From: Eggerthella timonensis
Lineage (GTDB): Bacteria > Actinomycetota > Coriobacteriia > Coriobacteriales > Eggerthellaceae
Direction: 5' to 3'
NCBI RefSeq assembly: GCF_900184265.1
Contig: NZ_FXXA01000002.1
Coordinates: forward strand, 1,200,918-1,264,917
DNA: 64,000 nucleotides
Position numbers and translations under genes: made by a program. The notes beneath the pieces are model-generated. The model was not told where the DNA came from, searched no databases, and saw nothing but the letters and a program-made list of their open reading frames with translations. Shown in pieces: positions 1 to 64,000 of this stretch (position 1 is its first letter; every line of letters begins with the position of its first letter).

Positions 1-161
1 GATCTACCAGCTGGGCTACCCCGTGGTCCTGCTGTACTAAGCGCGTAGCGTTCCACGATCCCGCGTTCCGGGGAGGTTTGCAGCTCCTCCCCGGAACGCG
101 GGATCGTGGAACGCTACGCGCTTAGTACAGCAGGACCACGGGGTAGCCCAGCTGGTAGATC
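1..161. repeat. 76-bp perfect inverted repeat spanning two convergent gene ends
   Basis: Positions 1-76 are the exact reverse complement of 86-161, with a 9-base centre at 77-85. The arms hold the last 12 codons and stop of the DmsC-type gene on the minus strand and, in mirror image, the same codons on the plus strand. The inner part (about 41-121) is a strong GC-rich hairpin that could end transcription from both sides. The repeat reaches the window edge, so its full length is unknown. Confidence 0.95.
2..40 (+). CDS. 3' end of a probable second DmsC-type gene (partial)
   Basis: Reading from position 2 gives the last 12 residues and stop codon of a protein ending LGYPVVLLY. This is identical to the C-terminus of the DmsC-type gene at 122-991, on the opposite strand. 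If the sequence is real, an inverted copy of that gene lies just left of the window and converges on it. The other possibility is a fold-back or chimeric assembly join, which would also give a perfect mirror image. Only 39 coding bases are visible. Confidence 0.5.
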   Translation: MYQLGYPVVLLY

Positions 162-991
162 AGCACGCGGAACATCACGGAGGTGGCCAGCGCCACGATG
201 GCGGCGACGACCATGAGCGTCTTGGAGGCGCCCACCTTCTTCTTGGCCACGAGGGCGCAGGCCGCCGCGACGATGACGCAGATGATGGAACCCCAGAACA
301 TCGGGGCGCCCGCGCCGGTGACCATGATGCCCAGCAGGCTGTCGATGTGCGTCGGAGCCGTGGTCATGGACGTCGGGTCGGCATAGTGGCCGTACTGGGC
401 GAAGCTCGACAGGGCGCAGGCGATGACGAACACCACGTCGGCCACGAGCTGCACGAGGGCGGCGATGAACGTGAGCTGGATGCCCGTCGCCTCGGCGGTC
501 TCGTCCTTCTTCAGGATGGAGATCAGCCAGATGGCCACAGCGCCCAGCAGGCAGGCGTTGCCCAGGTAGAACGCCACGAGCGCCAGGCCCCACGCCGGAC
601 GGGCCGGCATGAAGTAGGAGTGCGCGGTCGCGGCCACCATGAGCACGGCCACCACGATGGTCACCCAAGCGAGCGCCTTGGGAACCGGCTTCTCGCCGCG
701 CAGCATCACGAACCACACGACGATGACGATGGCAAGCGCCACGCACCCGATGAGTTCCTGGGTGATGCCGGACGTGATGTGCCCGAAGCCGTTGAAGATG
801 CGCTCCCAATGCTCGAGGTGCAGGAAGGCTCCGATGCCGCCCACCACGAGCGAGACGGCGGACGTGATGAGCGCAGTCATCTGCAGGTTCTTACCTTCGC
901 CCTTGAGCGCCAGGATGGACATGCCGCCCAGCGTGCCGCAGGTCAAGCATACGAACAGCGTGAAGATAACGAGAGGCCACTGAGTTTCCAT
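122..991 (-). CDS. DmsC-type membrane anchor subunit, operon 1
   Basis: This 289-residue polytopic membrane protein resembles the DMSO reductase anchor subunit family (DmsC), which takes electrons from menaquinol and passes them to the iron-sulfur subunit. It begins METQWPLVIF and has about eight hydrophobic helices. The segment HLEHWERIFNGFGH near residue 60 is shared with the three other DmsC-type proteins in this window, but the rest is clearly diverged from that near-identical trio. Its start codon overlaps the stop of the iron-sulfur subunit gene by one base (TAATG), so the two are probably translationally coupled. It is the last gene of a minus-strand A-B-C operon. The natural substrate of the complex cannot be read from the sequence. 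Confidence 0.9.
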   Translation of the reverse strand: METQWPLVIFTLFVCLTCGTLGGMSILALKGEGKNLQMTALITSAVSLVVGGIGAFLHLEHWERIFNGFGHITSGITQELIGCVALAIVIVVWFVMLRGEKPVPKALAWVTIVVAVLMVAATAHSYFMPARPAWGLALVAFYLGNACLLGAVAIWLISILKKDETAEATGIQLTFIAALVQLVADVVFVIACALSSFAQYGHYADPTSMTTAPTHIDSLLGIMVTGAGAPMFWGSIICVIVAAACALVAKKKVGASKTLMVVAAIVALATSVMFRVLIYQLGYPVVLLY

Positions 992-1623
992 TACTCATCA
1001 CCTCCTTCCCAGTGATGGTCGCGTAGGATGTAGGAGTACGAGGGCTTGTTGCCCACGTCGGGCAGCCTGTGCACGTCGGCGTCGGTGAAGGGCTCGAGGA
1101 AGTCGAGCATCTTGCGACGGTTGCCCAACGGGTCTTCGGAACCCTCGAACGACTCGTAGCCGGCCTCGGTGTCGCCGATGTAGCGGGCGTTGCCGCCGCA
1201 CTGGCTGACGCACTGGGGCAGCTCGCCCTGGGCCAGCTTCTGCTCGCACAGCGTGCACTTCTCGACGACCTTCTCCTCCTCGTTGAGGTAGCGGACGCCG
1301 TAGGGGCAGGCCATGACGCAGAACTGGCAGCCGATGCACTTCTCCTTGTCGATCTGGATGGAGCCATCCTCGGCGACGTGCGACGCCTCGGTCGGGCACA
1401 CCTTCACGCACTCGGGGTTCTCGCAGTGCTGGCAGCTGATGGGCAGGAAGTACATGTACACGTCGGGGTACTGTCCCGATCCGCCCGGGATGGGGTTCGG
1501 CCCCACGCGCACGACCTTGTTCCAGTAGCTGCCGATGGGCACGTTGTTGACCGCCTTGCAGGCGACCGAGCACGCGAGGCAGCCCACGCACCGGTTGAGG
1601 TCGGTGATGATAGCCTTCGTCAT
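991..1623 (-). CDS. DmsB-type four-cluster ferredoxin subunit, operon 1
   Basis: This 210-residue electron-transfer subunit of a DMSO reductase-family enzyme carries four cysteine groups, which predicts four [4Fe-4S] clusters. They are CVGCLACSVAC near residue 12, CQHCENPECVKVC near 65, CIGCQFCVMAC near 96, and CTLC with a later CVSQC near 123-142. It has no signal peptide of its own, as is usual for proteins carried across the membrane with their Tat-bearing A subunit. It lies 3 bases after the A gene and overlaps the C gene by one base. Its role is to relay electrons from the membrane anchor to the molybdopterin subunit. Confidence 0.95.
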   Translation of the reverse strand: MTKAIITDLNRCVGCLACSVACKAVNNVPIGSYWNKVVRVGPNPIPGGSGQYPDVYMYFLPISCQHCENPECVKVCPTEASHVAEDGSIQIDKEKCIGCQFCVMACPYGVRYLNEEEKVVEKCTLCEQKLAQGELPQCVSQCGGNARYIGDTEAGYESFEGSEDPLGNRRKMLDFLEPFTDADVHRLPDVGNKPSYSYILRDHHWEGGDE

Positions 1624-1626
1624 GGT

Positions 1627-4600
1627 TTACTCCCTCCCTTCGTAGTTCGGCAACCATTCCTTCAGACGGGGGTCGTCGGAGGTATGGATGATGGGGGTGC
1701 CGGTCGAGTCGCACGGCACGGGGTTGTTGTACGGCGAGTTCTCGGGCGTGGCCTTGTAGATCTTCACCTGGTAGGCGCGCAGGTTGGACGTGCCGGAGTG
1801 CGGGTCCTGGGCACCGTGGTCGATAAGCTGGTTGACCTGGGAGTACTGCCAGCCGTGACCGGCGTCTTTCACCTCGGGGTACCACCACGTGTGCTCGAGG
1901 TTGATAACGTCTTCCTTCACGCCGTAGTACAGGTCGGCCACCTCGCGGATCTTGCCCCACTCGGTTTCGATCCACACCCAGTCGCCCTGCTCGATGCCGT
2001 ACTCGGCGGCCGTCTTCGGGTTGATCTCCACGCGCGGCACGGGCCACAGCTCGCGGCACCAGGGAAGCTGGCGATGCTCGGAGTGGAAGTACACCGGGAT
2101 GCGGCGGCCGGTGGTCGCGGTCAGCGGGTACTCCTTGATGCGGTCGCCGTCCTTCGGGCCGTGAGGCGGCTCGGTGTAGCTGGGAACGAACCACTCGGGA
2201 TGGTCGGGATGGTGCGATTCCATGACGGTGGACCAGATCTCCTGCTTCATCGTCGGGGTGAACCAACCCGGCTTCCAGTCGCCGATGCCCTTGCCGGCCG
2301 TGTAGTCGAGGCGGGCCCACACGCGGTCGCGTGCGCGCATCGCGCCGGTCTGGTAGCGACGGTACGTGCCCCAGTTGCGCGGCTCGATGTCCTTCGCCTG
2401 CCACCAGCCGTGCTCCTGGAAGGCCTTGACGTACTCGTCCCAGGTCTTGTACTTGGGCGTGACCTCGGCCATCGGAACGCCGTGACGCTCGAACGTGGGC
2501 TTGCCGTTCTCGACGTGCCACGTGGTGTAGGTCAGCTCGTCATCGGTGAGCAGCTTGATGGAGTCGTCCAGCTGCCAGTTGATGTCGGGCCACTCGTTGC
2601 CGGGCTCGTTGGTCCACTGCCAGTTCATGCGCTTGGCGAGGTCCATGACGATCTCGGGATCGTACTTGGCCTCCGCGGGCGGCTGCACGCACTTGACCGT
2701 GGCGCCCATGGCGCCGGCGGAACCCTGCGACGCGCGGGGCGAGTTGAGCTCGATCCAGTGGGCGACCGGCAGGATGATGTCGGCCGTGTCGTTTTGCGGC
2801 GTGTGCCACAGGTTGAGGTCCACGTAGAAGTCGAGCGACAGCAGCGCTTCCCAGGCTCGGGTGGTGTTCGTCTGGCTCATGAAGTTGCCGGACTCGTTCC
2901 ACAGGGCGCGCACCGGGTAGGGATCGCCCGTGATGACGGCGTCCCACAGCGAGTGGCTGTCGCACCAGTACTGCCACCAGCCGATCAGCGGGAACTTGTC
3001 GATGCCGATCTGCTTCTGGTTGACCTCCGCCGGCGGGGTGGAGGCGCCCGGCGCCCAGGCGCTGAAGCCCTGTAGGTCGCCGTCGATGGGCACGATTGTC
3101 GGGCCGCGGTTGCCGCCCGGGGTGTCCATGTTGCCGGTGATGCCCACGAGGTTGTCGAAGGCGCGGCAGTTCTGGATGGCGCTGCAGAAGTGCTCGACGG
3201 CCAGCATGTACTGTATGCCGCCGTTGCCGTAGCCGGTGGACGGGTCGATGCGCGTGCCGTACGCCGTGGCGGCCGCCTCGATCTCGGAGGCGGGGATGCC
3301 GGTGATCTCCGCGGCGACTTCGGGCTTGTACTCGGCGGCGCGAGCCTTGTAGTACTCCCACACGGGCTTGACCTTCACGGTCTTGCCGTCCTTGAGCGTG
3401 ATCTCGAACTCGCCTTCGAGCGCGGGGTCGATGGCGGGATCGAACGGCATGGGATCGGGGATCCAGCCCTGCGTCTGGCCCGGCAGCAGGTTGTCCTGCG
3501 AGGCCTCGCGGCCTTCGCGCGCCTTCTCGGAGTCGTAGTTCTCGCCTTCCCAGAAGCCGCCGGTTTCGTCGATGACGCCTTCCTGGTCAGCGTTGAACCA
3601 GGTGAACGCGCCGTACTCGTGCTCGACGCCCTCGGCCTTCAGCTTCTCCCAGTTGTTGTCGTACACGAGGAACTTGTAGGGGCTGCCGTCCTCTTTGATG
3701 TCGCTTTCCTTGAGCAGGCGCGTCTTCACGTCCCAGTACGAACCGTCGGTGCGCACGGTGGGGAAGCCGGAGGGCTCCATGTCCTCGCACACGAGGAACG
3801 GGGCGTTCGTCCACTTCTTCACGTACAAATCGTCGTAGAGCTTCTTTTCGATGATGACGTTCGTCCAGGCCAGGGCCAGGGCGCCGTCGGTGCCGGGGCG
3901 CAGGTGCTGCCAGAAGTCGGCTTCCTTGCCCATGTTGGCCATGCGGGGATCGACGCTGATGTGCACGTCGGCGCGCGACGCCACGTCCACCGTGGTGCGG
4001 CAGGAGTCATCGTAGTTGGACAGCTCGGACGCGCCGCCCCACTGCACGTACACTTTCGGGCGCGTGATGGTTTCCATCCACGACATGGCGAACTGCGACA
4101 CCATGGTGGTGGCGAAGTGGCGCGGGCCCTTGCAGATCTGCCAGGCTTCCACGTTGTTCGGCGTCTCCAGCATGTTCTTCAGGATGGACTCGGAATGCAT
4201 GCACCAGATGCGCGAGGTGCCCACCTGGCAGGCGATGGCCTCGCCGCCGTGCTTCGCCTTGATGTCCATGAAGTTGTCCACGATGGACTGCATGGCCTCG
4301 TCCCACGAGATGCGCTGCCAGCCGGGCTCCTCGCCCTTCGGGTTCGTGCGCTTCATGGGGTAGTGCAGACGGTCGGGGTGGTACGCCGCCTGGATGGACG
4401 ACTGCGACTTGGTGCAGCAGTTGCCCATGGACTGGAACGCTCCCTCGTCGCCCTCGACGCGTATGGCACGTCCGTTCTGGACGATGACCTTGACGCCGCA
4501 CTCCATCTTGCCGCATCCGCGGCAGCACGTCTTCACGGCCACGGTGTCGTTGCCGGACACGCTGCTGTACGTCTCTTCGGCCAGCGCGGTGTGCGTCGAA

Positions 4601-4680
4601 GCGCCGAACGCCGCGGCTGCCGCACCGGTGATGGCGGCGGTCTTGACGAACGTGCGTCGTGACATGGTCAGGTTACCCAT
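1627..4680 (-). CDS. DmsA-type molybdopterin oxidoreductase, Tat-exported, operon 1
   Basis: This 1017-residue catalytic subunit belongs to the DMSO reductase superfamily. The N-terminus has a Tat signal (SRRTFVK at residues 7-13, then a hydrophobic stretch ending TALAEE). A [4Fe-4S] motif follows, with cysteines at 53, 56, 61 and 88/89 and a lysine at 91. The start at 4680 was chosen because GGAGGAGGAG sits just upstream and the Tat signal follows directly; an upstream in-frame extension lacks a ribosome site. The long form with the CRGCGKMEC motif resembles the catechol dehydroxylase-type enzymes known from Eggerthella, but the substrate is unknown. It is transcribed divergently from the LuxR regulator at 5081. 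Confidence 0.93.
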   Translation of the reverse strand: MGNLTMSRRTFVKTAAITGAAAAAFGASTHTALAEETYSSVSGNDTVAVKTCCRGCGKMECGVKVIVQNGRAIRVEGDEGAFQSMGNCCTKSQSSIQAAYHPDRLHYPMKRTNPKGEEPGWQRISWDEAMQSIVDNFMDIKAKHGGEAIACQVGTSRIWCMHSESILKNMLETPNNVEAWQICKGPRHFATTMVSQFAMSWMETITRPKVYVQWGGASELSNYDDSCRTTVDVASRADVHISVDPRMANMGKEADFWQHLRPGTDGALALAWTNVIIEKKLYDDLYVKKWTNAPFLVCEDMEPSGFPTVRTDGSYWDVKTRLLKESDIKEDGSPYKFLVYDNNWEKLKAEGVEHEYGAFTWFNADQEGVIDETGGFWEGENYDSEKAREGREASQDNLLPGQTQGWIPDPMPFDPAIDPALEGEFEITLKDGKTVKVKPVWEYYKARAAEYKPEVAAEITGIPASEIEAAATAYGTRIDPSTGYGNGGIQYMLAVEHFCSAIQNCRAFDNLVGITGNMDTPGGNRGPTIVPIDGDLQGFSAWAPGASTPPAEVNQKQIGIDKFPLIGWWQYWCDSHSLWDAVITGDPYPVRALWNESGNFMSQTNTTRAWEALLSLDFYVDLNLWHTPQNDTADIILPVAHWIELNSPRASQGSAGAMGATVKCVQPPAEAKYDPEIVMDLAKRMNWQWTNEPGNEWPDINWQLDDSIKLLTDDELTYTTWHVENGKPTFERHGVPMAEVTPKYKTWDEYVKAFQEHGWWQAKDIEPRNWGTYRRYQTGAMRARDRVWARLDYTAGKGIGDWKPGWFTPTMKQEIWSTVMESHHPDHPEWFVPSYTEPPHGPKDGDRIKEYPLTATTGRRIPVYFHSEHRQLPWCRELWPVPRVEINPKTAAEYGIEQGDWVWIETEWGKIREVADLYYGVKEDVINLEHTWWYPEVKDAGHGWQYSQVNQLIDHGAQDPHSGTSNLRAYQVKIYKATPENSPYNNPVPCDSTGTPIIHTSDDPRLKEWLPNYEGRE

Positions 4681-5080
4681 ACTCCTCCTCCTTCTTTCTC
4701 CTCGTTCTCGTCTTGCTTGTCGTGCTCGTCCTTCGGTCATGCGGAACGGGGCGGGGGGCTGCCGCGTGAAGCCGGATGCCGCATGCGGTGCAAAGTCCCC
4801 GTGTCGCATAGGCCGACCATACGGATGCGAGGGCCTGCCGAGCATCGTGCAAAGGTTGCGAAGCAGGGGTTTGCCGCATCATAAATTCTTATGATTTTGT
4901 GATCATGAATAAAACGATGGGTAGTTGATCAGGCAATACGGTAATCGTCTCCCGTAAATTGTCTCGAAACTAGGATAATTTCCTCAAAGAGGGACGCTCA
5001 TCTTTTCCGTATAATCGAACGCGTCGACAGAGGGGTCGACGCGAGCAGTGTTTCGCACGGGCTCAGGGGGTGGGGCAGGC
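4681..5080. promoter_or_regulatory. 400-bp divergent promoter region, operon 1 / LuxR regulator
   Basis: No gene is seen here. The central part (about 4875-5020) is AT-rich compared with its surroundings, as expected for promoters. It contains the dyad at 4878-4895 and a TATAAT box at 5010-5015 pointing toward the regulator, with no good -35 match. A perfect 9-bp hairpin at 5020-5028/5035-5043 lies in the regulator's untranslated leader. Confidence 0.6.
4878..4895. promoter_or_regulatory. Candidate operator dyad, operon 1
   Basis: ATCATA-N6-TATGAT, perfect over seven bases per arm with a four-base centre. The same ATCATA/TATGAT halves occur in the equivalent gaps of operons 2 and 3. It lies about 200 bases upstream of the A subunit start. 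Binding by the adjacent LuxR regulator is inferred. Confidence 0.5.
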
Positions 5081-6550
5081 ATGGAAAAGCTTCGGAGTGC
5101 ATGGGATACCGCGTTAGGAACGAGCCTTTCGCTTAGGCGCATTGCGGGCGCCGCCCTGCAGTGGCTGTGGATGCTCATGATGTTCTACAGCATCGTGCCG
5201 TACGGGTTCTCGTCGGACGTGCGCGGCTCGCTGTACACCAGCTTGCTCATATCGCTCGTGGCCATGGTGGTCACCATGCTGTTCGTCGCCGTCATCGTGC
5301 GGCGCGAGCGGGTGAGCGCCAACCGTTCCATCGTGCTGGGATCCGCCATCATGATGAGCGTGGGCAGCGTGCTCACGCCGTTCTCCGACCCCACCACGCC
5401 CGTCGGCATGCTCGTGCTGGGCTTGAGCGCCGTCATGACCGGAACGGGATCGGCCGTGCTGTTCCTGTGCTGGATCGAGTTGGAATCGGGGCTGGGCGGA
5501 CGCTTGGCGCTCGTGGAGCTTGCGGCGTCGCTGTGCGCTGCCATCGTCGTGGGGTTTCTGCTGATCGTGGGGCCGACGGTGCCCGTGATCGCGCTCATCG
5601 TGGTCATGCCCGTGCTCTCGGCGCTGCTGCTCAGGCGCTGTGCGGGCACCACGCCCCAGCTGCCGCGCGGGCCCGAGCAGCCGCTCTCCCGTCAAACGAT
5701 CGCCCTGTTCGCGAAGGCGCTTCTGGGCGCCGTGCTCATCGGCATGCTCATGGGGTTCTTCGACGTGGTGTCGGGCTTCAAAACCTACGAGGTGCAGGAC
5801 ATCTTCGGCGCGTATTTGTTCCTGGGCGGCTTCATCGGCGTGCTGGTGATTTGCCTGATCGCCGTGTTCCTGCATCGCGACAGCATCTTCTTCTCGTACC
5901 GCGTGTCCATGCTCATGCTGTGCCTGGGCTGCCTGTCCACGCCCTTCATGTCCGACAACAACACGTACTCGAGCGCGCTCATCTTCGGCGGCTACCACTG
6001 CTTCGTGCTGGTGCTGTGCGTGGTGTGCATCGACGTGGCGTCGAGCTTTCGCGTGAGCCCGGCGCGCACCATCGGCCTGGGGTTCGTGGCGCTGTACGGC
6101 GGCGAGACCGCAGGCTCGCTGTTCGCCCACTCGCTGGAGGCCACGGGCGTGAGCATGTTCGACCTCACCCTGGTCACGCTGGTGGCGGTGTCGCTCTTGT
6201 TCATCGCGCACCTGTTCCTGTTCACGGAGACGGATCTCGTCAAAATCGGCATCGGTGAGGTCAGCCTGATGGGCACGGTGCCCGAAGAGCGCGACGAGGA
6301 GCCGGCCGATCCCGTGGATCCGTGCGCGCTCATCTCGGAGCGCTTCGCCCTGTCGCCGCGCGAGACCGACGTGCTGCCGCTGCTGCTGGAAGGACGCACC
6401 ATCTCGCGCATCCAAGAGACGCTGTTCATCTCGGCCGGCACGGTGAGCACCCATATCCGGCACATCTACCAGAAGACGGGCGTGGACAACCGCCAAGAGC
6501 TTATCGATCTAGCCCACGAGACAATCGACTCGCCGGACGAGGCGGTCTGA
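5081..6550 (+). CDS. Polytopic LuxR-type transcriptional regulator, operon 1 neighbour
   Basis: This 489-residue protein has about twelve hydrophobic helices over its first 400 residues, laid out like a major-facilitator transporter. A cytosolic C-terminal LuxR helix-turn-helix follows (LSPRETDVLPLLLEGRTISR and HIRHIYQKTGVDNRQELIDL, last 65 residues). Proteins of this design are abundant in Eggerthella and are thought to sense substrates through the membrane and control the adjacent reductase. The ATG at 5081 was chosen over a GTG at 5048 because a G-rich ribosome site precedes it. It is divergent from the DmsA-type gene at 4680, its likely target. The ligand is unknown. Confidence 0.9.
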   Translation: MEKLRSAWDTALGTSLSLRRIAGAALQWLWMLMMFYSIVPYGFSSDVRGSLYTSLLISLVAMVVTMLFVAVIVRRERVSANRSIVLGSAIMMSVGSVLTPFSDPTTPVGMLVLGLSAVMTGTGSAVLFLCWIELESGLGGRLALVELAASLCAAIVVGFLLIVGPTVPVIALIVVMPVLSALLLRRCAGTTPQLPRGPEQPLSRQTIALFAKALLGAVLIGMLMGFFDVVSGFKTYEVQDIFGAYLFLGGFIGVLVICLIAVFLHRDSIFFSYRVSMLMLCLGCLSTPFMSDNNTYSSALIFGGYHCFVLVLCVVCIDVASSFRVSPARTIGLGFVALYGGETAGSLFAHSLEATGVSMFDLTLVTLVAVSLLFIAHLFLFTETDLVKIGIGEVSLMGTVPEERDEEPADPVDPCALISERFALSPRETDVLPLLLEGRTISRIQETLFISAGTVSTHIRHIYQKTGVDNRQELIDLAHETIDSPDEAV

Positions 6551-6554
6551 GGCG

Positions 6555-7120
6555 ATGGAGACGACGTATCTGCGCGAGTTCGCGAAGGTTGCCGAATGCG
6601 GCAGCTTCACGGCGGCTGCGCGCACGCTGCATCTCACGCAGTCGACGTTGAGCAAACACGTCGCCTTGCTCGAGCGCGAGTTCGGGGCGGACCTGTTCGT
6701 GCGCGACCGCAGCGGCGTGAGCCTGACCGAGGCGGGCGGCGTGCTGTACGCCCAGGCGCGGCAGATGGAGCAGCTGCTGCGCGCCACGGTCGCGCTCGTG
6801 CATGCGGCGCGCGACGGGCAGGCGCCGGGCGCTGGTGCGGATGCGGGGGCCGCGGGCGCGACGGGCGTCGAGGCTGCGGACAGCGCGCGGGCGGGCGGAG
6901 GCGCTGCAAGTGCCGGCTCGCGGCCGAGCGCTGCGGGCTCGACCGGCGCGAGCTGGGCGCGCTCATCCTGTACGTGGAGGAGCGCGGCTTCGACGTGATC
7001 GAGGGCGAGCTGGGGCTTTCGCGCGACGAGGTGGCCGACGTGCTGGGCGGCGTGTACCGCAAGCTGGGCGTGGGCGACAAGCAGGAGGCGCTCGATTTCA
7101 TCCATTCCGTTTCGGAATGA
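6555..7120 (+). pseudogene. LysR-like HTH regulator, frameshifted in its linker
   Basis: From 6555 one frame encodes a clear LysR-type N-terminal helix-turn-helix (FAKVAECGSFTAAARTLHLT, then STLSKHVALLEREFGADLF). After about residue 90 it becomes an alanine/glycine-rich linker and then loses sense. A second frame carries a plausible C-terminus ending at 7120, with LGALILYVEERGFDVIEGEL and a LuxR-like GVYRKLGVGDKQEALDFI. The two halves look like one short protein of about 188 residues broken by a one-base deletion (or equivalent) around 6880-6930, a G/C-run-rich stretch. It may be a sequencing error, a true pseudogene or, less likely, programmed frameshifting. It starts 4 bases after the LuxR gene. 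Confidence 0.6.
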
Positions 7121-7231
7121 TGGTAGACGCGACCGCGCCGGTTGGGCATACTGCATATGAGTGAGAGCGCTATGAAGCTGGGGGGCTTCGAGCAAAGGGC
7201 TTCATCCGAAGAACGTGGATGGAGACCGAAT

Positions 7232-9109
7232 ATGAGTGCTTATACTGCTGCGTCCGTCGAAGACGCGGCGAACAATCTTCTTGAAGAACTGCATAAGGAA
7301 GCGGGCGAAGCTGCCAGCGTTTGCGCGTGCTTGGAGCACGACGCGTCCGACGACGTCGCGCCGGCGCTGCTGGCGTGCGCGCGCAGCGTTGCCGCGACGG
7401 GCTCGCCCGTGCGCATCGTGTGCGCCGACGCGGTGGCGGCCGGGCGCTACCGGGCGCTCGTGGGCGACGACCCGCTGCTGGGCGAGGCCGACGTGGTGTC
7501 GATGCGCGAGCTGGGCCTGGCTGTCATGGGCGATGCGCGGGTGCAGGACGCCGTGGGCCGCGCCGCGCGCGTGCTCGACGACAACGAGCTGGCCGTGCTC
7601 ATGGAGGACGTGAAGGTGAGCGGGCTCAAGCCCGGCCGCTTGCGCGAGATGCTCAAGTTCTTCTACAAGAGCATGAGCGAGTGCGCCGACGAGGACGAGC
7701 GCTGGTTGATCACCGCCGAAGAGCAGACCGTGCACGCCATCCTGACCGAGAACCTCGAGGTGCGGCGCGCGCTGCTGCCGTGCGAGGTGTCGTCGCTGGC
7801 CTATCGCGGCCTGGTGGCCGCCGGCATCGAGCCCGAGCCGCTGACGCTCGTGGTCGACGACTACGGCTCGCTCAGCAAGGCGTCGCAGCGTCTCGTGCGC
7901 CATCTGGCCGTGAGCGGGCTCGTGGCCGCCGGGCGCACGCTGGCCGCGCCGAGCGCCGAGGAGCCGTACCCGTGCTTCGAGGGGTTCCGCGCCTTGGCTG
8001 ACGAGGCCGGTTGCCTGGTGACGCTGGCGGCCGAACGGCCGGAGGCGGTGCGCGAGAGCCGCGCGCTCGACGATCCCGAGGCCGAGTGCGCGTTCGTGGC
8101 CGCATCGGTGGAGGCGTGCCTGAACGACGGTGTCGCCCCGCGCGATGTGCTGGTGGCGGTGCCGAACGCCGCTTGGGGCGCGCGCGTGTCCGCCGCCCTC
8201 GAGGCGCGCGGCGTCGCGGTCGAGCGCGGCTTCGGCGGCGGGAAGATCAAGGGCGACCCCCGCACTGAGGGCCGCTTCGCCGACCTCAAGCTGGCCGCGT
8301 TCTTGCGCCTGTACCTCGACCCGCACGACTTCACGTCGCTGCGTTCATGGTTGGGATTCGGCGACTGGCTGCTGCGCTCGGACGCGTTCTTGGAGCTGAT
8401 GGCGTATGCGCGCGAGCGCGACATCGCCGCGTCGGAGGCCGTGGCGCAGCTGCGTACACAGCGGGACGCCGACCGCGCCTCGACGATCTTCGGCAAGTTC
8501 GACGGCCCGCTCGACGAGCTGGACGAGCTGCAGCGGGCGTGCGCGGGCGGTTTGACGCGCGAAGCCGCCGTGGAGCTGTTCGACGCGCACGGGATGCCGT
8601 TGTCCCCGCGCCTGGTGGAACTGCTGGGCGACGATGCCGCGCATGCCGACATCGAACGCCTGGCGCGCGAAGCGTTCCGCGCGCCGGTCGAGGACGTTGC
8701 GCGCGACGCCGTGCACGTCGTCGCGTACGCGCGCTGCCATGGGCGCCATGTGCGCATCGCGTTCGTCACCGGCCTCGTGAACGGCTTCCTTCCCGCGAAC
8801 GATGCGGTGGACGACAAGTTCACCATCGACCACCGCCGCGTGGCCCTCGAGCGCGAGCGCGCGCTGTTCCTCGACGTGCTGGCCACGGCCGGCGAGCGCA
8901 CGGTGTGCACGCGCTTCATGCGCGACCGCCTGGAGAACACCGCGTTTACCAAGGTGCAGACCACGCGCGTGTTCATGCGCGATGGCGAGCGCCTGGCGAG
9001 CGTGGCGCCGTCCGAGTTCGCGTCCCTCGACGAGGAAGCGCTGTCCCTGGCGCCCGATGTGCCGCGCGAGCTGCCAACCAAGGTGCTCTACGCATCCACG
9101 ACCATGTAG
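7232..9109 (+). CDS. Helicase-like protein of module A (UvrD/AddB fold, no Walker A)
   Basis: This 625-residue protein is a paralogue of the gene at 20738-22561. Both share VKVSGLKPGRLREMLKFFY (here near residue 130), an acidic Walker B-like LVVDDYGSLSKASQRLV near 210, and a C-terminal FVTGLVNGFLPANDAVDDK. This last segment resembles the late helicase motifs of UvrD and AddB proteins. The N-terminus, where the paralogue has GGVGSGKT, has no phosphate-binding loop, so ATP hydrolysis is unlikely. The ATG at 7232 follows a GGAG site. It opens a plus-strand run with an acidic protein, a TorD-type chaperone and ferredoxins. Its function is unknown; a structural or regulatory role beside the molybdoenzyme maturation genes is a guess. 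Confidence 0.75.
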   Translation: MSAYTAASVEDAANNLLEELHKEAGEAASVCACLEHDASDDVAPALLACARSVAATGSPVRIVCADAVAAGRYRALVGDDPLLGEADVVSMRELGLAVMGDARVQDAVGRAARVLDDNELAVLMEDVKVSGLKPGRLREMLKFFYKSMSECADEDERWLITAEEQTVHAILTENLEVRRALLPCEVSSLAYRGLVAAGIEPEPLTLVVDDYGSLSKASQRLVRHLAVSGLVAAGRTLAAPSAEEPYPCFEGFRALADEAGCLVTLAAERPEAVRESRALDDPEAECAFVAASVEACLNDGVAPRDVLVAVPNAAWGARVSAALEARGVAVERGFGGGKIKGDPRTEGRFADLKLAAFLRLYLDPHDFTSLRSWLGFGDWLLRSDAFLELMAYARERDIAASEAVAQLRTQRDADRASTIFGKFDGPLDELDELQRACAGGLTREAAVELFDAHGMPLSPRLVELLGDDAAHADIERLAREAFRAPVEDVARDAVHVVAYARCHGRHVRIAFVTGLVNGFLPANDAVDDKFTIDHRRVALERERALFLDVLATAGERTVCTRFMRDRLENTAFTKVQTTRVFMRDGERLASVAPSEFASLDEEALSLAPDVPRELPTKVLYASTTM

Positions 9110-9113
9110 AGGC

Positions 9114-9137
9114 TCCGGCGGCTTGCCGGCCGCCGGA
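9114..9137 (+). other. Intercistronic stem-loop
   Basis: A perfect 9-bp GC stem (TCCGGCGGC / GCCGCCGGA) with a six-base loop lies 4 bases after the helicase-like gene. No T-run follows, so it may stabilise or attenuate the transcript and not end it. Confidence 0.5.
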
Positions 9138-9182
9138 CCCTCGCGATTCCCAACCCCCGGTGTTTTGAAAGGACTGAGAGAT

Positions 9183-9992
9183 ATGAGCGATGTCGATGTT
9201 TTTGTGATCGATGACGATTTCGACCCCCTGGCCGACTTGAGTTTGGACGACGGCGAGCGGGACGACGCCGAGGCGGACTACCTGCCGCCCATCCCCGACG
9301 CCGACAAGAGCGTGGTGCCTCCGGTGGTGCCGCTGTCGCCGGCCGAGCGCATCGAGAAGCTGCTGGCGGGCATTCCCGGCCAGCAGTTCCGCCTGCTGCA
9401 CGCCGTGGCGTTCTGCGTCGAGCCGAAGACGATGGACGAAATCGTGATCGACCTGGACGCGGCGTATCCCGCCACCACGAGCGTGTACGGCTCGGCGCAG
9501 GTGGTGCAGCTGCTCGAGCGCGACGGCGCCCTCGAGCGCATCGCGGACGAGGGCACCGAGGGCGCCGACAGCGTCGACGATGCCGCCGCCGACGCCGCCG
9601 TGCCCGCCGAGGACGAGGGCGACTTCATCTCGGTGACGCCTGCGGCGCCGTGCCGCTACCGGGCCACCCGTGCCGGACTCGACGCCGTCGCTGCGCACGT
9701 CAACGAGAACCGCGTGGTCGAGAAGGTCACGGAGGACGAGCGCTACCTGCCCATCTTCCAACGCGTGCTGGAGCTGTGCGCGCGCGAGGGCGGCTGCCCC
9801 ACCAAGGAACTCGATCAGGCGGTGGACGGCGATCCGCTGTGCCAAGAACCGCGCCGCTTCTGCGGGTTCTTCCGCGGCAAGCTGGAAGAGACGGGCGCCA
9901 TCGAATGGCGCGACGCCTGGACCATCACCGATCTGGGCCGCAGCGTGCTCGCGTCCGGCGTGTTCGCCGCAACCTCTTCGACCGAACGCTAG
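9183..9992 (+). CDS. Acidic protein of unknown function, module A
   Basis: I do not recognise a named family in this 269-residue protein. It begins with an acidic stretch (VFVIDDDFDPLADLSLDD) and has a middle part that reads like a winged-helix fold (AERIEKLLAGIPGQQFRLLH). The C-terminal half has the pattern ERYLPIFQRVLELCAREGG and ends in WTITDLGRSVLAS. The protein at 25193-26053 follows the same plan (DYDGFDPLEDFDDDE, APIYQRILNLCAADGG, WCITDIGRTGLDL), so it is a conserved part of the module. The start follows AAAGGA. It lies 14 bases before the TorD-type gene and is probably cotranscribed. A role as an adaptor or enzyme-maturation partner is only inferred from its place. Confidence 0.8.
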   Translation: MSDVDVFVIDDDFDPLADLSLDDGERDDAEADYLPPIPDADKSVVPPVVPLSPAERIEKLLAGIPGQQFRLLHAVAFCVEPKTMDEIVIDLDAAYPATTSVYGSAQVVQLLERDGALERIADEGTEGADSVDDAAADAAVPAEDEGDFISVTPAAPCRYRATRAGLDAVAAHVNENRVVEKVTEDERYLPIFQRVLELCAREGGCPTKELDQAVDGDPLCQEPRRFCGFFRGKLEETGAIEWRDAWTITDLGRSVLASGVFAATSSTER

Positions 9993-10006
9993 AGAAGGAG
10001 CTACTC

Positions 10007-10732
10007 ATGTCCCATGATCAGGAAATCGACTTCGCCGACGTGCTGCGCGGCCGCAGGGCAACCTACCAATTCCTCTCGCGCCTGTTCCGCGTGGAGGTCG
10101 ATCAGGAGCTCTACGACACGCTTCTGTCCATGCGCTTCCCGACGAACACCGGCAACGAGCTGGTGGACGAGGGCTATCGGCTGATCTGCGGCTACCTGAG
10201 CCAGGCCGACGGATGCGTGCTCACCGAGCTGGCGGTGGACTACGTGCGCGCGTTCATCGGGTCGGGCAACGACGGCTTCTCGGCCGCGTATCCGTACGAG
10301 TCGGTGTACACGAGCCCGAAGCGTCTCATGATGCAGGACGCGCGCGACGAGGTGCTCGTGTTGTACCGCGCCTTCGGCCTGGACAAGCAGGAAAGCTGGA
10401 AGGAGGGCGAGGACCACATCGCGCTGGAGCTGGAGTTCGAGCAGATCCTGTGCGAGCGCGCCATCGCCGCGTACGAGGCCGGCGACGAGGACGAGTGCCT
10501 GAAGCTGCTGCTGTCGCAGCGCAACTTCCTGGAGGACCACCTGCTGGCATGGTACCCCATGATGGCGGCCGACCTGCGGAAGTTCCCCCAGACCGACTTC
10601 TACAAGGGGCTAGGCAAGCTGACCGACGGCTTTTTGCGCAACGACCGGGAATTCCTGGACGCCGTGCTGTCCGAAAACGAAGTCGCGGAAGCGGATGCGT
10701 GCGAAGCCGAGGCGGAAGTCGAGGTTGCGTGA
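10007..10732 (+). CDS. TorD/DmsD-family molybdoenzyme chaperone, module A
   Basis: This 241-residue, all-helical cytosolic protein belongs to the TorD family, which binds the Tat signal of DMSO reductase-type enzymes and holds them until the cofactor is inserted. Family-like features are AVDYVRAFIGSG near residue 78, AYPYESVYTSPKRLM near 95, and EDHIALELEFEQIL near 138. A well-placed AGAAGGAG precedes the ATG. Its stop overlaps the next start (TGATG), coupling it to the NapG-like gene. The paralogue at 24480-25190 is close in sequence. The likely clients are the DmsA-type enzymes in this window, but which ones is not shown. Confidence 0.88.
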   Translation: MSHDQEIDFADVLRGRRATYQFLSRLFRVEVDQELYDTLLSMRFPTNTGNELVDEGYRLICGYLSQADGCVLTELAVDYVRAFIGSGNDGFSAAYPYESVYTSPKRLMMQDARDEVLVLYRAFGLDKQESWKEGEDHIALELEFEQILCERAIAAYEAGDEDECLKLLLSQRNFLEDHLLAWYPMMAADLRKFPQTDFYKGLGKLTDGFLRNDREFLDAVLSENEVAEADACEAEAEVEVA

Positions 10733-11373
10733 TGGGCGAGCACGACGTCGAGCCCAAGCGCGCTGCGAGCCCCCGCGTGTCGCGCCGCACGTTCGCCCTG
10801 GGCGCCGTGGGCGCTTGTGCCGTCATCGGCCTGGGCGGCGTGAAGTACCTTCCGAGCCAGACGCTGCTGCGCCCGCCGGGAGGGCAGGACGAGGAGCAGC
10901 TCGTGCGCGGCTGCCTACATTGCGAGAAGTGTCGCGAGGTGTGCCCGAAGCATGCCATTGCGCCTGCTCATCTTGAGGACGGCATCTTGAACGCGCGCAC
11001 GCCGCGCATGGACTTCAAGAGCGGATGGTGCGATTTCTGCGAAAACGAGCCGGGTGGGCCGAGGTGCGTCGCGGCGTGCCCGACGCATGCGCTCGTGTGC
11101 CCCGACCCGTCCACGGCGATCATCGGCAAGGCGGAGCTCAACCGCGATTGGTGCCTGGCCGCGAAGGGCATGGGCTGCCACGAGTGCGTGGACGTGTGCA
11201 ACTACGAGGCGCTCGAGCTGGGCGCCGACAACGTGCCCGTGGTGGATGTAAACGCGTGCAACGGCTGCGGCGCTTGCGAGCTGGCGTGCATCTCGCTGTC
11301 GGCCGGTTCCATCACGGCCGGCGCCACCGATCGCGCCATCGTCATTCGTCCGACCGAAGAAGTGGAGGCGTGA
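10732..11373 (+). CDS. NapG-like Tat-exported four-cluster ferredoxin, module A
   Basis: This 213-residue protein has a Tat-type N-terminus (SRRTFALGAVG near residues 18-28 and a hydrophobic helix). Four cysteine groups follow: CLHCEKCREVC near 62, CDFC with CVAAC near 98-112, CLAAKGMGCHECVDVC near 140, and CNGCGACELAC near 178. This matches the NapG/MauM ferredoxin type, which passes electrons on the outer face of the membrane together with a NapH-type partner. It is coupled to the chaperone gene before it and followed after 5 bases by the NapH-like gene. The paralogue at 23813-24454 has the same length and the shared segment LRPPGGQDEEQL. Confidence 0.9.
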   Translation: MGEHDVEPKRAASPRVSRRTFALGAVGACAVIGLGGVKYLPSQTLLRPPGGQDEEQLVRGCLHCEKCREVCPKHAIAPAHLEDGILNARTPRMDFKSGWCDFCENEPGGPRCVAACPTHALVCPDPSTAIIGKAELNRDWCLAAKGMGCHECVDVCNYEALELGADNVPVVDVNACNGCGACELACISLSAGSITAGATDRAIVIRPTEEVEA

Positions 11374-11378
11374 GCGGG

Positions 11379-12323
11379 ATGAAGAAGCTCAAAACCTATC
11401 GACTGCGGTTCCTGATCATGCTGGCGGTGCTCGCCGTGGTGGCCGTGGGATACTTCACGGCCGGCGGCATCGGCAACTTCTGCGGCATCGGCTTCGAGTC
11501 CATCACGCTGCTGTGCCCCCTGGGCGCGCTGCTGGCCATGATCGCCGAGCGCACGGCCATCCCGATGGCCGTGATCAGCGTGGCGGTCGTGCTCGTGGTG
11601 TGCATCGCGCTGGGCAAGGTGTTCTGCGCCTGGGCATGCCCCGTGCACTTCATGTCGCGGGGAAAGAAGAAAGGAGACAAAGGGACGGGGTTAACGTCTC
11701 ATTCCGCAGGTGACGAGACGGACGCATCGCACCCCGCTCCCGCTCCCCGTACCCCCTGCTCCGCCTGCGCTTCTCCTTGCGGCAAGGCCAAGGGCATCAA
11801 AATCGACAGCCGCCACGGCATCCTCGCGGCGGCGCTGGGATCCACGCTCGTCTTCGGCTTCCCGGTGTTCTGCCTCATCTGCCCGATCGGCCTCACGTTC
11901 GCCACGGTGCTGCTGGTCATGCGCCTGTTCGCGTTCGGCGACACCACGTGGACCGTCGTCGCCTTCCCGCTCATCATCGCGCTGGAGATCCTGCTGCTGC
12001 CGAAGTGGTGCCAGCGCTTCTGCCCCCTGGGCGCGCTGCTTTCGCTGTTCAGCGGGCTGAACCGGACGTTCCGCCCCCAGGTGGACGCCGGGAAGTGCCT
12101 GCGCGAGGGCCGCGGCAAGGCCTGCAACCTGTGCGAGCAGGCGTGCCCCGAGGGCATCAACCTGCACGACATCGCGGCGGGCGAGACGACGCTCAACGAC
12201 TGCAGCAAGTGCCGCGCTTGCGCCGACGTGTGCCCCGAGCACGCCATCACGTTCCCGCTGCTGCCGAAGAAGCAGGCGCAGGTGACGGAGCTGCCTGTCG
12301 ACGAGATTCCGGAAAGGGGGTAG
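11379..12323 (+). CDS. NapH-like membrane ferredoxin, module A, with repeat-derived insert
   Basis: This 314-residue membrane protein has four to five helices and the paired cysteine motifs of NapH-type quinol dehydrogenases (LLCPLGALLAM, CAWACPVHF, CLICPIGLTF, WCQRFCPLGALLS). A C-terminal pair of [4Fe-4S] motifs follows (CNLCEQACPEG, CSKCRACADVC). It probably oxidises menaquinol and feeds the NapG-like partner just upstream. Residues around 98-109 (GDKGTGLTSHS) are encoded by a copy of the GAGACAAAGGGACGGGG repeat inserted in frame in the loop between the second and third helices, where the paralogue at 22776 has an unrelated, charged linker. The ATG at 11379 was preferred over a GTG at 11370. 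Confidence 0.88.
   Translation: MKKLKTYRLRFLIMLAVLAVVAVGYFTAGGIGNFCGIGFESITLLCPLGALLAMIAERTAIPMAVISVAVVLVVCIALGKVFCAWACPVHFMSRGKKKGDKGTGLTSHSAGDETDASHPAPAPRTPCSACASPCGKAKGIKIDSRHGILAAALGSTLVFGFPVFCLICPIGLTFATVLLVMRLFAFGDTTWTVVAFPLIIALEILLLPKWCQRFCPLGALLSLFSGLNRTFRPQVDAGKCLREGRGKACNLCEQACPEGINLHDIAAGETTLNDCSKCRACADVCPEHAITFPLLPKKQAQVTELPVDEIPERG
11674..11705 (+). repeat. GAGAC-type palindromic repeat inside a coding sequence
   Basis: The 27-base unit from 11674 to 11700 begins GAGACAAAGGGACGGGG and ends GTCTC, followed by ATTCC. It matches the intergenic copies at 20667, 27801, 35051, 53893, 54216 and 57241. It lies within the NapH-like gene and keeps its reading frame open. Confidence 0.9.
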
Positions 12324-12326
12324 GCC

Positions 12327-13529
12327 ATGTCCCTGATCAACGGCCTGCTGGCCCTGCTGGGAGAAATCGAGAGCGACGCCATCGCCGTGCACGAGGAGCG
12401 CTGCATCTCGGTGCGCAACCGCAACGCCGACTGCCTGCGCTGCGTGGAGGCGTGCACGTCGGGCGCGTTGGCGTACCGCACGGGCGAGCTGCTCGTGGAG
12501 CCCGAGCGCTGCATCGGGTGCGGCACGTGCGCCACAGCGTGCCCCACCTGCGCCATCGAGCTGCGCAACCCGACGGACGCCGAGCTGACGGTCCAGCTCA
12601 AGCACTCTATCGTGGCGACGAAGGGCCATCCCGTCATCGTGTGCGAGACGGCGCTCGAGGCGGCCGGCGTCGCGGTCGACGACGCGCCGGCCGCGTGCGC
12701 GGTGCCGTGCTTGGGCCGCATGGACGAGTCGGCGCTCGTGGGGCTGGCGGCGTACCGCGCCTTCGACGCGACCCTCGCGTGCGGTCCGTGCGAGACGTGC
12801 CCGCATGCACCGGGCGGCGCGCTCATGCGCGACGTGGTGGAGGGCTCGCGCAACCTGCTGGAGGCGTTCGGGTCTTCCATGCCCGTCGAGGTGGTGGAGC
12901 ACGTGCCCGAACGCGTGCTGGTTTCCGACGCGTCCGGCGGCGCGCGTCGCCAGGGCGGCGACGGGGTGGGGCGGCGCGATTTCTTCCGCTCTGCCAAGGA
13001 CGCGTCGACCCGTGCAGCCGGCGCGGCGGTGTCCGCGGAGCTGGGGATGGCCGACGCCGAGCCCGTTCCCGCGGCGTATCGCAAGGTGGGGGCCGACGGC
13101 ACGCTGTCGCAGTTCGTTCCCACGCGTCGCGTGCGCCTGTACAACTACCTGCAGCATATCGGCCAGCCGGAGGCGGACGAGGTGGAGACGCGCGTGATCG
13201 GCGCCGTGTCCATCGACGCTGAACGGTGCAGCTCGTGCCGCATGTGCGCGGTGTTCTGCCCCACGGGCGCCATCAAAAAGCTCGACGAGGACGGCGTGTT
13301 CGGCGTCGTGCACCGTCCGAGCGCCTGCATGCAGTGCCGTCTGTGCGAGCGCATCTGCCCCGAGCATGCCATCACGGTGAGCGGGCGCGTGCCCATCAAG
13401 CAGTTCATGGGCAAGGAAGCCGTATGCTTCGCCATGAAGCGTCCTGCGTGGACCCCGAACAAGCCCTCGTCGATGTACGATAAGCTGCACTCGACGCTCG
13501 GCGAAGACTTAGAGATGTGCATGTTCTAA
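12327..13529 (+). CDS. Four-cluster ferredoxin with central non-cluster domain, module A
   Basis: This 400-residue soluble iron-sulfur protein has two clusters at the N-terminus (CLRCVEAC near 36 and CIGCGTCATAC near 59), then about 220 residues without cluster spacing, then two more (CSSCRMCAVFC near 300 and CMQCRLCERIC near 335). The middle holds a VPCLGRMDES segment and a twin-arginine-like GRRDFFRSAKDAS near 215 that is not at the N-terminus. Its paralogue at 26292-27476 has the same plan. It follows the NapH-like gene by 3 bases and probably links cytosolic electron donors to the module. The exact partner is not known. Confidence 0.82.
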   Translation: MSLINGLLALLGEIESDAIAVHEERCISVRNRNADCLRCVEACTSGALAYRTGELLVEPERCIGCGTCATACPTCAIELRNPTDAELTVQLKHSIVATKGHPVIVCETALEAAGVAVDDAPAACAVPCLGRMDESALVGLAAYRAFDATLACGPCETCPHAPGGALMRDVVEGSRNLLEAFGSSMPVEVVEHVPERVLVSDASGGARRQGGDGVGRRDFFRSAKDASTRAAGAAVSAELGMADAEPVPAAYRKVGADGTLSQFVPTRRVRLYNYLQHIGQPEADEVETRVIGAVSIDAERCSSCRMCAVFCPTGAIKKLDEDGVFGVVHRPSACMQCRLCERICPEHAITVSGRVPIKQFMGKEAVCFAMKRPAWTPNKPSSMYDKLHSTLGEDLEMCMF

Positions 13530-13532
13530 AGG

Positions 13533-13562
13533 GGTTCCGTCGGCCTGACGGCCGACGGAACC
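13533..13562 (+). terminator. Stem-loop after module A ferredoxin
   Basis: Perfect 13-bp stem (GGTTCCGTCGGCC and its complement) with a TGAC loop, 4 bases after the stop codon. There is no following T-run. A second, imperfect hairpin rich in GCGAGGG lies at about 13600-13648. Confidence 0.65.
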
Positions 13563-13717
13563 GGTCGACGCTGCGGTTTCCCATGCCACCCGATCTCGCG
13601 GCGAGGGCGAGGGTTCGCGTACCGAAGTACGCTTCGCCCTCGCCTTGCCCACGATCTCGGCCACCAGGGTGCCTCTCGCTGACGTTACGAACGACCAGTA
13701 AGTATCGGAGGATCGAC

Positions 13718-14575
13718 ATGATCAAGTACACGCTGCCGGACTTCACGGTGGGGCTCGGGCTCAACCTGTTCTTCATCAGTCTGCTCGAGCAGCGCCCGGC
13801 GCTGTTCCAAGACGGCGTGCGCATCGACAGCGTGTACGGATGCTTTCCCGCGTGCAATCTGAACGGCGGACGAGCGTTTATGCGCGAGCGTTCCACGCCT
13901 CGCCAGATGGAGGAGGCGTTCTCGCTGCTGGCCGAGCACGGCGTGAAGGCGCGCCTCACGCTGACGAACATGCTGGCCGGCGAGGACGACGTGCGCGACG
14001 AGTACCTGAACGCGATGCTGGCCATCGCCAGCCGCTACGGTGCCGAGGCCATCGTGTACGCCGATCTCGTGGGCGATTACGTGCGCGAGCGCTACGGCAT
14101 GCGCTGCGTGCTGTCCACCACGCGCGCGCTGGCGGACGCAGCCGAGGTGAACCGCATGACGAAGCGCTACGACTACGTGGTGCTCGACTACAACCGCCAC
14201 AAGGACCCGGCGTTCCTCGCGGCGCTCGAAGACCGCGACAAGGTGGAGGTCATGGTGAACGAGTTCTGCGCCTACCGCTGTCCGCATCGCCAAGAGCACT
14301 ACCTGCACAACAGCGAGGACCAGCGCTCGGGCGCGATGCGGCCTTTCGAGTGCGTGGCCCAGCGCGCCGAGTTCTTCGACCATGAGCCGGGCCATCCGGT
14401 GATCTTCACCGACCGTGAAGTGCGCGACCTGCACGATTCGCACGGCATCGGGTACTTCAAGATCGTCGGCCGCGGCGTGGCTTTCCGAACCGTGCTGGAA
14501 GCGTACGCGTACTATCTCGTGCGCCCCGAGTACCGCGAAGACGTCAAGCGCATGGTCATGCGCGCGGCGGGGTAG
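13718..14575 (+). CDS. U32 peptidase-like protein with paired cysteines
   Basis: This 285-residue protein resembles the TIM-barrel U32 group (the UbiU/UbiV and YhbU type), in which four conserved cysteines usually hold a [4Fe-4S] cluster. Suitable cysteines are in VYGCFPACNLNGG near 40 and NEFCAYRCPHRQEHY near 180. Barrel-like strands include AEAIVYADLVGDYV, YDYVVLDYN and YFKIVGRG near the end. The ATG at 13718 follows a CGGAGG site. It lies 188 bases after the ferredoxin on the same strand with a hairpin between, so it may be a separate unit. Module B has no counterpart in this window. Some U32 proteins carry out oxygen-independent hydroxylation; a similar role here is not shown. Confidence 0.6.
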   Translation: MIKYTLPDFTVGLGLNLFFISLLEQRPALFQDGVRIDSVYGCFPACNLNGGRAFMRERSTPRQMEEAFSLLAEHGVKARLTLTNMLAGEDDVRDEYLNAMLAIASRYGAEAIVYADLVGDYVRERYGMRCVLSTTRALADAAEVNRMTKRYDYVVLDYNRHKDPAFLAALEDRDKVEVMVNEFCAYRCPHRQEHYLHNSEDQRSGAMRPFECVAQRAEFFDHEPGHPVIFTDREVRDLHDSHGIGYFKIVGRGVAFRTVLEAYAYYLVRPEYREDVKRMVMRAAG

Positions 14576-14584
14576 GGGCCGCGC

Positions 14585-14787
14585 GACACGCGAATCGCCA
14601 AGTTCCAAGCAATTTTTGCGTTTTGCGAACGTTCGGGGCGCGCGCTATCTTGCCGCGACCAGGTTAGCATCGCCCGACCTGCGGAAACGCGAAGACCGTC
14701 TTTGCGGGTCGGCATCCGAGGGCGCTTTGAGACGCCGAATCGTTCGCAAAACGAAAAAATTGCTTAGCACGGGCGAATTCGCGTGTC
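14585..14787. repeat. About 200-bp imperfect palindromic element
   Basis: The outer arms 14585-14595 and 14777-14787 are perfect complements (11 bp). Inner arms 14607-14631 and 14741-14765 match at 24 of 25 positions, and smaller GC hairpins fill the middle. It fills the gap between the convergent U32-like and lipoprotein genes and may act as a two-way terminator. I see no gene in it. Confidence 0.8.
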
Positions 14788-14808
14788 CGACCGCGCGGAG
14801 GTCACGCG

Positions 14809-15327
14809 CTACGCGTCGTCCTTGAGCGGCTCCAGCTCCACGTCGCGCGGATCGCCGAGCAGGCCGTCAGGCTCGACGCCCGCCACGCCTTCGCTCGCTT
14901 GCAGCTTGAGCTCGATGTCGGCGCCCGCATGCGTGCCGACGGCTTTGAGGGCGTAGTCGCCCGGCTCCAACGTGAAGGTGCGGCTGCCGACGCCCGTTCC
15001 TTCGTAGACGATGTCGACGTTCTTGCCGTCGACGAACACGAGCTTGAAGTCGCCGGTCGATACGTCGACGTCGTAGTCGATGCGGAACGCGCCGCCTTCC
15101 TCGGGAATGGAGAGCTGGAGCCATGTTTCCAGGCCGTTCAGCTCGCCGAGGTGCCGGTCGAAGATGGAGCCTCTGCTGTCCACCACGGAATACGTGTCGG
15201 CTCCTTGGGCGATGCGGGCGTCGTCGCGGTAGACCGATTTCTGCTCGGCAGTGGCGAGGCCCGAGCAGCCGGTCAGGGCGCAGCACAACGCGAGGGCCGC
15301 CGGCAGTGCGAAGGTTCTGCTTCTCAT
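14809..15327 (-). CDS. Small lipoprotein of unknown function
   Basis: This 172-residue exported protein has a signal peptide ending in a lipobox (CALTGC, cysteine 21), so it is likely anchored on the outer face of the membrane. The mature part is predicted to be mostly beta-strand (AFRIDYDVDVSTGDFKLVFV, TFTLEPGDYALKAVG) and acidic at its end. I do not recognise a named family. The start at 15327 follows AAAGGA. It is divergent from the LuxR regulator at 15468, and the gap between them contains an 11-base C-tract. Confidence 0.8.
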   Translation of the reverse strand: MRSRTFALPAALALCCALTGCSGLATAEQKSVYRDDARIAQGADTYSVVDSRGSIFDRHLGELNGLETWLQLSIPEEGGAFRIDYDVDVSTGDFKLVFVDGKNVDIVYEGTGVGSRTFTLEPGDYALKAVGTHAGADIELKLQASEGVAGVEPDGLLGDPRDVELEPLKDDA

Positions 15328-15375
15328 CGGGCGTTCCTTTCTCGTGCGGTCGGCTTCCCACCATGATAGCAGCTG

Positions 15376-15386
15376 CCCCCCCCCCC
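15376..15386. repeat. Homopolymeric tract of 11 C
   Basis: An uninterrupted run of eleven C lies between the divergent lipoprotein and LuxR genes, 49 bases before the lipoprotein start. Long G/C tracts in promoters can change length by slipped-strand mispairing and alter expression. Sequencing error in such runs is also common. Confidence 0.85.
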
Positions 15387-15467
15387 TCGGCGCAAGCTCT
15401 TTTGCCAAGAGCCGCATCCTGTGGTACAAAGACGGGACGTGAATGACGGCGGAGGGAGACGGGGCGC

Positions 15468-17048
15468 ATGGTCGAGAGCGCGCAAGGACGGCGCGAGCGG
15501 TCGCTCGTGGAGGCGGTCGAGCGGTTCGCGCCGCTGCGGCGCCTGGGTTGGGCGTTTCTGCTGGCCTGGGTGTTCTGCGTGTTCTACACCAACGCGGTGA
15601 GCGGTTACACCGGCGCGAAAGCCTCGACGTTGGCGGGCGGCGGCGCGGGTTGGGACCTGTTCTTCACGGGCCTGCCCGTGTCCATGTCGGTGATCATGCT
15701 CGTGCTCATCGTGGTGTTGGAGAAGCGGCTGGGCTCGCCCACCCAGCACGCGGCGCTGTTCTGGATCGCGCCGCTGGCCACGGCGATTTCCACGCCGCTT
15801 TTGTTTTGCGAGCTGCCCGATTTCGGGGCGACTGCCGTGCTGTTCGTGGCCGGCGGGGTGCTCACGGGGTTCGGCAGCGGCTTCATGTGGGTGATGTGGG
15901 GCGAGTACTACGCGAAGGTGACTCAGGAGGAAGTGGAGTTCCTCGCGCCGGCATCGGCTGTGGCGGCCGCCGTGCTCGTGCTGGTGGTTTCGGCGATGCA
16001 GGGTTGGATGGCGCTTGCGGTGGTGACGGCGTTTCCCCTGCTGTCGGGCTTGTGCCTGCTGCTGTCGTGGCGCGACGCGCAAGGGCGCAAGGCGACGGCC
16101 GAGTATCGCGGCGCTGCCGAGCAGCGTGCGTTCGCCGAGGCGCACGACAGCGCGCTCAAGGGGCTGCCGCGCGTGTTGAAGTCGATGGGGCGTGCCGGGT
16201 TCGGCATTCTCGCGGCATGCCTGTTCGTGTGCGTCGAGGGCTCGTTCTGGTCGGCGTCGTCGGGGCAGGATGCGACGGCTTCACAGGTGGCGCTCGTGGT
16301 GAGCATCGCGTTCATGTTGATGGTGGGCCTGTCGGCAACGGCGGGACCGCGTCGCGTGTCGCTGTCGTTCCTCTACCGGTGGATGTGCCCGGCGCTCGTG
16401 GTGGGCTTCGCGGCGTTCATCGTGCTGGGGGAGGGCGCGGGCGCGTACGTCGCTTACGTGGTGGCCATCGCCGCGCGATTCGCGTTCTGCCTGATCACGC
16501 AGATGTACTTCGCACGCTACGCTGTGCAGGGGGCGGCGACGCCCGTGCAGTCCTACGGGCTCGGGTGGATCTTCGTGCACCTCGGCGATCTCTTGGGCGT
16601 GGTGGCGCTCGTGTTGATCGAGTCCGGTATGGGGGCGGGGGCGTTCTCGCTCGACCAGGTGGTCGCGGTGTCCATCGCGCTGCTGGTGGGCGCGACCATG
16701 TTCGTGCTCAGCGACGGTCGGGCGTTCGCGTTCGGTGCGGGCAAGGAGGACGCCGCGGTCGCGGCGCTCGGCGAGTCCGCTCCTTCGCCGACGCTCCCCG
16801 GCGATTCCGTCGCCGATGCCGCGTCTGAGGTGGACGAGCTGACCGTCCGCATCCTCGAGCTCGCCTGTCGCGGCGGTCTCACCCCGCGCGAGACCGAGGT
16901 GTTCGACCTGCTGGCGCGCGGGCGCTCCATTCCCTACGTGCGCGACGCCCTCGTCATCTCGCGCGAGACGGCCGCCACCCACGCCAAGCACGTCTACACC
17001 AAGCTCGATGTCCACAGCCGCCAAGAGCTCATCGATTTGGTGCACTAG
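15468..17048 (+). CDS. Polytopic LuxR-type transcriptional regulator
   Basis: This 526-residue member of the membrane LuxR family has about twelve helices followed by an acidic linker. The C-terminal helix-turn-helix reads LTPRETEVFDLLARGRSIPY and KHVYTKLDVHSRQELIDLVH. The ATG follows GGAGGGAGACGGGG. Unlike the other six regulators in this window it is convergent with its reductase neighbour (flavoprotein at 17409-19127), so its target is less certain. The lipoprotein gene upstream is an alternative. Both flanks carry homopolymer tracts (C11 before, G9 after). Confidence 0.9.
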   Translation: MVESAQGRRERSLVEAVERFAPLRRLGWAFLLAWVFCVFYTNAVSGYTGAKASTLAGGGAGWDLFFTGLPVSMSVIMLVLIVVLEKRLGSPTQHAALFWIAPLATAISTPLLFCELPDFGATAVLFVAGGVLTGFGSGFMWVMWGEYYAKVTQEEVEFLAPASAVAAAVLVLVVSAMQGWMALAVVTAFPLLSGLCLLLSWRDAQGRKATAEYRGAAEQRAFAEAHDSALKGLPRVLKSMGRAGFGILAACLFVCVEGSFWSASSGQDATASQVALVVSIAFMLMVGLSATAGPRRVSLSFLYRWMCPALVVGFAAFIVLGEGAGAYVAYVVAIAARFAFCLITQMYFARYAVQGAATPVQSYGLGWIFVHLGDLLGVVALVLIESGMGAGAFSLDQVVAVSIALLVGATMFVLSDGRAFAFGAGKEDAAVAALGESAPSPTLPGDSVADAASEVDELTVRILELACRGGLTPRETEVFDLLARGRSIPYVRDALVISRETAATHAKHVYTKLDVHSRQELIDLVH

Positions 17049-17127
17049 CGACCTCGCGTCGATCGTCGCTGCTCGGGGGGGGGTGTGTCTGTCTGACGAG
17101 CCGCTCGCTTCTGCTTGTCGTCCATCG

Positions 17128-17271
17128 CATGGACAAAAACCGGAGTATTCTTTATCCTTGGAATGACATAATTAAACGCGCGGCCCTTTCACCAGGCCTT
17201 ATGCGAAAGCGAAATTTTGGCTCCCGGTTTTTCCGACGATAATCTAGAGAATACTCGCCTTTTTGTCCATG
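17128..17271. repeat. 144-bp AT-rich element with 24-bp inverted ends
   Basis: The end at 17128-17151 (starting CATGGACAAAAA) is the reverse complement of 17248-17271 except for three central positions. The interior is AT-rich and has no reading frame of note. It looks like a small non-coding mobile element or its remnant; no transposase is nearby. Confidence 0.75.
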
Positions 17272-17360
17272 ATGCTTTAAGTCATATAAAGAAGCGGAAA
17301 GACGCGGGACGATTCACGCGGGCCTCATCTCCGCGAAGCGTCCCGACCTCCGCGCGAAGC

Positions 17361-17388
17361 GTCCTGCTCCCCCAAGGGGGAGCAGGAC
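17361..17388 (-). terminator. Terminator hairpin after flavoprotein gene
   Basis: A perfect 13-bp stem (GTCCTGCTCCCCC and complement) with a two-base centre, 20 bases after the flavoprotein stop. There is no clear T-run on the minus strand. Confidence 0.65.
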
Positions 17389-17408
17389 GTGAGGTTGATG
17401 CTGCGCGC

Positions 17409-19127
17409 TTACGCGACGCCCAAAGCGTGCTTGGCGGCGATCCGGGCGAACGTGGCGGTGCGGCCCGCGTTGATGCCCGTGAAGTTGCTGGGGTAGTTGT
17501 GGGGATAGAAACCGCCCTGGTCGTTGCCGCACACGTACAGGCCGTCGATGACGCTGCCGTCCTTGCGCAGCGGCTGCGAATCGGTGTTCGTGATCACGCC
17601 ATGGATGGTGACCAGCAGCTCGCCGGCGATGCGCGCGGCGTAGAAGGGCGGCTCGTCCACGGCGCTCAGACGGTAGGCCGGCTTGCCGAAGTCGGAGTCC
17701 TCGCCCGCCGCGACCAGCTCGTTGTAACGCTCGATGGTTGCCTTGAACGTGGCGGTTTGGTCGGCGTCGAACTTCATGGCCTTCGCCAGCTCGTCGAGCG
17801 TGTCGCATTTCTTGAGCGCGCCCGATTCGATGCGCGGCTCCAGCCAGAACGAGTCGAGATGCTCTTTCGTGATGGCTTCGCAGTCGTACACGTCGGCGTT
17901 GAACGCGGTGCCCGACGGCGCGGGGAACAGGCGCGAGCATCCGCACGTGTCGAACTGCTCGATGTCCTCCCAGTAGCTGCCGTCCCAGACGATCCACGAG
18001 AAGTGGCCGGGCTGGTTCGCGCCGCCCGCGTAGCTCATGGGGTAGCACTGGTCCTCGTTCATGAAGCGCTCGCCGTTGGCGTTTACGTGGAGGAACGGCT
18101 GGCTGCTGGGCAGGAAGATGTCGCCGCCCTGGTAGGAACCGTCGAACTCGGTGTCGTCGAACATGATGCCGCGGTTCCAGATCATGCAGGAGCCGCCGGC
18201 CTCGAGCTCGGCGCCGGCCCACAGCGCCATGCGGATGCCGTCGCCCTCTTCGGTCACGCTGTCGCGCAGCACGCACCAATTGGAGTTGCCCGGGCACAAG
18301 TCTTGCAGCATCTCGTCGTTCGCGCCGTAGCCGCCCGTGCATACGATGACGCCGTTCTTTGCGTTGATCTGGATGGTTCCCTTGTCCTTCGACTCGGCGA
18401 TGACGCCGGTCACCTTACCCGACTCGTCCTGCACGAGCATCTTCGCGGGCGTCATGAACATGACTTCGCCGCCCAGCTCGCCCAGCACCTCGTTCATCAC
18501 TTCGAGGTGCGCGTACGCGCCGTAGTTCGGGCCGTCGGGGTTGTATTCGCCCATGCAGGGGTTGTAGCACATGGCCGGGTAGTAGGCATGCGGGTCGTCG
18601 GGCTTGTGCCACTCGAACGGGAACAGCATGCCCTTGGGCTCGAGCGTCTCCTTCATCCATTCGATCATCTCGCCGGACTTCTCGGCCCAGGTCTTGTACA
18701 TCAGCATGTTGGCGTCGCCGGCCTGGGTCTGGTTCGCGTGATTGAGCAGCGTGGGGACGTCTTCGTGATGGTCCGGTTCGAGCGCGGAGTTGAGCGCGCC
18801 GACGGCCTCGCGCGCCGCGGCGATGTTGCCGCCCTTTTCCAGCACGATGACCTTCGCGCCGTTCTGCGCGGCCGTGGTGGCCGCCACGAGCCCGCCGTTG
18901 CCGGCACCGACCACCACGAGGTCGGCTTCTAGCGTCTCGGCGATGTCGGCGGGCATCGCCGGCTTGTCACGCCAGCTGCCCTGCACGGCGGCGTCGGCCT
19001 TGCCGTCCTTGCCGCCTTCCGCCTGCGCCTGCGGGGCGCATCCGGCAAGCGCGCCGGCTGCGGCGAGCGCGCCCGTCGCGGTGAGCCCTGCCAAGAAGTT
19101 GCGGCGGCTGATGGTGTGTTCTCCCAT
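17409..19127 (-). CDS. Tat-exported FAD-dependent reductase (fumarate reductase-like), lipoprotein
   Basis: This 572-residue flavoprotein of the fumarate reductase/succinate dehydrogenase A-like family has a Tat signal (ISRRNFLAG, residues 6-14) that ends in a lipobox (ALAGC, cysteine 30), so it is probably lipid-anchored outside the cell. The FAD-binding start VVVGAGNGGLVAA lies near residue 72, and the C-terminal FAD segment GLYVCGNDQGGFY near 528. Such single-subunit enzymes reduce a carbon-carbon double bond as an electron sink; the substrate is not predictable. A GAGGAGGG site precedes the start. No cytochrome partner is adjacent. The LuxR gene at 15468 converges on it and the cysteine desulfidase-like gene diverges from it. 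Confidence 0.9.
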   Translation of the reverse strand: MGEHTISRRNFLAGLTATGALAAAGALAGCAPQAQAEGGKDGKADAAVQGSWRDKPAMPADIAETLEADLVVVGAGNGGLVAATTAAQNGAKVIVLEKGGNIAAAREAVGALNSALEPDHHEDVPTLLNHANQTQAGDANMLMYKTWAEKSGEMIEWMKETLEPKGMLFPFEWHKPDDPHAYYPAMCYNPCMGEYNPDGPNYGAYAHLEVMNEVLGELGGEVMFMTPAKMLVQDESGKVTGVIAESKDKGTIQINAKNGVIVCTGGYGANDEMLQDLCPGNSNWCVLRDSVTEEGDGIRMALWAGAELEAGGSCMIWNRGIMFDDTEFDGSYQGGDIFLPSSQPFLHVNANGERFMNEDQCYPMSYAGGANQPGHFSWIVWDGSYWEDIEQFDTCGCSRLFPAPSGTAFNADVYDCEAITKEHLDSFWLEPRIESGALKKCDTLDELAKAMKFDADQTATFKATIERYNELVAAGEDSDFGKPAYRLSAVDEPPFYAARIAGELLVTIHGVITNTDSQPLRKDGSVIDGLYVCGNDQGGFYPHNYPSNFTGINAGRTATFARIAAKHALGVA

Positions 19128-19360
19128 GGTTCCCTCCTCGTTCGTACGATTTCGACGGGTTGCATGCTACGCGCCGCCCCTCGCCGCGTCATCGCGCGGA
19201 ACCGGGTATATCGGCCCGTGTCCAGGCAAAACGCCGAAGATACCCGAAAACGGGGGAGGCGCGCCGCACGCGGTTTGCAGCGTGGGCGCGGCACGGAAGG
19301 GCGCACGGGGTGCTATCATGGTTCGTTGCATGCGACGGGCGGAGCGAAAAGGAGTGCTTC

Positions 19361-20659
19361 ATGGAGCGGACGGACGAGCGGTACGGGCAGTACGTGGCCA
19401 TCCTCGAAGAGGAGCTCGTCGCCGCGATGGGATGCACCGAGCCGATCGCCATCGCGCTAGCGGCCGCGCGTGCGCGCGAGCTGTTGGGGGCGCTTCCCGC
19501 GCGCGTGGAGGTGGCGGCCAGCGGCAGTATCATCAAGAACGCGAAGAGCGTGGTGGTTCCCCATACCGGCGGGCTCAAGGGCATCGAAGCCGCAGCGGCC
19601 GCAGGCATCGTGGCCGGGCAGGCCGATCGCAGCCTCGAGGTGATCGCCGATGTGTCCCCGGCCGACATCGAAGAGGTCGCGGCGTACCTGGAGCGCACGC
19701 CCATCACGGTAAAGCGCGCCGATACGGGGCTCGACTTCGACATCGTCGTGCGTGTGTTCGCCGAAGCCCCCGATGCTCCGGCGCGCAGCGCGCTCGTGCG
19801 CATCGCCGACTTCCATACGAACATCGTGCGCGAGGAGCGCGACGGCGCCGTGCTGCGCGACAGCGCGCCCACCTCCGAGGGAGGCTCGGCCGAGGGGATG
19901 ACCGACCGCGGCGTTCTGTCGATGGAGGGCATCTGGGATTTCGCCATGACCGCGGAGCTGGACGACGTGCGCGACCTGCTCGATCGGCAAATCGTCTGCA
20001 ACGACGCCATCGCGTGCGAGGGGCTGGCCGGCGACTGGGGCGCGAACATCGGCAGCGTCATGCTGGGCGCCTACGGCGACGACGTGAAGGTGCGCGCGTG
20101 CGCGTGCGCCGCAGCGGCGTCCGACGCGCGCATGAGCGGCTGCGAGCTGCCCGTGGTCATCAACTCCGGCAGCGGCAACCAGGGCATCACCGTGTCGGTG
20201 CCGCTCATCGTGTATGCGCGCCACCTGGGTTCCACCGACGAGCAGCTCTACCGCGCGCTCGTGCTGTCGAACCTCGTGGCCATCCATCAGAAAACGGGCA
20301 TCGGGCGGCTATCGGCGTTCTGCGGCGCCGTGTGCGCGGGCGCGGCGGCGGGCGCCGGCATCGCGTACCTCGACGGCGGCGGCTACGAGGAGGCCGTGCA
20401 CGCCGTGGTGAACGCGCTGTCCATCGTGGCGGGCATGGTGTGCGACGGCGCGAAGCCCTCGTGCGCCGGCAAGATCGCTTTCTCGGTGAACGCCGGCATC
20501 CTCGGCTACGTGATGTACCGCGACGGCCAGCAGTTCTACGGCGGCGACGGCATCGTGAAGAAGGGCGTGGAGAACACCATCGACAGCATCGCCCGCCTCG
20601 GCCGCGACGGCATGCGCGCCACCAACGACGAGATCATCAGGATCATGCTGGGTCTCTAG
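19361..20659 (+). CDS. L-cysteine desulfidase-family protein (CyuA/UPF0597 type)
   Basis: This 432-residue cytosolic protein belongs to the serine dehydratase alpha-like/UPF0597 group, whose members break down L-cysteine to pyruvate, ammonia and sulfide using an iron-sulfur cluster. The hallmark MGCTEP is at residues 23-28. Further features are SGSIIKNAKSVVVPHTGGLK near 52 and VINSGSGNQGITVSVP near 265. Cysteines in LSAFCGAVCAG and CDGAKPSCAGK could serve a cluster. The ATG at 19361 follows AAAAGGAG. It ends 8 bases before a pair of inverted GAGAC-type repeats that separate it from the convergent helicase-like gene. A link to sulfur supply for iron-sulfur clusters is a guess. Confidence 0.88.
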   Translation: MERTDERYGQYVAILEEELVAAMGCTEPIAIALAAARARELLGALPARVEVAASGSIIKNAKSVVVPHTGGLKGIEAAAAAGIVAGQADRSLEVIADVSPADIEEVAAYLERTPITVKRADTGLDFDIVVRVFAEAPDAPARSALVRIADFHTNIVREERDGAVLRDSAPTSEGGSAEGMTDRGVLSMEGIWDFAMTAELDDVRDLLDRQIVCNDAIACEGLAGDWGANIGSVMLGAYGDDVKVRACACAAAASDARMSGCELPVVINSGSGNQGITVSVPLIVYARHLGSTDEQLYRALVLSNLVAIHQKTGIGRLSAFCGAVCAGAAAGAGIAYLDGGGYEEAVHAVVNALSIVAGMVCDGAKPSCAGKIAFSVNAGILGYVMYRDGQQFYGGDGIVKKGVENTIDSIARLGRDGMRATNDEIIRIMLGL

Positions 20660-20666
20660 CTGTGCA

Positions 20667-20760
20667 ATGAGACAAAGGGACGGGGTTAATGACTCATTCC
20701 CCCGTCGATCATGTCCCGATGCTCTCTGAATGAGTCATTAACCCCGTCCCTTTGTCTCAT
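20667..20760. repeat. Inverted pair of GAGAC-type repeats
   Basis: The 33-base copy at 20667-20699 (starting ATGAGACAAAGGGACGGGG) is the perfect reverse complement of 20728-20760, with 28 bases between. The right copy overlaps the last seven codons and stop of the helicase-like gene. The pair forms a strong hairpin between two convergent genes and could end both transcripts. Confidence 0.95.
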
Positions 20761-22561
20761 CCAGGAACACGCTGGGCTCGATGGCGCAGGTGCGGATGCC
20801 GTCCTTCAGGCGGATGCGGCTGATCTTGAGCTTCAGCTTGCCCGCGCTTTCGAGGTCGGTGGACGTGAAATACGACAGCGCCAGCGTGCGGCCGGCCTTT
20901 CCCGTCAGCGCGCGCACGCGCCGCTCGTCGACGGCGCGCATCTTCTCCTGGCGCTCGGGCGGGGTCACCGTGGCGTCGAAGTAGTCGCGGGAGGGGATGA
21001 AGCCGTTGACGAAGCCGGCGACGATCAGCAGGTCGGGCGAGAAGCCGCACGCGAGGTCGTAGGGAACGACGGCCACCGCGTCGGCAGCCTCCAGGGTGGG
21101 TGCGAGCAGGCGCTCGGCCAGGCGCCGCGTCATCGCGGCGGCATCGTCGGCCGCGCCGCCGCTGCCCGAGCCGTCGTCGGCCAGGCACCGCTCGCGCAGG
21201 ACGGCGGGTGCGTGCTGCTCCGTCCCTCCGGTGACGATGCGCGCCAGCTCGTCGAGCAGCGCCTCGCCCGTCAGCCCGCGCGCCTGCTCGATGAGCGCGC
21301 GCCCGGCGCGGTGCGCTTCGGCCACGCGCTGCGCGCCCACCACCTGGTCGTCGCTGCTGTCGACGGCAGCGAGCGCCTGCACGAGGCCGATGCCCTGCTC
21401 CTCGGCGCGCGAGCGCAGGTTGGCGAGGGCCGCGCTGTTCACGAGGTAGTCGCCGAAGCCGCACCAGCAGCGCCACGCCGCGGCGTCGTCCGGGTTCGCC
21501 GCCAGGTTGAGCGCCGTCGCGATGCGCGCGGGCACGCAGCGGGCGTTGTCGCGGATGTCGCCGCGCAAAGGCTGCGCGTCGGGAAGCGCTTCGGCGCGCA
21601 CGCCCTGCGCCGCGAGCGCGACGACCACGTTGCGCGACCACACGCCGTTCGGCACGGCCACGACGATCCGCCGCGCGGACGTGCCGGCGGCGACGGCCTC
21701 GGCGACGGTGCGCGCGACCAGCTCGAACTCGGCTTCGGGGGTGTCGCTGCGCAGGACCAGCGGGGTGCGCGCGGCGGCCGCATCGGCGGCCAGCCGCTCG
21801 TGAACGGCGTGGGGATGCGTCGCGAGGAACTCGTCGATCCCGTCGGCATAGGGGTAGGAATCGTACACCTCGATGCAGGTTTCCGCATCGCCCGCCACGG
21901 CGATCGAGCGTGCGGCGACGAGGCTCGCCAGCGTTTGGGAGGCGCGGCTCGCGCACGCGAAGTCGTCCACCAGCACGTGCGCCCAGGAGCGGGCGGCGCG
22001 CGCTTCGTCGCAGCCGCGCAGGTAGCGCACGGCGAGGTTCGCCGCCTCGGGCTCCACGATGGCGCGCATGAAGGACAGGTTCGCCTTCAGCAGCGCATGG
22101 ACGTCGGTCTCCTCGCCCGGCAGCAGCCAGGCGGGATCGTCGTCGGCCAGCTCGGTCCACGACCGGTAGAAGAACTTGAGCATCTCGCGCAGCCGCCTCG
22201 GCCTGAGCCCGCTCACCTTCATGTCCTCCATGAGGAACGTCTCCTCGAAGGCGGTCAGCAGCCGCGGCTCCCGTCCCGACCAGCGGCGCGCGCCATCGTC
22301 GGCCAGCACGTCGAGCGCCAAGGCCCGCGCGGTGGTCACGGTCGCGCCCGCGGCGCGCTCGGCGCCTGCCCGGGCGGCCAGCCGCTCCGAGAACAGGCGC
22401 GCCGCCTGGGGCGTCGCGCACAGCACCAGCACGCTGTGCGCCGCTGCGTCCTTCGTCAGCAGCGCGGCGGCGCGCTCGACGAGGCGCTGCGTCTTGCCGC
22501 TGCCGACGCCTCCGGTGATGAGCAGGGATTCCGTCGTTTCGAAGGTCGTTTCACCTGTCAT
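20738..22561 (-). CDS. Superfamily-1 helicase-like ATPase of module B
   Basis: This 607-residue protein begins with a textbook phosphate-binding loop (LLITGGVGSGKTQRLVERAA, residues 13-32) as in UvrD/RecB/AddB helicases. It has a Walker B-like VLVDDFACASRASQTLA near 190 and VAGFVNGFIPSRDYFDATV near 515. It shares MKVSGLRPRRLREMLKFFY with the module A paralogue. The last seven residues (DETKGRG) and the stop come from a GAGAC-type repeat, so the C-terminus is shorter than in the paralogue. No nuclease motif is seen. It is separated from the NapH-like gene by a double hairpin. DNA translocation is possible, but the context points to respiratory enzyme assembly; the function is unknown. Confidence 0.8.
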   Translation of the reverse strand: MTGETTFETTESLLITGGVGSGKTQRLVERAAALLTKDAAAHSVLVLCATPQAARLFSERLAARAGAERAAGATVTTARALALDVLADDGARRWSGREPRLLTAFEETFLMEDMKVSGLRPRRLREMLKFFYRSWTELADDDPAWLLPGEETDVHALLKANLSFMRAIVEPEAANLAVRYLRGCDEARAARSWAHVLVDDFACASRASQTLASLVAARSIAVAGDAETCIEVYDSYPYADGIDEFLATHPHAVHERLAADAAAARTPLVLRSDTPEAEFELVARTVAEAVAAGTSARRIVVAVPNGVWSRNVVVALAAQGVRAEALPDAQPLRGDIRDNARCVPARIATALNLAANPDDAAAWRCWCGFGDYLVNSAALANLRSRAEEQGIGLVQALAAVDSSDDQVVGAQRVAEAHRAGRALIEQARGLTGEALLDELARIVTGGTEQHAPAVLRERCLADDGSGSGGAADDAAAMTRRLAERLLAPTLEAADAVAVVPYDLACGFSPDLLIVAGFVNGFIPSRDYFDATVTPPERQEKMRAVDERRVRALTGKAGRTLALSYFTSTDLESAGKLKLKISRIRLKDGIRTCAIEPSVFLDETKGRG

Positions 22562-22601
22562 GGGTTTTCATTCCTCCAGGTCGCGTTCGTCAGGTTCGGT
22601 G

Positions 22602-22706
22602 CGGAAGCGGCACCCCTCTTTCATCGGGAGGGAGGGGGAGGGGTGCCGCTTCCGGGCAAAAGGCGGCTTGTCCCCCAGAGCCCTTGCCAAGCCGCCTTTT
22701 GCCCGG
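22602..22706. repeat. Two adjacent perfect stem-loops
   Basis: Stem one pairs 22602-22617 with 22639-22654 (16 bp). Stem two pairs 22652-22670 with 22688-22706 (19 bp); the two overlap by three bases. A third CGGAAGCG-like motif follows near 22727. It lies between two same-strand genes of module B and may set their relative expression. Confidence 0.85.
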
Positions 22707-22775
22707 AAGCGGGGCGCGCCCGATTCCGGAAGCGCGGCCCGGCTGCTGCAGCTGGCCGGGCCGTGCGGGAGGGGT

Positions 22776-23804
22776 TTACGGTGCGGTGCGCGCATCGTCG
22801 GCGTTGCGAGCGTCGCTCGTGCCGGCCGCATCGACGGTCGTGGCGACGGGTGCGTCCGACGAGCGCTTGGGCAGCAGCGGCATGGTGATCGCGTTCGCGG
22901 GGCATGCGTCCACGCAGGCGCGGCATTTCGTGCACTCGCTCCATGCGGCGCGCGACAGCTGCGGATGGCGCGGGTCGATGCCCTCTTCGCAGGCGCGGCC
23001 GCAGGCTCCGCACGCGGCTCCCTTGGCCGTCTCCAGGCACAACCCATCGTCGATTGTGGGCACGAACGTCTTGTTCGCCTTCGCGATGAGGCTCATGAAC
23101 GCCGAGAGCGGGCACAGCTTGTGGCACCACTTCTTGAACAGCAGCACTTCGGCGATGAGCAGCGCGGGCACCACGATGAGCGACCAGGTGACGTCGCCGT
23201 GCGCGAACAGGTTGATGACCAGCAGGATGGTGGCGAACGTGAGCCCGATGGGGCAGACGAGGCAGAACACCGGGAAGCCGAAGACGAAGGTGGACGCCAA
23301 CGCGCCGCCCAGCACGAAGTGGCGCGCGTCGGGCGCGGCCCCGCGCTTGGCCGCGCAGGAGGCGCATCCGCCCGCGTCCTTCGCTCCCTTCGAGCACGAG
23401 ACGCTCAGCGCGTCGGCCTCGGCCTTCGTGAGCGGCGCGGCAGCGGGCTCGGGCTTGGTGTCGACGTCGGCGTCGACGGCATCGTCGCGCTTGGCAGGCT
23501 GCTTCTTCGCGAACACGCCGCGCAGCTTCTGCACGAGCGGCACGGGGCACATCCATCCGCAGAACGCGCGAGCGAACAGGACGATGAGCAGCACCATCGC
23601 GATCAGCGAGATCACGGCGCGCGGCACCATCATCTTGGAGGCGAGCATGGTGCCCAGGGCGCCCAGCGGGCACAGGATGGAGATGTCCCAGATGCCCGGC
23701 GCCGACATGGTGCCGATCCCGACGTTCGTCACGAAGCCGACGGTGACGACGGCGATGATGGCCAGCGCGCAGGCGGTGCGCAGCGTTTTGGAATTCTTCT
23801 TCAT
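22776..23804 (-). CDS. NapH-like membrane ferredoxin, module B
   Basis: This 342-residue membrane iron-sulfur protein is a paralogue of 11379-12323. NapH-type motifs are LCPLGALGTM near 45, CGWMCPVPL near 83, FCLVCPIGLTF near 180 and WCHKLCPLSAFMS near 225. The C-terminal cluster motifs are CGACGRACEEG and CTKCRACVDAC. The linker between helices two and three is long and charged (DAVDADVDTKPEPAAAPLTK) with CASCAAK, where the module A copy carries a repeat insertion. The C-terminal tail of about 30 residues is low in complexity. It starts 8 bases after the NapG-like gene and probably oxidises quinol for it. Confidence 0.9.
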   Translation of the reverse strand: MKKNSKTLRTACALAIIAVVTVGFVTNVGIGTMSAPGIWDISILCPLGALGTMLASKMMVPRAVISLIAMVLLIVLFARAFCGWMCPVPLVQKLRGVFAKKQPAKRDDAVDADVDTKPEPAAAPLTKAEADALSVSCSKGAKDAGGCASCAAKRGAAPDARHFVLGGALASTFVFGFPVFCLVCPIGLTFATILLVINLFAHGDVTWSLIVVPALLIAEVLLFKKWCHKLCPLSAFMSLIAKANKTFVPTIDDGLCLETAKGAACGACGRACEEGIDPRHPQLSRAAWSECTKCRACVDACPANAITMPLLPKRSSDAPVATTVDAAGTSDARNADDARTAP

Positions 23805-23812
23805 GGGGGCAC

Positions 23813-24454
23813 CTATCCTTCAACTTCGTCGAGCGGGTGGACGACGATGGCGCGCGCCGTGGCCCCCTCGGCGATGGAGCCGTTTTGCAGCGAGACGCAC
23901 ACGCTCTCGCACGCGCCGCATCCGTTGCACTTGTCCTCCAGCACGATGGGACGGTTGTCCTTGTCCAGCTCCATGGCCTCGTAGGGGCACGCGTCGTAGC
24001 AGAACCGGCATCCGGTGAGCTTGTAGGCCAGGCACCAATCCTCGTGGATGACCGCCTTGCCGATGATGGTGTTCTCGGCCGTGGCGTCGGCGGGCAGCTT
24101 GAGCGCTTCGGTGGGGCAGGCGCTCACGCACAGCGGGGTGCCGTCGTGCTCGTCGGCGCACCAGTCGCACCAGTTCGCGGAGAAGTCGAACGTGGGGGTG
24201 CGCATGTTCAGCACGCCGTCCTCGAGGTGGGCGGGCGCGATGACGTCGCGCGGGCAGATCTCGTAGCATTTCTCGCAGCGGATGCACGCCGAGATGAGCC
24301 GCTCCTCGTCCTGGCCTCCCGGCGGGCGCACGAGGGACTGCGATCCCGCGTACTTCAATCCGCCCAAGCCCAGCATGACCGCCGCGCCGCCCGCGCCCAA
24401 GCACAGCGTGCGGCGCGTCATGCCGGCGTAGGTTCTCTCCTGCTTGTTCTCCAT
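23813..24454 (-). CDS. NapG-like Tat-type four-cluster ferredoxin, module B
   Basis: This 213-residue protein has a Tat-type start (MTRRTLCLGAGG near residue 12) and four cluster motifs: CIRCEKCYEIC near 57, CDWC with CVSAC near 92-108, CLAYKLTGCRFCYDAC near 141, and CNGCGACESVC near 178. It is the same length as the module A copy at 10732 and shares RPPGGQDEE. It probably sits outside the membrane and accepts electrons from the NapH-like protein encoded next. The TorD-type gene lies 25 bases upstream on the same strand. Confidence 0.9.
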   Translation of the reverse strand: MENKQERTYAGMTRRTLCLGAGGAAVMLGLGGLKYAGSQSLVRPPGGQDEERLISACIRCEKCYEICPRDVIAPAHLEDGVLNMRTPTFDFSANWCDWCADEHDGTPLCVSACPTEALKLPADATAENTIIGKAVIHEDWCLAYKLTGCRFCYDACPYEAMELDKDNRPIVLEDKCNGCGACESVCVSLQNGSIAEGATARAIVVHPLDEVEG

Positions 24455-24479
24455 CGCTCCTTCTTTCGATCCCGCGCGG

Positions 24480-25190
24480 CTAGTCCGCGGCCAGCACGTC
24501 GGCGAGGAACGCCTCGTCGGTTTGGAGGAAGCCGTCCGTCAGGTACGCGAGGCCGCGGTAGAGGTCGGTCTGCGCGAAGCGCTTCATGTCGGACGTCATC
24601 ATGGGGGCCCATGCCGCCAGGTGGTCTTCGAGGAAGTTCTTCTGCGCGGTCAGCAGGGCGATCGCCTCGGCCTCGTCGCCGCCGCGCAGCGCGTTCACCG
24701 TGCGCGTGGCCATGATCTGCTGGAATTCCAGCTCGAGCGCCACGTGGTCCTCGCCCTCCTTCCACGTGTCCTGCTTGTCGAGGCCGGCGCTGCGGTAGAT
24801 GGCCAGCACCTCGTCACGTGCCTCTTGCATGAGCAGGCGCTTCTCGGAGGTGTACACCGATTCGAACGGGTAGGCGGCCGAGAACGCGTCCACGCCGTGC
24901 CCGATGAACACGCGCACGTAGTCGATGGCGAGGTCGGTGATGCTGTTGTCCCAGGTGTTGCTCAGGTACGTGGCCAGCAGGCGGTAGCCCTCGTCCACGT
25001 TCTTGTTGCCCGTCTTGGCAGGGAAGCGCATGCCGCGCAGCTCGTCGAGGAGAGGCTCGTCCACCTCCACGCGGTACAGGCGCGACAGCAGGCCGTACGT
25101 GGCGGCGCGCTGCTCGTTGAGGGTGATGAACTCCTGCATCGTGGCCTCGTCGGCGAGGGGCTGGGGTGCGGATGCGGTTGCGTCGGTCAT
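24480..25190 (-). CDS. TorD/DmsD-family molybdoenzyme chaperone, module B
   Basis: This 236-residue helical chaperone is paralogous to 10007-10732. Shared family features are AIDYVRVFIGHG near 88, AYPFESVYTSEKRLLMQ near 105, WKEGEDHVALELEFQQIM near 140 and LTAQKNFLEDHLAAWAPMM near 175. The ATG at 25190 follows AAGGAGGAC and lies 2 bases after the stop of the acidic protein gene, so the two are likely cotranscribed and coupled. It probably guards Tat substrates of the DMSO reductase family during cofactor loading. Confidence 0.9.
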   Translation of the reverse strand: MTDATASAPQPLADEATMQEFITLNEQRAATYGLLSRLYRVEVDEPLLDELRGMRFPAKTGNKNVDEGYRLLATYLSNTWDNSITDLAIDYVRVFIGHGVDAFSAAYPFESVYTSEKRLLMQEARDEVLAIYRSAGLDKQDTWKEGEDHVALELEFQQIMATRTVNALRGGDEAEAIALLTAQKNFLEDHLAAWAPMMTSDMKRFAQTDLYRGLAYLTDGFLQTDEAFLADVLAAD

Positions 25191-25192
25191 GG

Positions 25193-26053
25193 TTAGTCCT
25201 CCTTGGATGCGGCGGTTGCGGGGGCGTCGGCGAGCAGGTCGAGGCCGGTGCGGCCGATGTCGGTGATGCACCACGCCTTCTTCCAGACGAGCGCGTCGCA
25301 TTTCTCCAGCCGGTCGATGAAGTGGGGCGCGTAGAAGCGGGGCTTCTGCACGAGCGGATCGTGGTCGACCGCGTCGTTGATAGCGGGCGTGGCGGCGCCG
25401 CCATCCGCTGCGCACAGGTTGAGAATGCGCTGGTAGATGGGCGCGTAGGCGGCATCCTCCTCCAGGAGGGCGCGCAGGCGGTCGAGCGGCTTGTCGGCTT
25501 CGAGCGCCGCGATGCCGGGCGCGGTGGCAAGCCAGTAGGTTTCGACGGGCTCGCGCGCTTCCAGGTACTCGACGCCGTCCACGACGACGGTTTCCGGCTC
25601 GATCTCGGCGTCGTCGGCGGGATCGCCGTCGGCCGTGACGCGCTCGAGCGCGCCCGCCTTCTCCAGCAGGGAGCACAGGTTGGCCGCGCTGTACACCGAG
25701 AAGTTGTTCGCTTGCAGCTCGTCCACCTGCGCCTTCACGGCGGAGGCGGGCTGCGGCTGGGCGCACGCGGCCAGGATGCCCAGCAGCACCGTGCGGCGCG
25801 GCGCCATGGCTTTCAGCAGGTCGTCGATGCGTTCCTCGGCGGGGCGCTCGCAGGCGACGGACGCGCCGGACGGGGTCGCGTCCGCACCGGCGTCCGCGTT
25901 CTCGCGTGCGAGCGCATCCTCGGCGGCGCTCACCGTGGCGACGAACTCGTCGGCACGCCCTTCGGTTTCGTCGTCGTCGAAGTCTTCAAGTGGATCGAAC
26001 CCGTCGTAGTCGGGCTCAAGAGAAAGGTGTTGGTTCGTGGAATCGTGAGTCAT
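25193..26053 (-). CDS. Acidic protein of unknown function, module B
   Basis: This 286-residue protein is paralogous in layout to 9183-9992. It has an acidic N-terminus (DYDGFDPLEDFDDDE), a helical middle (ERIDDLLKAMAPRRTVLLG) and a C-terminal part with YAPIYQRILNLCAADGG and WKKAWCITDIGRTGLDL. No named family is recognised. The ATG at 26053 (MTHDSTNQ) was chosen over one at 26092 because GAGGGGCGG precedes it and the homologous acidic start follows. It is the first gene of the minus-strand half of module B and faces the ferredoxin gene at 26292 across a gap with nested dyads. Confidence 0.78.
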   Translation of the reverse strand: MTHDSTNQHLSLEPDYDGFDPLEDFDDDETEGRADEFVATVSAAEDALARENADAGADATPSGASVACERPAEERIDDLLKAMAPRRTVLLGILAACAQPQPASAVKAQVDELQANNFSVYSAANLCSLLEKAGALERVTADGDPADDAEIEPETVVVDGVEYLEAREPVETYWLATAPGIAALEADKPLDRLRALLEEDAAYAPIYQRILNLCAADGGAATPAINDAVDHDPLVQKPRFYAPHFIDRLEKCDALVWKKAWCITDIGRTGLDLLADAPATAASKED

Positions 26054-26067
26054 GTTCCGCCCCTCGT

Positions 26068-26140
26068 GACATTGTTTGCATCTACGGCGCACAGCACCGC
26101 GAACCTCACCCCTGAGGTTCCCACTTTTGCAAACAATGTC
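26068..26140. promoter_or_regulatory. Nested dyads in the divergent module B promoter region
   Basis: An outer 13-bp perfect inverted repeat (GACATTGTTTGCA at 26068-26080, complement at 26128-26140) encloses an inner 8-4-8 hairpin at 26101-26120 (GAACCTCA/TGAGGTTC). It starts 15 bases upstream of the acidic protein gene. It may be a paired operator or an RNA leader structure. A TATACT box at 26249-26254 faces the ferredoxin gene. Confidence 0.6.
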
Positions 26141-26291
26141 CGCTTCGCACGCAACCTGCGTGCCGGCGGACTCCCCAAGGCCACATGATAGGGAGCGCCG
26201 CGAAAGGTGTCAAGCGCGATTTTTCTCGCACGCTGCGGCGAAAGTGGCTATACTAGGCGGTGCAAGGGGGTAGACGAGAAAGGGTGAAGTC

Positions 26292-27476
26292 ATGGCTCAC
26301 GTGGCTAATTTCCTCGGTCTGCTCGAACAACTTCAGAGCGCCGACATCACGGTTCATCAGGGCCGTTGCGCTGTTGTGCGCAATCGCAACGCGACGTGCA
26401 TGAAGTGTGCCGAGGTGTGCACGAGCGGTTGCATCTCCTACGACGACAACGAGCTGACCATCGAGCCCGAGCGGTGCATCGGGTGCGGCACCTGCGCCAC
26501 CGTGTGCCCCACCTGCGCGCTCGAGGCGCATCGTCCAAACGATGCCGAGCTGCTGCAATCGTGCCGCGCGGCCTGCGAGGCGGCCGACGGCGAGGTGGTC
26601 GTCGCGTGCGAACAGCTGCTTGCCGCGGCGGACGGGCTGTACGACCCCGCGAAGGTGGTGGGCGTCACCTGTTTGGGACGCGTGGAGGAGAGCCTGCTGG
26701 TCACGCTGGCGGCGCGCGGCGCGCGACGCGTGGTCCTCGTGCAGGCGCGGTGCGCGGAGTGCGAGCACGCCTCGGGGTTCGAGACGGCCCGGCTCGTGCG
26801 CGACACGGCGCTCGCGCTGCTGGAAACCTGGAACAACGATATGCGCATCGACCTGGTGGAAAAGCTTCCCTCGGCCGTGCGCCGGTCGGGCGACGAGGGC
26901 TACGACGCAAGCCGCCGGAGCTTCTTCTCCAGCGTGAAGGACGAGGCGAAGAGCGCCGCGGCGGTCACCGCCGACTACGCCGTCAAGGACGCGCTGGGCG
27001 TGGAGGAGCCGCCGGAGCCGAAGTTCGTGAAGGTTGGCAAGGACGGCACGCTGCCTCATTTCATCCCCGACCGCCGCGGTCGCTTGCTTGCGGCGCTCGG
27101 CGCGCTGGGGCAGCCGCAGGACGTGCTCATCGACACGCGCCTGTGGGGTCACGTGATCATCGACCCCGAGAAGTGCTCGTCGTGCCAGATGTGCGCTACG
27201 TTCTGTCCCACCGGGGCCATCGCGAAGTACGCGGGCGAGGACGGCTCGATCGGCGTGACGCACCGTCCGGTCGATTGCGTGAAGTGCCGGTGCTGCACCG
27301 ATATCTGCGCGCAGGGGGCGCTCGAGCTGTCCCACGAGGTGTTCGCCGTCGACCTGCTGTCGGGCGCGCAGGAGCGCTATCCGATGAAGCCGCTCAAGAA
27401 CCCTCCGGGCAACCCCCACCAGATCTGGCACTCCATGAAGGCTCTCCTCGGCTGCGACCAGGTGTACGAGCGCTAA
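26292..27476 (+). CDS. Four-cluster ferredoxin with central non-cluster domain, module B
   Basis: This 394-residue soluble iron-sulfur protein is a paralogue of 12327-13529. The N-terminal clusters are CMKCAEVC near 37 and CIGCGTCATVC near 60; the C-terminal clusters are CSSCQMCATFC near 297 and CVKCRCCTDIC near 331. The middle includes VGVTCLGRVEESLLVTLA and CAECEH, plus an internal twin-arginine-like ASRRSFFSSVKDEAKS near 210. Here it is transcribed away from the rest of the module, whereas in module A all genes are on one strand. It probably moves electrons between cytosolic donors and the membrane pair. Confidence 0.82.
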   Translation: MAHVANFLGLLEQLQSADITVHQGRCAVVRNRNATCMKCAEVCTSGCISYDDNELTIEPERCIGCGTCATVCPTCALEAHRPNDAELLQSCRAACEAADGEVVVACEQLLAAADGLYDPAKVVGVTCLGRVEESLLVTLAARGARRVVLVQARCAECEHASGFETARLVRDTALALLETWNNDMRIDLVEKLPSAVRRSGDEGYDASRRSFFSSVKDEAKSAAAVTADYAVKDALGVEEPPEPKFVKVGKDGTLPHFIPDRRGRLLAALGALGQPQDVLIDTRLWGHVIIDPEKCSSCQMCATFCPTGAIAKYAGEDGSIGVTHRPVDCVKCRCCTDICAQGALELSHEVFAVDLLSGAQERYPMKPLKNPPGNPHQIWHSMKALLGCDQVYER

Positions 27477-27588
27477 AGCGGCGTGCGCAGCGTCGAGGGG
27501 GCTGGCCGTGCCGCCGCGTTCGGGGCGGCACGGCCGAAACCGGTCTGCGAAAGAGGGCCTGGTCGGTTGTATCCGAACGGGTTCCGGT

Positions 27589-27765
27589 GCCGCTTCTGCA
27601 ACTTTTTCGACTTTGTGGCAAGCGCGCTCTCGAAGCTGCTTCTCCCATCAGGCGTTTCGCGGTCGCGAGAAAACGTGCTGTTAGAAAGCGGCGGCAATGC
27701 TCGGAGAAACCCCTGGTCGGATTTCCTCTCGCTTGCCACAAAGTCGAAAAAGTTGCAGAAGCGGC
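27589..27765. repeat. 177-bp palindromic element, copy 1 (GCAACTTTTTCGAC family)
   Basis: Perfect 36-bp terminal inverted repeats at 27589-27624 and 27730-27765, containing CTGCAACTTTTTCGACTTTG. The interior has CATCAGGCGTTTC and a CCCTGGTCGGA-like stretch that recur in other copies. There is no reading frame. Confidence 0.92.
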
Positions 27766-27800
27766 CGCGATGTCCGTTTCGCGTTGGCGACGGCGACGAG

Positions 27801-27830
27801 TGAGACGTTAACCCCGTCCCTTTGTCTCAT
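27801..27830. repeat. GAGAC-type palindromic repeat
   Basis: A single copy in the reverse orientation (TGAGACGTTAACCCCGTCCC, then TTTGTCTCAT), 86 bases before the LuxR stop. Confidence 0.9.
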
Positions 27831-27915
27831 TCCTGCTCCGCTACCGCTAGCGAGCTTGGGTGTTGGGGGAGCGGGTCGGTCGACGCTTCAAGTGCCGCGC
27901 CCGCGGTCGCTTCGC

Positions 27916-29448
27916 TTACGCGGCTTCTTCCTCCGCCCCCTCCACCAGGTCCATCAGCTCTTGCTGGGTGTGGATGTCGAGCTTTTTGTAGATGTGGCGC
28001 ATGTGGGTGCGGGCGGTGCCCTCGGAGATGTAGAGCTGCTCCTGGATGTAGGCGGCGTTGCGGCCTTTCGCCAGCAGGAACAGGACTTCCGTCTCCTTCT
28101 TCGACAGGAGGTAGCGGTTCGCCACCAGCTCGCACTTGCGCTTGAACCGGCCGGCGCGCGCCTTCTCGGGCGACTCGGCGCGCCCGCGCCCGCGAAGCGC
28201 CTCACCTGCCGGATTATCCGACTCGCCCACGATGAGGGCGCGAAGCTCGCTTCCGCGCGGCAAAGCGCCGAAGCCGAAGATGATGCATGCGAGCACGATG
28301 ATCAGCGTGTTCGCCGGGTTTACGGCGGAGTCGAGTGCAGGCACGGCGAGCGAGGCGGTTATCCCGAGGAGCGCGCCCAGCGCGAGCGCCCCGCGTCCGA
28401 ACCCGAACACCACGAACGACGTCAGGCGGAAGCGCTGGGTGATGTCGGCGTAGCTCACCCACATGGTGCCCTCGAACAGGAGGTAGCACAGCAGCAGCGC
28501 GAACGTGGTGAAGGGCGTTGCGTCGGCGATGAAGTAGACCGCGACCAGCGCGATCGCGATGAGGGGCAGCAGAGGGCGGAACATGAAGTTGATGTGCTGG
28601 CGCTGTGTCAGCATGACGGCGATCATGAGCGCGCACGCCGTGAGCGCGGCCGCCCCGATGCAGACGATCTGCGTTCCCAATCCTCCGACCAGGTGCATGT
28701 CGGCGATGGCCTGCGTGCGTACGGTGCCCAACGCGAACCCGAACAGCAGGCTGGGCGCGCATAGGCGCAGCGCGAACGGGGTTTTCCTCACCTTGAGCGT
28801 GATGGCAGCGAACTCGAGTTTGTCGACGAGCACGGTGCTGCACCGGTAGAGGCACCAGCATTCGAGGAACGGAATGAGCGCTGCGGCCAGGGCTCCCAGC
28901 GGATGGAGCAGGTCGAGGTTCGACACCGCCGTGTACAGCGCGATGCCCGCCACCAGCGAGAGCGCCGTGCTGGTGACGATGGTGGCGATGTCGCATTGTC
29001 CGAACGACACGCCGTAGCTCATCAGGAGGATGGCCGAGCCGATGCCGGTGGCTGCGCCTCCCGCTGCGAGCGCGGCGATTCCCAGCGGCGTTCCGACGTC
29101 CGCCAGGCACATGAGCAGCGTGCCGATGCAGCCGAGCGTCGCACCGACGAATCGGATGCGCGCGCGGCGCCGCTGCGTGGCGAACAGACGGCGGTACGCG
29201 CGCGACAGCACGCCGTAGCTCAGCAGGGACATGACGAAGAATATGAGCGACACGGGATGGAAGAGTCCGGCCGGCACCGCGGCGTCGGCTGCATTCCAGA
29301 AGAACAGCTGCTGGCCGTTGAACATCGTGAGATAGACCCATGCCCAATGGGCGCCGAAACCGACGATGAGCGCCGGCGACAGCTTTCCCAGCGAAAACCC
29401 CTCGTCCTCGCGCACCTCCACTTTGAGCCGCGGAAGCTTGATTTCCAT
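27916..29448 (-). CDS. Polytopic LuxR-type transcriptional regulator, operon 2 neighbour
   Basis: This 510-residue membrane protein has about twelve helices and a C-terminal LuxR helix-turn-helix (LSKKETEVLFLLAKGRNAAY, HMRHIYKKLDIHTQQELMDL). A basic linker (AGRFKRKCELVANRY) joins the parts. The ATG at 29448 (MEIKLPRL) was preferred because GAGGGGG lies upstream; an ATG at 29502 would add 18 residues but has no ribosome site. It is divergent from the DmsA-type gene at 29721, its presumed target. Confidence 0.88.
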   Translation of the reverse strand: MEIKLPRLKVEVREDEGFSLGKLSPALIVGFGAHWAWVYLTMFNGQQLFFWNAADAAVPAGLFHPVSLIFFVMSLLSYGVLSRAYRRLFATQRRRARIRFVGATLGCIGTLLMCLADVGTPLGIAALAAGGAATGIGSAILLMSYGVSFGQCDIATIVTSTALSLVAGIALYTAVSNLDLLHPLGALAAALIPFLECWCLYRCSTVLVDKLEFAAITLKVRKTPFALRLCAPSLLFGFALGTVRTQAIADMHLVGGLGTQIVCIGAAALTACALMIAVMLTQRQHINFMFRPLLPLIAIALVAVYFIADATPFTTFALLLCYLLFEGTMWVSYADITQRFRLTSFVVFGFGRGALALGALLGITASLAVPALDSAVNPANTLIIVLACIIFGFGALPRGSELRALIVGESDNPAGEALRGRGRAESPEKARAGRFKRKCELVANRYLLSKKETEVLFLLAKGRNAAYIQEQLYISEGTARTHMRHIYKKLDIHTQQELMDLVEGAEEEAA

Positions 29449-29573
29449 CAGGTACCCGCTTTCCCCCTCGTCTGCGAACCCTCGCCGCCCATCATACTGC
29501 ACCGTCGTCGGGTTGCTGCTCCGCGCCTGCCACCTTTCCCCTTCGTTGATAGTTGTTTCCTGGGGTTTTGTAA

Positions 29574-29629
29574 AAAATCATAGCCTCGGTATGATGCCCG
29601 GCCGCCCCGCATCGACGCAAAATCATAGC
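29574..29629. promoter_or_regulatory. Candidate operator region, operon 2
   Basis: A perfect dyad ATCATA-N7-TATGAT lies at 29577-29595. AAAATCATAGC also occurs as an 11-bp direct repeat at 29574-29584 and 29619-29629, 45 bases apart. The dyad ends 125 bases upstream of the A subunit start. The halves match those of operon 1. Confidence 0.55.
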
Positions 29630-29720
29630 GTTGCTGGGAGGGCGTACCCGCTTTCGCCGCCTAGGATGGCTCCATCGTTTCAGGTATGAAGCGAGAGACG
29701 AGAAAGGAAGGTGGGGATCA

Positions 29721-32700
29721 ATGGCTCAGCTCACGCTCACGCGCCGCAGCTTCATGAAGACGATGGCGGTCACCGGTGCCGCTGCATCGCTCGCAGCGGT
29801 CGCCGAGCCGATGCAGGCGCTCGCCGAGGGCGTCGATGCCGATGCGGGGGAGGTCAAACGCGTTCGCTCGTGCTGCCGTGCCTGCGGCAAAGTGGAGTGC
29901 GGCGTTTGGGTGACCGTACGCGACGGCAAGGTAATCAAAGTAGAAGGCGACGAGTCCGCGCCGCAAAGCCGCGGGCACTGCTGCTCGAAGTCGCAGTCGT
30001 CGATGCAGGCGCTGTACCATCCCGACCGCCTTCGCTTCCCGGTGAAGCGCACGAACCCCAAGGGCGAGGACGATCCCGGGTGGGTGCGCATCACGCTGGA
30101 CGAGGCGTTCGAGATATGCGGCGAGAAGCTCAAGGAGGTGAAGGAGAAGTACGGCGGAGAGTCCATCTTCGTGATGTGCGGTACGTCGCGCGTGTGGTCG
30201 CTAGGGCCCTATCAGGGCATGAAGCAGCTGTTCGGCACGCCGAACGCGCACTTGGCCTACCAGGTGTGCAAAGGCCCGCGCCACTTCGGCGGCATCATGA
30301 CCGACGAGATGGGGTCGCCGTGGATGGAGGTGGAGGCCGAGCCCAGCGTGTACGTGCAGTGGGGCACGGCGTGCGAGTACTCCAACTACGACTCCACGAA
30401 CCGCACCGTCACCGACGTCGCGCACCGCGCGTCGAAGCACATCGTGGTGGACCCGCGCGTCACGCCGCTGGGCAAGGAGGCCGACATCTGGCTGCCGCTG
30501 CGCCCCGGTACCGACGGCGCGCTGGCGCTGTCGTGGCTCAACTGGGTCATCGAGAACGAGGCCTACGACGACACCATGGTGCGCCGTTGGTCGAACGCGT
30601 CGTTCCTCTACGTCGACGACAAGCCGAACCTCACCGAAGGCTGGCTGGTCGAGGGCAACGGCGGCATCAACATGAAGACGAAGCTGCTGACCGAGGCCGA
30701 CCTCAAGGAGGACGGCAAGTACCAGCGTTTCATCGTGTGGGACGAGGCGAACGAGCGCCTGACGTACTGGGATGCCGAGCTCGGCATGTGGGAGGGCGAG
30801 GAGCACCGCGTCCCCACCACGGGCACGTGGATCGAGCATCCGTACAAGCCGCTCGTGGCCGACGCGTGGCTGCCCGACCAGTCGACGTTCGCCGACCCGG
30901 CCACCGAGCCCGACCGCTTTCCCGACGGCTCGGACGCCTGCAACCCCAAGGGTTTGCCGAAGCGCCCGGCGCTGCTGCCCGGCGAGGTGGAGGTTACGCT
31001 CAAGGACGGCTCCGTGCACCAGGCGCGCACCGTGTGGGATGCGTTCCATCGGATGACGAGCGAATATACGATGGAGAAGGCCGAAGAGGTCACCGGTGTT
31101 CCGGCTGGGAAGAACGAGGAAGCCGTGCGGGCTTGGACGACGCGCGTCAACCCGCTCCACGGCAACGGCGGCATCCACTTCCAGCTGGCCACCGATCAGA
31201 ACGGCAACTCCATTCAGAATGTGCGCGCGTTGCAGATCCTTTCGTGCATCACCGGCAACTCCGACGAGCCGGCCGGCAACCGCGGTTCGTCGAAGGCTCA
31301 GTTCGACGGCAACCCCGGGCGTTCCAACATGCAGCTCGGCGCGCCGTACGGCGACGAGGCCAAGACATGGGACGGCCGCGATGTTGATCTCGAAGGGCTC
31401 GCCGCGAAGATGCAGGATTTCGTGCAGTACCTCATCGACAACGACTCGCCTTTGGCCGAACGCTACGGCAACAAGGTGCCCAGCCATGAGGAGGCCCTCG
31501 TCATCGCCAAGCGCATGGGAGGCGCGTTCCGCACGTCGCAAGCGTGGCCGAATCCCAAGACCGTATTCGAGCGCCAGGCCAACGAAGTGGACGCCGAGCG
31601 CTTCCCGCTCAACCGCTACTGGGCGCGCTGGGCGGATGCGAACGCCATCTGGGACGGCTGCCTCGACAACGACGTGCCGTATCAGCTGCACGCGGGCGTG
31701 TGCCAGTCGGGCGATTTCATGAACATGGGCAACATCGACGTGGCGTGGGAGGCCATGACGAAGCTCGACTTCTTCACCGACATCAACCTGTGGTTCTGCC
31801 CGAACAACGGCAACGCCGACGTCATCTTCCCGTGCTATCACTGGCTGGAAGTAGACACGACGCGCGTCAGCCAGGGCGCCGGCGGGTTCTTCGGCTGCGG
31901 GTGCGCCGCTGTCGAGGCTCCGGGCGAGTGCATCTACGACCCCGACTGGAACGTGGGCATGTACAAGGCCATGGGCGTGCCGTGGAACACGAAGGACGAG
32001 TCGGCCGAGCCGTCCGAGATCCTCAACTTCGGCGAGAAGACCGACTACCGTTGGCCGAACCGCAGCCGCGTGCTCAAGGACAACGTGGACGCGTGGAAGA
32101 CGGCCGAGTTCCCCGACGGACCCACCTGGGAGCAGGCGAAAGAGCACTTCCAGAAGAACGGCTGGATGGATTGCCGCACGTGGCATCCCGAGCGGTGGGG
32201 CACGTACCGCCGCCACGAGATGGGCTGGCGTCGCCAGCAGGGCGGCTTCAACCTGTATCCGCTCGTGGACGACCATCCGGGCTTCATGACGCCGTCGGGC
32301 CTCATCGAGATCTGGTCGCTCGTGTGCGAGGCGTATCTGGGCGACGAGGACAAGTTCCCCGTGTACCGCGAGCCCACGAACTCGCCGGTGACCACGCCCG
32401 AGTACTTCGACGCCGCGAAGGCCGCCGACATCGACGAGTCGAAGATCCGCAACGCCGACTATCCTGCCAGCTTGCAGGAGCACGCCGATGCGACGTTCCT
32501 CATGACCACGGGCGCGCGCCAGCCGGTGTACTTCCACTCCGAGCATCGCCAGCTGCCGTGGTGCCGCGAGCTGTGGCCCGCGCCGCGCCTGGAGATGAAC
32601 CCGAACGACGCCGCGCGCCTGGGGCTCGAGCAGGGCGATTGGGTGTGGATCGAGAGCCCGTGGGGCAAGGTGCGCGAGGTGCTGGATCTGTACTACGGCA

Positions 32701-33029
32701 TCAGCAAAGGCGTGGTGAACGCCAACCATGCGTGGTGGTTCCCCGAGATGGATTCGGCCAGCCATGGCTACGAGCTGGTGAATATCAACTGCGTGATGGA
32801 TCCGTACGGCCAGGACGTCGTGTGCGGCGCGGCCACGATGCGCTCGGTTCCCGTGCTGGTGTACAAAGCGACCGAGGAGAACTCGCCGTTCGGCAACCCG
32901 GTTCCGTGCGACCCGCAGGGCAACCCGTGCATCTGCGATGCGGGCGACCCGCGGTTGAAGGAATGGATGGGGACGGGGCTGCGATCCCGCGTCGAAGGCG
33001 AAGAAGCGTGGATGGGAGAGGGGGCGTAA
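29721..33029 (+). CDS. DmsA-type molybdopterin oxidoreductase, Tat-exported, operon 2
   Basis: At 1102 residues this is the longest of the four catalytic subunits here. A Tat signal (LTRRSFMK, residues 6-13) is followed by the [4Fe-4S] motif with cysteines 52, 55 and 60 in CCRACGKVEC and a later HCCSKSQ. The segment IFVMCGTSRVW near 155 and the conserved late block VYFHSEHRQLPWCRELWP near 940 are shared with the other A subunits. Two insertions relative to its paralogues, around 540-640 (MQDFVQYLIDNDSPLAERYG) and 895-930, explain the extra length. The ATG at 29721 follows AAGGAAGG. It forms an A-B-C operon with the next two genes; the substrate is unknown. Confidence 0.93.
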   Translation: MAQLTLTRRSFMKTMAVTGAAASLAAVAEPMQALAEGVDADAGEVKRVRSCCRACGKVECGVWVTVRDGKVIKVEGDESAPQSRGHCCSKSQSSMQALYHPDRLRFPVKRTNPKGEDDPGWVRITLDEAFEICGEKLKEVKEKYGGESIFVMCGTSRVWSLGPYQGMKQLFGTPNAHLAYQVCKGPRHFGGIMTDEMGSPWMEVEAEPSVYVQWGTACEYSNYDSTNRTVTDVAHRASKHIVVDPRVTPLGKEADIWLPLRPGTDGALALSWLNWVIENEAYDDTMVRRWSNASFLYVDDKPNLTEGWLVEGNGGINMKTKLLTEADLKEDGKYQRFIVWDEANERLTYWDAELGMWEGEEHRVPTTGTWIEHPYKPLVADAWLPDQSTFADPATEPDRFPDGSDACNPKGLPKRPALLPGEVEVTLKDGSVHQARTVWDAFHRMTSEYTMEKAEEVTGVPAGKNEEAVRAWTTRVNPLHGNGGIHFQLATDQNGNSIQNVRALQILSCITGNSDEPAGNRGSSKAQFDGNPGRSNMQLGAPYGDEAKTWDGRDVDLEGLAAKMQDFVQYLIDNDSPLAERYGNKVPSHEEALVIAKRMGGAFRTSQAWPNPKTVFERQANEVDAERFPLNRYWARWADANAIWDGCLDNDVPYQLHAGVCQSGDFMNMGNIDVAWEAMTKLDFFTDINLWFCPNNGNADVIFPCYHWLEVDTTRVSQGAGGFFGCGCAAVEAPGECIYDPDWNVGMYKAMGVPWNTKDESAEPSEILNFGEKTDYRWPNRSRVLKDNVDAWKTAEFPDGPTWEQAKEHFQKNGWMDCRTWHPERWGTYRRHEMGWRRQQGGFNLYPLVDDHPGFMTPSGLIEIWSLVCEAYLGDEDKFPVYREPTNSPVTTPEYFDAAKAADIDESKIRNADYPASLQEHADATFLMTTGARQPVYFHSEHRQLPWCRELWPAPRLEMNPNDAARLGLEQGDWVWIESPWGKVREVLDLYYGISKGVVNANHAWWFPEMDSASHGYELVNINCVMDPYGQDVVCGAATMRSVPVLVYKATEENSPFGNPVPCDPQGNPCICDAGDPRLKEWMGTGLRSRVEGEEAWMGEGA

Positions 33030-33032
33030 ACG

Positions 33033-33692
33033 ATGACGCAGTACGCAATCATCACCGATCTGAACCGGTGCGTCGGCTGCCTTGCCTGCACGGTCGCCTG
33101 CAAGGCGGTCAACAACGTGCCCGTGGGGTCGTTCTGGATCAAGACGCTGCGCGTGGGGCCGAACCCGAAAGAGGGCGGTAGCGGCGACTGGCCCGATGTG
33201 GAGATGTACTTCCTGCCCATCCAGTGCCAGCACTGCGCCGACCCCGAATGCGTGAAGGTGTGCCCGACGGGCGCCTCGCACAAGGCCGAGGACGGCACCG
33301 TGCAGATCGACAAGTCGAAGTGCATCGGCTGTCAGTTCTGCGCCATGAGCTGCCCCTATAACGTTCGCTACCTGAACGAGGAGGAACGCGTGGTGGAGAA
33401 ATGCACGCTGTGCGAGCAGAAGGTGGCCCAAGGCGAGCTGCCGCAGTGCGTGGCCCAGTGCGGCTCGCGTGCGCGCTTCTTCGGCGACCTGGACCAGGGC
33501 GTGGACAACTTCGAAGCGCCGGCGCATCCGCAAGCGCTGTCTTGCGACTACGCCGAGATGCAACAGACGCGCGTGACGCTGAAGGAGTACGTCGAACCGT
33601 ATACGGAAGACGAAATCCATCGTCTGCCCGATGTTGGAAATGGCCCGGAGCTCATGTACCTGCTGCGCTCCGACCGAAAGTGGAGGGGGTAG
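33033..33692 (+). CDS. DmsB-type four-cluster ferredoxin subunit, operon 2
   Basis: This 219-residue subunit has four cysteine groups: CVGCLACTVAC near 13, CQHCADPECVKVC near 64, CIGCQFCAMSC near 94, and CTLC with CVAQC near 121-140. It lies 3 bases after the A gene and 3 bases before the C gene. The N-terminal 150 residues are very similar to the B subunits of operons 3 and 4, while the last 60 (HPQALSCDYAEMQQTRVTLK) differ, which may reflect fit to its own A subunit. It transfers electrons from the membrane anchor to the molybdenum subunit. Confidence 0.95.
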   Translation: MTQYAIITDLNRCVGCLACTVACKAVNNVPVGSFWIKTLRVGPNPKEGGSGDWPDVEMYFLPIQCQHCADPECVKVCPTGASHKAEDGTVQIDKSKCIGCQFCAMSCPYNVRYLNEEERVVEKCTLCEQKVAQGELPQCVAQCGSRARFFGDLDQGVDNFEAPAHPQALSCDYAEMQQTRVTLKEYVEPYTEDEIHRLPDVGNGPELMYLLRSDRKWRG

Positions 33693-33695
33693 ACC

Positions 33696-34601
33696 ATGGA
33701 ACTCCAGTGGCCTTTGATTTTGTTCACCACCCTGGTTGCCTGGTCGGCGGGGCTGTTCGGGACGCAGGCCTTGATGGCGGCGTTCGGCGTCGGGAAGCGG
33801 GCGCAGGCGCCGGCGTGGGTTGTGTCGGCCGTGCTGCTCGCGGCCGGCGGGATCGCGGTGTTCTTCCATCTGGAGCACTGGGAGCGGATCTTCAACGGGT
33901 TCGGGCATTTGACCTCCGGGATCACCCAGGAATTGATCGCGATCGTGGTGCTGGCCGTGGCCGCCGTGGCCTACCTCGTGCTCATGCGCAAGTCCGACGA
34001 CGGCGCGAGCGTGCCGAGGTGGCTGGCGTGGGTCGCCGTGGCGCTGTCGGTGGTGCTCGTGGCCGTCATGGCGCACTCGTACACGATGGCCGCCCGCCCC
34101 GCGTGGGACTCGATCCTCTGGATACTCTACGTCCTCGGCAACGCCTGCGTGCTCGGCCCCGCGACGTTCCTCCTCCTCTCCACCTTGGCTGCAGGGGAAC
34201 CCGGGGACCGACCCGCCGAGCGCGCAGCCGACGTCGGGGCCCCAGCGGGTCTCGCCGCCCTCGTCGGCGCAGCCGCCAACGCCGTAACGGCCCTCGCCTT
34301 CGCGATCTTCCTCCAGCTCTCCGCCGGCTCCTTCGCCGACGTCGGCCTCTACTTCGACCCGACGCACCCGACGAAGGCCATGGCCGACGCCGCCGCGACG
34401 GTCGCCTCCCAGGCCCCGCTGCTGTGGCTCGGCGCCGTGGCGGTCGGCGCGATCGTCCCCCTGGCCGCCGCCTTCCTAGGCAGGCGCACGAGCAACTGGA
34501 GGCTCTGGGCCCCGATCGCGATAGCCGCCGCCTTGATCGGAGCCGTCTGCATGCGCGTCGTCTTCTACAACCTGGGGCTTTCGGTCTTCATGTTCTACTA
34601 G
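33696..34601 (+). CDS. DmsC-type membrane anchor subunit, operon 2
   Basis: This 301-residue polytopic anchor (eight or nine helices) begins MELQWPLILFTTLVAWSAG and contains HLEHWERIFNGFGHLTSG. It is nearly identical at both DNA and protein level to the C genes at 40680 and 48909, differing mainly in one loop (around residues 165-195). It probably oxidises menaquinol. It is followed at once by a GC hairpin, two parS sites and repeats. Confidence 0.93.
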   Translation: MELQWPLILFTTLVAWSAGLFGTQALMAAFGVGKRAQAPAWVVSAVLLAAGGIAVFFHLEHWERIFNGFGHLTSGITQELIAIVVLAVAAVAYLVLMRKSDDGASVPRWLAWVAVALSVVLVAVMAHSYTMAARPAWDSILWILYVLGNACVLGPATFLLLSTLAAGEPGDRPAERAADVGAPAGLAALVGAAANAVTALAFAIFLQLSAGSFADVGLYFDPTHPTKAMADAAATVASQAPLLWLGAVAVGAIVPLAAAFLGRRTSNWRLWAPIAIAAALIGAVCMRVVFYNLGLSVFMFY

Positions 34602-34607
34602 CCCCCC

Positions 34608-34640
34608 GGTGCCGCGCCGCCCGGCCGACGGCGCGGCACC
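34608..34640 (+). terminator. Terminator hairpin after operon 2
   Basis: A perfect 12-bp stem (GGTGCCGCGCCG and complement) with a nine-base loop, starting 7 bases after the dmsC-type stop. No T-run. Confidence 0.7.
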
Positions 34641-34648
34641 TGCAGAAA

Positions 34649-34664
34649 TGTTTCACGTGAAACA
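34649..34664. other. parS-type ParB binding site 1
   Basis: TGTTTCACGTGAAACA is a perfect 16-bp palindrome and fits the widely conserved chromosomal parS consensus TGTTNCACGTGAAACA. A second copy lies 35 bases downstream and a third at 62963. Use as a ParB loading site is inferred from the sequence match. Confidence 0.85.
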
Positions 34665-34683
34665 TCAGCAGTAAAAGAACGGA

Positions 34684-34699
34684 TGTTTCACGTGAAACA
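34684..34699. other. parS-type ParB binding site 2
   Basis: An exact second copy of TGTTTCACGTGAAACA, 19 bases after the end of the first. Close pairing of sites is often seen near replication origins. Confidence 0.85.
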
Positions 34700-34705
34700 A
34701 CCTCC

Positions 34706-34782
34706 TGCCAGCCCTCTTCGAGCGCGATTCGTCTCCCCATACCCCCTTGCAAACGACGGATCGCTCTCGAAGAGGGCTGGCA
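34706..34782. repeat. Conserved-loop hairpin, copy 1
   Basis: A 17-bp stem (TGCCAGCCCTCTTCGAG at 34706-34722, complement at 34766-34782) holds a loop containing CGTCTCCCCATACCCCCTTG. The same loop occurs at 41676-41744 and 49883-49963, always after a dmsC-type gene, while the stem sequence changes with pairing kept. Confidence 0.9.
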
Positions 34783-34828
34783 GCCTTTCCATCCTTAGGC
34801 GTTCCCTCCCGAAAACCGGATTCGGTGC

Positions 34829-35002
34829 CTCTTCTGCAACTTTTTCGACTTTGTGGCGAGCGTGGCGAAACTCGACCAGGGATTTCTCCGTGAGCCGCTG
34901 CCTCTTTCCGCTTGTACGCTTTCCTTGCATCCGTGAAACGCCTGATGGAGAAGCCGGCTTCGGGAACGCGCTTGCCACAAAGTCGAAAAAGTTGCAGAAG
35001 AG
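34829..35002. repeat. 174-bp palindromic element, copy 2 (GCAACTTTTTCGAC family)
   Basis: 34-bp inverted ends at 34829-34862 and 34969-35002 with one mismatch. The interior carries GAAACGCCTGATG, the reverse complement of the CATCAGGCGTTTC motif seen in other copies. Confidence 0.9.
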
Positions 35003-35050
35003 GGTGCGATTCCTGCTTCGCGATCGGTTTTGGGTCGCGAAGTGAGGGAA

Positions 35051-35091
35051 ATGAGACATTACCCCCGTCCCTTTGTCTCCCTTTGTCTCAT
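35051..35091. repeat. GAGAC-type repeat with internal duplication
   Basis: The copy reads ATGAGACATTACCCCCGTCC and ends with CCTTTGTCTC written twice in tandem, which suggests slippage or a second end. Confidence 0.88.
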
Positions 35092-35171
35092 CGGAAGCGG
35101 GCGAGGCTCTCGCTTCTGCAGCCATAGGCGAAATGCTGCGAGGGACGGTCGCGACGCCTGGGTTGCGCGCG

Positions 35172-36635
35172 CTACTCCCGCCCCTCTATCACGTCCAGGA
35201 ACTCCTGCTTGCTGTGGACGTCCATTTTTTGGTAAATGTGGCGCAGGTGGGTGGTCACCGTGCCGCGCGACAGGTAGAGGTCTTCCTGGATGCGGGTGCT
35301 CGAGCGGCCCTTCGCGAACAGGATCATGATCTCGGTTTCCTTCGGCGACAGACCGTATTCCCCGGCCACGTCCTTGCAGCGGTCTTGGAAACGCTGGCGC
35401 CTCGGCTCGGCGCCGCCCTTGTCCTCATCGCCCTTCGCCAGCGCGATGAGGTCGTTCTCGTTGAACACGAACATGTACGAGATGAGGATGGCCAGCGTCG
35501 CCAGCAGCGCGATCAGGCTGAGGCTCTGCGGCGAGAACGGCGCGAACGTGCACACGAGCTGCCCCAACGAGGAACCGAGCAGCACGCCGAGCGTCACCAT
35601 GCCCCAGCCGATGCCGAACACCATGACGCCCGACAGCCGGTACGTGAACGAGATGTCGGCGAGCAGTATCCAGATGAGCACGTTGAACGTGCCGTAGCCG
35701 GCCAGCGCGATGGTGCTCTCGATCTCGGAAAAGCCGGTGAACACGGGCAGCAGCATGAAGAACACGGCCATGACCAGCATCACCGAGCGGTACACGGGGC
35801 GCAGGCCCGTTTTGCTGGAGAGCAGCACGCAGCCGTAGACGATGGCGATGGTGAGCAGGCTCGACCAAAGCAATGGGAAGCGGTAGAAATTCTCCACGCT
35901 GGCCCCGTTCGCGGTGATGAACACCGCGCGCACCACGCCGTCGGCCATGCCGATAAGGCAGGCGCAGATGCCGATCTTCCACGAGAACTTCCCCAAATGG
36001 ATCTCGAACGGCTGCACGACCGGTTCGGCCTTCGACGACCACGTTTTCAGCTTGACGAACAGGATCCATCCCGATACGGCGGGCAGCAGCGCGCAAATCA
36101 CGCATGCGCCTACGGGCGGCAAGGCCAGGACGGCGGGGAAGAGGGCCGCGGCGATCAGGAAGGCGAGCGGGGCCTCGAACGACGTGCGGCGGGGGTCGAC
36201 GTTGCGGTACAGCTCGCCGTATCCCAAGTCGATGAGTCCCGAACCGATGCCGGTGGACGCCGATCCGACCGCGCACAGCGCGAACGCGGGGACGGTCGGC
36301 AGCGTCGCGCAGGCGAGGGCCAGCGTGCCGAGGGTGGTGAGGGCCGGGCCGAGGAAGCGGAACGCGCGTCGGCCGATGAGAGCCGTGAATCGCCGATGGA
36401 AGATCGCGCTTGCGAACAGGGTCGCGCACAGCACGAGCGTCGATACCAGGTAGGCCGCGCCGGGAAGCGGTTGCCCGTTCCAGGTGATGGAGCTTGTGGC
36501 GGCTCCCAGGAACATGAGGTACACCCAAGCGCGCGCCAGGGCGAAGCCGAGCATGCGCAGGTTCAGCAGGCTGCGCGGCGACGTCTCGCGCAGGCGGTCC
36601 CGAGCGGTGGTCAACGGTTTCGGCATGTGCGTCAC
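35172..36635 (-). CDS. Polytopic LuxR-type transcriptional regulator, operon 3 neighbour
   Basis: This 487-residue protein has about twelve membrane helices and a C-terminal LuxR helix-turn-helix (LSPKETEIMILFAKGRSSTR, HLRHIYQKMDVHSKQEFLDV). A GTG at 36635 was chosen because GAGGGGG lies at good spacing; an ATG at 36626 is the alternative and changes only three residues. It is divergent from the DmsA-type gene at 36912, the likely target. The ligand is unknown. Confidence 0.9.
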   Translation of the reverse strand: MTHMPKPLTTARDRLRETSPRSLLNLRMLGFALARAWVYLMFLGAATSSITWNGQPLPGAAYLVSTLVLCATLFASAIFHRRFTALIGRRAFRFLGPALTTLGTLALACATLPTVPAFALCAVGSASTGIGSGLIDLGYGELYRNVDPRRTSFEAPLAFLIAAALFPAVLALPPVGACVICALLPAVSGWILFVKLKTWSSKAEPVVQPFEIHLGKFSWKIGICACLIGMADGVVRAVFITANGASVENFYRFPLLWSSLLTIAIVYGCVLLSSKTGLRPVYRSVMLVMAVFFMLLPVFTGFSEIESTIALAGYGTFNVLIWILLADISFTYRLSGVMVFGIGWGMVTLGVLLGSSLGQLVCTFAPFSPQSLSLIALLATLAILISYMFVFNENDLIALAKGDEDKGGAEPRRQRFQDRCKDVAGEYGLSPKETEIMILFAKGRSSTRIQEDLYLSRGTVTTHLRHIYQKMDVHSKQEFLDVIEGRE

Positions 36636-36759
36636 GAGAATTCCCCCTCAAGATCTCGATCCCCTGCGGCTCATTATAGCGTGCGCCATCCGTCCGGCTT
36701 GCGTGGCCCGATAGGTTGATACGCGACATCATGCTTCGCTCATCAGGCGTTTCTCCAAA

Positions 36760-36778
36760 ATCATGGGAAATGCATGAT
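36760..36778. promoter_or_regulatory. Candidate operator dyad, operon 3
   Basis: ATCATG-N7-CATGAT, the same 6-7-6 design as the operon 2 dyad and nearly the same halves. It ends 133 bases before the A subunit start. It is bracketed by inverted copies of CATCANGCGTTTCT at 36741-36754 and 36810-36823. Confidence 0.5.
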
Positions 36779-36911
36779 GGGAAAGCGTTCGGATCGCCCG
36801 ATTTTTCGCAGAAACGCATGATGCGCGGACGCCCTCCGCCGCGCATGCTCGAACAAAGCGGCGGGCGTTCTCGACAAGCCGTCGCAAGGACGAGACGGAG
36901 AAGGAGGAGGA

Positions 36912-39900
36912 ATGGGAAAGCTCAATCTGACGCGCCGTGCGTTCACGAAGCTCACGGCCGTGACGGGTGCGGCGTTGGCCTGCGCGGCGACGGTCGCCCC
37001 GAACGCGGCGCTGGCCGAAGACGCCGGAGCGGCTGCGCGCGGCGACGACGTGAAGCGCGTGCGCACCTGCTGTCGCGGCTGCGGGAAGATGGAGTGCGGC
37101 GTGTGGGTGACCGTGCAAAACGGCCGCGCCATCAAGGTGGAGGGCGACCAATCGTCGTTCCAGTCGAGCGGAAACTGCTGCGGCAAGTCGCAGTCGTCCA
37201 TCCAGGCGGCGTACCACCCCGACCGCATCTACCATCCCATGAAGCGCACGAATCCCAAGGGCGAGGATCCCGGTTGGCAGCGCATCACGTGGGACGAGGC
37301 GATGGAAACCATCGGCACCAAGTTCAACGAGTTGATGGATCGCTATGGCGGACAGTGCATCTTCAACATGGCGGGAACGTCGCGCCAGTGGGTGTACGGG
37401 CCTTACGCGTTCTACAAATGGCTGTTCAACACGCCGAACGCGCATGTGGCGTCGGAGATCTGCAAGGGGCCGCGCCGCTTGATGGGCTGGATCACCTCGG
37501 TCGACGGAGCGCCGTGGATGGCGCTGCGCGACGGACCGCGCGTGTACGTGCAATGGGGGACCGCGCCCGAGAACTCCAACTACGACGACAGCTGCCGCAA
37601 CCTCGTGGACAAGATGACCGAGGCCGATGTGCATATCTGCATCGATCCGCGCCTGTCCGGCTCGGGCAAGGAGGCCGATTACTGGCTGAACCTGCGCCCC
37701 GGCTCCGACGGCGCGCTCGCGCTGTGCTGGCAGCACCTCGTCATCAAGAACGACCTGGTGGACTGGGAATTCGTGAAACGCTGGACGAACTCGTCGTTCC
37801 TCGTGGTGGAGGATCGGGAGCCTACGGGCGGCCGCTACATCGACCTGTCCACGCCGCTCAACACCGCCGGCATCCCCGCCGACATCGTGGGCACGAAGCT
37901 CAAGACGCGCCTGCTGAAGGAAAGCGACGTGGTGGAAGGCGGCAGCCCGCGCAAGTTCTACGCGTGGAACTCGTCTGCCAACGACGGAGCGGGCGGCTTG
38001 GTGATGTGGGACGTCGACACCACGCAATGGGAGGGCTGCAACCACGTGGCCCCCACGCGCGACCAGATGGAGGTCGTGTACCAGGGCACGTCGCAGGAAG
38101 GGTATCTGCCGCCACTGTCCTATCACGAGCTGGAGGAAGCCGGCATCGATCTCGACCTGCATGAAACGCATGAGGTGGAGCTGCTCGATGGAATGAAGCA
38201 CACGGCGAAGCCGGTGTGGGCGTACCTCGAAGAGTCGGTGAAGGACTGCACGCCCGCGTGGTGCTCCGAGATCACGGGACTCGACCCTGCGCTCATCGAG
38301 GAGGCGTGCCTCGTGTGGGCCACGCGCCCCGAGGGCCAGGATTACGGCAACGGCGGCATCCATCTGAACCTCGCGCCCGACCAGATCGGCAACTGCACGC
38401 AAACGGTGCGCGCGGTGCTGCACCTCATCTACATGACCGGCAACTTCGACACGCCCGCCGGCAACCGCGGCCTCACGCGCTCGCCCATCGACGAGCAGGC
38501 CACGGCCGCGCCCGGCTCGAACATGCCGCAGGAAGTGAAAGCCCAGCTGATCGCCTTGGGCGAGATCCCCGTGGAAGGCGTCACGCCCGATCCCCTCAAC
38601 GTGCCCGACCGCTACGACACGCTGTCGAACATGGTGGGCGCCGACGAGTTCCCCATCACGGCGTACTACAACGAGTGGGCCGACGCGACGCGCATCTGGG
38701 ACGCCTGCCTCACCGGCGAGCCGTACCCCGTGCGCGGCGGCATCAACGAATCTGGCTCGTTCATGAACATGTCGAACGCGAACCTGGCCTGGGAGGCGTT
38801 GCAGTCGCTCGATTTCTGGGTGGACATCAACATGTTCCACCATCCCGGCACCGAGATGGCCGACATCCTGCTGCCGTGCCAGCATTGGCTGGAGATCAAC
38901 AACATCCGCGTGTCCCAGGGCGCGTCCGGCGGCATCGGCGCCACCATCCGCGCGGTCGAGCCGCCCAGCGACACGAAGTTCGACTACGACATCAACCGCC
39001 TGCTGTTCGACGCCGTGGGCGGCCCGAACGGAACCTGGACCAACATCGCGGGCGACGCGCCCGGCGGCTACCACGTGGACGAGCGTTTGGAGGACTGGTT
39101 CCAGAACAACTCGAAGACCAATCCCAAGGTGAAATGGCAGCATTGGGACGACTTCGTGGAGGACTTCCAGGAGAACGGCTGGATCAACGCCAAGGAGATC
39201 GAGCCCGACCGCTGGGGCACGTACCGCCGCTTCGAGACCGGCTGGATGCGCATCGCAAAAGACGCGTGTACGGGCGCTCCGTTCAGCGGGAAGGTGGGCG
39301 ACGACGGCGTGCCGGTGAACAACTTCGGCTGCCCCACGCCGACGGGCCTCGTGGAGTTTTGGCCGCTCGTGTTCGAGACGTACTGCGTGGACAAGGCGAA
39401 CGAGTTCAACCCCGGCAAGTTCGATCTGGTGCACGAGATGATGCCGCACTACGACGAGCCGAAATCGGGTCCCAAGGGAGACGTGGACACGAACGAGTAT
39501 CCCATCATCCTCACCACCGGCCGCCGCATCCCCGTGTACTTCCACTCCGAGCACCGGCAGTTGCCGTGGTGCCGTGAGCTGTGGCCGGCACCGCGTTTGG
39601 AGGTGAACCCTGAAGACGCTGCCGAGCTGGGGCTCGAGCAGGGCGATTGGGCCTGGATCGAGACGGAGTGGGGCAAGGTGCGCCAGTGCGTCGACTTGTA
39701 CTACGGCATCGCGAAGGGGTGGGCGAACGCCGAGCACGCCTGGTGGTTCCCCGAGCTGCCCGCGCCGACGCACGGGTTCGAGCTGTCGAACATCGAGTGC
39801 ATCTGGGATCCTTACGGCCAGGATCCGTTCATCGGGTCGTCCCACATGCGCGGCGTGCCCGTGAAGATCTACAAGGCCACGCCCGAGAACTGCCCCGACG

Positions 39901-40010
39901 GCAAGGTCATCCCCTGCGCGCCCGAGGACGGCACCGAGATCATCTACGATGCCTCCGACCCGCGCCTGAAGGAATGGCTGCCGAACTACACCATCCGAGA
40001 GGAGGCGTAA
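36912..40010 (+). CDS. DmsA-type molybdopterin oxidoreductase, Tat-exported, operon 3
   Basis: This 1032-residue catalytic subunit has a Tat signal (LTRRAFTK, residues 6-13; cleavage likely after ALAED) and the [4Fe-4S] motif CCRGCGKMEC at 53-62 with NCCGKSQ near 90. IFNMAGTSRQWVYGPYAFYK near 155 lies in the region that contacts the molybdenum site. The late block VYFHSEHRQLPWCRELWPAP near 875 is common to all four A subunits. AAGGAGGAGG precedes the start. It heads an A-B-C operon; the substrate is unknown, and a catechol dehydroxylase-like role is only a family-level guess. Confidence 0.93.
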   Translation: MGKLNLTRRAFTKLTAVTGAALACAATVAPNAALAEDAGAAARGDDVKRVRTCCRGCGKMECGVWVTVQNGRAIKVEGDQSSFQSSGNCCGKSQSSIQAAYHPDRIYHPMKRTNPKGEDPGWQRITWDEAMETIGTKFNELMDRYGGQCIFNMAGTSRQWVYGPYAFYKWLFNTPNAHVASEICKGPRRLMGWITSVDGAPWMALRDGPRVYVQWGTAPENSNYDDSCRNLVDKMTEADVHICIDPRLSGSGKEADYWLNLRPGSDGALALCWQHLVIKNDLVDWEFVKRWTNSSFLVVEDREPTGGRYIDLSTPLNTAGIPADIVGTKLKTRLLKESDVVEGGSPRKFYAWNSSANDGAGGLVMWDVDTTQWEGCNHVAPTRDQMEVVYQGTSQEGYLPPLSYHELEEAGIDLDLHETHEVELLDGMKHTAKPVWAYLEESVKDCTPAWCSEITGLDPALIEEACLVWATRPEGQDYGNGGIHLNLAPDQIGNCTQTVRAVLHLIYMTGNFDTPAGNRGLTRSPIDEQATAAPGSNMPQEVKAQLIALGEIPVEGVTPDPLNVPDRYDTLSNMVGADEFPITAYYNEWADATRIWDACLTGEPYPVRGGINESGSFMNMSNANLAWEALQSLDFWVDINMFHHPGTEMADILLPCQHWLEINNIRVSQGASGGIGATIRAVEPPSDTKFDYDINRLLFDAVGGPNGTWTNIAGDAPGGYHVDERLEDWFQNNSKTNPKVKWQHWDDFVEDFQENGWINAKEIEPDRWGTYRRFETGWMRIAKDACTGAPFSGKVGDDGVPVNNFGCPTPTGLVEFWPLVFETYCVDKANEFNPGKFDLVHEMMPHYDEPKSGPKGDVDTNEYPIILTTGRRIPVYFHSEHRQLPWCRELWPAPRLEVNPEDAAELGLEQGDWAWIETEWGKVRQCVDLYYGIAKGWANAEHAWWFPELPAPTHGFELSNIECIWDPYGQDPFIGSSHMRGVPVKIYKATPENCPDGKVIPCAPEDGTEIIYDASDPRLKEWLPNYTIREEA

Positions 40011-40014
40011 AGCC

Positions 40015-40680
40015 ATGACCCAGTACGCGATCGTCACCGATTTGAACCGGTGCGTCGGCTGCCTGGCCTGCATGGTTGCCTGCAAGGCGGTCAACAACGT
40101 GCCGGTGGGCAACTATTGGAACAAGGTGCTGCGCATCGGCCCCTCGCTGAAAGAGGGGGCCACGTCGTCGCACGACGTGGAGATGTACTACCTGCCCGTG
40201 CAGTGCCAGCACTGCGCCGACCCCGAGTGCGTGAAGGTGTGCCCGACGGGCGCCTCGCACAAGCTGGAGGACGGCACCGTGCAGATCGACAAGGCGAAGT
40301 GCATCGGCTGCCAATTCTGCGCGATGTCGTGCCCCTACAACGTGCGGTACCTGAACGAGGAAGAGGGCGTCGTGGAGAAGTGCACGCTGTGCGCGCAGAT
40401 CGTGGGGCAGGGCGGGTTGCCGCAATGCGTCATCCAGTGCGGAGGGCGCGCCCGGTTCTTCGGCGATCTGGACCAGGGGATCGAGTCGTTCGAAGCCCCC
40501 GCCGTCGGCTACGACACCGATCGCACCTACGACGGCCTGTATGCGGGCAACCGCGTGACGCTGGGCGAGTTGGCGCAGGACTTCGATGCGAGCACCGATC
40601 TGCATCATCTGCCGAACGTCGGCAACGATCCGAACTTCGCGTTCATCCTGCGCAACCGCGACTGGAAGGGTGATGAATGA
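40015..40680 (+). CDS. DmsB-type four-cluster ferredoxin subunit, operon 3
   Basis: This 221-residue subunit has the usual four cysteine groups (CVGCLACMVAC, CQHCADPECVKVC, CIGCQFCAMSC, CTLC with CVIQC), predicting four [4Fe-4S] clusters. The last 60 residues (DRTYDGLYAGNRVTLGELAQ) differ from the other B subunits. It starts 4 bases after the A gene and its stop overlaps the C gene start (TGATG). Confidence 0.95.
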   Translation: MTQYAIVTDLNRCVGCLACMVACKAVNNVPVGNYWNKVLRIGPSLKEGATSSHDVEMYYLPVQCQHCADPECVKVCPTGASHKLEDGTVQIDKAKCIGCQFCAMSCPYNVRYLNEEEGVVEKCTLCAQIVGQGGLPQCVIQCGGRARFFGDLDQGIESFEAPAVGYDTDRTYDGLYAGNRVTLGELAQDFDASTDLHHLPNVGNDPNFAFILRNRDWKGDE

Positions 40681-41579
40681 TGGAACTCCAGTGGCCTTTG
40701 ATTTTGTTCACCACGCTGGTGGCGTGGAGTGCGGGGCTGTTCGGGACGCAGGCCTTGATGGCCGTGTTCGGCGTCGGGAAGCGGGCGCAGGTGCCGGCGT
40801 GGATCGCGTCGGCCGTGCTGCTCGCGGCCGGCGGGATCGCGGTGTTCTTCCATCTGGAGCACTGGGAGCGGATCTTCAACGGGTTCGGGCACCTGACCTC
40901 GGGCATCACGCAGGAATTGATCGCGATCGTGGTGCTTGCCGTGGTCGCCGTGGCCTACCTCGTGCTCATGCGCAAGTCCGACGACGGCGCGAGCGTGCCC
41001 AAGTGGCTGGCGTGGCTGTCCGTCGCGCTGTCGATGGTGCTCGTGGCCGTCATGGCGCACTCGTATACCATGGCCGCCCGTCCCGCGTGGGACTCGATCC
41101 TCTGGATCCTCTACGTCCTCGGCAACGCCTGCGTGTTGGGGCCCGCGACGTTCCTCCTCATCCTGGCTGCAGTGCCGCCCCGGGACCAGCCCGCCGAGCG
41201 CGCAGCCGACGCCGGGGCCCTAGCCGGTAGGACGGCCCTCGCAGGCGCCGCCCTCTACGCCCTCGCGGCCCTCGCCTTCGCGATCTTCCTCCAGCTCTCC
41301 GCCGGCTCCTTCGCCGACGTCGGCCTCTACTTCGACCCGACGCACCCGACGAAGGCCATGGCCGACGCCGCCGCGACGGTCGCCTCCCAGGCCCCGCTGC
41401 TGTGGCTCGGCGCCGTGGCGGTCGGCGCGATCGCCCCCTTCGCCGCCGCCTTCCTAGGCAGGCGCACGGGCAACTGGAGGCTCTGGGCCCCGATCGCGAT
41501 AGCCGCCGCCCTCGTCGGAGCCGTCTGCATGCGCGTCGTCTTCTACAACTTGGGACTCTCGGTCTTCATGTTCTACTAG
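40680..41579 (+). CDS. DmsC-type membrane anchor subunit, operon 3
   Basis: This 299-residue anchor is nearly identical to those of operons 2 and 4. The start at 40680 (MELQWPLILF) was chosen to match the two paralogues; an ATG three bases earlier would add one methionine. The main difference is the loop around residues 163-190, where it reads LAAVPPRDQPAERAADAGAL and is a little shorter. It is probably the menaquinol-oxidising subunit of the complex. Confidence 0.93.
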   Translation: MELQWPLILFTTLVAWSAGLFGTQALMAVFGVGKRAQVPAWIASAVLLAAGGIAVFFHLEHWERIFNGFGHLTSGITQELIAIVVLAVVAVAYLVLMRKSDDGASVPKWLAWLSVALSMVLVAVMAHSYTMAARPAWDSILWILYVLGNACVLGPATFLLILAAVPPRDQPAERAADAGALAGRTALAGAALYALAALAFAIFLQLSAGSFADVGLYFDPTHPTKAMADAAATVASQAPLLWLGAVAVGAIAPFAAAFLGRRTGNWRLWAPIAIAAALVGAVCMRVVFYNLGLSVFMFY

Positions 41580-41593
41580 CGCATCCTCCGATA

Positions 41594-41638
41594 GCGCCTG
41601 CGGAGGCGCCGCCGACCGGCGAGCCACTCCGCAGGCGC
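41594..41638 (+). terminator. Terminator hairpin after operon 3
   Basis: A perfect 12-bp stem (GCGCCTGCGGAG and complement at 41627-41638), 14 bases after the stop. A close relative of the hairpin at 49830-49875. Confidence 0.7.
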
Positions 41639-41675
41639 ACGGGTCGGAGCCCTCCCCGGTGCGCGCGACCCCCTC

Positions 41676-41744
41676 AGCCCTCCTCGAGCGCGATTCGTCT
41701 CCCCATACCCCCTTGCAAACGACGGATCGCTCTCGAGGAGGGCT
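41676..41744. repeat. Conserved-loop hairpin, copy 2
   Basis: A 13-bp stem (AGCCCTCCTCGAG and complement) around the same loop as copies 1 and 3 (CGTCTCCCCATACCCCCTTG). It ends 4 bases before the 25-bp inverted repeat of the HipA-like unit. Confidence 0.9.
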
Positions 41745-41748
41745 TTGC

Positions 41749-41842
41749 CAATGCTTTCATTAACGATAGATTTGAATTTTGACAATCCTCGATAGCCGTT
41801 CTATACTATCAAAATAAAAATCTATCGTTAATGAAAGCATTG
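41749..41842. repeat. 25-bp perfect inverted repeat flanking a promoter
   Basis: The arm at 41749-41773 (starting CAATGCTTTCATTAACG) is the exact reverse complement of 41818-41842. The 44 bases between hold a consensus promoter. The right arm would lie at the very 5' end of the transcript and ends 4 bases before the kinase start codon. It may be a double operator or an invertible switch. Confidence 0.95.
41779..41807 (+). promoter_or_regulatory. Consensus sigma-70-type promoter for the HipA-like unit
   Basis: TTGACA at 41779-41784, a 17-base spacer, and TATACT at 41802-41807. This is the best promoter match noticed in the window and points to the kinase gene at 41847. Confidence 0.8.
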
Positions 41843-41846
41843 ACAC

Positions 41847-42728
41847 ATGGAACTGATCGATTTCTCCCTCTATGAGCGCGGCTGGATAAACTACGGAGGC
41901 TCGGAGCGCAAGGAATCCATCCTTGTTCCCAACGGTGATGGAACCTTCAGTGACTACATGCTCAAATTTCGCAAACGCACGCCTTTCGGCATGAGGTACA
42001 ACCACGTTTCCGAATACCTCGGCTCGCATATCTTCGAGCTGCTTGGATTCGATGCCCAAAAGACCTTCCTCGGCACATTCGAAGGCGAGGACGTGGTTGC
42101 CTGCAAGAGCTTCGTAGGCGCGGGCGAACAGTTCGTCCCGTTCAACGATGTGGGCGAGAGCACGCTCGACCAGGATAAGGAACGGTATCAATACGAATAC
42201 GCGGACATCATGCAGATGCTTCGCGACAATTCGAAGCTCGTCGATGTGTCGGGGACGATCGCAATGTTCTGGGAGACGTTCGTTGTCGATGCGCTCCTCG
42301 GAAATTTCGATCGACATGGAGCCAACTGGGGATTCGTCAAACGCAATGGTGCTTATTCGCTCGCGCCGACCTTCGATAACGGCTCGTGCCTGTTCCCCGC
42401 GCTTGTCGACGAGGATGAGATGGAGCGCGTCATGGAATCGGAAGACGAGACGGCGAAGCGCGTATACGGGTTCCCCACTTCTCAAATCCGGTTGCGTGGG
42501 CGGAAAAGCTCGTACTATGACGTCGTGTCCAGCTTGGAATTCGACGAGTGCAATCGAGCCCTGCGAGAGGTCATGGAGCGTATGGACTTGGAAGCGGCTC
42601 ATCAGCTCGTGCGATCCGTTCCGAACATAAGCGATCGGCGCAAGGAGTTTTACTGCCATATGCTCGATGCGCGCTATCGGGGCATTCTGGAAGCCCCCTA
42701 TTCGGACCTGGTGAGGAGGGGCGCATGA
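41847..42728 (+). CDS. HipA-like serine/threonine kinase (short form)
   Basis: This 293-residue protein has the kinase core of the HipA/CtkA family: a possible ATP-binding lysine in YMLKFRKR near 40, the catalytic loop DALLGNFDRHGANWG near 150, and the metal-binding APTFDNGSCLF near 172. Standard HipA is about 440 residues; here the N-terminal subdomain is missing and a similar sequence seems to be carried by the next gene. It lacks a strong ribosome site, and the inverted repeat covers its leader. Codon use and AT content (about 41750-42700) differ from the GC-rich neighbours, suggesting acquisition. HipA kinases phosphorylate tRNA synthetases or other targets; this one's target is unknown. 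Confidence 0.8.
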   Translation: MELIDFSLYERGWINYGGSERKESILVPNGDGTFSDYMLKFRKRTPFGMRYNHVSEYLGSHIFELLGFDAQKTFLGTFEGEDVVACKSFVGAGEQFVPFNDVGESTLDQDKERYQYEYADIMQMLRDNSKLVDVSGTIAMFWETFVVDALLGNFDRHGANWGFVKRNGAYSLAPTFDNGSCLFPALVDEDEMERVMESEDETAKRVYGFPTSQIRLRGRKSSYYDVVSSLEFDECNRALREVMERMDLEAAHQLVRSVPNISDRRKEFYCHMLDARYRGILEAPYSDLVRRGA

Positions 42729-43516
42729 GGGAATCGACGACTACGGGAATGATCAGCCTCGATGGTCCCGGGGGCCTGGTATACGAGGTGGGGGCGATCA
42801 CGTACCTGGTGCGCGAGGACGAGTCGTTTCGCTATACGTTCGTTCCGAATTGGCCGGTGATCGATTTGCTCGAGCCCCCGCTTTTTCAGGGGGTGCCGGG
42901 GTACGACCTGTCGCTGCGTAAGCGGGAGTACGTGCGCGAGAACGTCACCCCGACGTTTGTGAGCGAGCGGGCACCGTCCGAGAGCCGCGAGGGCTTGTGG
43001 CAGCTCCTCGATGCATGCGGCATGGAGTACCTCGACAAGATCGAATGGCTCATCAGGACCGATACGCGCTACATAGGAGATGGCTTGTACGTTCGGCCGT
43101 TTGAAGAACGCGAGGTCGGTACCGATGTCGACGTGGCCGACGCGATCGCGGGCGCCGCGAACTCCGAGCAGGCTGCAAGAGCGGTGCTTTCGGCGCTGTG
43201 CCGAGGCGATGCCCTCTTTCTGAACGGCGAGCCTATTGCCGACAGCGAGCGCAAGGTGCTGCACGACGTCCTTCTATCCATGTACGAGAAGGCGTATCGC
43301 GCGCGCGAGGAGAAGCGCATCTCGGGTGTGCGCGCGGCTGCCGAGCGGGGCGCGTACAAGGGCCGCAAGCGCAAGCCGATGGACGAACTCGTGCTGCGTG
43401 AGGTGGTTTCGAGCTATGAAGCGCGCGAGCTGGATGCCGAAGAGGCGGCGGCTCGGCTCGGCGTGAGCGTCTCGACGTTTTTCCGGAGGCTGAAAGAGCT
43501 TCGGTCGCAAGGGTAA
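42725..43516 (+). CDS. HipA N-domain-like protein fused to recombinase-type HTH
   Basis: This 263-residue protein overlaps the kinase gene by four bases (ATGA). Its first 125 residues (GLVYEVGAITYLVREDESFR, FQGVPGYDLSL) resemble the N-terminal subdomain missing from the short kinase, at low confidence. The C-terminus (residues about 200-263) looks like the DNA-binding end of serine recombinases of the Hin type (GVRAAAERGAYKGRKRKPMD, then EEAAARLGVSVSTFFRRLKE). No recombinase catalytic domain is present. The likely role is antitoxin or repressor for the pair, binding the 25-bp inverted repeat upstream; this is inferred. Confidence 0.65.
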   Translation: MRESTTTGMISLDGPGGLVYEVGAITYLVREDESFRYTFVPNWPVIDLLEPPLFQGVPGYDLSLRKREYVRENVTPTFVSERAPSESREGLWQLLDACGMEYLDKIEWLIRTDTRYIGDGLYVRPFEEREVGTDVDVADAIAGAANSEQAARAVLSALCRGDALFLNGEPIADSERKVLHDVLLSMYEKAYRAREEKRISGVRAAAERGAYKGRKRKPMDELVLREVVSSYEARELDAEEAAARLGVSVSTFFRRLKELRSQG

Positions 43517-43532
43517 TGGCCGTGCAGCGCGC

Positions 43533-45092
43533 TCATGCCTTCTTCTGCTCGTCGATGGTCTGCTCGACCAGATTGAGGATCTCCTGCTGGTTGTGGACGT
43601 CCATCTTCGCATAGATGTTGCGGAGGTGAGTCTTCGCGGTGGACTGCGTGATGACGAGCGTGTCCGCGATATGCTGCGCGGTGCGGCCGCGTGCCAGCAA
43701 TACGAGGATCTCCTCCTCGCGCCCCGTCAGCTGGTACTGGTCGGTGAGCGCATGGCACGCGTTCTGCAGCTTGTTCGCGTGGGGAAGCGCATCGTGAACG
43801 TCGGGTGCGTCAGGGCCGGGCCATTGACCGCGGATTGGCGTGTGGTAGTCGGTGATGCTTCCCGAAAGCGACGTGATGGCTCCGCAGGCGAACAATACGA
43901 CAAGCGCGATGACCGAGCTGGACACGAATACGTCGGGCGACATATGCTCCAATAGAAGAGAGCTCGCCGCCTTGCCTGCGGTGAACGAGAGGAACGCGAC
44001 GCACCAGGGCATCAGGTACGGCCGTTTGCTTTCGATGAGGAAGGGGGCCAGCATGATAAAGAGGAACACCAGCTTCTGCGTGATGTTCAGCAAGACGAGG
44101 TAGAGGAATATCCACGTCTCGTTCACGAAGGACGACAGCCACAAGGCAAGAAGCACGGTGGGTATGAGGAACACCTTGTACAGCTCGAGGCTCCGCCTGT
44201 TCCAGAAGTACTGGACGAGCACGAGGATAGCCGCTCCGCCGCATGCGGTGCCCACGGCCGTGCCCAGCTGGATGATGAGCGATACCGTCCCGCCGTCTTG
44301 CAGGGGAATCCATTGGTAGTGGATATGTCCGAACACCACGGCATAGCAAGCCAGCGACAGCATCATCGTCACGACGAATACTCGTCGACCGCGAGGAGCC
44401 TGGTCCGAGGGGACGATGAGGGATCGATCGGGGCAGCCGATTCCCGCCACCAAGCTCCGCTCCGGGCTCGCGCAGGCGTCCTCGCTCGGGATGTCGTCGC
44501 GATCCGCACGCGGCGCGCGCGAACGGGCGTATTCCCTGAAATAGCAGAGCAGCACCATCGACACGATGGGGAGCAGCGATACCGTGCCGTAGGCGGCATC
44601 CACCTTCAGAAACGCGATGAGGCTGTTCATTGCCGCTACGACGATGGTGCCCAGGCCCAGCACGGCGGCGCAGGCGCGCGCCCCGTAGGGAAAGAGCGCT
44701 TTCATCCAGAGAAACAGGATGACGCCCTCTCCAAGCCCGAACACGATGCGCGCGATGGAGGATACGATGGGGTTGTCCTCCCATACGCTTTGCTGCAAGA
44801 CGACGAACATGGAAGCCGTCATCAACGCTCCTGCGCCGATGACGATCGCGGCGGGAACGTGGGTGGGCGCGTCCAGCTTGCGATACGCAAGAGCCAGCAT
44901 GATCAGGAGAAGGAACGATACGAGCGACGCGACGGCGTGGTATTCGCCGCTGATATTGACGGTTCTGATCGTCGAGAGGCGGTCGCCTTCGACGGCGAGC
45001 AGCGCGCATCCGAAGCCGATCGAAGCGATCGCGATTCCCGGCACCTCGCGAATCGCCAGCGCAAGCGGCGACGATCCTCGTTCGTCTGTCAT
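43533..45092 (-). CDS. Polytopic LuxR-type transcriptional regulator, operon 4 neighbour
   Basis: This 519-residue regulator has about twelve membrane helices, a large central loop (RSRAPRADRDDIPSEDACAS) and a C-terminal LuxR helix-turn-helix (LTGREEEILVLLARGRTAQH, HLRNIYAKMDVHNQQEILNL). AAGGGGGT precedes the ATG at 45092. It is divergent from the DmsA-type gene at 45379, its likely target, and converges on the HipA-like pair, whose end is 16 bases away. Confidence 0.9.
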   Translation of the reverse strand: MTDERGSSPLALAIREVPGIAIASIGFGCALLAVEGDRLSTIRTVNISGEYHAVASLVSFLLLIMLALAYRKLDAPTHVPAAIVIGAGALMTASMFVVLQQSVWEDNPIVSSIARIVFGLGEGVILFLWMKALFPYGARACAAVLGLGTIVVAAMNSLIAFLKVDAAYGTVSLLPIVSMVLLCYFREYARSRAPRADRDDIPSEDACASPERSLVAGIGCPDRSLIVPSDQAPRGRRVFVVTMMLSLACYAVVFGHIHYQWIPLQDGGTVSLIIQLGTAVGTACGGAAILVLVQYFWNRRSLELYKVFLIPTVLLALWLSSFVNETWIFLYLVLLNITQKLVFLFIMLAPFLIESKRPYLMPWCVAFLSFTAGKAASSLLLEHMSPDVFVSSSVIALVVLFACGAITSLSGSITDYHTPIRGQWPGPDAPDVHDALPHANKLQNACHALTDQYQLTGREEEILVLLARGRTAQHIADTLVITQSTAKTHLRNIYAKMDVHNQQEILNLVEQTIDEQKKA

Positions 45093-45195
45093 GCGGACCC
45101 CCTTTTACTCACATCCCCATGGCGATAAGGCTCGTTCGAGCATTGTCGTCAGTATAGCAATTCGCCGATACCGCGGCGGCGGGCGGATGGCGAAA

Positions 45196-45212
45196 TACCA
45201 CTCTCGGTGGTA
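45196..45212. promoter_or_regulatory. Candidate operator dyad, operon 4
   Basis: TACCAC-N5-GTGGTA, a perfect 17-bp dyad in the divergent gap, ending 166 bases before the A subunit start. The halves differ from those of operons 1-3. Confidence 0.45.
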
Positions 45213-45378
45213 GGTCTTTCATGAGCTCGATAGTAGGGTTTCTGACCTGGTTGAACAGAGTTCGCATCAGCGGTGGGGTGCTCAACTCGCGCTCGATCTG
45301 CATCATGGTTCGCACGGACGCTTGGTCCGGCCCGCTCGTTGGAGTGCGGGTGAAAAGGGAACCGGCAGAGGAGGAGCT

Positions 45379-48237
45379 ATGGCGAACACCACGCAAAGGC
45401 GGTCGTTTGGCACCATGAGCCGTCGCAGCTTCATGAGGCTCGCAGGGGTGACGAGCGCTGCGCTTGCGCTGACGTCGGCAACGGCGCCGGCGGCGCTTGC
45501 CGAAGAGCACGACAGCGGAACGGTTGCGTCGTCGGACGGCGTGCAGCGTATTCGCACGATGTGCCGCGGGTGCGGCAAGATGGAATGCGGCGTGTGGGTG
45601 ACGGTGGAGAACGGCCGCGCTATCAAGATCGAGGGGGACGAGAGCTCGTTCGCGTCGTCGGGGAACAGCTGCAGCAAGTCGCAGGCTTCGCTGCAGGCGT
45701 GCTACCATCCCGATCGGCTCGCGTATCCCATGAAACGCACGAATCCCAAGGGCGACGACGATCCGGGTTGGGTGCGCATCAGCTGGGACGAGGCTCTCGC
45801 CGAAGCCGGCACGAAGCTCAACGAGATCAAGGAGCAGCGCGGCGGGAACTCCATGTTCTCGATGTGCGGCACCAGCCGCATCTACTGCATGGCGAGCGCG
45901 CTCGGCATGCAGGGCATTCTGAACACGGCGAACACCCATCAGGCGTACCAGATTTGCAAGGGTCCCCGCCATGTGGCCACCGGCATGGTGTCGGCTCGTG
46001 CGTACAGCTGGATGGCCACGGTCGACCGGCCGAGCGTGTTCGTGCAATGGGGCGGCGCTTCGGAGCTGTCCAACTACGATGACTCGTGTCGCACGACGGT
46101 CGATGCTGCAGTCAAGGCGGACAAGCACATCATCGTCGATCCGCGTCAGACGAACCTCGGCAAAGAAGCCGACATATGGAATCCGCTGCGTCCCGGCACC
46201 GACGGCGCGGTGGGGCTCGGCTGGCTCAACGTGATCATGGAGAACAACCTATACGACGAGCTTTGGGTGAAGCGGTGGACGAACGGCCCGTTCCTCGTGT
46301 GCGAGGATATCGAGCCTTCCGGTTGGCAGCAGATGGGTGCCGGCGGTCCAGAAGAAATCAAAACGCGCCTGCTCAAGGAATCCGATGTGCAGGAAGACGG
46401 CAGTCCGAAACGGTTCATGGTCTACGATCAGTTGAACCAGCGGCTTACGTATTTCGATGCGGATACGGGATACTGGGAGGGCGAGCAGCCTCGCACGCTG
46501 ACGGGGAAGGAGGCGCGGCAAAAGCACCTCGCACCCGGCGTGACGCAAGGTTGGGTGCCCGATCCTACCGGGTTCGATCCGGAGATCGATCCTCAGATAT
46601 TCGGGCAGGTGGAAGTCACCCTGAAAGACGGTTCGACTTCGGTCTGCAAAACGGTGTGGCAAACGTTCTCAGACTACGTAGCCGATTTCACGCCCGAGAG
46701 GGTGGAGGAGATCACCAGCGTTTCGGCTGATGCTTTGCGCGAGGCGGCCATCACCTATGCGACGCCCATCGATCCATCGACCGGATACGGCAACGGTGGC
46801 ATCCAGTACATGCTGGCCATCGAGCATGCGTGCAACTCGGTCCAGAACAGCCGTATCTGCGATCTCATCGTGGGGATCACGGGGAACTTCGACACCCCCG
46901 GCGGCAATCGCGGCGCAACGGCCGCGACTTTCGACGAAGAGTTCGCCATGATGGGCAGCGGTCTGCCCATGGCGTCGGCTGACTTGTGGGACAAGGTGCT
47001 GGGCGTGGAGGACATTCCTTTGCTCAAGCATCACGGCATCTGGGCCGATTCGACGGCCATTTGGGATGCGTGCAACAACGAAGGGGCGCCGTACCCGTTG
47101 TACGGCGGCGTCTGCCAGTCGGGCGATGTGATGAACATGTCCAACGCTCTTTGGGGTTGGGAAGGCTTGAAGAAGCTGGACTTCCTGCTGGACATCGACC
47201 TGTGGCATACGCCCACGTCCCAGTTGGCGGATATCCTGCTGCCTGCGCGCCATTGGCTCGAGGTGGATTGCCCTCGCCGCTCCCAAGGGTCTGGCGGCAT
47301 GGAGGGAAGCCATTGCAAGTGCGTGGAGCCCCTCGGCGAGAGCTGGTTCGACGTGGACATCATCATCCAGCTGTGCAAGGCCATGGGCATTCCCTGGAGC
47401 GCCGACCCCGACGATCCGTGGCCGGACTCCATCAAGGAGCTTGATGCGGCATGCGAGCCGATGGGTCTTACCTGGGAGGAATGGAAGCAGGAGTTTCAGA
47501 AGACCGGTTTCCGCGACTGCAAGAAGGAATACCCCGACGACTGGGGCACCTACCGACGCTACGAAACGGGCCACTGCCGCTCCGATGGCAAGCCGGGCTT
47601 GCAGACGCCCACGCTCAAGCAGGAGATATGGTCGACCATCATCGAGACGTACCATCCTGACGGCCGGTACAACCTTCCCACGTATTCCGAGCCCCCGGAG
47701 AGCCCCGTTGCACAGCCTGAGCGGGCTCAGGAGTACCCCTACATCATGACGACGGGCCGTCGCATTCCCGTGTACTTCCATTCCGAGCACCGGCAGCTGC
47801 CGTGGTGCCGCGAGTTGTGGCCGGTGCCGCGCGTAGAGATCAACCCGAAGGATGCGCTTGAGCTCGGCATAGAACAGGGCGATTGGGTGTGGATCGAGAC
47901 AGAGCGCGGCAAGGTGCGACAAGTGGCGGATCTCTATCACGGCATCCGCCCGGGAACCATCAACTGCGAGCATCAGTGGTGGCTGCCCGAGTTCCACGGC
48001 GCGACGAAGGGTTTCGACCTCATCAGCATCAACTGCCTGGTGAACAAGGACATGCGCGATCCTCTGTGCGGATCTTCGTACGCGCGCGCTTACAACGTGA
48101 AGGTGTACAAAGCCACGCCCGAGAACTCGCCGTTCGGCAATCCCGTGCCGTGCGACGTCGACGGGACCGAGATGATCACGTCGCCCGATGACCCGCGTTT
48201 GAAGGAATGGCTGCCGAACTACGAGGGGAGGGACTAG
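45379..48237 (+). CDS. DmsA-type molybdopterin oxidoreductase, Tat-exported, operon 4
   Basis: At 952 residues this is the shortest of the four catalytic subunits. The Tat signal is MSRRSFMRLAG (residues 13-23) with a second RR at 7-8. The [4Fe-4S] motif is MCRGCGKMEC (cysteines 62, 65, 70), so the doubled cysteine of its paralogues is a methionine here. MFSMCGTSRIY near 165 and VYFHSEHRQLPWCRELWPVP near 805 are shared family blocks. It is closest in layout to operon 1 (both have WGGASELSNYDDSCRTTVD). GAGGAGGAG precedes the ATG at 45379. Substrate unknown. Confidence 0.93.
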   Translation: MANTTQRRSFGTMSRRSFMRLAGVTSAALALTSATAPAALAEEHDSGTVASSDGVQRIRTMCRGCGKMECGVWVTVENGRAIKIEGDESSFASSGNSCSKSQASLQACYHPDRLAYPMKRTNPKGDDDPGWVRISWDEALAEAGTKLNEIKEQRGGNSMFSMCGTSRIYCMASALGMQGILNTANTHQAYQICKGPRHVATGMVSARAYSWMATVDRPSVFVQWGGASELSNYDDSCRTTVDAAVKADKHIIVDPRQTNLGKEADIWNPLRPGTDGAVGLGWLNVIMENNLYDELWVKRWTNGPFLVCEDIEPSGWQQMGAGGPEEIKTRLLKESDVQEDGSPKRFMVYDQLNQRLTYFDADTGYWEGEQPRTLTGKEARQKHLAPGVTQGWVPDPTGFDPEIDPQIFGQVEVTLKDGSTSVCKTVWQTFSDYVADFTPERVEEITSVSADALREAAITYATPIDPSTGYGNGGIQYMLAIEHACNSVQNSRICDLIVGITGNFDTPGGNRGATAATFDEEFAMMGSGLPMASADLWDKVLGVEDIPLLKHHGIWADSTAIWDACNNEGAPYPLYGGVCQSGDVMNMSNALWGWEGLKKLDFLLDIDLWHTPTSQLADILLPARHWLEVDCPRRSQGSGGMEGSHCKCVEPLGESWFDVDIIIQLCKAMGIPWSADPDDPWPDSIKELDAACEPMGLTWEEWKQEFQKTGFRDCKKEYPDDWGTYRRYETGHCRSDGKPGLQTPTLKQEIWSTIIETYHPDGRYNLPTYSEPPESPVAQPERAQEYPYIMTTGRRIPVYFHSEHRQLPWCRELWPVPRVEINPKDALELGIEQGDWVWIETERGKVRQVADLYHGIRPGTINCEHQWWLPEFHGATKGFDLISINCLVNKDMRDPLCGSSYARAYNVKVYKATPENSPFGNPVPCDVDGTEMITSPDDPRLKEWLPNYEGRD

Positions 48238-48240
48238 GCT

Positions 48241-48909
48241 ATGACTCAGTATGCGATTGCCACCGATCTCAATCGGTGCGTAGGCTGCCTGGCATGCTCG
48301 GTGACCTGCAAAGTGGTGAACGACGTTCCTATCGGGTCGTATTGGAACAAGGTGCTGCGCATCGGCCCGAATCCGAAGTTCGAAGGCGCCGAGTTCCCCG
48401 ATGTGGAGATGTACTTTCTCACCGTGCAATGCCAGCACTGCGCCGACCCCGAGTGCGTGAAGGTGTGCCCGACCGGCGCCTCGCACAAGCTGGAGGACGG
48501 AACCGTGCAGATCGACAAGTCCAAGTGCATCGGCTGCCAGTTCTGCGCGATGTCGTGCCCGTACGGCGTGCGGTATTTGAACGAGGTCGAGCGCGTGGTG
48601 GAGAAGTGCACCTTGTGCGAGCAGAAGATCGCCCAGGGAGAGCTGCCGCAGTGCGTCACGCAATGTGGCGGCCGTGCGCGCTATTTCGGTGATCTGGAGC
48701 AAGGGATCGCAGGTTTCGAGGGCCCGGCTCCCATCGATATCGCTTCAAGGAACGTCGACTACGATGCGACCGTCCAGAGTCGCGCGAAGTTGGTCGACGA
48801 GATCGAGTCGTATGCCGAAAGCGATGTGTATCGCCTGCCAAACGTGGGGAACAACCCGAGCTTCGTGTACATCCTGCGCAATCGTACGTGGCAAGGAGGC
48901 GGTGAATAA
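48241..48909 (+). CDS. DmsB-type four-cluster ferredoxin subunit, operon 4
   Basis: This 222-residue subunit has four cysteine groups (CVGCLACSVTC, CQHCADPECVKVC, CIGCQFCAMSC, CTLC with CVTQC). It starts 3 bases after the A gene and overlaps the C gene by one base (TAATG). The variable C-terminal part (IDIASRNVDYDATVQSRAKL) is distinct from the other B subunits. It passes electrons from the anchor to the molybdenum subunit. Confidence 0.95.
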   Translation: MTQYAIATDLNRCVGCLACSVTCKVVNDVPIGSYWNKVLRIGPNPKFEGAEFPDVEMYFLTVQCQHCADPECVKVCPTGASHKLEDGTVQIDKSKCIGCQFCAMSCPYGVRYLNEVERVVEKCTLCEQKIAQGELPQCVTQCGGRARYFGDLEQGIAGFEGPAPIDIASRNVDYDATVQSRAKLVDEIESYAESDVYRLPNVGNNPSFVYILRNRTWQGGGE

Positions 48910-49814
48910 TGGAACTCCAGTGGCCTTTGATTTTGTTCACCACGCTGGTGGCGTGGAGCGCGGGGCTGTTCGGGACGCAGGCCTTGATGGCCGTGTTCGG
49001 CGTCGGGAAGCGGGCGCAGGTGCCGGCTTGGGTTGTGTCGGCCGTCTTGCTGGCCGCCGGCGGGATCGCGGTGTTCTTCCATCTGGAGCACTGGGAGCGG
49101 ATCTTCAACGGGTTCGGGCACCTGACTTCGGGCATCACGCAGGAGCTGATCGCGATCGTGGTGCTTGCCGTGGTCGCCGTGGCCTACCTCGTGCTCATGC
49201 GCAAGTCCGACGACGGCGCGAGCGTGCCGAAGTGGCTGGCGTGGCTGTCCGTCGCGCTGTCGGTGGCGCTCGTGGCCGTCATGGCGCACTCGTACACCAT
49301 GGCCGCCCGTCCCGCGTGGGACTCGATCCTCTGGATCCTCTACGTCCTCGGCAACGCCTGCGTGTTGGGGCCCGCGACGTTCCTCCTCCTCTCCGCCTTG
49401 GCTGCAGGGGGACCCGGGGACCAGCCCGCCGAGCGCGCAGCCGGCGCCGGGGCCTCCGCGGGTCTCGCGGCCCTCGCCGGCGCCGCCGCGAACGCCCTCG
49501 CGGCCCTCGCCTTCGCCGCCTTCCTCCAGCTCTCCGCCGGCTCCTTCGCCGACGTCGGCCTCTACTTCGACCCGACCCACCCGACGAAGGCCATGGCCGA
49601 CGCCGCCGCGACGGTGGGCTCCCAGGCCCCGCTGCTGTGGCTCGGCGCCGTGGCGGTAGGCGCGATCGTCCCCCTGGCCGCAGCCTTCATGGGCAGGCGC
49701 ACGGGGAACTGGAAGCTCTGGGCCCCGGCAGCCATAATCGCCGCCCTCGTCGGAGCCGTCTGCATGCGCGTCGTCTTCTACAACCTGGGGCTCAGCGTGT
49801 TCATGTTCTACTAG
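48909..49814 (+). CDS. DmsC-type membrane anchor subunit, operon 4
   Basis: This 301-residue anchor is nearly identical to the C subunits of operons 2 and 3 (MELQWPLILFTTLVAWSAG, VGLYFDPTHPTKAMADAAA). The variable loop reads LAAGGPGDQPAERAAGAGAS. It is followed by a terminator hairpin and a conserved-loop hairpin, the same order as in operon 3. Confidence 0.93.
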   Translation: MELQWPLILFTTLVAWSAGLFGTQALMAVFGVGKRAQVPAWVVSAVLLAAGGIAVFFHLEHWERIFNGFGHLTSGITQELIAIVVLAVVAVAYLVLMRKSDDGASVPKWLAWLSVALSVALVAVMAHSYTMAARPAWDSILWILYVLGNACVLGPATFLLLSALAAGGPGDQPAERAAGAGASAGLAALAGAAANALAALAFAAFLQLSAGSFADVGLYFDPTHPTKAMADAAATVGSQAPLLWLGAVAVGAIVPLAAAFMGRRTGNWKLWAPAAIIAALVGAVCMRVVFYNLGLSVFMFY

Positions 49815-49829
49815 CGCATCCCCCCGATA

Positions 49830-49875
49830 GCGCCTGCGGGGGCGCCGCCGACCAGGTGAGCCCTCCCGCAGGCGC
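49830..49875 (+). terminator. Terminator hairpin after operon 4
   Basis: A perfect 11-bp stem (GCGCCTGCGGG and complement at 49865-49875), 15 bases after the dmsC-type stop. Confidence 0.7.
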
Positions 49876-49882
49876 ACAGAGA

Positions 49883-49963
49883 GGCCCCGGCCCTCCTCGA
49901 GCGCGATTCGTCTCCCCATACCCCCTTGCAAACGACGGATCGCCCTCGAGGAGGGCCGGGGCC
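49883..49963. repeat. Conserved-loop hairpin, copy 3
   Basis: A 19-bp perfect stem (GGCCCCGGCCCTCCTCGAG and complement) around the same loop as copies 1 and 2. Confidence 0.9.
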
Positions 49964-49987
49964 GGGCTCCCGAGCGGGTTCCGGCGC

Positions 49988-50160
49988 CTCTTCTGCAACT
50001 TTTTCGACTTCGTGGCAAGTGGGCTCCCGAAGCCGGTTCTCCCATCAGGCGTTTCGCAAGCGCAAGAAAACGCGCGGCAACCGCGAGGCCACCATGTGCA
50101 AGTAAATCCCCAGGTGGCACTCTGTTCCGCTTGCCACGAAGTCGAAAAAGTTGCAGAAAG
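49988..50160. repeat. 173-bp palindromic element, copy 3 (GCAACTTTTTCGAC family)
   Basis: 29-bp perfect inverted ends at 49991-50019 and 50130-50158, with TTCGTGG in place of TTTGTGG on both sides (a compensated change). The interior has CATCAGGCGTTTCGC. Confidence 0.9.
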
Positions 50161-50240
50161 CAGACCAAACCTTGCAACGAGTCGCCCGCCGTCCTCATGA
50201 GCGTCCTCATGAGGACGGCGGGCCTCAATTCCGGCAGAAC

Positions 50241-51707
50241 CTATCCCTCCACGCCGCTTTCTCGCTCTAGCAGGTCGATCAGCTCTTGTTGGGAGTGGAC
50301 GTCGGTTTTGCGGTAGATGCTCTTCACGTGGCTCTTCACCGTCTCGTCGCCGATGACCAGCTCCTCGCGTATGTAGGCGCGGTTGCGCCCCTTCGCCAGC
50401 AGGAAGAACACCTCGATCTCGCGCGGCGACAAGCGGCAGCTGCGCGCCAGGCGCGTGCCCGCCTTCTCGAAGTCGGACGTGGCGTCGGCCTCCTCCATCG
50501 GTTTCACGAACCCCCAACCCGTGTTCGCCGACCCGCTTCCCATGGCGAACAGCGCGATGATGAGGATCACGAACACGATGCCCGCCGACAGCATGGCCAG
50601 CCCGAGGTCGCCGTGCACCACGGTGAGCGCGAGGGCGGCCGCGACCGAGCCGACGAACTGCCCTAGCTGGATGCACAGCAGTCCCCAGCCCACCACCCAA
50701 CCGGTCGGCACCCTGCCGCGCGACGCCAGCACGGGCCACAGCGCCCACAGCACGATGTAGAAGTACTGGTAGCCGAACTGGTGCACGGCGGTGCCGATGA
50801 CGTTCCACGGCTCGTGCAGCGGCAGGAACAGGAACCCCGCCGCCATGAGCGGCAGCGCGATCTGGTACGTGAGGTGGTCGAAGTCCATCTTGTACACGCT
50901 CATCGTGACGAACACGGCCAGCGCGCCGCCTGCGATGGCGATGATGTTCAGCTGGTCGCGCACGCCGATCCAATCGTCGCCCACCGGGGCGATGAGTCCC
51001 TTCATGGCGCCGAACGACACGCCGAAGAACACGGCGATCACCATCATGCGCACGGGAGGCTTCTCGTGCACGCGCACGTTGCGCATCGCGCGCGGCGGCC
51101 GGGGCACGCTACGCTTGAAGTGGACGAAGCATCCCATGCTGACCAAGGGGAGCAGGGCGACCACGAGCTGCGCTGCGTCGACGGGCAGCATCCGCACGAG
51201 CAAGTACGCCACCGCGGCGATGAGCAGCGACACCACGCTGTAGTTCACGGTGCGCTGCGATCCTAACGATGCCAGCAGCTCGGCCCACAGCACCACGACG
51301 ATGCCGCTGCCCACGCCGGTCAGCAGCGATCCGGTCAGGTAGAGGGTCGAGGCGGCATCGCCCGTGCCGGCGAGCGCCGGATGGGAGATGGCGACGGTGC
51401 CGAGCGCGGTGAGCGCGGCGGCAAGCTGGGGGAGCCCCTTCACGTCGGACAGCGGATTGCGCACGTAGGAGAGCAGCAGCAGAAACGCGATGGTCACCAC
51501 GTTCGCCAGCAGCGACGTCACCCAGAGCGGCTCGAGCGCGATGCCTGCAAGCCCCGTTGCCGCGCCCGCACCGCCTGACGAACCGAGCAGCGTTCCCTCG
51601 CCGTAGAACAGCGAGCTCCAGAACACGCACCAGATCCAGGTCCAATGGGCCGCGAACCCCAACAGGTCGGGCGTGCGCCACAGCTCCTTGCGCAACGATG
51701 GTTTCAT
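50241..51707 (-). CDS. Polytopic LuxR-type transcriptional regulator, flavoprotein neighbour
   Basis: This 488-residue regulator has about twelve membrane helices and a C-terminal LuxR helix-turn-helix (LSPREIEVFFLLAKGRNRAY, HVKSIYRKTDVHSQQELIDL). The ATG at 51707 was chosen because GGGGAGG lies six bases upstream; an ATG at 51713 abuts that site. It is divergent from the flavoprotein at 51979, its presumed target. Confidence 0.9.
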   Translation of the reverse strand: MKPSLRKELWRTPDLLGFAAHWTWIWCVFWSSLFYGEGTLLGSSGGAGAATGLAGIALEPLWVTSLLANVVTIAFLLLLSYVRNPLSDVKGLPQLAAALTALGTVAISHPALAGTGDAASTLYLTGSLLTGVGSGIVVVLWAELLASLGSQRTVNYSVVSLLIAAVAYLLVRMLPVDAAQLVVALLPLVSMGCFVHFKRSVPRPPRAMRNVRVHEKPPVRMMVIAVFFGVSFGAMKGLIAPVGDDWIGVRDQLNIIAIAGGALAVFVTMSVYKMDFDHLTYQIALPLMAAGFLFLPLHEPWNVIGTAVHQFGYQYFYIVLWALWPVLASRGRVPTGWVVGWGLLCIQLGQFVGSVAAALALTVVHGDLGLAMLSAGIVFVILIIALFAMGSGSANTGWGFVKPMEEADATSDFEKAGTRLARSCRLSPREIEVFFLLAKGRNRAYIREELVIGDETVKSHVKSIYRKTDVHSQQELIDLLERESGVEG

Positions 51708-51839
51708 CCGCATCCTCCCCTTGCATGCATCGAACGCCTGAATCGCGCGCCGCGCGCGGATGGCGTATCCCACAGCGATCCCCGTCGGAGATTATACGCG
51801 AGCGCATCATCTTCTGCTGCTCTGCCCGTGCGAAAAGCA

Positions 51840-51856
51840 TCCCCCAGGTAGGGGGA
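51840..51856. promoter_or_regulatory. Candidate operator dyad upstream of flavoprotein
   Basis: TCCCCC-N5-GGGGGA, a perfect 17-bp dyad with the same 6-5-6 layout as the operon 4 dyad, ending 122 bases before the flavoprotein start. Confidence 0.4.
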
Positions 51857-51978
51857 AATCCGGGAGGGGAGGCGAAGTTCCCCCGGTCGACGGGATGATG
51901 ACCGGCGAGGTCGGGCGTATGGTCGATGCAACGCGGCGACAAGGGGCCGCGAGCAAGCAATGGAGGAGGGAATCACTC

Positions 51979-53802
51979 ATGGAGGAAGAGAAGAAGCAAG
52001 GTCTTTCGCGTCGAGCGTTCTTGGGTCTGGGCGGCACCGCGCTCGCGGGTGCGGCCGTCGCCGGGCTGGCAGGCTGTGCGCCACAGGGTTCCGCCGATGC
52101 GGGCAAGGCCTCGACGTCCGGCGCGGCCGACGGCGCGACGGGCGGCATGCCCGTGGCCGACAGCGGCGCTTCGGCCGGTCCCGATGTGGCCGGCATGCAC
52201 AGCTGGGAGATCGCGCCCGAGGACATCCCTGCGGACAAGATCACGAACACCGAGGACTGCGACGTGCTCGTCGTGGGTGCGGGCCTCGGCGGCTGCTGCG
52301 CCACCATCGCCGCGCTCGAGGAGGGCGCGAAGAAGGTCATCACCATCGACAAGAACCCCGAGTGCGTGGTTGCGCGCGGCGTCCATATCGCCGGCTTCCA
52401 CACGAAGGTGCAACAGGGTCTCGTGGATCAGGGCCTCGTCGAAGAGCCCAATTACAACAACGTCGTGCGTCGCTGGATCAACTGGGCGCAGGGCCGTGTG
52501 AAGGAGCCGCTGCTGTGGGAGTTCGCGCACAAGAGCGGCGCGTGCTTCGACTGGCTGTACGACCTGGCCACCAAGAAGGGCCTCGAGGCGCTGCTGTGGG
52601 ACGGCTACTACAAGGGCCCCGACTACACCGAGTACCCGGTCACGCACATCTTCTACCAGGCCGACAAGTACGAGGAGACCATCAACTTCACGTTCTATAA
52701 GGGCTCGGGCGTGGGCGACGTGTACGGCAACGCGGTGCTCGTGCCGGCGCTGTACGAGACCATCGAGGAGCTGGGCGGCGAGATTCGTTGGGAGACGAAG
52801 AGCGAGCGCCTCGTCCGCGACGGCGACGGCCCGGTGACCGGCGCGATCGTCGCCACCGGCAAGAACGAGTACACCCAGATCAACGCGAAGTCGGTCATCA
52901 TCGCCTCGGGTGACTACGCCGCCGACGACGAGATGTTCCAGTACTACTCGCCCATGACCGCCTACGCCATGGACGGCCGCTTCTACAATCCGCCCGACGT
53001 CGACACCGGCGACATGCACAAGCAGGCCCTGTGGGCCGGCGCGGCCATGCAGAAATCCGAGCCGCATTCGGCCGTCATGCACCTCGACTTCGGCGCGGCC
53101 AGCTACGGCTTCCTGCATGTGAACTGGGAGGGCAAGCGCTTCAAGAACGAAGACGTGAACACCCAGTCGAAGAGCGTGACGAAGGCGCTGCAGACGCAGA
53201 AGGACGCCTGGACCATCTACGACTCCCACGGCCTCGAGCAGGTGAAGGCCCAGATGGACGCCGGCCTCGGCGGCGGTTTGCAGTGGGGTCAGCTCACGCA
53301 GCCCGTGGGCGGCGAGTACAACCTGGAGGCGCAGCAGATCGTGCTCGAGGGCGAGGTCGAGAGCGGCCAGACGCTGAAGGCCGATTCGCTGAAGCAGCTC
53401 GCCGAGAAGATGGGCGTGCCGCCCGAGAACCTCGAGGCCACGGTCGCCCGCTACAACGAGCTGTGCGACCTGGGTAAGGACCTCGACTTCGGCAAGCGCC
53501 CCGAAGTGATGGGCAAGGTGCAGGATCCGCCGTTCTACGCCGGCAAGCTGGTGGCCAGCCTGCTCACCATGTGCGGCGGCCTGCGCACGAACACCGACTG
53601 CCAGGTGCTCGACGCCGAGGATAAGCCGATCGAGGGCCTGTACGTGTGCGGCTCGGCCGCCGGCGAGTTCTTCGGCGCGGGCGACTATCCCACCTACGTG
53701 CCGGGCATCGGGCACGGCCGCTGCGTGACCTTCGGCCGTATCGCCGGCATCAACGCCGCCGGCGGCGACGCCGACGCGAAGATCCCCAGCCTCGACATCT
53801 AA
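51979..53802 (+). CDS. Tat-exported FAD-dependent reductase (fumarate reductase-like), lipoprotein
   Basis: This 607-residue flavoprotein has a Tat signal (LSRRAFLGLGG near residues 9-19) ending in a lipobox (GLAGC, cysteine near 36). An alanine/glycine/serine-rich spacer follows before the FAD motif VLVVGAGLGGCCATI near 95. The C-terminal FAD segment is GLYVCGSAAGEFFGAGDYPT near 555. The family reduces unsaturated organic acids or related substrates as terminal acceptors; the actual substrate is unknown. GGAGGAGGG precedes the ATG at 51979. It stands alone after its divergent LuxR gene, with no cytochrome partner, and ends in a strong terminator. Confidence 0.9.
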   Translation: MEEEKKQGLSRRAFLGLGGTALAGAAVAGLAGCAPQGSADAGKASTSGAADGATGGMPVADSGASAGPDVAGMHSWEIAPEDIPADKITNTEDCDVLVVGAGLGGCCATIAALEEGAKKVITIDKNPECVVARGVHIAGFHTKVQQGLVDQGLVEEPNYNNVVRRWINWAQGRVKEPLLWEFAHKSGACFDWLYDLATKKGLEALLWDGYYKGPDYTEYPVTHIFYQADKYEETINFTFYKGSGVGDVYGNAVLVPALYETIEELGGEIRWETKSERLVRDGDGPVTGAIVATGKNEYTQINAKSVIIASGDYAADDEMFQYYSPMTAYAMDGRFYNPPDVDTGDMHKQALWAGAAMQKSEPHSAVMHLDFGAASYGFLHVNWEGKRFKNEDVNTQSKSVTKALQTQKDAWTIYDSHGLEQVKAQMDAGLGGGLQWGQLTQPVGGEYNLEAQQIVLEGEVESGQTLKADSLKQLAEKMGVPPENLEATVARYNELCDLGKDLDFGKRPEVMGKVQDPPFYAGKLVASLLTMCGGLRTNTDCQVLDAEDKPIEGLYVCGSAAGEFFGAGDYPTYVPGIGHGRCVTFGRIAGINAAGGDADAKIPSLDI

Positions 53803-53852
53803 GCCATTCCTCCCGGGTGCCGCCTCCCGCGGCCCCCGGCCCTCATCGACGA

Positions 53853-53887
53853 GCCGCCGCCCCTCCCTCCCTGGGGCGGCGGCTTTT
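53853..53887 (+). terminator. Rho-independent terminator after flavoprotein gene
   Basis: A perfect 11-bp stem (GCCGCCGCCCC and complement) with a nine-base loop, followed by TTTT. Confidence 0.9.
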
Positions 53888-53892
53888 CTGCA

Positions 53893-53923
53893 ATGAGACA
53901 AAGGGACGGAGGTTTTGTCTCGT
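53893..53923. repeat. GAGAC-type palindromic repeat (diverged)
   Basis: ATGAGACAAAGGGACGGAGG, then TTTTGTCTCGT; the middle differs from the usual TTAATG or GTAATG. Confidence 0.88.
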
Positions 53924-54009
53924 TCGCGCCCCTTCGCGTCGTCCGCCTCGCGTGCGACGCAACCGCTTCGATCGACGCACGCCTCGAAAGCGGCATCTGG
54001 CGGCATCTC

Positions 54010-54170
54010 TGCAACTTTTTCGACTTTATGGCAAACTGGCTTCTGCGCATGATCCCCTCATCAGGCGTTTCACTGCCGTTGTTCGCCGAGTCGGCGGGAG
54101 GCGGGAATCAGGGGAGACAAAACCCCTGGTGGCACGCCGCCCACTTTGCCACAAAGTCGAAAAAGTTGCA
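54010..54170. repeat. 161-bp palindromic element, copy 4 (GCAACTTTTTCGAC family)
   Basis: 26-bp inverted ends at 54010-54035 and 54145-54170 with one mismatch. The interior includes CATCAGGCGTTTC and ACCCCTGGTGG. Confidence 0.9.
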
Positions 54171-54215
54171 TAAGCGGCAGCGATTCCCGCTTCGCGGCTA
54201 CGACGGGGCAGAAGC

Positions 54216-54276
54216 GAGACGGCAACCCCGTCCCGTTGTCTCTTAATGAGACATTTACCCCGTCCCTTTGTCTCAT
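54216..54276. repeat. Two GAGAC-type repeats in tandem
   Basis: Copies at 54216-54242 (GAGACGGCAACCCCGTCCCG, then TTGTCTC) and 54246-54276 (ATGAGACATTTACCCCGTCC, then CTTTGTCTCAT), in the same orientation, three bases apart. Confidence 0.9.
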
Positions 54277-54454
54277 CCCGACGATTGCGCCTGCGTCTCC
54301 CGCGTTAAGGGGGCGCAACGATTGCGCAACGGGCGGGCGCGGCCAGGTGCGAGACGGTTGGCGTGGGCGACAATGCCCGGATACTGAACATTCCGCCGAA
54401 GCGCCGCGCCCGCCCTCGGATGCCCGCGCTCGGCGCGCGTCGAAAGGAATCACT

Positions 54455-55432
54455 ATGCCCGCATCGATCCATCCTCCCGTGCAACTGCATATCGTCCTCG
54501 ACGAGGACAGCTATCAGGGCGGCGACAGCGTCGAGATGGCGCGCCGCTTCACGGCCGTCGCCCCCACCGACGTGGTGCGCGCCGCGAAGGGCTCGCAGCG
54601 TGCCAACGTGCTGCGGTTCGACCTGGGCGACGATGCGGTGACCGCCGAGGCCGACGACGATCCGTTGTGGCGCGACGCGCTTACCACCTGGCTCGACGAG
54701 GAGTTCGCCGAAACATCGGCGCTCGTGGCGCGCGAGAACGACGCTCGCGAGAACAACGGCGAGCAGCCGGTGCCGTTCGCGTGGGCCGAAGTGAAGTTCG
54801 GCACGGGGCCGGTCATCGCCATTCGCATGAAGGACTCCTCCATCCCGCCCGAGGCGGCCGGATTCGTCGCCCGTGCGCGTCAGCTGCTCGTGGGAGGCGC
54901 GTTCGGCGCGGACGCTATCGCCGCCATCCGAATCCCCGCATGCGCCAGCATCGAGGCGCAGCGCGCCGACGCCCATCGCGCCGAGTACCTGGAAGCGCAG
55001 CAGTACGAGGCCGAGCATCGACCCGTCTTGCAGGAAGTCGACCGCTATTCGGAAGAGGTGGATCTTGCGACGGGGGAGGGGTGGACCGGCGAGCTGCAGG
55101 GCTCGCAATCGAAGCGCGACGCGCCGACGGACAGCGAGCTTGCCGAAGCCGTAGCCGAGGCCGAGGCGGCGCTGCGCCAAGGCGTCGACCCGTCGGACAT
55201 CGCAGCCGAGGATCGCGCGGCCGACGTCGATGCCGGCGACTTCGCGGTGGAGGCGGAAGCGGTCGAGGTCGGCGGCCGCGCAGGCGACGACGTGGACACG
55301 TCTGGTGAGGGCTGCGCGCTCGAAGGCGGCGGCGTGCCCGATCATCTCGACTACCGCGTGTGGAACGTAGCCTACGCCGACGGCACGTCGGTTCGATTCG
55401 ACTCGGTGCTGGGCGAAGCGCTGATCGACTAG
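54455..55432 (+). CDS. Acidic protein of unknown function
   Basis: I recognise no family in this 325-residue protein. It has no signal peptide or membrane helix. The first 170 residues look globular (VQLHIVLDEDSYQGGDSVEM, FAWAEVKFGTGPVIAIRMKD). The next 130 are strongly acidic and low in complexity (SELAEAVAEAEAALRQGVDP, ADVDAGDFAVEAEAVEVGG). The end (DYRVWNVAYADGTSVRFDSV) looks structured again. GAAAGGAA precedes the ATG at 54455. It is flanked by repeat clusters upstream and a bidirectional hairpin downstream, and is convergent with the flavodoxin-ferredoxin gene. Confidence 0.75.
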   Translation: MPASIHPPVQLHIVLDEDSYQGGDSVEMARRFTAVAPTDVVRAAKGSQRANVLRFDLGDDAVTAEADDDPLWRDALTTWLDEEFAETSALVARENDARENNGEQPVPFAWAEVKFGTGPVIAIRMKDSSIPPEAAGFVARARQLLVGGAFGADAIAAIRIPACASIEAQRADAHRAEYLEAQQYEAEHRPVLQEVDRYSEEVDLATGEGWTGELQGSQSKRDAPTDSELAEAVAEAEAALRQGVDPSDIAAEDRAADVDAGDFAVEAEAVEVGGRAGDDVDTSGEGCALEGGGVPDHLDYRVWNVAYADGTSVRFDSVLGEALID

Positions 55433-55444
55433 CGGGACGCCTCG

Positions 55445-55492
55445 CGTCTGCGAGCGCAGCGGCGCCGATGGTGCGCTGCGCTCGCGCAGACG
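55445..55492. terminator. Bidirectional hairpin between convergent genes
   Basis: A stem of 17 pairs with a two-base bulge (CGTCTGCG/AGCGCAGCG against 55474-55492), between the unknown protein and the flavodoxin-ferredoxin gene. Confidence 0.6.
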
Positions 55493-55498
55493 TGCGCC

Positions 55499-56281
55499 CT
55501 ACCAGAACAGCTCGGGCTCCTTGCGTTCGAGGCACGTCGATTCCAGCATGGCTATCACTCGGTCGGTAGACTCGCTCGAGAAGCGTTTCGCGTCCTCGGG
55601 GCAGCTCTTGACGCACGCGCAGCAATGAAGGCATCCGGCGTCGACGAGCGCGGGGTCGTCTTCGTGGATGATGCCGAGCGGGCAGCGCGCGACGCAGATG
55701 CCGCAGCTCGTGCACGCGTCAGAGGTGATCGGGCGCACGTCGGCGCCGGGCTTGAGCTCCTTGTAGGGGCGGTTGCCCTTGATGGCGGGCGCGGGGAGCT
55801 CGCGTGCGCGCGCCAGGCGCTCTCCCAGTTCCGCGCCGAAGCGCTGCGCCGCGGCGACGTCGTCGGCGTCGGGGCGGCCGGCTCCCACGCGCGCCGTGAG
55901 CGAGTGCTCTCCGACGAACGCTCCTGCGGCGACCACGTTGAATCCGCGCTCGCCCAGCAGGTCGGCGGCTTCCAGCAGCGCGTCGTCGAAGTCGCGGTTG
56001 CCGTACAGCCCCACGATCACGGCCGGCGTCCCGCGCCCTTCCAGATGCGCGAACTCGTCGTGCAGCAGCACGGGCACACGCCCGGCGTACACGGGGAACC
56101 CGAACACGAGCACGTCGTCGGCCCCGCACGAAACGTCGGCCGGACGCCGCCGCGGCAACGTGAGGTCCGCGGTTTCGACGGAAGCTTCCAGCGGTGCGGC
56201 CAGTGCGCTCGCCACCTCCTGCACGATGGTCCTGGTGGTGTGCGTGGGGCTGAAATACACGGCGCGAACGATCGACGGCAT
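55499..56281 (-). CDS. Flavodoxin-like domain fused to a two-cluster ferredoxin
   Basis: This 260-residue cytosolic protein has a flavodoxin-type FMN loop at the start (FSPTHTTRTI, residues 10-19), with VLVFGFPVYAGRVP near 58 and VIVGLYGNRDFDDAL near 88. The C-terminus has two [4Fe-4S] motifs (CTSCGICVARCPLGI near 190 and CLHCCACVKSCPEDA near 219). This matches the EFR1-type flavodoxin-ferredoxin fusions common in anaerobes, which probably carry low-potential electrons. It has no obvious operon partner. The partner enzyme is unknown. Confidence 0.88.
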   Translation of the reverse strand: MPSIVRAVYFSPTHTTRTIVQEVASALAAPLEASVETADLTLPRRRPADVSCGADDVLVFGFPVYAGRVPVLLHDEFAHLEGRGTPAVIVGLYGNRDFDDALLEAADLLGERGFNVVAAGAFVGEHSLTARVGAGRPDADDVAAAQRFGAELGERLARARELPAPAIKGNRPYKELKPGADVRPITSDACTSCGICVARCPLGIIHEDDPALVDAGCLHCCACVKSCPEDAKRFSSESTDRVIAMLESTCLERKEPELFW

Positions 56282-56536
56282 GGCGATTCCTCTCTTCTGT
56301 CTCGGTCATCCGATGATACCCCTTTTCACGTCGAAGCGTATCGGCGATCGCCGTGCGCATCGTCGGCCGAAACACGAACTTCTCGGCCGCTTTCCTCGTT
56401 TTTCGGGCGACCACGCGCGCGTGGGCGTACGTGGCGCGGGGCTCCGATAGAAATACGATGCTCCATCTGATGCGGAGAAACGCGCCGCGGGTATCATGGG
56501 GGATGCACTAGATTCGAGCGATACAAGGAGGCATCC

Positions 56537-57229
56537 ATGGGACGAATCGTCTTGCCCGTATACACCCCGCACTACCAACCCAACGGCAACGAGGTCGCCG
56601 TCATCGAGACGTCGCGCGGCACGATCCGCGTGCAGCTGGCCGGCAAGGACGCGCCCGTGACCGTGGGCAACTTCATCGAGCTGGCGGCGCGCGGCTTCTA
56701 CGACAAGCTGAAATTCCATGCGCACAAGCCCGGCTCCGTCGTGCTGGGCGGCTGCCCGACGACGCGCACGCTGGGCCCGGCGCAGGTGGACGCCGCAGCG
56801 CGCGGCGTGATTCGCGGCATCCATCCCGGCACGGGCGACGCGCGCTACACCATCGTCGACGAATGGGAGGCCAACCCGAACAACAAGCATGTGCTGGGCA
56901 GCCTCTGCATGGCGCACAAGTCCGACCCGAACTCGGGGAGCTGCCAGTTCTACTTCTCGCTGTCGGAGCAGCCTGAATTCGACGACAAGTTCACCGTGTT
57001 CGGCCAGGTCGTCGATGGCCTCGACGCGATGCAAGAGCTGACGATCGGCGACGTGATCAAGGGCATCGCCATCGAAGGCGCAGATGAGGAAGCTTTGGCC
57101 GAGGCGATCTCGCACGAGCTGCCCCGTCCGAAAACCCCAAAGGAAGTGCTCGAAGAGCTGGAGCGCGAGAAGGCCGAACGCGAAGCCGCCGCAGCGGCGG
57201 AGCATGAAGAGGGTCAGCCCGCCGAATAG
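56537..57229 (+). CDS. Cyclophilin-type peptidyl-prolyl isomerase
   Basis: This 230-residue cytosolic protein has the cyclophilin core: VIETSRGTIRVQLAGKDAP near 23, VGNFIELAARGFYDKLKFH near 43, and GSCQFYFSLSEQPEFDDKF with TVFGQVVDGLDAMQ near 133-165. It should speed proline isomerisation in folding proteins. The C-terminal 40 residues (EVLEELEREKAEREAAAAAE) form a charged, probably coiled helix. AAGGAGG precedes the ATG. It is followed by a perfect 70-bp palindrome. Confidence 0.9.
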   Translation: MGRIVLPVYTPHYQPNGNEVAVIETSRGTIRVQLAGKDAPVTVGNFIELAARGFYDKLKFHAHKPGSVVLGGCPTTRTLGPAQVDAAARGVIRGIHPGTGDARYTIVDEWEANPNNKHVLGSLCMAHKSDPNSGSCQFYFSLSEQPEFDDKFTVFGQVVDGLDAMQELTIGDVIKGIAIEGADEEALAEAISHELPRPKTPKEVLEELEREKAEREAAAAAEHEEGQPAE

Positions 57230-57240
57230 CGCAAGCGAGG

Positions 57241-57310
57241 ATGAGACGGAGGGACGGGGGTAATGTCTCATCCTGCAGGATGAGACATTACCCCCGTCCC
57301 TCCGTCTCAT
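57241..57310. repeat. Perfect 70-bp palindrome made of two GAGAC-type repeats
   Basis: Two head-to-head copies meet at TGCA; each begins ATGAGACGGAGGGACGGGGG. It lies 11 bases after the cyclophilin stop and 18 before the LuxR stop, and can serve both as a terminator. Confidence 0.95.
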
Positions 57311-57328
57311 CGGGCGCGCAGGCGCCCC

Positions 57329-58897
57329 TTACTCGTACGTCTCCACCAAGTCGATCAGCTCTTGCTGCTTGTGGACGTCGAGCTTGCGGTAGATGTTCTC
57401 GATGTGGGTGCGGGCGGTTCCCTTTGCTATCTGCAGGTCGCGGGCGATGATGGACAGCGTGCGGCCGTAGGCCAGCAGCACGATGACCTCGCTCTCGCGC
57501 GGCGTCAGGCCGTAGTCCCGCGCCACGCACGCGCAGTGCTGCTCGAGCCGCCCTGCGCGTGCGTCCGCGACGGCGACGGCGGGCTCTTCCTCGGCTTCCT
57601 TCTCCTTGCGGTTCGTGCGCATCGTCTGCGAAAGCTGCGACACCACGCCCTCGGGCAGCACCATGAACGCCACCACCACGAGGCACAGCGTGGCCAGCAT
57701 GGCCACGACGGAAATCTGCACGTCGCCGCTGGCGATCATCGCGTCGCACGCCTTTCCCGCCATCGTGCCCACGCCCATGCCCGCGAACATGAACGCCACG
57801 CCCAGCCCGAAGATGTGCAGGGCGTTCTCGTTTTTCCTGCGCGACACGTCCACGAACAGCACCCAGGTGAGGATGTCGAAGAACTCGTATCCCACGTTGA
57901 TCAGCAGGATGGACACCGCCGCATGCGTGTCGAAGAACAGTGCGATGGCCACGAATCCCGCCACCATGATGGGCAGCGACAACCGGTAGGTGAGCGCGGC
58001 GTTGAAGCGGTCGCCCAGCTTCGCCACGATGACGAGGAACACCACGCCCACCACGATGAGCGCGAAGATGGCGCTCCCGCCGATGAAGGAGAACGGGTCG
58101 GCGTGCGACGGCATGGCATCGAAGAGCCGGCAGAGGAACGAGAACGTCATGATGGAGAACATGAGCTTGCCCACGCCGAACTTCATGCCGCGCTCGTCCC
58201 GGTTGCTCTCGTCGCCCGCACGCATCGCATCGCTCGGGCCGGCCAGCTCGGCGGTCTTCGCCTCGCGCGGCTTCCGCGCCAGGTCGCTCCAGGACAATCC
58301 GGTACGGTTCGCTTCGAACAGCAGCAGGCCGAACGACAGCAGGGGGATCACCGCGAACCCGATGAAGCTCGTGTGGTCGCTCGACATGCCGGCCACGAGC
58401 GCGGTGACGACGGCTGCCATAGGCGAGGCGAACGCGGCGAAGTTGGTGGCGTGCCGTGCGAAACGGTCGCCCCACAGCACCTGCAACGGTCCGGCGCCCA
58501 GGCCGCCGAGGACGAGCCCGGCCACCATGAGCGGGGCGCTGTCCGTGGTCAGCGCGAGAGGGATGACCACGCCGCTGGTCGCAAGGGCGACGGGCGTGAG
58601 GCGGAACAGCGCGACGCGCACGACACCCTCGCGCTTGCCGCTGCGATTCACTATGAAGGACACGGCGAGTGCGCTCAGTGCGCCGAACAGCAAATAGGCC
58701 CACGTGAACGAAGACGCGGCCCCGGCGATGAGCGGCGCGCCCAGGCAGAAGACGATCCACGCACGGCACAGGCCGAATCCGATAACGGTTATCAGGTAGT
58801 CGAGCGTGCGCGAATCGCGTTCGGCATCGGTAGCCCCTTCGGTCGCATCGGCCGACAGCGCGCCGATGCCCTCACCTTTGTTGGTGCCGTACTGCAT
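57329..58897 (-). CDS. Polytopic LuxR-type transcriptional regulator, flavocytochrome neighbour
   Basis: This 522-residue regulator has about twelve membrane helices, a basic/acidic linker (RTNRKEKEAEEEPAVAVADA) and a C-terminal LuxR helix-turn-helix (LTPRESEVIVLLAYGRTLSI, HIENIYRKLDVHKQQELIDL). The ATG at 58897 was chosen because GGGGAGAG lies six bases upstream; an ATG at 58903 abuts it. It is divergent from the flavoprotein gene at 59184, its likely target together with the cytochrome. Confidence 0.9.
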   Translation of the reverse strand: MQYGTNKGEGIGALSADATEGATDAERDSRTLDYLITVIGFGLCRAWIVFCLGAPLIAGAASSFTWAYLLFGALSALAVSFIVNRSGKREGVVRVALFRLTPVALATSGVVIPLALTTDSAPLMVAGLVLGGLGAGPLQVLWGDRFARHATNFAAFASPMAAVVTALVAGMSSDHTSFIGFAVIPLLSFGLLLFEANRTGLSWSDLARKPREAKTAELAGPSDAMRAGDESNRDERGMKFGVGKLMFSIMTFSFLCRLFDAMPSHADPFSFIGGSAIFALIVVGVVFLVIVAKLGDRFNAALTYRLSLPIMVAGFVAIALFFDTHAAVSILLINVGYEFFDILTWVLFVDVSRRKNENALHIFGLGVAFMFAGMGVGTMAGKACDAMIASGDVQISVVAMLATLCLVVVAFMVLPEGVVSQLSQTMRTNRKEKEAEEEPAVAVADARAGRLEQHCACVARDYGLTPRESEVIVLLAYGRTLSIIARDLQIAKGTARTHIENIYRKLDVHKQQELIDLVETYE

Positions 58898-59006
58898 GTG
58901 CATCTCTCCCCAGCGTCCATGCCACGGGCCGCGCTTGGGCGCGGCTCCCTCCCGTCTGCAACAAAAACTATAGGAATCATCATACGCAATTTCAAACGTT
59001 GATCAA

Positions 59007-59025
59007 ATCGGATGGAGCATCCGAT
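59007..59025. promoter_or_regulatory. Candidate operator dyad upstream of flavoprotein/cytochrome
   Basis: ATCGGATG-GAG-CATCCGAT, a perfect 8-3-8 dyad ending 158 bases before the flavoprotein start. CGTCAGATG also occurs twice nearby (about 59055 and 59089). Confidence 0.5.
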
Positions 59026-59183
59026 AGGTGGCTGACCTGGAAAATCCTATCCAACGTCAGATGCCGTGCTGAAAATCAGACTGCTCGTCAGATGTGCCCG
59101 CTCCGACGGAAGCGTAGGGTGAGAAAGGCAAGAACGGATGCTTCGAAGGAGGGGCATTCATCCGAGTAGGAGGAAGGAACACT

Positions 59184-60845
59184 ATGAGCAAAGGCATGGA
59201 AGGCGGAGTTTCCCGTCGTTCGTTCCTGAAGGGTGCGGGCGTCGCTGCCGCCGCCGTGGCGGGCTCCGCCGCGCTGGCCGGCTGCGCGTCGGGCTCGACG
59301 GGCGCGGCTTCGGGCGATTGGATGCCGAAGAGCTGGGACTACGAGTGCGATCTCTTGGTCATCGGCTACGGCGGCGCGGGCATGTGGGCGTCCCTCATCG
59401 GCGCCGACGAGTGCGGCCAGGAAGTCATCGTGCTGGAGAAGGCTCCCGAGCGCGGCGGCGGAAACAGCTCCATCAACAACGGCGAGTGGACCATCGTCGA
59501 GGAGAGCGAGAAGGACCGCTTCGCGAAGTACATCAAGGCCTTCACGCACGGCAAGACGCCTGAGCCGATGATCGACGCCTGGGTGAACGAGTGCGCCCGC
59601 AACACCGAGTACGCCGACAAGTACGGCATGACCTACGAGGTGTCCGAGGTCGCGCTGGCCGGCGCCATCCCCGAGTACTACTTCCTGGACGACAACGCCT
59701 ACGAGGGCTCCTGCAAGCTGTCCTCCGTCGACGGCTTCGGCATGCTGTCGTTCCACGAGCTGGACGCGCAGCGCGAGAAGCTGGGCGTGCAGGTCATGTT
59801 CGACTGCCATGACGAGCGCCTCATCCAGAACCCGGAGACCAAGGAGATCGTCGGCGCGTACACGATGATCGGCTCCGAGGAGAAGACCGTGAAGGCCCGC
59901 AAGGGCGTCATCCTGACGCTGGGCGGCTTCGAGTTCAACGAGGACCTCAAGAACGAGTACCTCAAGTGCTATCCCTTCAAGTTCGAGGGCTGGCAGTACA
60001 ACACGGGCGACGGCATCAAGATGGTCGAGGACGTGGGAGCGAAGCTGTGGCACATGGACATGGCGATCTCCATGTACTCCATGTGGACGCGCGACCCCGA
60101 GAACGACTTCTCCATCCTGTACTTCATGCCCGGCTTCAGCTACTTCAACGTGAACCGCCTGGGCAAGCGCTACGTCAACGAGAACAGCATGGGCTCGCCG
60201 CACAACGGCTGGCACACGCTGCTGCACTTCGACGACGCCATCGACGACTACGACCGCATCCCGTCGTGGTGCATCTTCGACCAGAGCTGCTTCGACGCCG
60301 GCAAGATGTCCACGAGCCAGGGCGACTCCTTCGAGTGCGGCAACTTCGCGTCCGACCTGCCGGATTCCATCCGCGCGTGGGACGGCTGGAGCCAGGACAA
60401 CAAGGCCGAGCTCGACAAGGGCTGGATCCTCAAGGGCGACACGCTCGAGGAGCTGGGCAAGAAGATCAAGGACTTCGACCACTGGATGGACGTGGACACG
60501 CTGAAGGCCACCTTCGACGAGTACCAGGCGTTCTGCGAGGCCAAGAAGGACGCGCGCTTCGACCGCGCCGAGAAGACCCTCGTCGCGCTGGACGAAGGCC
60601 CTTACTACGCCATCTCCATCTACCCCGGCTCCTGCTCCACGCTGGGCGGCCCGATGAAGAACGAGCACGGCCAGGTGCTCGACCCGGCTCAGAACCCCAT
60701 CCCGCGCCTGTACGCGGCGGGCTGCTTCGGCAACTTCCAGAGCCACAGCTACGGCATCACCGGCGGCAACAACGCCGAGAACCAGGTGTGGGGCCGCATT
60801 TCCGCTCGTCACGCCGCAGGCCTCGAGGCCTGGGACGCGAAGTAG
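59184..60845 (+). CDS. Tat-exported FAD-dependent reductase paired with cytochrome c
   Basis: This 553-residue flavoprotein has a Tat signal (VSRRSFLKGAG near residues 9-19) ending in a lipobox (ALAGC, cysteine near 34). The FAD motif LLVIGYGGAGMWAS is near 56, and the C-terminal FAD segment RLYAAGCFGNFQSHSYGITG near 510. The enzyme family reduces carbon-carbon double bonds or similar acceptors. The next gene encodes a six-heme cytochrome lipoprotein, so the pair looks like a split form of the flavocytochrome fumarate reductases, where one polypeptide holds both parts. AGGAGGAAGG precedes the start. Substrate unknown. Confidence 0.9.
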   Translation: MSKGMEGGVSRRSFLKGAGVAAAAVAGSAALAGCASGSTGAASGDWMPKSWDYECDLLVIGYGGAGMWASLIGADECGQEVIVLEKAPERGGGNSSINNGEWTIVEESEKDRFAKYIKAFTHGKTPEPMIDAWVNECARNTEYADKYGMTYEVSEVALAGAIPEYYFLDDNAYEGSCKLSSVDGFGMLSFHELDAQREKLGVQVMFDCHDERLIQNPETKEIVGAYTMIGSEEKTVKARKGVILTLGGFEFNEDLKNEYLKCYPFKFEGWQYNTGDGIKMVEDVGAKLWHMDMAISMYSMWTRDPENDFSILYFMPGFSYFNVNRLGKRYVNENSMGSPHNGWHTLLHFDDAIDDYDRIPSWCIFDQSCFDAGKMSTSQGDSFECGNFASDLPDSIRAWDGWSQDNKAELDKGWILKGDTLEELGKKIKDFDHWMDVDTLKATFDEYQAFCEAKKDARFDRAEKTLVALDEGPYYAISIYPGSCSTLGGPMKNEHGQVLDPAQNPIPRLYAAGCFGNFQSHSYGITGGNNAENQVWGRISARHAAGLEAWDAK

Positions 60846-61040
60846 CGGATCCGTATCGATGATCGATCCGGCGTCCCTCTCCCCAGTGGCGCCGGGTGCG
60901 AATCTACCCCCTGCGCCCGCCGCTCCCCCGGCGGGCGCACCCCGGCGGGAAACCGCCGACCTTCGGCCCGCCGTTCCTCGGCGGGCTCGGGGGCGGGAAA
61001 CCGCCCGACAACCGCAAGACGAGATTGATAGGAGAAGCGC
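60846..61040 (+). other. Intercistronic run of four stem-loops
   Basis: Four perfect hairpins lie between flavoprotein and cytochrome genes: 60913-60938 (10-bp stem), 60943-60958 (CGGCGG-GAAA-CCGCCG), 60966-60986 (8-bp stem) and 60991-61006 (GGGCGG-GAAA-CCGCCC). Two have GAAA tetraloops, which are very stable in RNA. They may set the ratio of the two products. Confidence 0.8.
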
Positions 61041-61736
61041 ATGACCGTGCAAGCACACACCGCCGACCGGCGCCTCGTCGTGCTCGCCGTCCTCGGCGTC
61101 GTCCTCGCGCTCACGGCCGCGATGTGGACGCTCGCGGGCTGCGCGCCGAAGGCGGAATCCGACGCACCGGCCGAGTCCGGGCAGCAGGCAGAGGGCTCCG
61201 GCTCGGGCTCGGGCTTCGGCGCCTCGGCCATGGACGGCCAGCCCGTGAACTGGACCATGGATTCCGACTGCTCGATGTGCCATACCACCGAAGCCGAGTC
61301 CGAGACCGATGCAGCCTGCCCGCAGGGCACGGCGCATAAGGCAGAAGGCGTGACGTGCGCCCAGTGCCATACCGCCGAGAGCGAGCTTTCGACCGCGCAC
61401 GCCGACGTGAAGTTCGGCGACAAGCCGGCCTCGAAGCCGACGATGGTCACGGTGGACCCGGCCACGTGCGAGTCGTGCCACGGCACGCTCGAGGACATGG
61501 CCGCGAAGACCGCGGACTCCACGGCGCTCACCGACGACAACGGCACGACGGTGAACCCCCACGAGCGCCCGGCGGGCGAGAAGCACGAGGAGAACCCGGC
61601 TACGTGCACCGACTGCCACAACAACCACTCGAAGGACCTGCAGAAGGATGCCAAGAAGTACTGCGCCCAGTGCCACCACCGCGGCGTGTACGAATGCGGC
61701 ACCTGCCATGAGCTGCGCGAGCGCAGCACGAAGTAG
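61041..61736 (+). CDS. Six-heme cytochrome c lipoprotein
   Basis: This 231-residue exported protein has a signal ending in a lipobox (TLAGC, cysteine 34), a serine/glycine-rich spacer, and six CXXCH heme-binding motifs at residues 77-81, 106-110, 143-147, 189-193, 208-212 and 219-223. It probably sits on the outer membrane face and hands electrons from a quinol dehydrogenase to the flavoprotein encoded just upstream. GGAG precedes the ATG. A clear Rho-independent terminator follows. It is the only multiheme cytochrome gene seen in the window. Confidence 0.9.
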   Translation: MTVQAHTADRRLVVLAVLGVVLALTAAMWTLAGCAPKAESDAPAESGQQAEGSGSGSGFGASAMDGQPVNWTMDSDCSMCHTTEAESETDAACPQGTAHKAEGVTCAQCHTAESELSTAHADVKFGDKPASKPTMVTVDPATCESCHGTLEDMAAKTADSTALTDDNGTTVNPHERPAGEKHEENPATCTDCHNNHSKDLQKDAKKYCAQCHHRGVYECGTCHELRERSTK

Positions 61737-61797
61737 CCAAGCGAGCATATCCGCTTGAGGCGGGATACCTCCCTCCCTTCCCGCCTCGAGATTATCG

Positions 61798-61829
61798 AAG
61801 ACCCGGCCCCTCCCTCGGCCGGGTCTTTC
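61798..61829 (+). terminator. Rho-independent terminator after cytochrome gene
   Basis: A perfect 11-bp stem (AAGACCCGGCC and complement) with an eight-base loop, followed by TCGTT. A weaker hairpin built on GAGGCGGGA lies at about 61757-61790. Confidence 0.85.
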
Positions 61830-61874
61830 GTTATACTGGGGCGAAACGAGGCGTGGCGACGAGAGGGGCCCGGC

Positions 61875-62519
61875 ATGGCGGTGTTCGAATACGGCGAAGA
61901 AGAGGTCGCGTACCTCGCCGCGCGCGATCCCAAGCTGGCCGAGGTGATGGCGGCTATCGGGCATATCGAACGCGAGGTGCATCCCGACCTGTTCGCCGCG
62001 CTCGTGAACTGCATCGTGGGCCAGCAGATTTCGACGAAAGCCCAGATCACTATCTGGAATCGCGTGCTCGAGGCGTTCGGCGAGGTGACGCCTGAAACGA
62101 TGGCCGCCTGTCCCGACGAGGAGCTGCAGCGGGTGGGCATCTCGTTTCGCAAGGTGAGCTACATCAAGGGGGCGGCCGAGCGCGTGCTGTCCGGCGAGGT
62201 GGACCTCGACGGGTTGGCCGAGCTGCCCGACGACGAGGTGTGCCGCGTCCTCTCGGCGCTGCCGGGCATCGGCGTGTGGACGGCCGAGATGCTCATGACG
62301 TTCTCGATGCAACGTCCTAACATCCTGAGCTGGGGCGACCTGGCCATCCAGCGCGGCTTGCGCATGGTGTACCACCATCGGCGCATCACGCCCGAGCTGT
62401 TCGCGAAGTACCGCCGCCGCTACGCGCCGTACGGCTCGGTGGCCAGCCTGTACCTCTGGGAAGTGGCCGGCGGTGCCATCCCCGGCATGAGAGACTGGGC
62501 TCCGAAGGGCCGCAAGTAG
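61875..62519 (+). CDS. HhH-GPD DNA glycosylase (AlkA/3-methyladenine glycosylase II type)
   Basis: This 214-residue base-excision repair enzyme removes alkylated bases from DNA. It has the helix-hairpin-helix LPGIGVWTAEM (residues 129-139) and the catalytic aspartate D155 in LSWGDLAIQRG. VNCIVGQQISTKAQ near 44 is typical of the family. The ATG at 61875 follows GAGAGGGG. It is shorter than E. coli AlkA (282) because it lacks the N-terminal extra domain. It is a single gene after a terminator, unrelated in function to its neighbours. Confidence 0.9.
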   Translation: MAVFEYGEEEVAYLAARDPKLAEVMAAIGHIEREVHPDLFAALVNCIVGQQISTKAQITIWNRVLEAFGEVTPETMAACPDEELQRVGISFRKVSYIKGAAERVLSGEVDLDGLAELPDDEVCRVLSALPGIGVWTAEMLMTFSMQRPNILSWGDLAIQRGLRMVYHHRRITPELFAKYRRRYAPYGSVASLYLWEVAGGAIPGMRDWAPKGRK

Positions 62520-62541
62520 CAGCGGGCGGGGGCCGCGCGTT

Positions 62542-62650
62542 GCGCCGCGAGCGTGTGCGTGGAGCGTGGGGAGAGGTGGCCGCGCGCCGCGAGCGTATGC
62601 GTGGGGCGTGGGGAGAGGCGACTGCGCGTCGCGAGCGTATGCGTGGAGCG
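62542..62650. repeat. 42-bp tandem repeat, about 2.6 units
   Basis: Units start at 62542, 62584 and 62626 (GCGCCGCGAGCGTGTGCGTG type) and differ at a few positions. The period is a multiple of three, but no credible gene contains it. Confidence 0.85.
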
Positions 62651-62962
62651 GGGTGGCCGCGCGTCGCACCACCCGCTGCCTTGCCGCGCTTCGGATGTTT
62701 CGTGAGAGGCGCTCGTTTCCGCCCCCTTTCTCCTCCGTTTTGCACAGTTTGCTCCCAAATGTTGCGTCGGAGCCTTTCCGGAAGGAGCTTCGCACGCCGC
62801 CGGCTGACCCGGCGCGGCATTTTCCCAGGTCACGAGAATCGATGCGCCCGCAACCCGCTCGAAGCGCAACATTGAGGCGAAAAACGTGCGCAAGCCGGGC
62901 GGTAAGGTGTCGTCCCGGTTTGCGACGAGGGCGGCGCGGCTTGAAAGCGCCTCGACGCTCGA

Positions 62963-62978
62963 TGTTTCACGTGAAACA
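62963..62978. other. parS-type ParB binding site 3
   Basis: A third exact TGTTTCACGTGAAACA, 28.3 kb from the other two and 66 bases beyond the tRNA 3' end. Confidence 0.85.
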
Positions 62979-63000
62979 TTCGTTCGTGTGCGACTGCGAA

Positions 63001-63035
63001 AAAAGGGGCCGTCGGAACATCCGACGGCCCCTTTT
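63001..63035. terminator. Terminator of the tRNA-Val gene
   Basis: A perfect 16-bp stem (AAAAGGGGCCGTCGGA at 63001-63016, complement at 63020-63035) with a three-base loop. It gives a T-run on either strand and lies just past the tRNA 3' end. Confidence 0.9.
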
Positions 63036-63043
63036 GCTTGCCG

Positions 63044-63118
63044 TGGTGGGCGATGAGGGATTTGAACCCCCGACCTTGTCCTTGTAAGGGACCTGCGCTC
63101 CCGCTGCGCCAATCGCCC
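63044..63118 (-). tRNA. tRNA-Val (anticodon UAC)
   Basis: The minus strand folds as a complete cloverleaf. The acceptor stem is GGGCGAT/ATCGCCC, the D stem GCGC/GCGC, the anticodon loop CTTACAA with anticodon TAC, and the T arm GGGGG-TTCAAAT-CCCTC. The CCA end is encoded. The top pair of the anticodon stem is a G-A mismatch. TAC reads the valine codon GUA (and others by wobble). Confidence 0.93.
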
Positions 63119-63428
63119 GTTTTGTCGCCGCATTTCACGCGCCGTGCAGCGAGCATTCATTCTCGCATAGAAGACGCATTCGCGCAACGAATCCCCAGGA
63201 AAGCCTCATCTCTCGCCCCGGCGCGACAAGACGCGCTGGAACGGCGTGGGATTTTGTGGCGCAGCACGTGCAATGCGCATTGGAACGGGTGGCACGAAAC
63301 GTGGAATCGGCGTTGGATCGGCGTCGTAAACGCGCAAGGTCCAGACGGTTTTTCATGGTGAACTGTGCCATCGAAACGTGAGATGAGCTGGTCATACTGA
63401 AAGGAGGGAAAACGGCGGAGAGGACGAT
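63119..63428. other. 310-bp gap upstream of CpaB-like gene
   Basis: I see no gene or clear repeat here. It probably holds the promoters of the tRNA (minus strand) and of the CpaB-like gene (plus strand). Confidence 0.5.
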
Positions 63429-64000
63429 ATGAAGCGGAGCAGAACAACGATCGTCGGCATTGCCTGCGGGTTGGCGTGCGCGGCATGCGTGCTTGCATAC
63501 ACCCAGGGCGTGCGCGGCGAAGCCGATGCGGCGCGGGCGGAGGCGTTGGCGCGCTACGGGGGCGAGCAACTGGAAGTGTGCGTGGCGAAACGCGATATCG
63601 CGGCGGGCGAATCGGTGGATGCGGGTGCGGTGGAGACGCGTTTGTGGGTGGCCGACCTGCTGCCCGCCGAGGCGTTTCGGTCGGCCGACGACGTGGTGGG
63701 GAGGAAGGCGTCGTCGACGATCCTCGCGGGCGAGGTGCTGTCGGGGCGGCGTTTTCGCGAAGCGGGCAACCGCCTCGACGTGCCCGAGGGCTTGACGGCG
63801 GTGAGCGTTCCGGCGAAGGACGTGCAGGCGGTGGGCGGCGCCGTCGCGGCCGGCTCGCAGGTGGACATGTACGCCACCGGCGGCACGTCGACCGACGTGC
63901 TGGCAAGCGGCGTGCTCGTGCTGGCCACGAGCGCGAGCACGCAGGGGTCGGCATCCGATGCGAAAGTCTCGTGGATCACCGTGGCCGTCGCGCCCGAGTC
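63429..64000 (+). CDS. CpaB/SAF-domain pilus assembly-like protein (5' part, runs off window)
   Basis: The reading frame from 63429 stays open to the window end (190 codons). It begins MKRSRTTIVGIACGLACAAC, one N-terminal membrane helix, followed by a SAF-like domain (VCVAKRDIAAGESVDAGAVE near 50, GRKASSTILAGEVLSGRRF near 92) and VPEGLTAVSVPAKDVQAVGG near 120. This is the layout of CpaB/RcpC proteins, which help build Flp-type (tad) pili. GAGAGGA precedes the ATG. The remaining tad genes would lie to the right of the window. Confidence 0.8.
   Translation, partial: MKRSRTTIVGIACGLACAACVLAYTQGVRGEADAARAEALARYGGEQLEVCVAKRDIAAGESVDAGAVETRLWVADLLPAEAFRSADDVVGRKASSTILAGEVLSGRRFREAGNRLDVPEGLTAVSVPAKDVQAVGGAVAAGSQVDMYATGGTSTDVLASGVLVLATSASTQGSASDAKVSWITVAVAPE

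Follow-up and report, generated by a model that had tools for sequence, protein, structure and literature searches.

Accessory genes of catechol dehydroxylases

How gut bacteria process dopamine, catechins and lignans is determined by catechol dehydroxylases. In the passages of their 2025 paper that bear on this locus, Dong et al. have described a set of genes for helicase-like, hypothetical, TorD, NapG, NapH and ferredoxin proteins, named DadhD-I (PMC11887054). There, dadhD-H are reported as indispensable, and the expression host, G. urolithinfaciens, could not make dopamine dehydroxylase (Dadh) work without the accessory genes. Dadh expression is lost upon deletion of dadhD, as it is upon deletion of the activator gene dadR, whereas most other inactive deletion strains keep it, and the authors prefer a role for DadhD at the locus or on mRNA. 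These passages refer to DadhD as a helicase domain-containing protein and leave its motifs unmentioned; the loss of Walker A and the fold of DadhE are added here. Our search of literature listings and open main-text passages found helicase, dehydroxylase and Eggerthella joined in this paper alone and returned no discussion of lost ATP motifs in DadhD; by term search, the word helicase is absent from the main texts of PMC11585353 and PMC12771579. The system is known and the link of the helicase gene to it was published in 2025: the sequence-only reading had proposed an undescribed function, and the published passages already give the same accessory gene types and a helicase-gene deletion phenotype. 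What is new, and open to test, is the reading that DadhD acts without ATP.

We analyzed a window of 64,000 nucleotides from Eggerthella timonensis. Gene calls bear out the sequence-only reading in placing the same six gene types in two modules, A (7232-13529) and B (20738-27476), with order and strand rearranged between them and all six kept in each. Module A has the same six gene types as E. lenta dadhD-dadhI and the same neighbours (DadhABC, dadR and dadS), and it shares the order given in the passages of PMC11887054: DadhABC, then dadR and dadS on the other strand, then D-I. The reverse strand encodes a DadhC-like membrane anchor (122-991; Pfam DmsC, 1e-10), a DadhB-like 4Fe-4S subunit (991-1623; Pfam Fer4_11, 9.3e-24) and a DadhA-like molybdopterin catalytic subunit of the dopamine dehydroxylase type (1627-4680; Pfam Molybdopterin and Molydop_binding). 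The opposite, forward strand encodes a DadR-like LuxR-type regulator (5171-6550; Pfam GerE at residues 394-448 of 459), positioned as dadR is in PMC9734109, and a DadS-like short LysR-type regulator comprising the HTH part alone (6555-6998; Pfam HTH_1, 6.9e-22).

The accessory genes follow on the forward strand: the helicase-like protein (HEL; 7232-9109), counterpart of DadhD, with a UvrD fold without Walker A; the acidic protein (ACD; 9183-9992), counterpart of DadhE, with an acidic tail and then two winged-helix domains; a TorD-type chaperone (10007-10732; DadhF counterpart); a NapG-like ferredoxin (10732-11373; DadhG counterpart); a NapH-like membrane ferredoxin (11379-12323; DadhH counterpart); and the ferredoxin FD4 (12327-13529; DadhI counterpart), which has several Fer4 matches and whose translation, read directly, contains four cysteine-motif groups. 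Helicase-domain, hypothetical, TorD-like, NapG-like, NapH-like and further ferredoxin genes thus all stand together, adjacent to dadhABC. The 285-aa gene downstream (13718-14575) matched no Pfam family. The DadhA-like subunit is of the Dadh type and carries Arg506, as dopamine-metabolizing strains do; published non-metabolizing strains, e.g. E. lenta DSM 2243, have Ser506, as does the G053 copy, to which the subunit is 97.5% identical. From gene order and the Dadh subunit, we equate HEL with DadhD and assign module A as the accessory half of the dopamine dehydroxylase (dadh) locus.

In module B, five genes lie on the reverse strand: HEL, with the Walker A motif GGVGSGKT kept (20738-22561), a NapH-like membrane ferredoxin (22776-23804), a NapG-like ferredoxin with 57% identity to the module A copy (23813-24454), a TorD-type chaperone (24480-25190) and an ACD with 32% identity to that of module A (25193-26053). 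FD4 is on the forward strand (26292-27476) and shows Fer4 matches and a weak FlpD-type stretch (1.4e-4). To the right, a reverse-strand regulator gene (27916-29448), whose translation reads as having a LuxR-like C-terminal stretch, diverges from the first dehydroxylase-type operon beside the module, the catalytic subunit of which has Pfam Molybdopterin domains (29721-33029, forward strand). This resembles the E. lenta catechin dehydroxylase (cadh) set in the passages of PMC11887054, where the accessory genes likewise end a row of dehydroxylase operons and divergent LuxR-type regulators also stand at such operons; the likeness is one of arrangement, not of gene-by-gene order.

We consider it likely that both modules are catechol dehydroxylase accessory sets in which HEL is a non-motor, UvrD-fold protein that acts by binding. 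Each module would let the Eggerthella cell make a catechol dehydroxylase, which belongs to the DMSO reductase superfamily and is a bis-MGD molybdoenzyme. Module A would serve the dopamine dehydroxylase encoded at 122-4680, and module B the dehydroxylase-type operons to its right. By homology to the E. lenta set, for which there are published predictions and deletion results, TorD would keep hold of the catalytic subunit, with its Tat signal, until cofactor insertion, and electrons would reach subunit B by way of the NapG- and NapH-like proteins.

Family assignment and linkage

Pfam and NCBIfam scans took in ten of the twelve module proteins, and the module B NapG-like protein was placed by its identity to that of module A. 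Both TorD proteins contain a Nitrate_red_del domain well over the Pfam cut-off (PF02613, 113.7 bits for module A and 119.8 bits for module B, cut-off 22.2), as expected of TorD/NarJ chaperones. Those of the electron-transfer proteins that were scanned give clear hits, yet score under the NCBIfam curated cut-offs: 63.2 bits (2e-17) versus 269 for the module A NapG-like protein, and 70.6 bits (module A, 1.5e-19) and 74.0 bits (module B, 1.3e-20) versus 213 for the NapH-like proteins. By these scores they are related to NapG and NapH of the Nap system and are not members of those families. Module B HEL (HEL_B) matches UvrD-helicase (PF00580, 1.2e-11) at residues 9-125 only and has additional weak P-loop hits. 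For module A HEL (HEL_A) and both ACD proteins, no Pfam family came up at E 1, and NCBIfam yielded a single chance-level match (0.15); HEL_A and HEL_B are homologous to each other (36% identity, E 6.8e-59).

The HEL family is present in 57 of 396 Coriobacteriia genomes and was met in that class only, the search beyond it being one single-pattern scan; ACD was found in 10 of 396 phylum genomes searched, all in the family of the window's genome. Linkage was counted within 10 kb of 64 HEL loci (L106 was dropped from the motif, linkage and co-divergence counts as an overlap of L067). Partners occur near HEL at most loci: TorD at 54, ACD at 54, NapG at 57, NapH at 53 and FD4 at 50, and a dehydroxylase-type catalytic ORF is near 51. 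All five partners are present at 42 of the 64, which upholds the proposal that the helicase-like gene belongs with the TorD/NapG/NapH/ferredoxin set. A third HEL copy in the E. timonensis genome also adjoins TorD and ACD.

At least one partner is missing at the other 22 loci. Ten of these have neither TorD nor ACD: six with 8-10 kb visible on both sides (L065 and L066, with a ferredoxin as sole partner; L101, with none of the five; and L102, L105 and L113), and four near the end of a stretch or contig (L075, L078, L092 and the first copy of L072). The remaining 12 have NapG, NapH and/or FD4 missing. Only two loci lack all five partners, and one of these is on a contig of 4.3 kb.

The linked genes also diverge in step. 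Identity matrices of HEL, ACD, TorD, NapG and NapH from 47 modules (five of the six families, FD4 being left out) correlate pairwise at r 0.82-0.91, and the maximum r over 200 permutations per pair was 0.17. This co-divergence, together with the proximity of TorD and ACD and the rarity of partnerless loci, makes it hardly credible that HEL is a DNA-repair helicase of the AddB/RecB or UvrD type adjoining the operon by chance, even though its fold is of the UvrD type and AddB is among its structure matches (E 1.7e-14). Had HEL been part of a repair complex, it might have been found beside AddA/RecB-type genes: no helicase-related open frame of at least 900 aa, the size of AddA, occurs in the 67 stretches scanned, and the genome's other UvrD/AddA-type frames (787, 835 and 1992 aa) are each over 800 kb away from any of the three HEL genes.

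Fold and motif loss of the helicase-like protein

The model of HEL_A (pLDDT 91.4, pTM 0.90) shows a complete UvrD fold with the four domains, 1A, 1B, 2A and 2B, of superfamily 1A helicases. It aligns to UvrD (PDB code 2is4) over 537 residues at 4.4 Å (VIA Z 28.9), followed by PcrA (Z 26.1) and Rep (Z 25.7). The UvrD part of the earlier description of HEL as UvrD/AddB-like therefore stands, as a UvrD/PcrA-like fold, and the AddB part does not: UvrD, PcrA and Rep rank first by both Foldseek and VIA, and AddB, a weaker relative of the same fold, ranks lower and is about twice as long. At 607-625 residues (versus 1132-1156 for AddB chains), HEL leaves no room for a C-terminal nuclease part. RecC and AddB are examples of a helicase fold reused without motor activity; HEL likewise has a helicase fold, but it is about half as long, and the scanned stretches show no partner of AddA size. 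RNA-polymerase-bound HelD was also considered as a functional parallel and rejected, as its Z of 17.9 is well under that of UvrD and close to those of many SF1/SF2 helicases.

HEL_A has the whole fold of UvrD, PcrA and Rep in common with them, but the catalytic motifs of the HEL family are lost or changed, and HEL has been met so far in Coriobacteriia alone, mostly beside molybdoenzyme genes. Motif positions were taken from a profile alignment with PcrA and Deinococcus UvrD, comprising 66 family rows (including the second copies L073|15823 and L095|2351 and the partial L067|18790). The Walker A lysine is present in 48 rows (2 gaps). The Walker B glutamate is present in none, 63 having aspartate there, and the motif III glutamine in 9. 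Most rows, 48 of 66, thus keep the P-loop lysine, so nucleotide binding matters somewhere in the family. The motif V glutamate is kept in 10 rows, and the motif VI arginine in 4, with lysine in 38 and 3 gaps. The retained residues of these three kinds count against the non-motor reading. HEL_A has no GxxGxGKT sequence and lacks all five of the residues named, from the Walker A lysine to the motif VI arginine. HEL_B retains Walker A but has neither the Walker B glutamate nor the motif VI arginine.

Conservation and the tree were calculated from 63 rows, leaving out those with 500 or fewer filled columns and the second copies L073|15823 and L095|2351. HEL_A falls in a supported clade (100/100) of 14 rows, none of which has the Walker A lysine. 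Two further Walker-less rows, L095 and L114, fall outside this main clade; L097 merely counts as one in the tree, its N-terminal part sitting in another frame. The P-loop site of HEL_A, between the first strand (30-36) and helix 43-55, reads DASDDV; the Walker-less loop is of an acidic EHDASDD type in Eggerthella and near relatives and has other sequences further out. The dN/dS of HEL_A versus three relatives is 0.23-0.41, which indicates that constraint persists; the ORFs compared run from stop to stop, and some non-coding overlap is included in them.

The sequence-only reading had suggested an ATP-driven step, for example in cofactor loading or assembly. In module A this is contradicted: the losses of the Walker A lysine, Walker B glutamate and motif VI arginine make such a step unlikely there, and DadhD-type HEL probably works without being a motor. 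More broadly, a role for HEL as an ATP-driven motor while the cofactor is loaded or the enzyme assembled is very improbable. The Walker A lysine in most rows, module B included, and the TorD-type partner adjoining HEL speak for it, but it leaves module A, with an otherwise equal gene set, having to do without ATP, and the Walker B glutamate and nearly all motif VI arginines are gone from the family as a whole. HEL_A would be without normal ATP binding, while HEL_B may still bind nucleotide as a switch. With no ATP site in HEL of the dopamine cluster, experiments are better aimed at its binding partners than at motor models; the HEL clades with and without a P-loop offer a natural comparison.

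The acidic protein and the mode of action

The AlphaFold2 model of module A ACD (ACD_A; pLDDT 84.2) shows two winged-helix domains. Structure matches to winged-helix proteins have a VIA Z of 8-9.7 per half, modestly above the tool's background of 7-8, and a best Foldseek E of 0.04; searching PDB sequences with a profile of ACD returned nothing useful (best E 0.84). The UvrD fold and winged helices are both nucleic-acid folds. ACD_A has a net charge of -32, and its presumed recognition helices are non-basic, which speaks against DNA binding; the structures here are predictions. HEL_A has a net charge of -33; of its six domain segments, five are net acidic and one is neutral. Charge per 100 residues averages -3.65 in Walker-less rows and -2.6 in P-loop rows, versus -1.45 for the genome's own UvrD/PcrA-type ORF, which is thus slightly acidic as well. 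The net charges of the two proteins and the non-basic helices of ACD_A favour protein binding over nucleic acid binding, although a protein of negative net charge may still have a basic groove locally.

As reported for DadhD in the passages of PMC11887054, HEL would be required for the enzyme to be detected. We infer that HEL acts by binding, and its partner likewise: it may scaffold the catalytic subunit, nascent or just made; the mRNA of that subunit or the locus is a less likely partner. In the latter case HEL would bind DNA, RNA or RNA polymerase and promote transcription or translation of the enzyme genes. This is a less probable, though still sizeable, alternative: the published dadhD phenotype, which the dadR deletion shares and most other inactive deletions do not, fits it, the UvrD fold does so too, the HEL_A model resembles RNA-polymerase-bound HelD among other SF1 matches, and binding of PcrA/UvrD to RNA polymerase is in print. 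Against it are the lost motor motifs, the acidic domain segments of HEL_A and a Z to HelD far under that to UvrD.

A bolder proposal, to which we give somewhat below even odds, is that DadhD-type proteins are retired superfamily 1 helicases that became maturation or stability factors for molybdoenzymes, with those of the dadh clade serving as a nucleotide-independent protein scaffold that allows the catalytic subunit to accumulate before TorD and cofactor loading. Such a role would be uncommon among helicase folds. For such a scaffold, the best-conserved region of HEL is placed in domain 1B. Domain limits for conservation and charge follow the secondary structure of the model and those of UvrD. 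On this division, 1B leads the six segments in conservation among Walker-less rows (mean 0.718), and its conserved block in HEL_A includes R110, R113, E125, D126 and W158. It also tops the P-loop rows (0.566, versus 0.557 for the P-loop segment), so conservation of 1B is not special to the Walker-less clade.

The two modules and the dopamine dehydroxylase locus

By gene calls, module A (7232-13529) and module B (20738-27476) each hold the six gene types described by the sequence-only reading, differing in order and strand: a helicase-like protein (HEL), an acidic protein (ACD), TorD, NapG-like and NapH-like proteins, and a four-cluster ferredoxin (FD4). Family scans agree with that reading's TorD, NapG-like, NapH-like and ferredoxin labels; they match the module B HEL to the UvrD family over residues 9-125 only, and match no family for the module A HEL or either ACD. 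The main point of the "undescribed function" proposed there had already been described: the available text of Dong et al. 2025 (PMC11887054) reports co-induced accessory genes of dopamine dehydroxylase (Dadh), encoding a helicase domain protein (DadhD), hypothetical DadhE, TorD-like DadhF and the ferredoxins DadhG, H and I. According to the same text, dadhB, dadR and dadhD-H were indispensable in the authors' host and dadhI, dadhC and dadS dispensable; Dadh was undetected after deletion of dadR or dadhD, and the dadh accessory genes could not be substituted by their cadh counterparts. The module system is real and strongly conserved. New here are the finding that the dopamine-type clade has lost its ATP site, fold predictions for the two unnamed proteins, and figures on the family's size and co-inheritance. 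The HELs of modules A and B are clear homologues (search match at 36% identity, E 6.8e-59), and the divergence between modules in the pairwise identity matrices (HEL 30%, ACD 32%, NapH 43%, NapG 57% and TorD 60% identity) fits the published non-exchangeability of the accessory sets.

The genes to the left of module A encode a DmsC-like anchor, a 4Fe-4S subunit and a catalytic subunit of molybdopterin type; a LuxR-type and then a short LysR-type regulator follow on the other strand. The available text of PMC9734109 describes the dopamine dehydroxylase locus with this layout, namely dadh, dadR (Elen_0473) and dadS (Elen_0474). The catalytic subunit shares 97.5% identity with its counterpart in G053, a compared genome that is probably E. 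lenta DSM 2243; position 506 is Arg in the window, given in that text as the residue of dopamine-metabolizing strains, and Ser in G053, matching the published residue. The DadS-like LysR gene (6555-6998) encodes only 147 residues, the HTH part alone, and gene calls at this position in other genomes are likewise short (85-209 aa). A 285-aa gene downstream of module A (13718-14575) has no Pfam match; genes of 285-292 aa occupy the same place in other genera. A series of dehydroxylase-type operons with divergent regulators has module B at one of its ends, the arrangement that the available text of PMC11887054 describes for cadh. More such operons, composed of a large subunit (892-1032 aa), a small subunit and an anchor-sized gene and seen from gene calls only at 36912-49814, are much like the published variable dehydroxylase clusters.

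In G053 the NapH-like gene at the dadhH position (L083:13219-15764) is broken by an IS110-family transposase gene. In published work plasmid-borne Dadh is reported to function in DSM 2243, although dadhH proved indispensable in G. urolithinfaciens; perhaps a paralogous NapH substitutes, or the strains differ.

Distribution and co-inheritance of HEL

With the module B HEL as query, 66 of the family's 138 genomes gave a match with an E of at most 1e-5, some of the matches being weak and probably to ordinary UvrD. A HEL profile at E 1e-20 matched 57 of the 396 class genomes, of which 43 belong to the same family, 13 to the rest of the order and 1 to the rest of the class. A one-peptide-pattern scan of 84,980 species genomes returned 34 loci, all under Coriobacteriia names.

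Linkage was counted over 64 HEL loci (60 HEL regions, the window and stretch L021, minus the overlapping L106), picked from the HEL hit list without prior inspection of neighbours and viewed over about 20 kb, some contigs being shorter. The helicase-like gene does mostly travel with the set, the linkage that the sequence-only reading had proposed to test: within 10 kb there was TorD at 54 loci, ACD at 54, NapG at 57, NapH at 53, FD4 at 50, and all five at 42. Exceptions viewed on both sides were L065 and L066 (ferredoxin only), L101 (no partner), and L102, L105 and L113 (without TorD or ACD). HEL was not seen beside AddA/RecB-type repair genes, the placement said there to refute that reading: the linkage stretches held no AddA-sized helicase-related frame, and AddA-like and other UvrD-type frames of the window's genome (3.9 Mb) are far from its HEL genes. 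That genome has 27 TorD-domain matches, giving a chance of about 1 in 7 of a TorD in a random 20-kb stretch, and just three HEL genes, of which the third, near C2:362,000, has TorD and ACD adjoining; most of its TorD systems therefore work without HEL.

A second, weak HEL-like frame, possibly a second helicase-like subunit or a fragment, occurs in addition to the main HEL at L073:15823-17760, L107:10941-12620, L091:14291-15328, L093:5832-6536, L094:5198-5803, L112:14603-15949, L095:2351-4597 and L115:18837-20000.

Pairwise identity matrices of HEL, ACD, TorD, NapG and NapH, from the 47 modules holding all five (ferredoxin left out), correlate at 0.82 to 0.91 (permutation maximum 0.17). Common species history adds to these values, but the rows include paralogous modules from one genome.

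Predicted HEL fold and loss of motor residues

Searched against the PDB, a profile of 19 HEL sequences matched PcrA and UvrD with a best E of 7.6e-27; the matches cover two parts of the 632-position profile, 12-89 and 190-588. The module A HEL model (pLDDT 91.4, pTM 0.90) resembles DNA-bound UvrD 2is4 (VIA Z 28.9, rmsd 4.4, 537 residues) as well as PcrA and Rep (Z 24-26), with a best Foldseek E of 1.5e-21. In motif columns taken from the profile alignment with PcrA and Deinococcus UvrD, the Walker A lysine is kept in 48 of 66 HEL rows; the second acidic residue of Walker B is never glutamate (0/66) and is aspartate in 63; the motif III glutamine occurs in 9, the motif V glutamate in 10, and motif VI has arginine in 4 and lysine in 38. 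The 14 dadh-type rows form a single clade (support 100/100), none with the Walker A lysine; three more rows without it fall outside this clade, one through missing data. In the module A HEL the P-loop position, which falls between strand 30-36 and helix 43-55, has the sequence DASDDV. Among the 14 clade rows, six have EHDASDD or EHDASYD in this stretch and two have ERGASDD; the other six vary more. The dN/dS of the module A HEL (0.23-0.41 against three relatives) indicates that the gene is not decaying, and is similar to that of the P-loop-bearing module B HEL (0.26-0.48). Domain 1B has 16 of 113 columns with conservation above 0.8 (63 rows) and the top mean conservation of six segments, both in Walker-less rows (0.718) and, by a narrow margin, in P-loop rows (0.566).

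The HEL gene of the third module of G053 (L097:9125-11075) changes frame after about 100 residues, leaving the P-loop part and the remainder in separate frames, through either a sequencing error or genuine loss of the P-loop part.

The whole set, by homology to the published system, matures and feeds a catechol dehydroxylase. Given the published requirement of HEL for Dadh detection, the retained UvrD fold, the lost motor residues, the conserved 1B block and an acidic average, a scaffold without a motor is the simplest account. HEL would bind, with no motor step, most likely the catalytic subunit; in P-loop-bearing members nucleotide may act as a switch. Alternatively the target is possibly mRNA or the locus, where the authors of PMC11887054 propose that DadhD works. 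The published loss of Dadh fits both roles alike and separates neither, since the available text gives no method of expression measurement.

Predicted ACD fold and possible partners

The ACD model (pLDDT 84.2, pTM 0.72) shows a poorly predicted acidic tail followed by two winged-helix domains. Each half matched many winged-helix regulators at VIA Z 8-9.7 (background bests 7-8), and the best Foldseek match to the model reached only E 0.04. ACD has a net charge of -32, the helices presumed to serve in recognition are non-basic, and the available text of PMC11887054 names only dadR and dadhD, not dadhE, as deletions that lose Dadh expression; together these favour binding to protein rather than to DNA. 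Distant ACD paralogues in the window's genome, at C2:32587-33225 (L022) and 2486560-2487153 (L023), have other TorD genes a few kb away and no HEL in view, so ACD may be a more widespread partner of TorD than HEL is.
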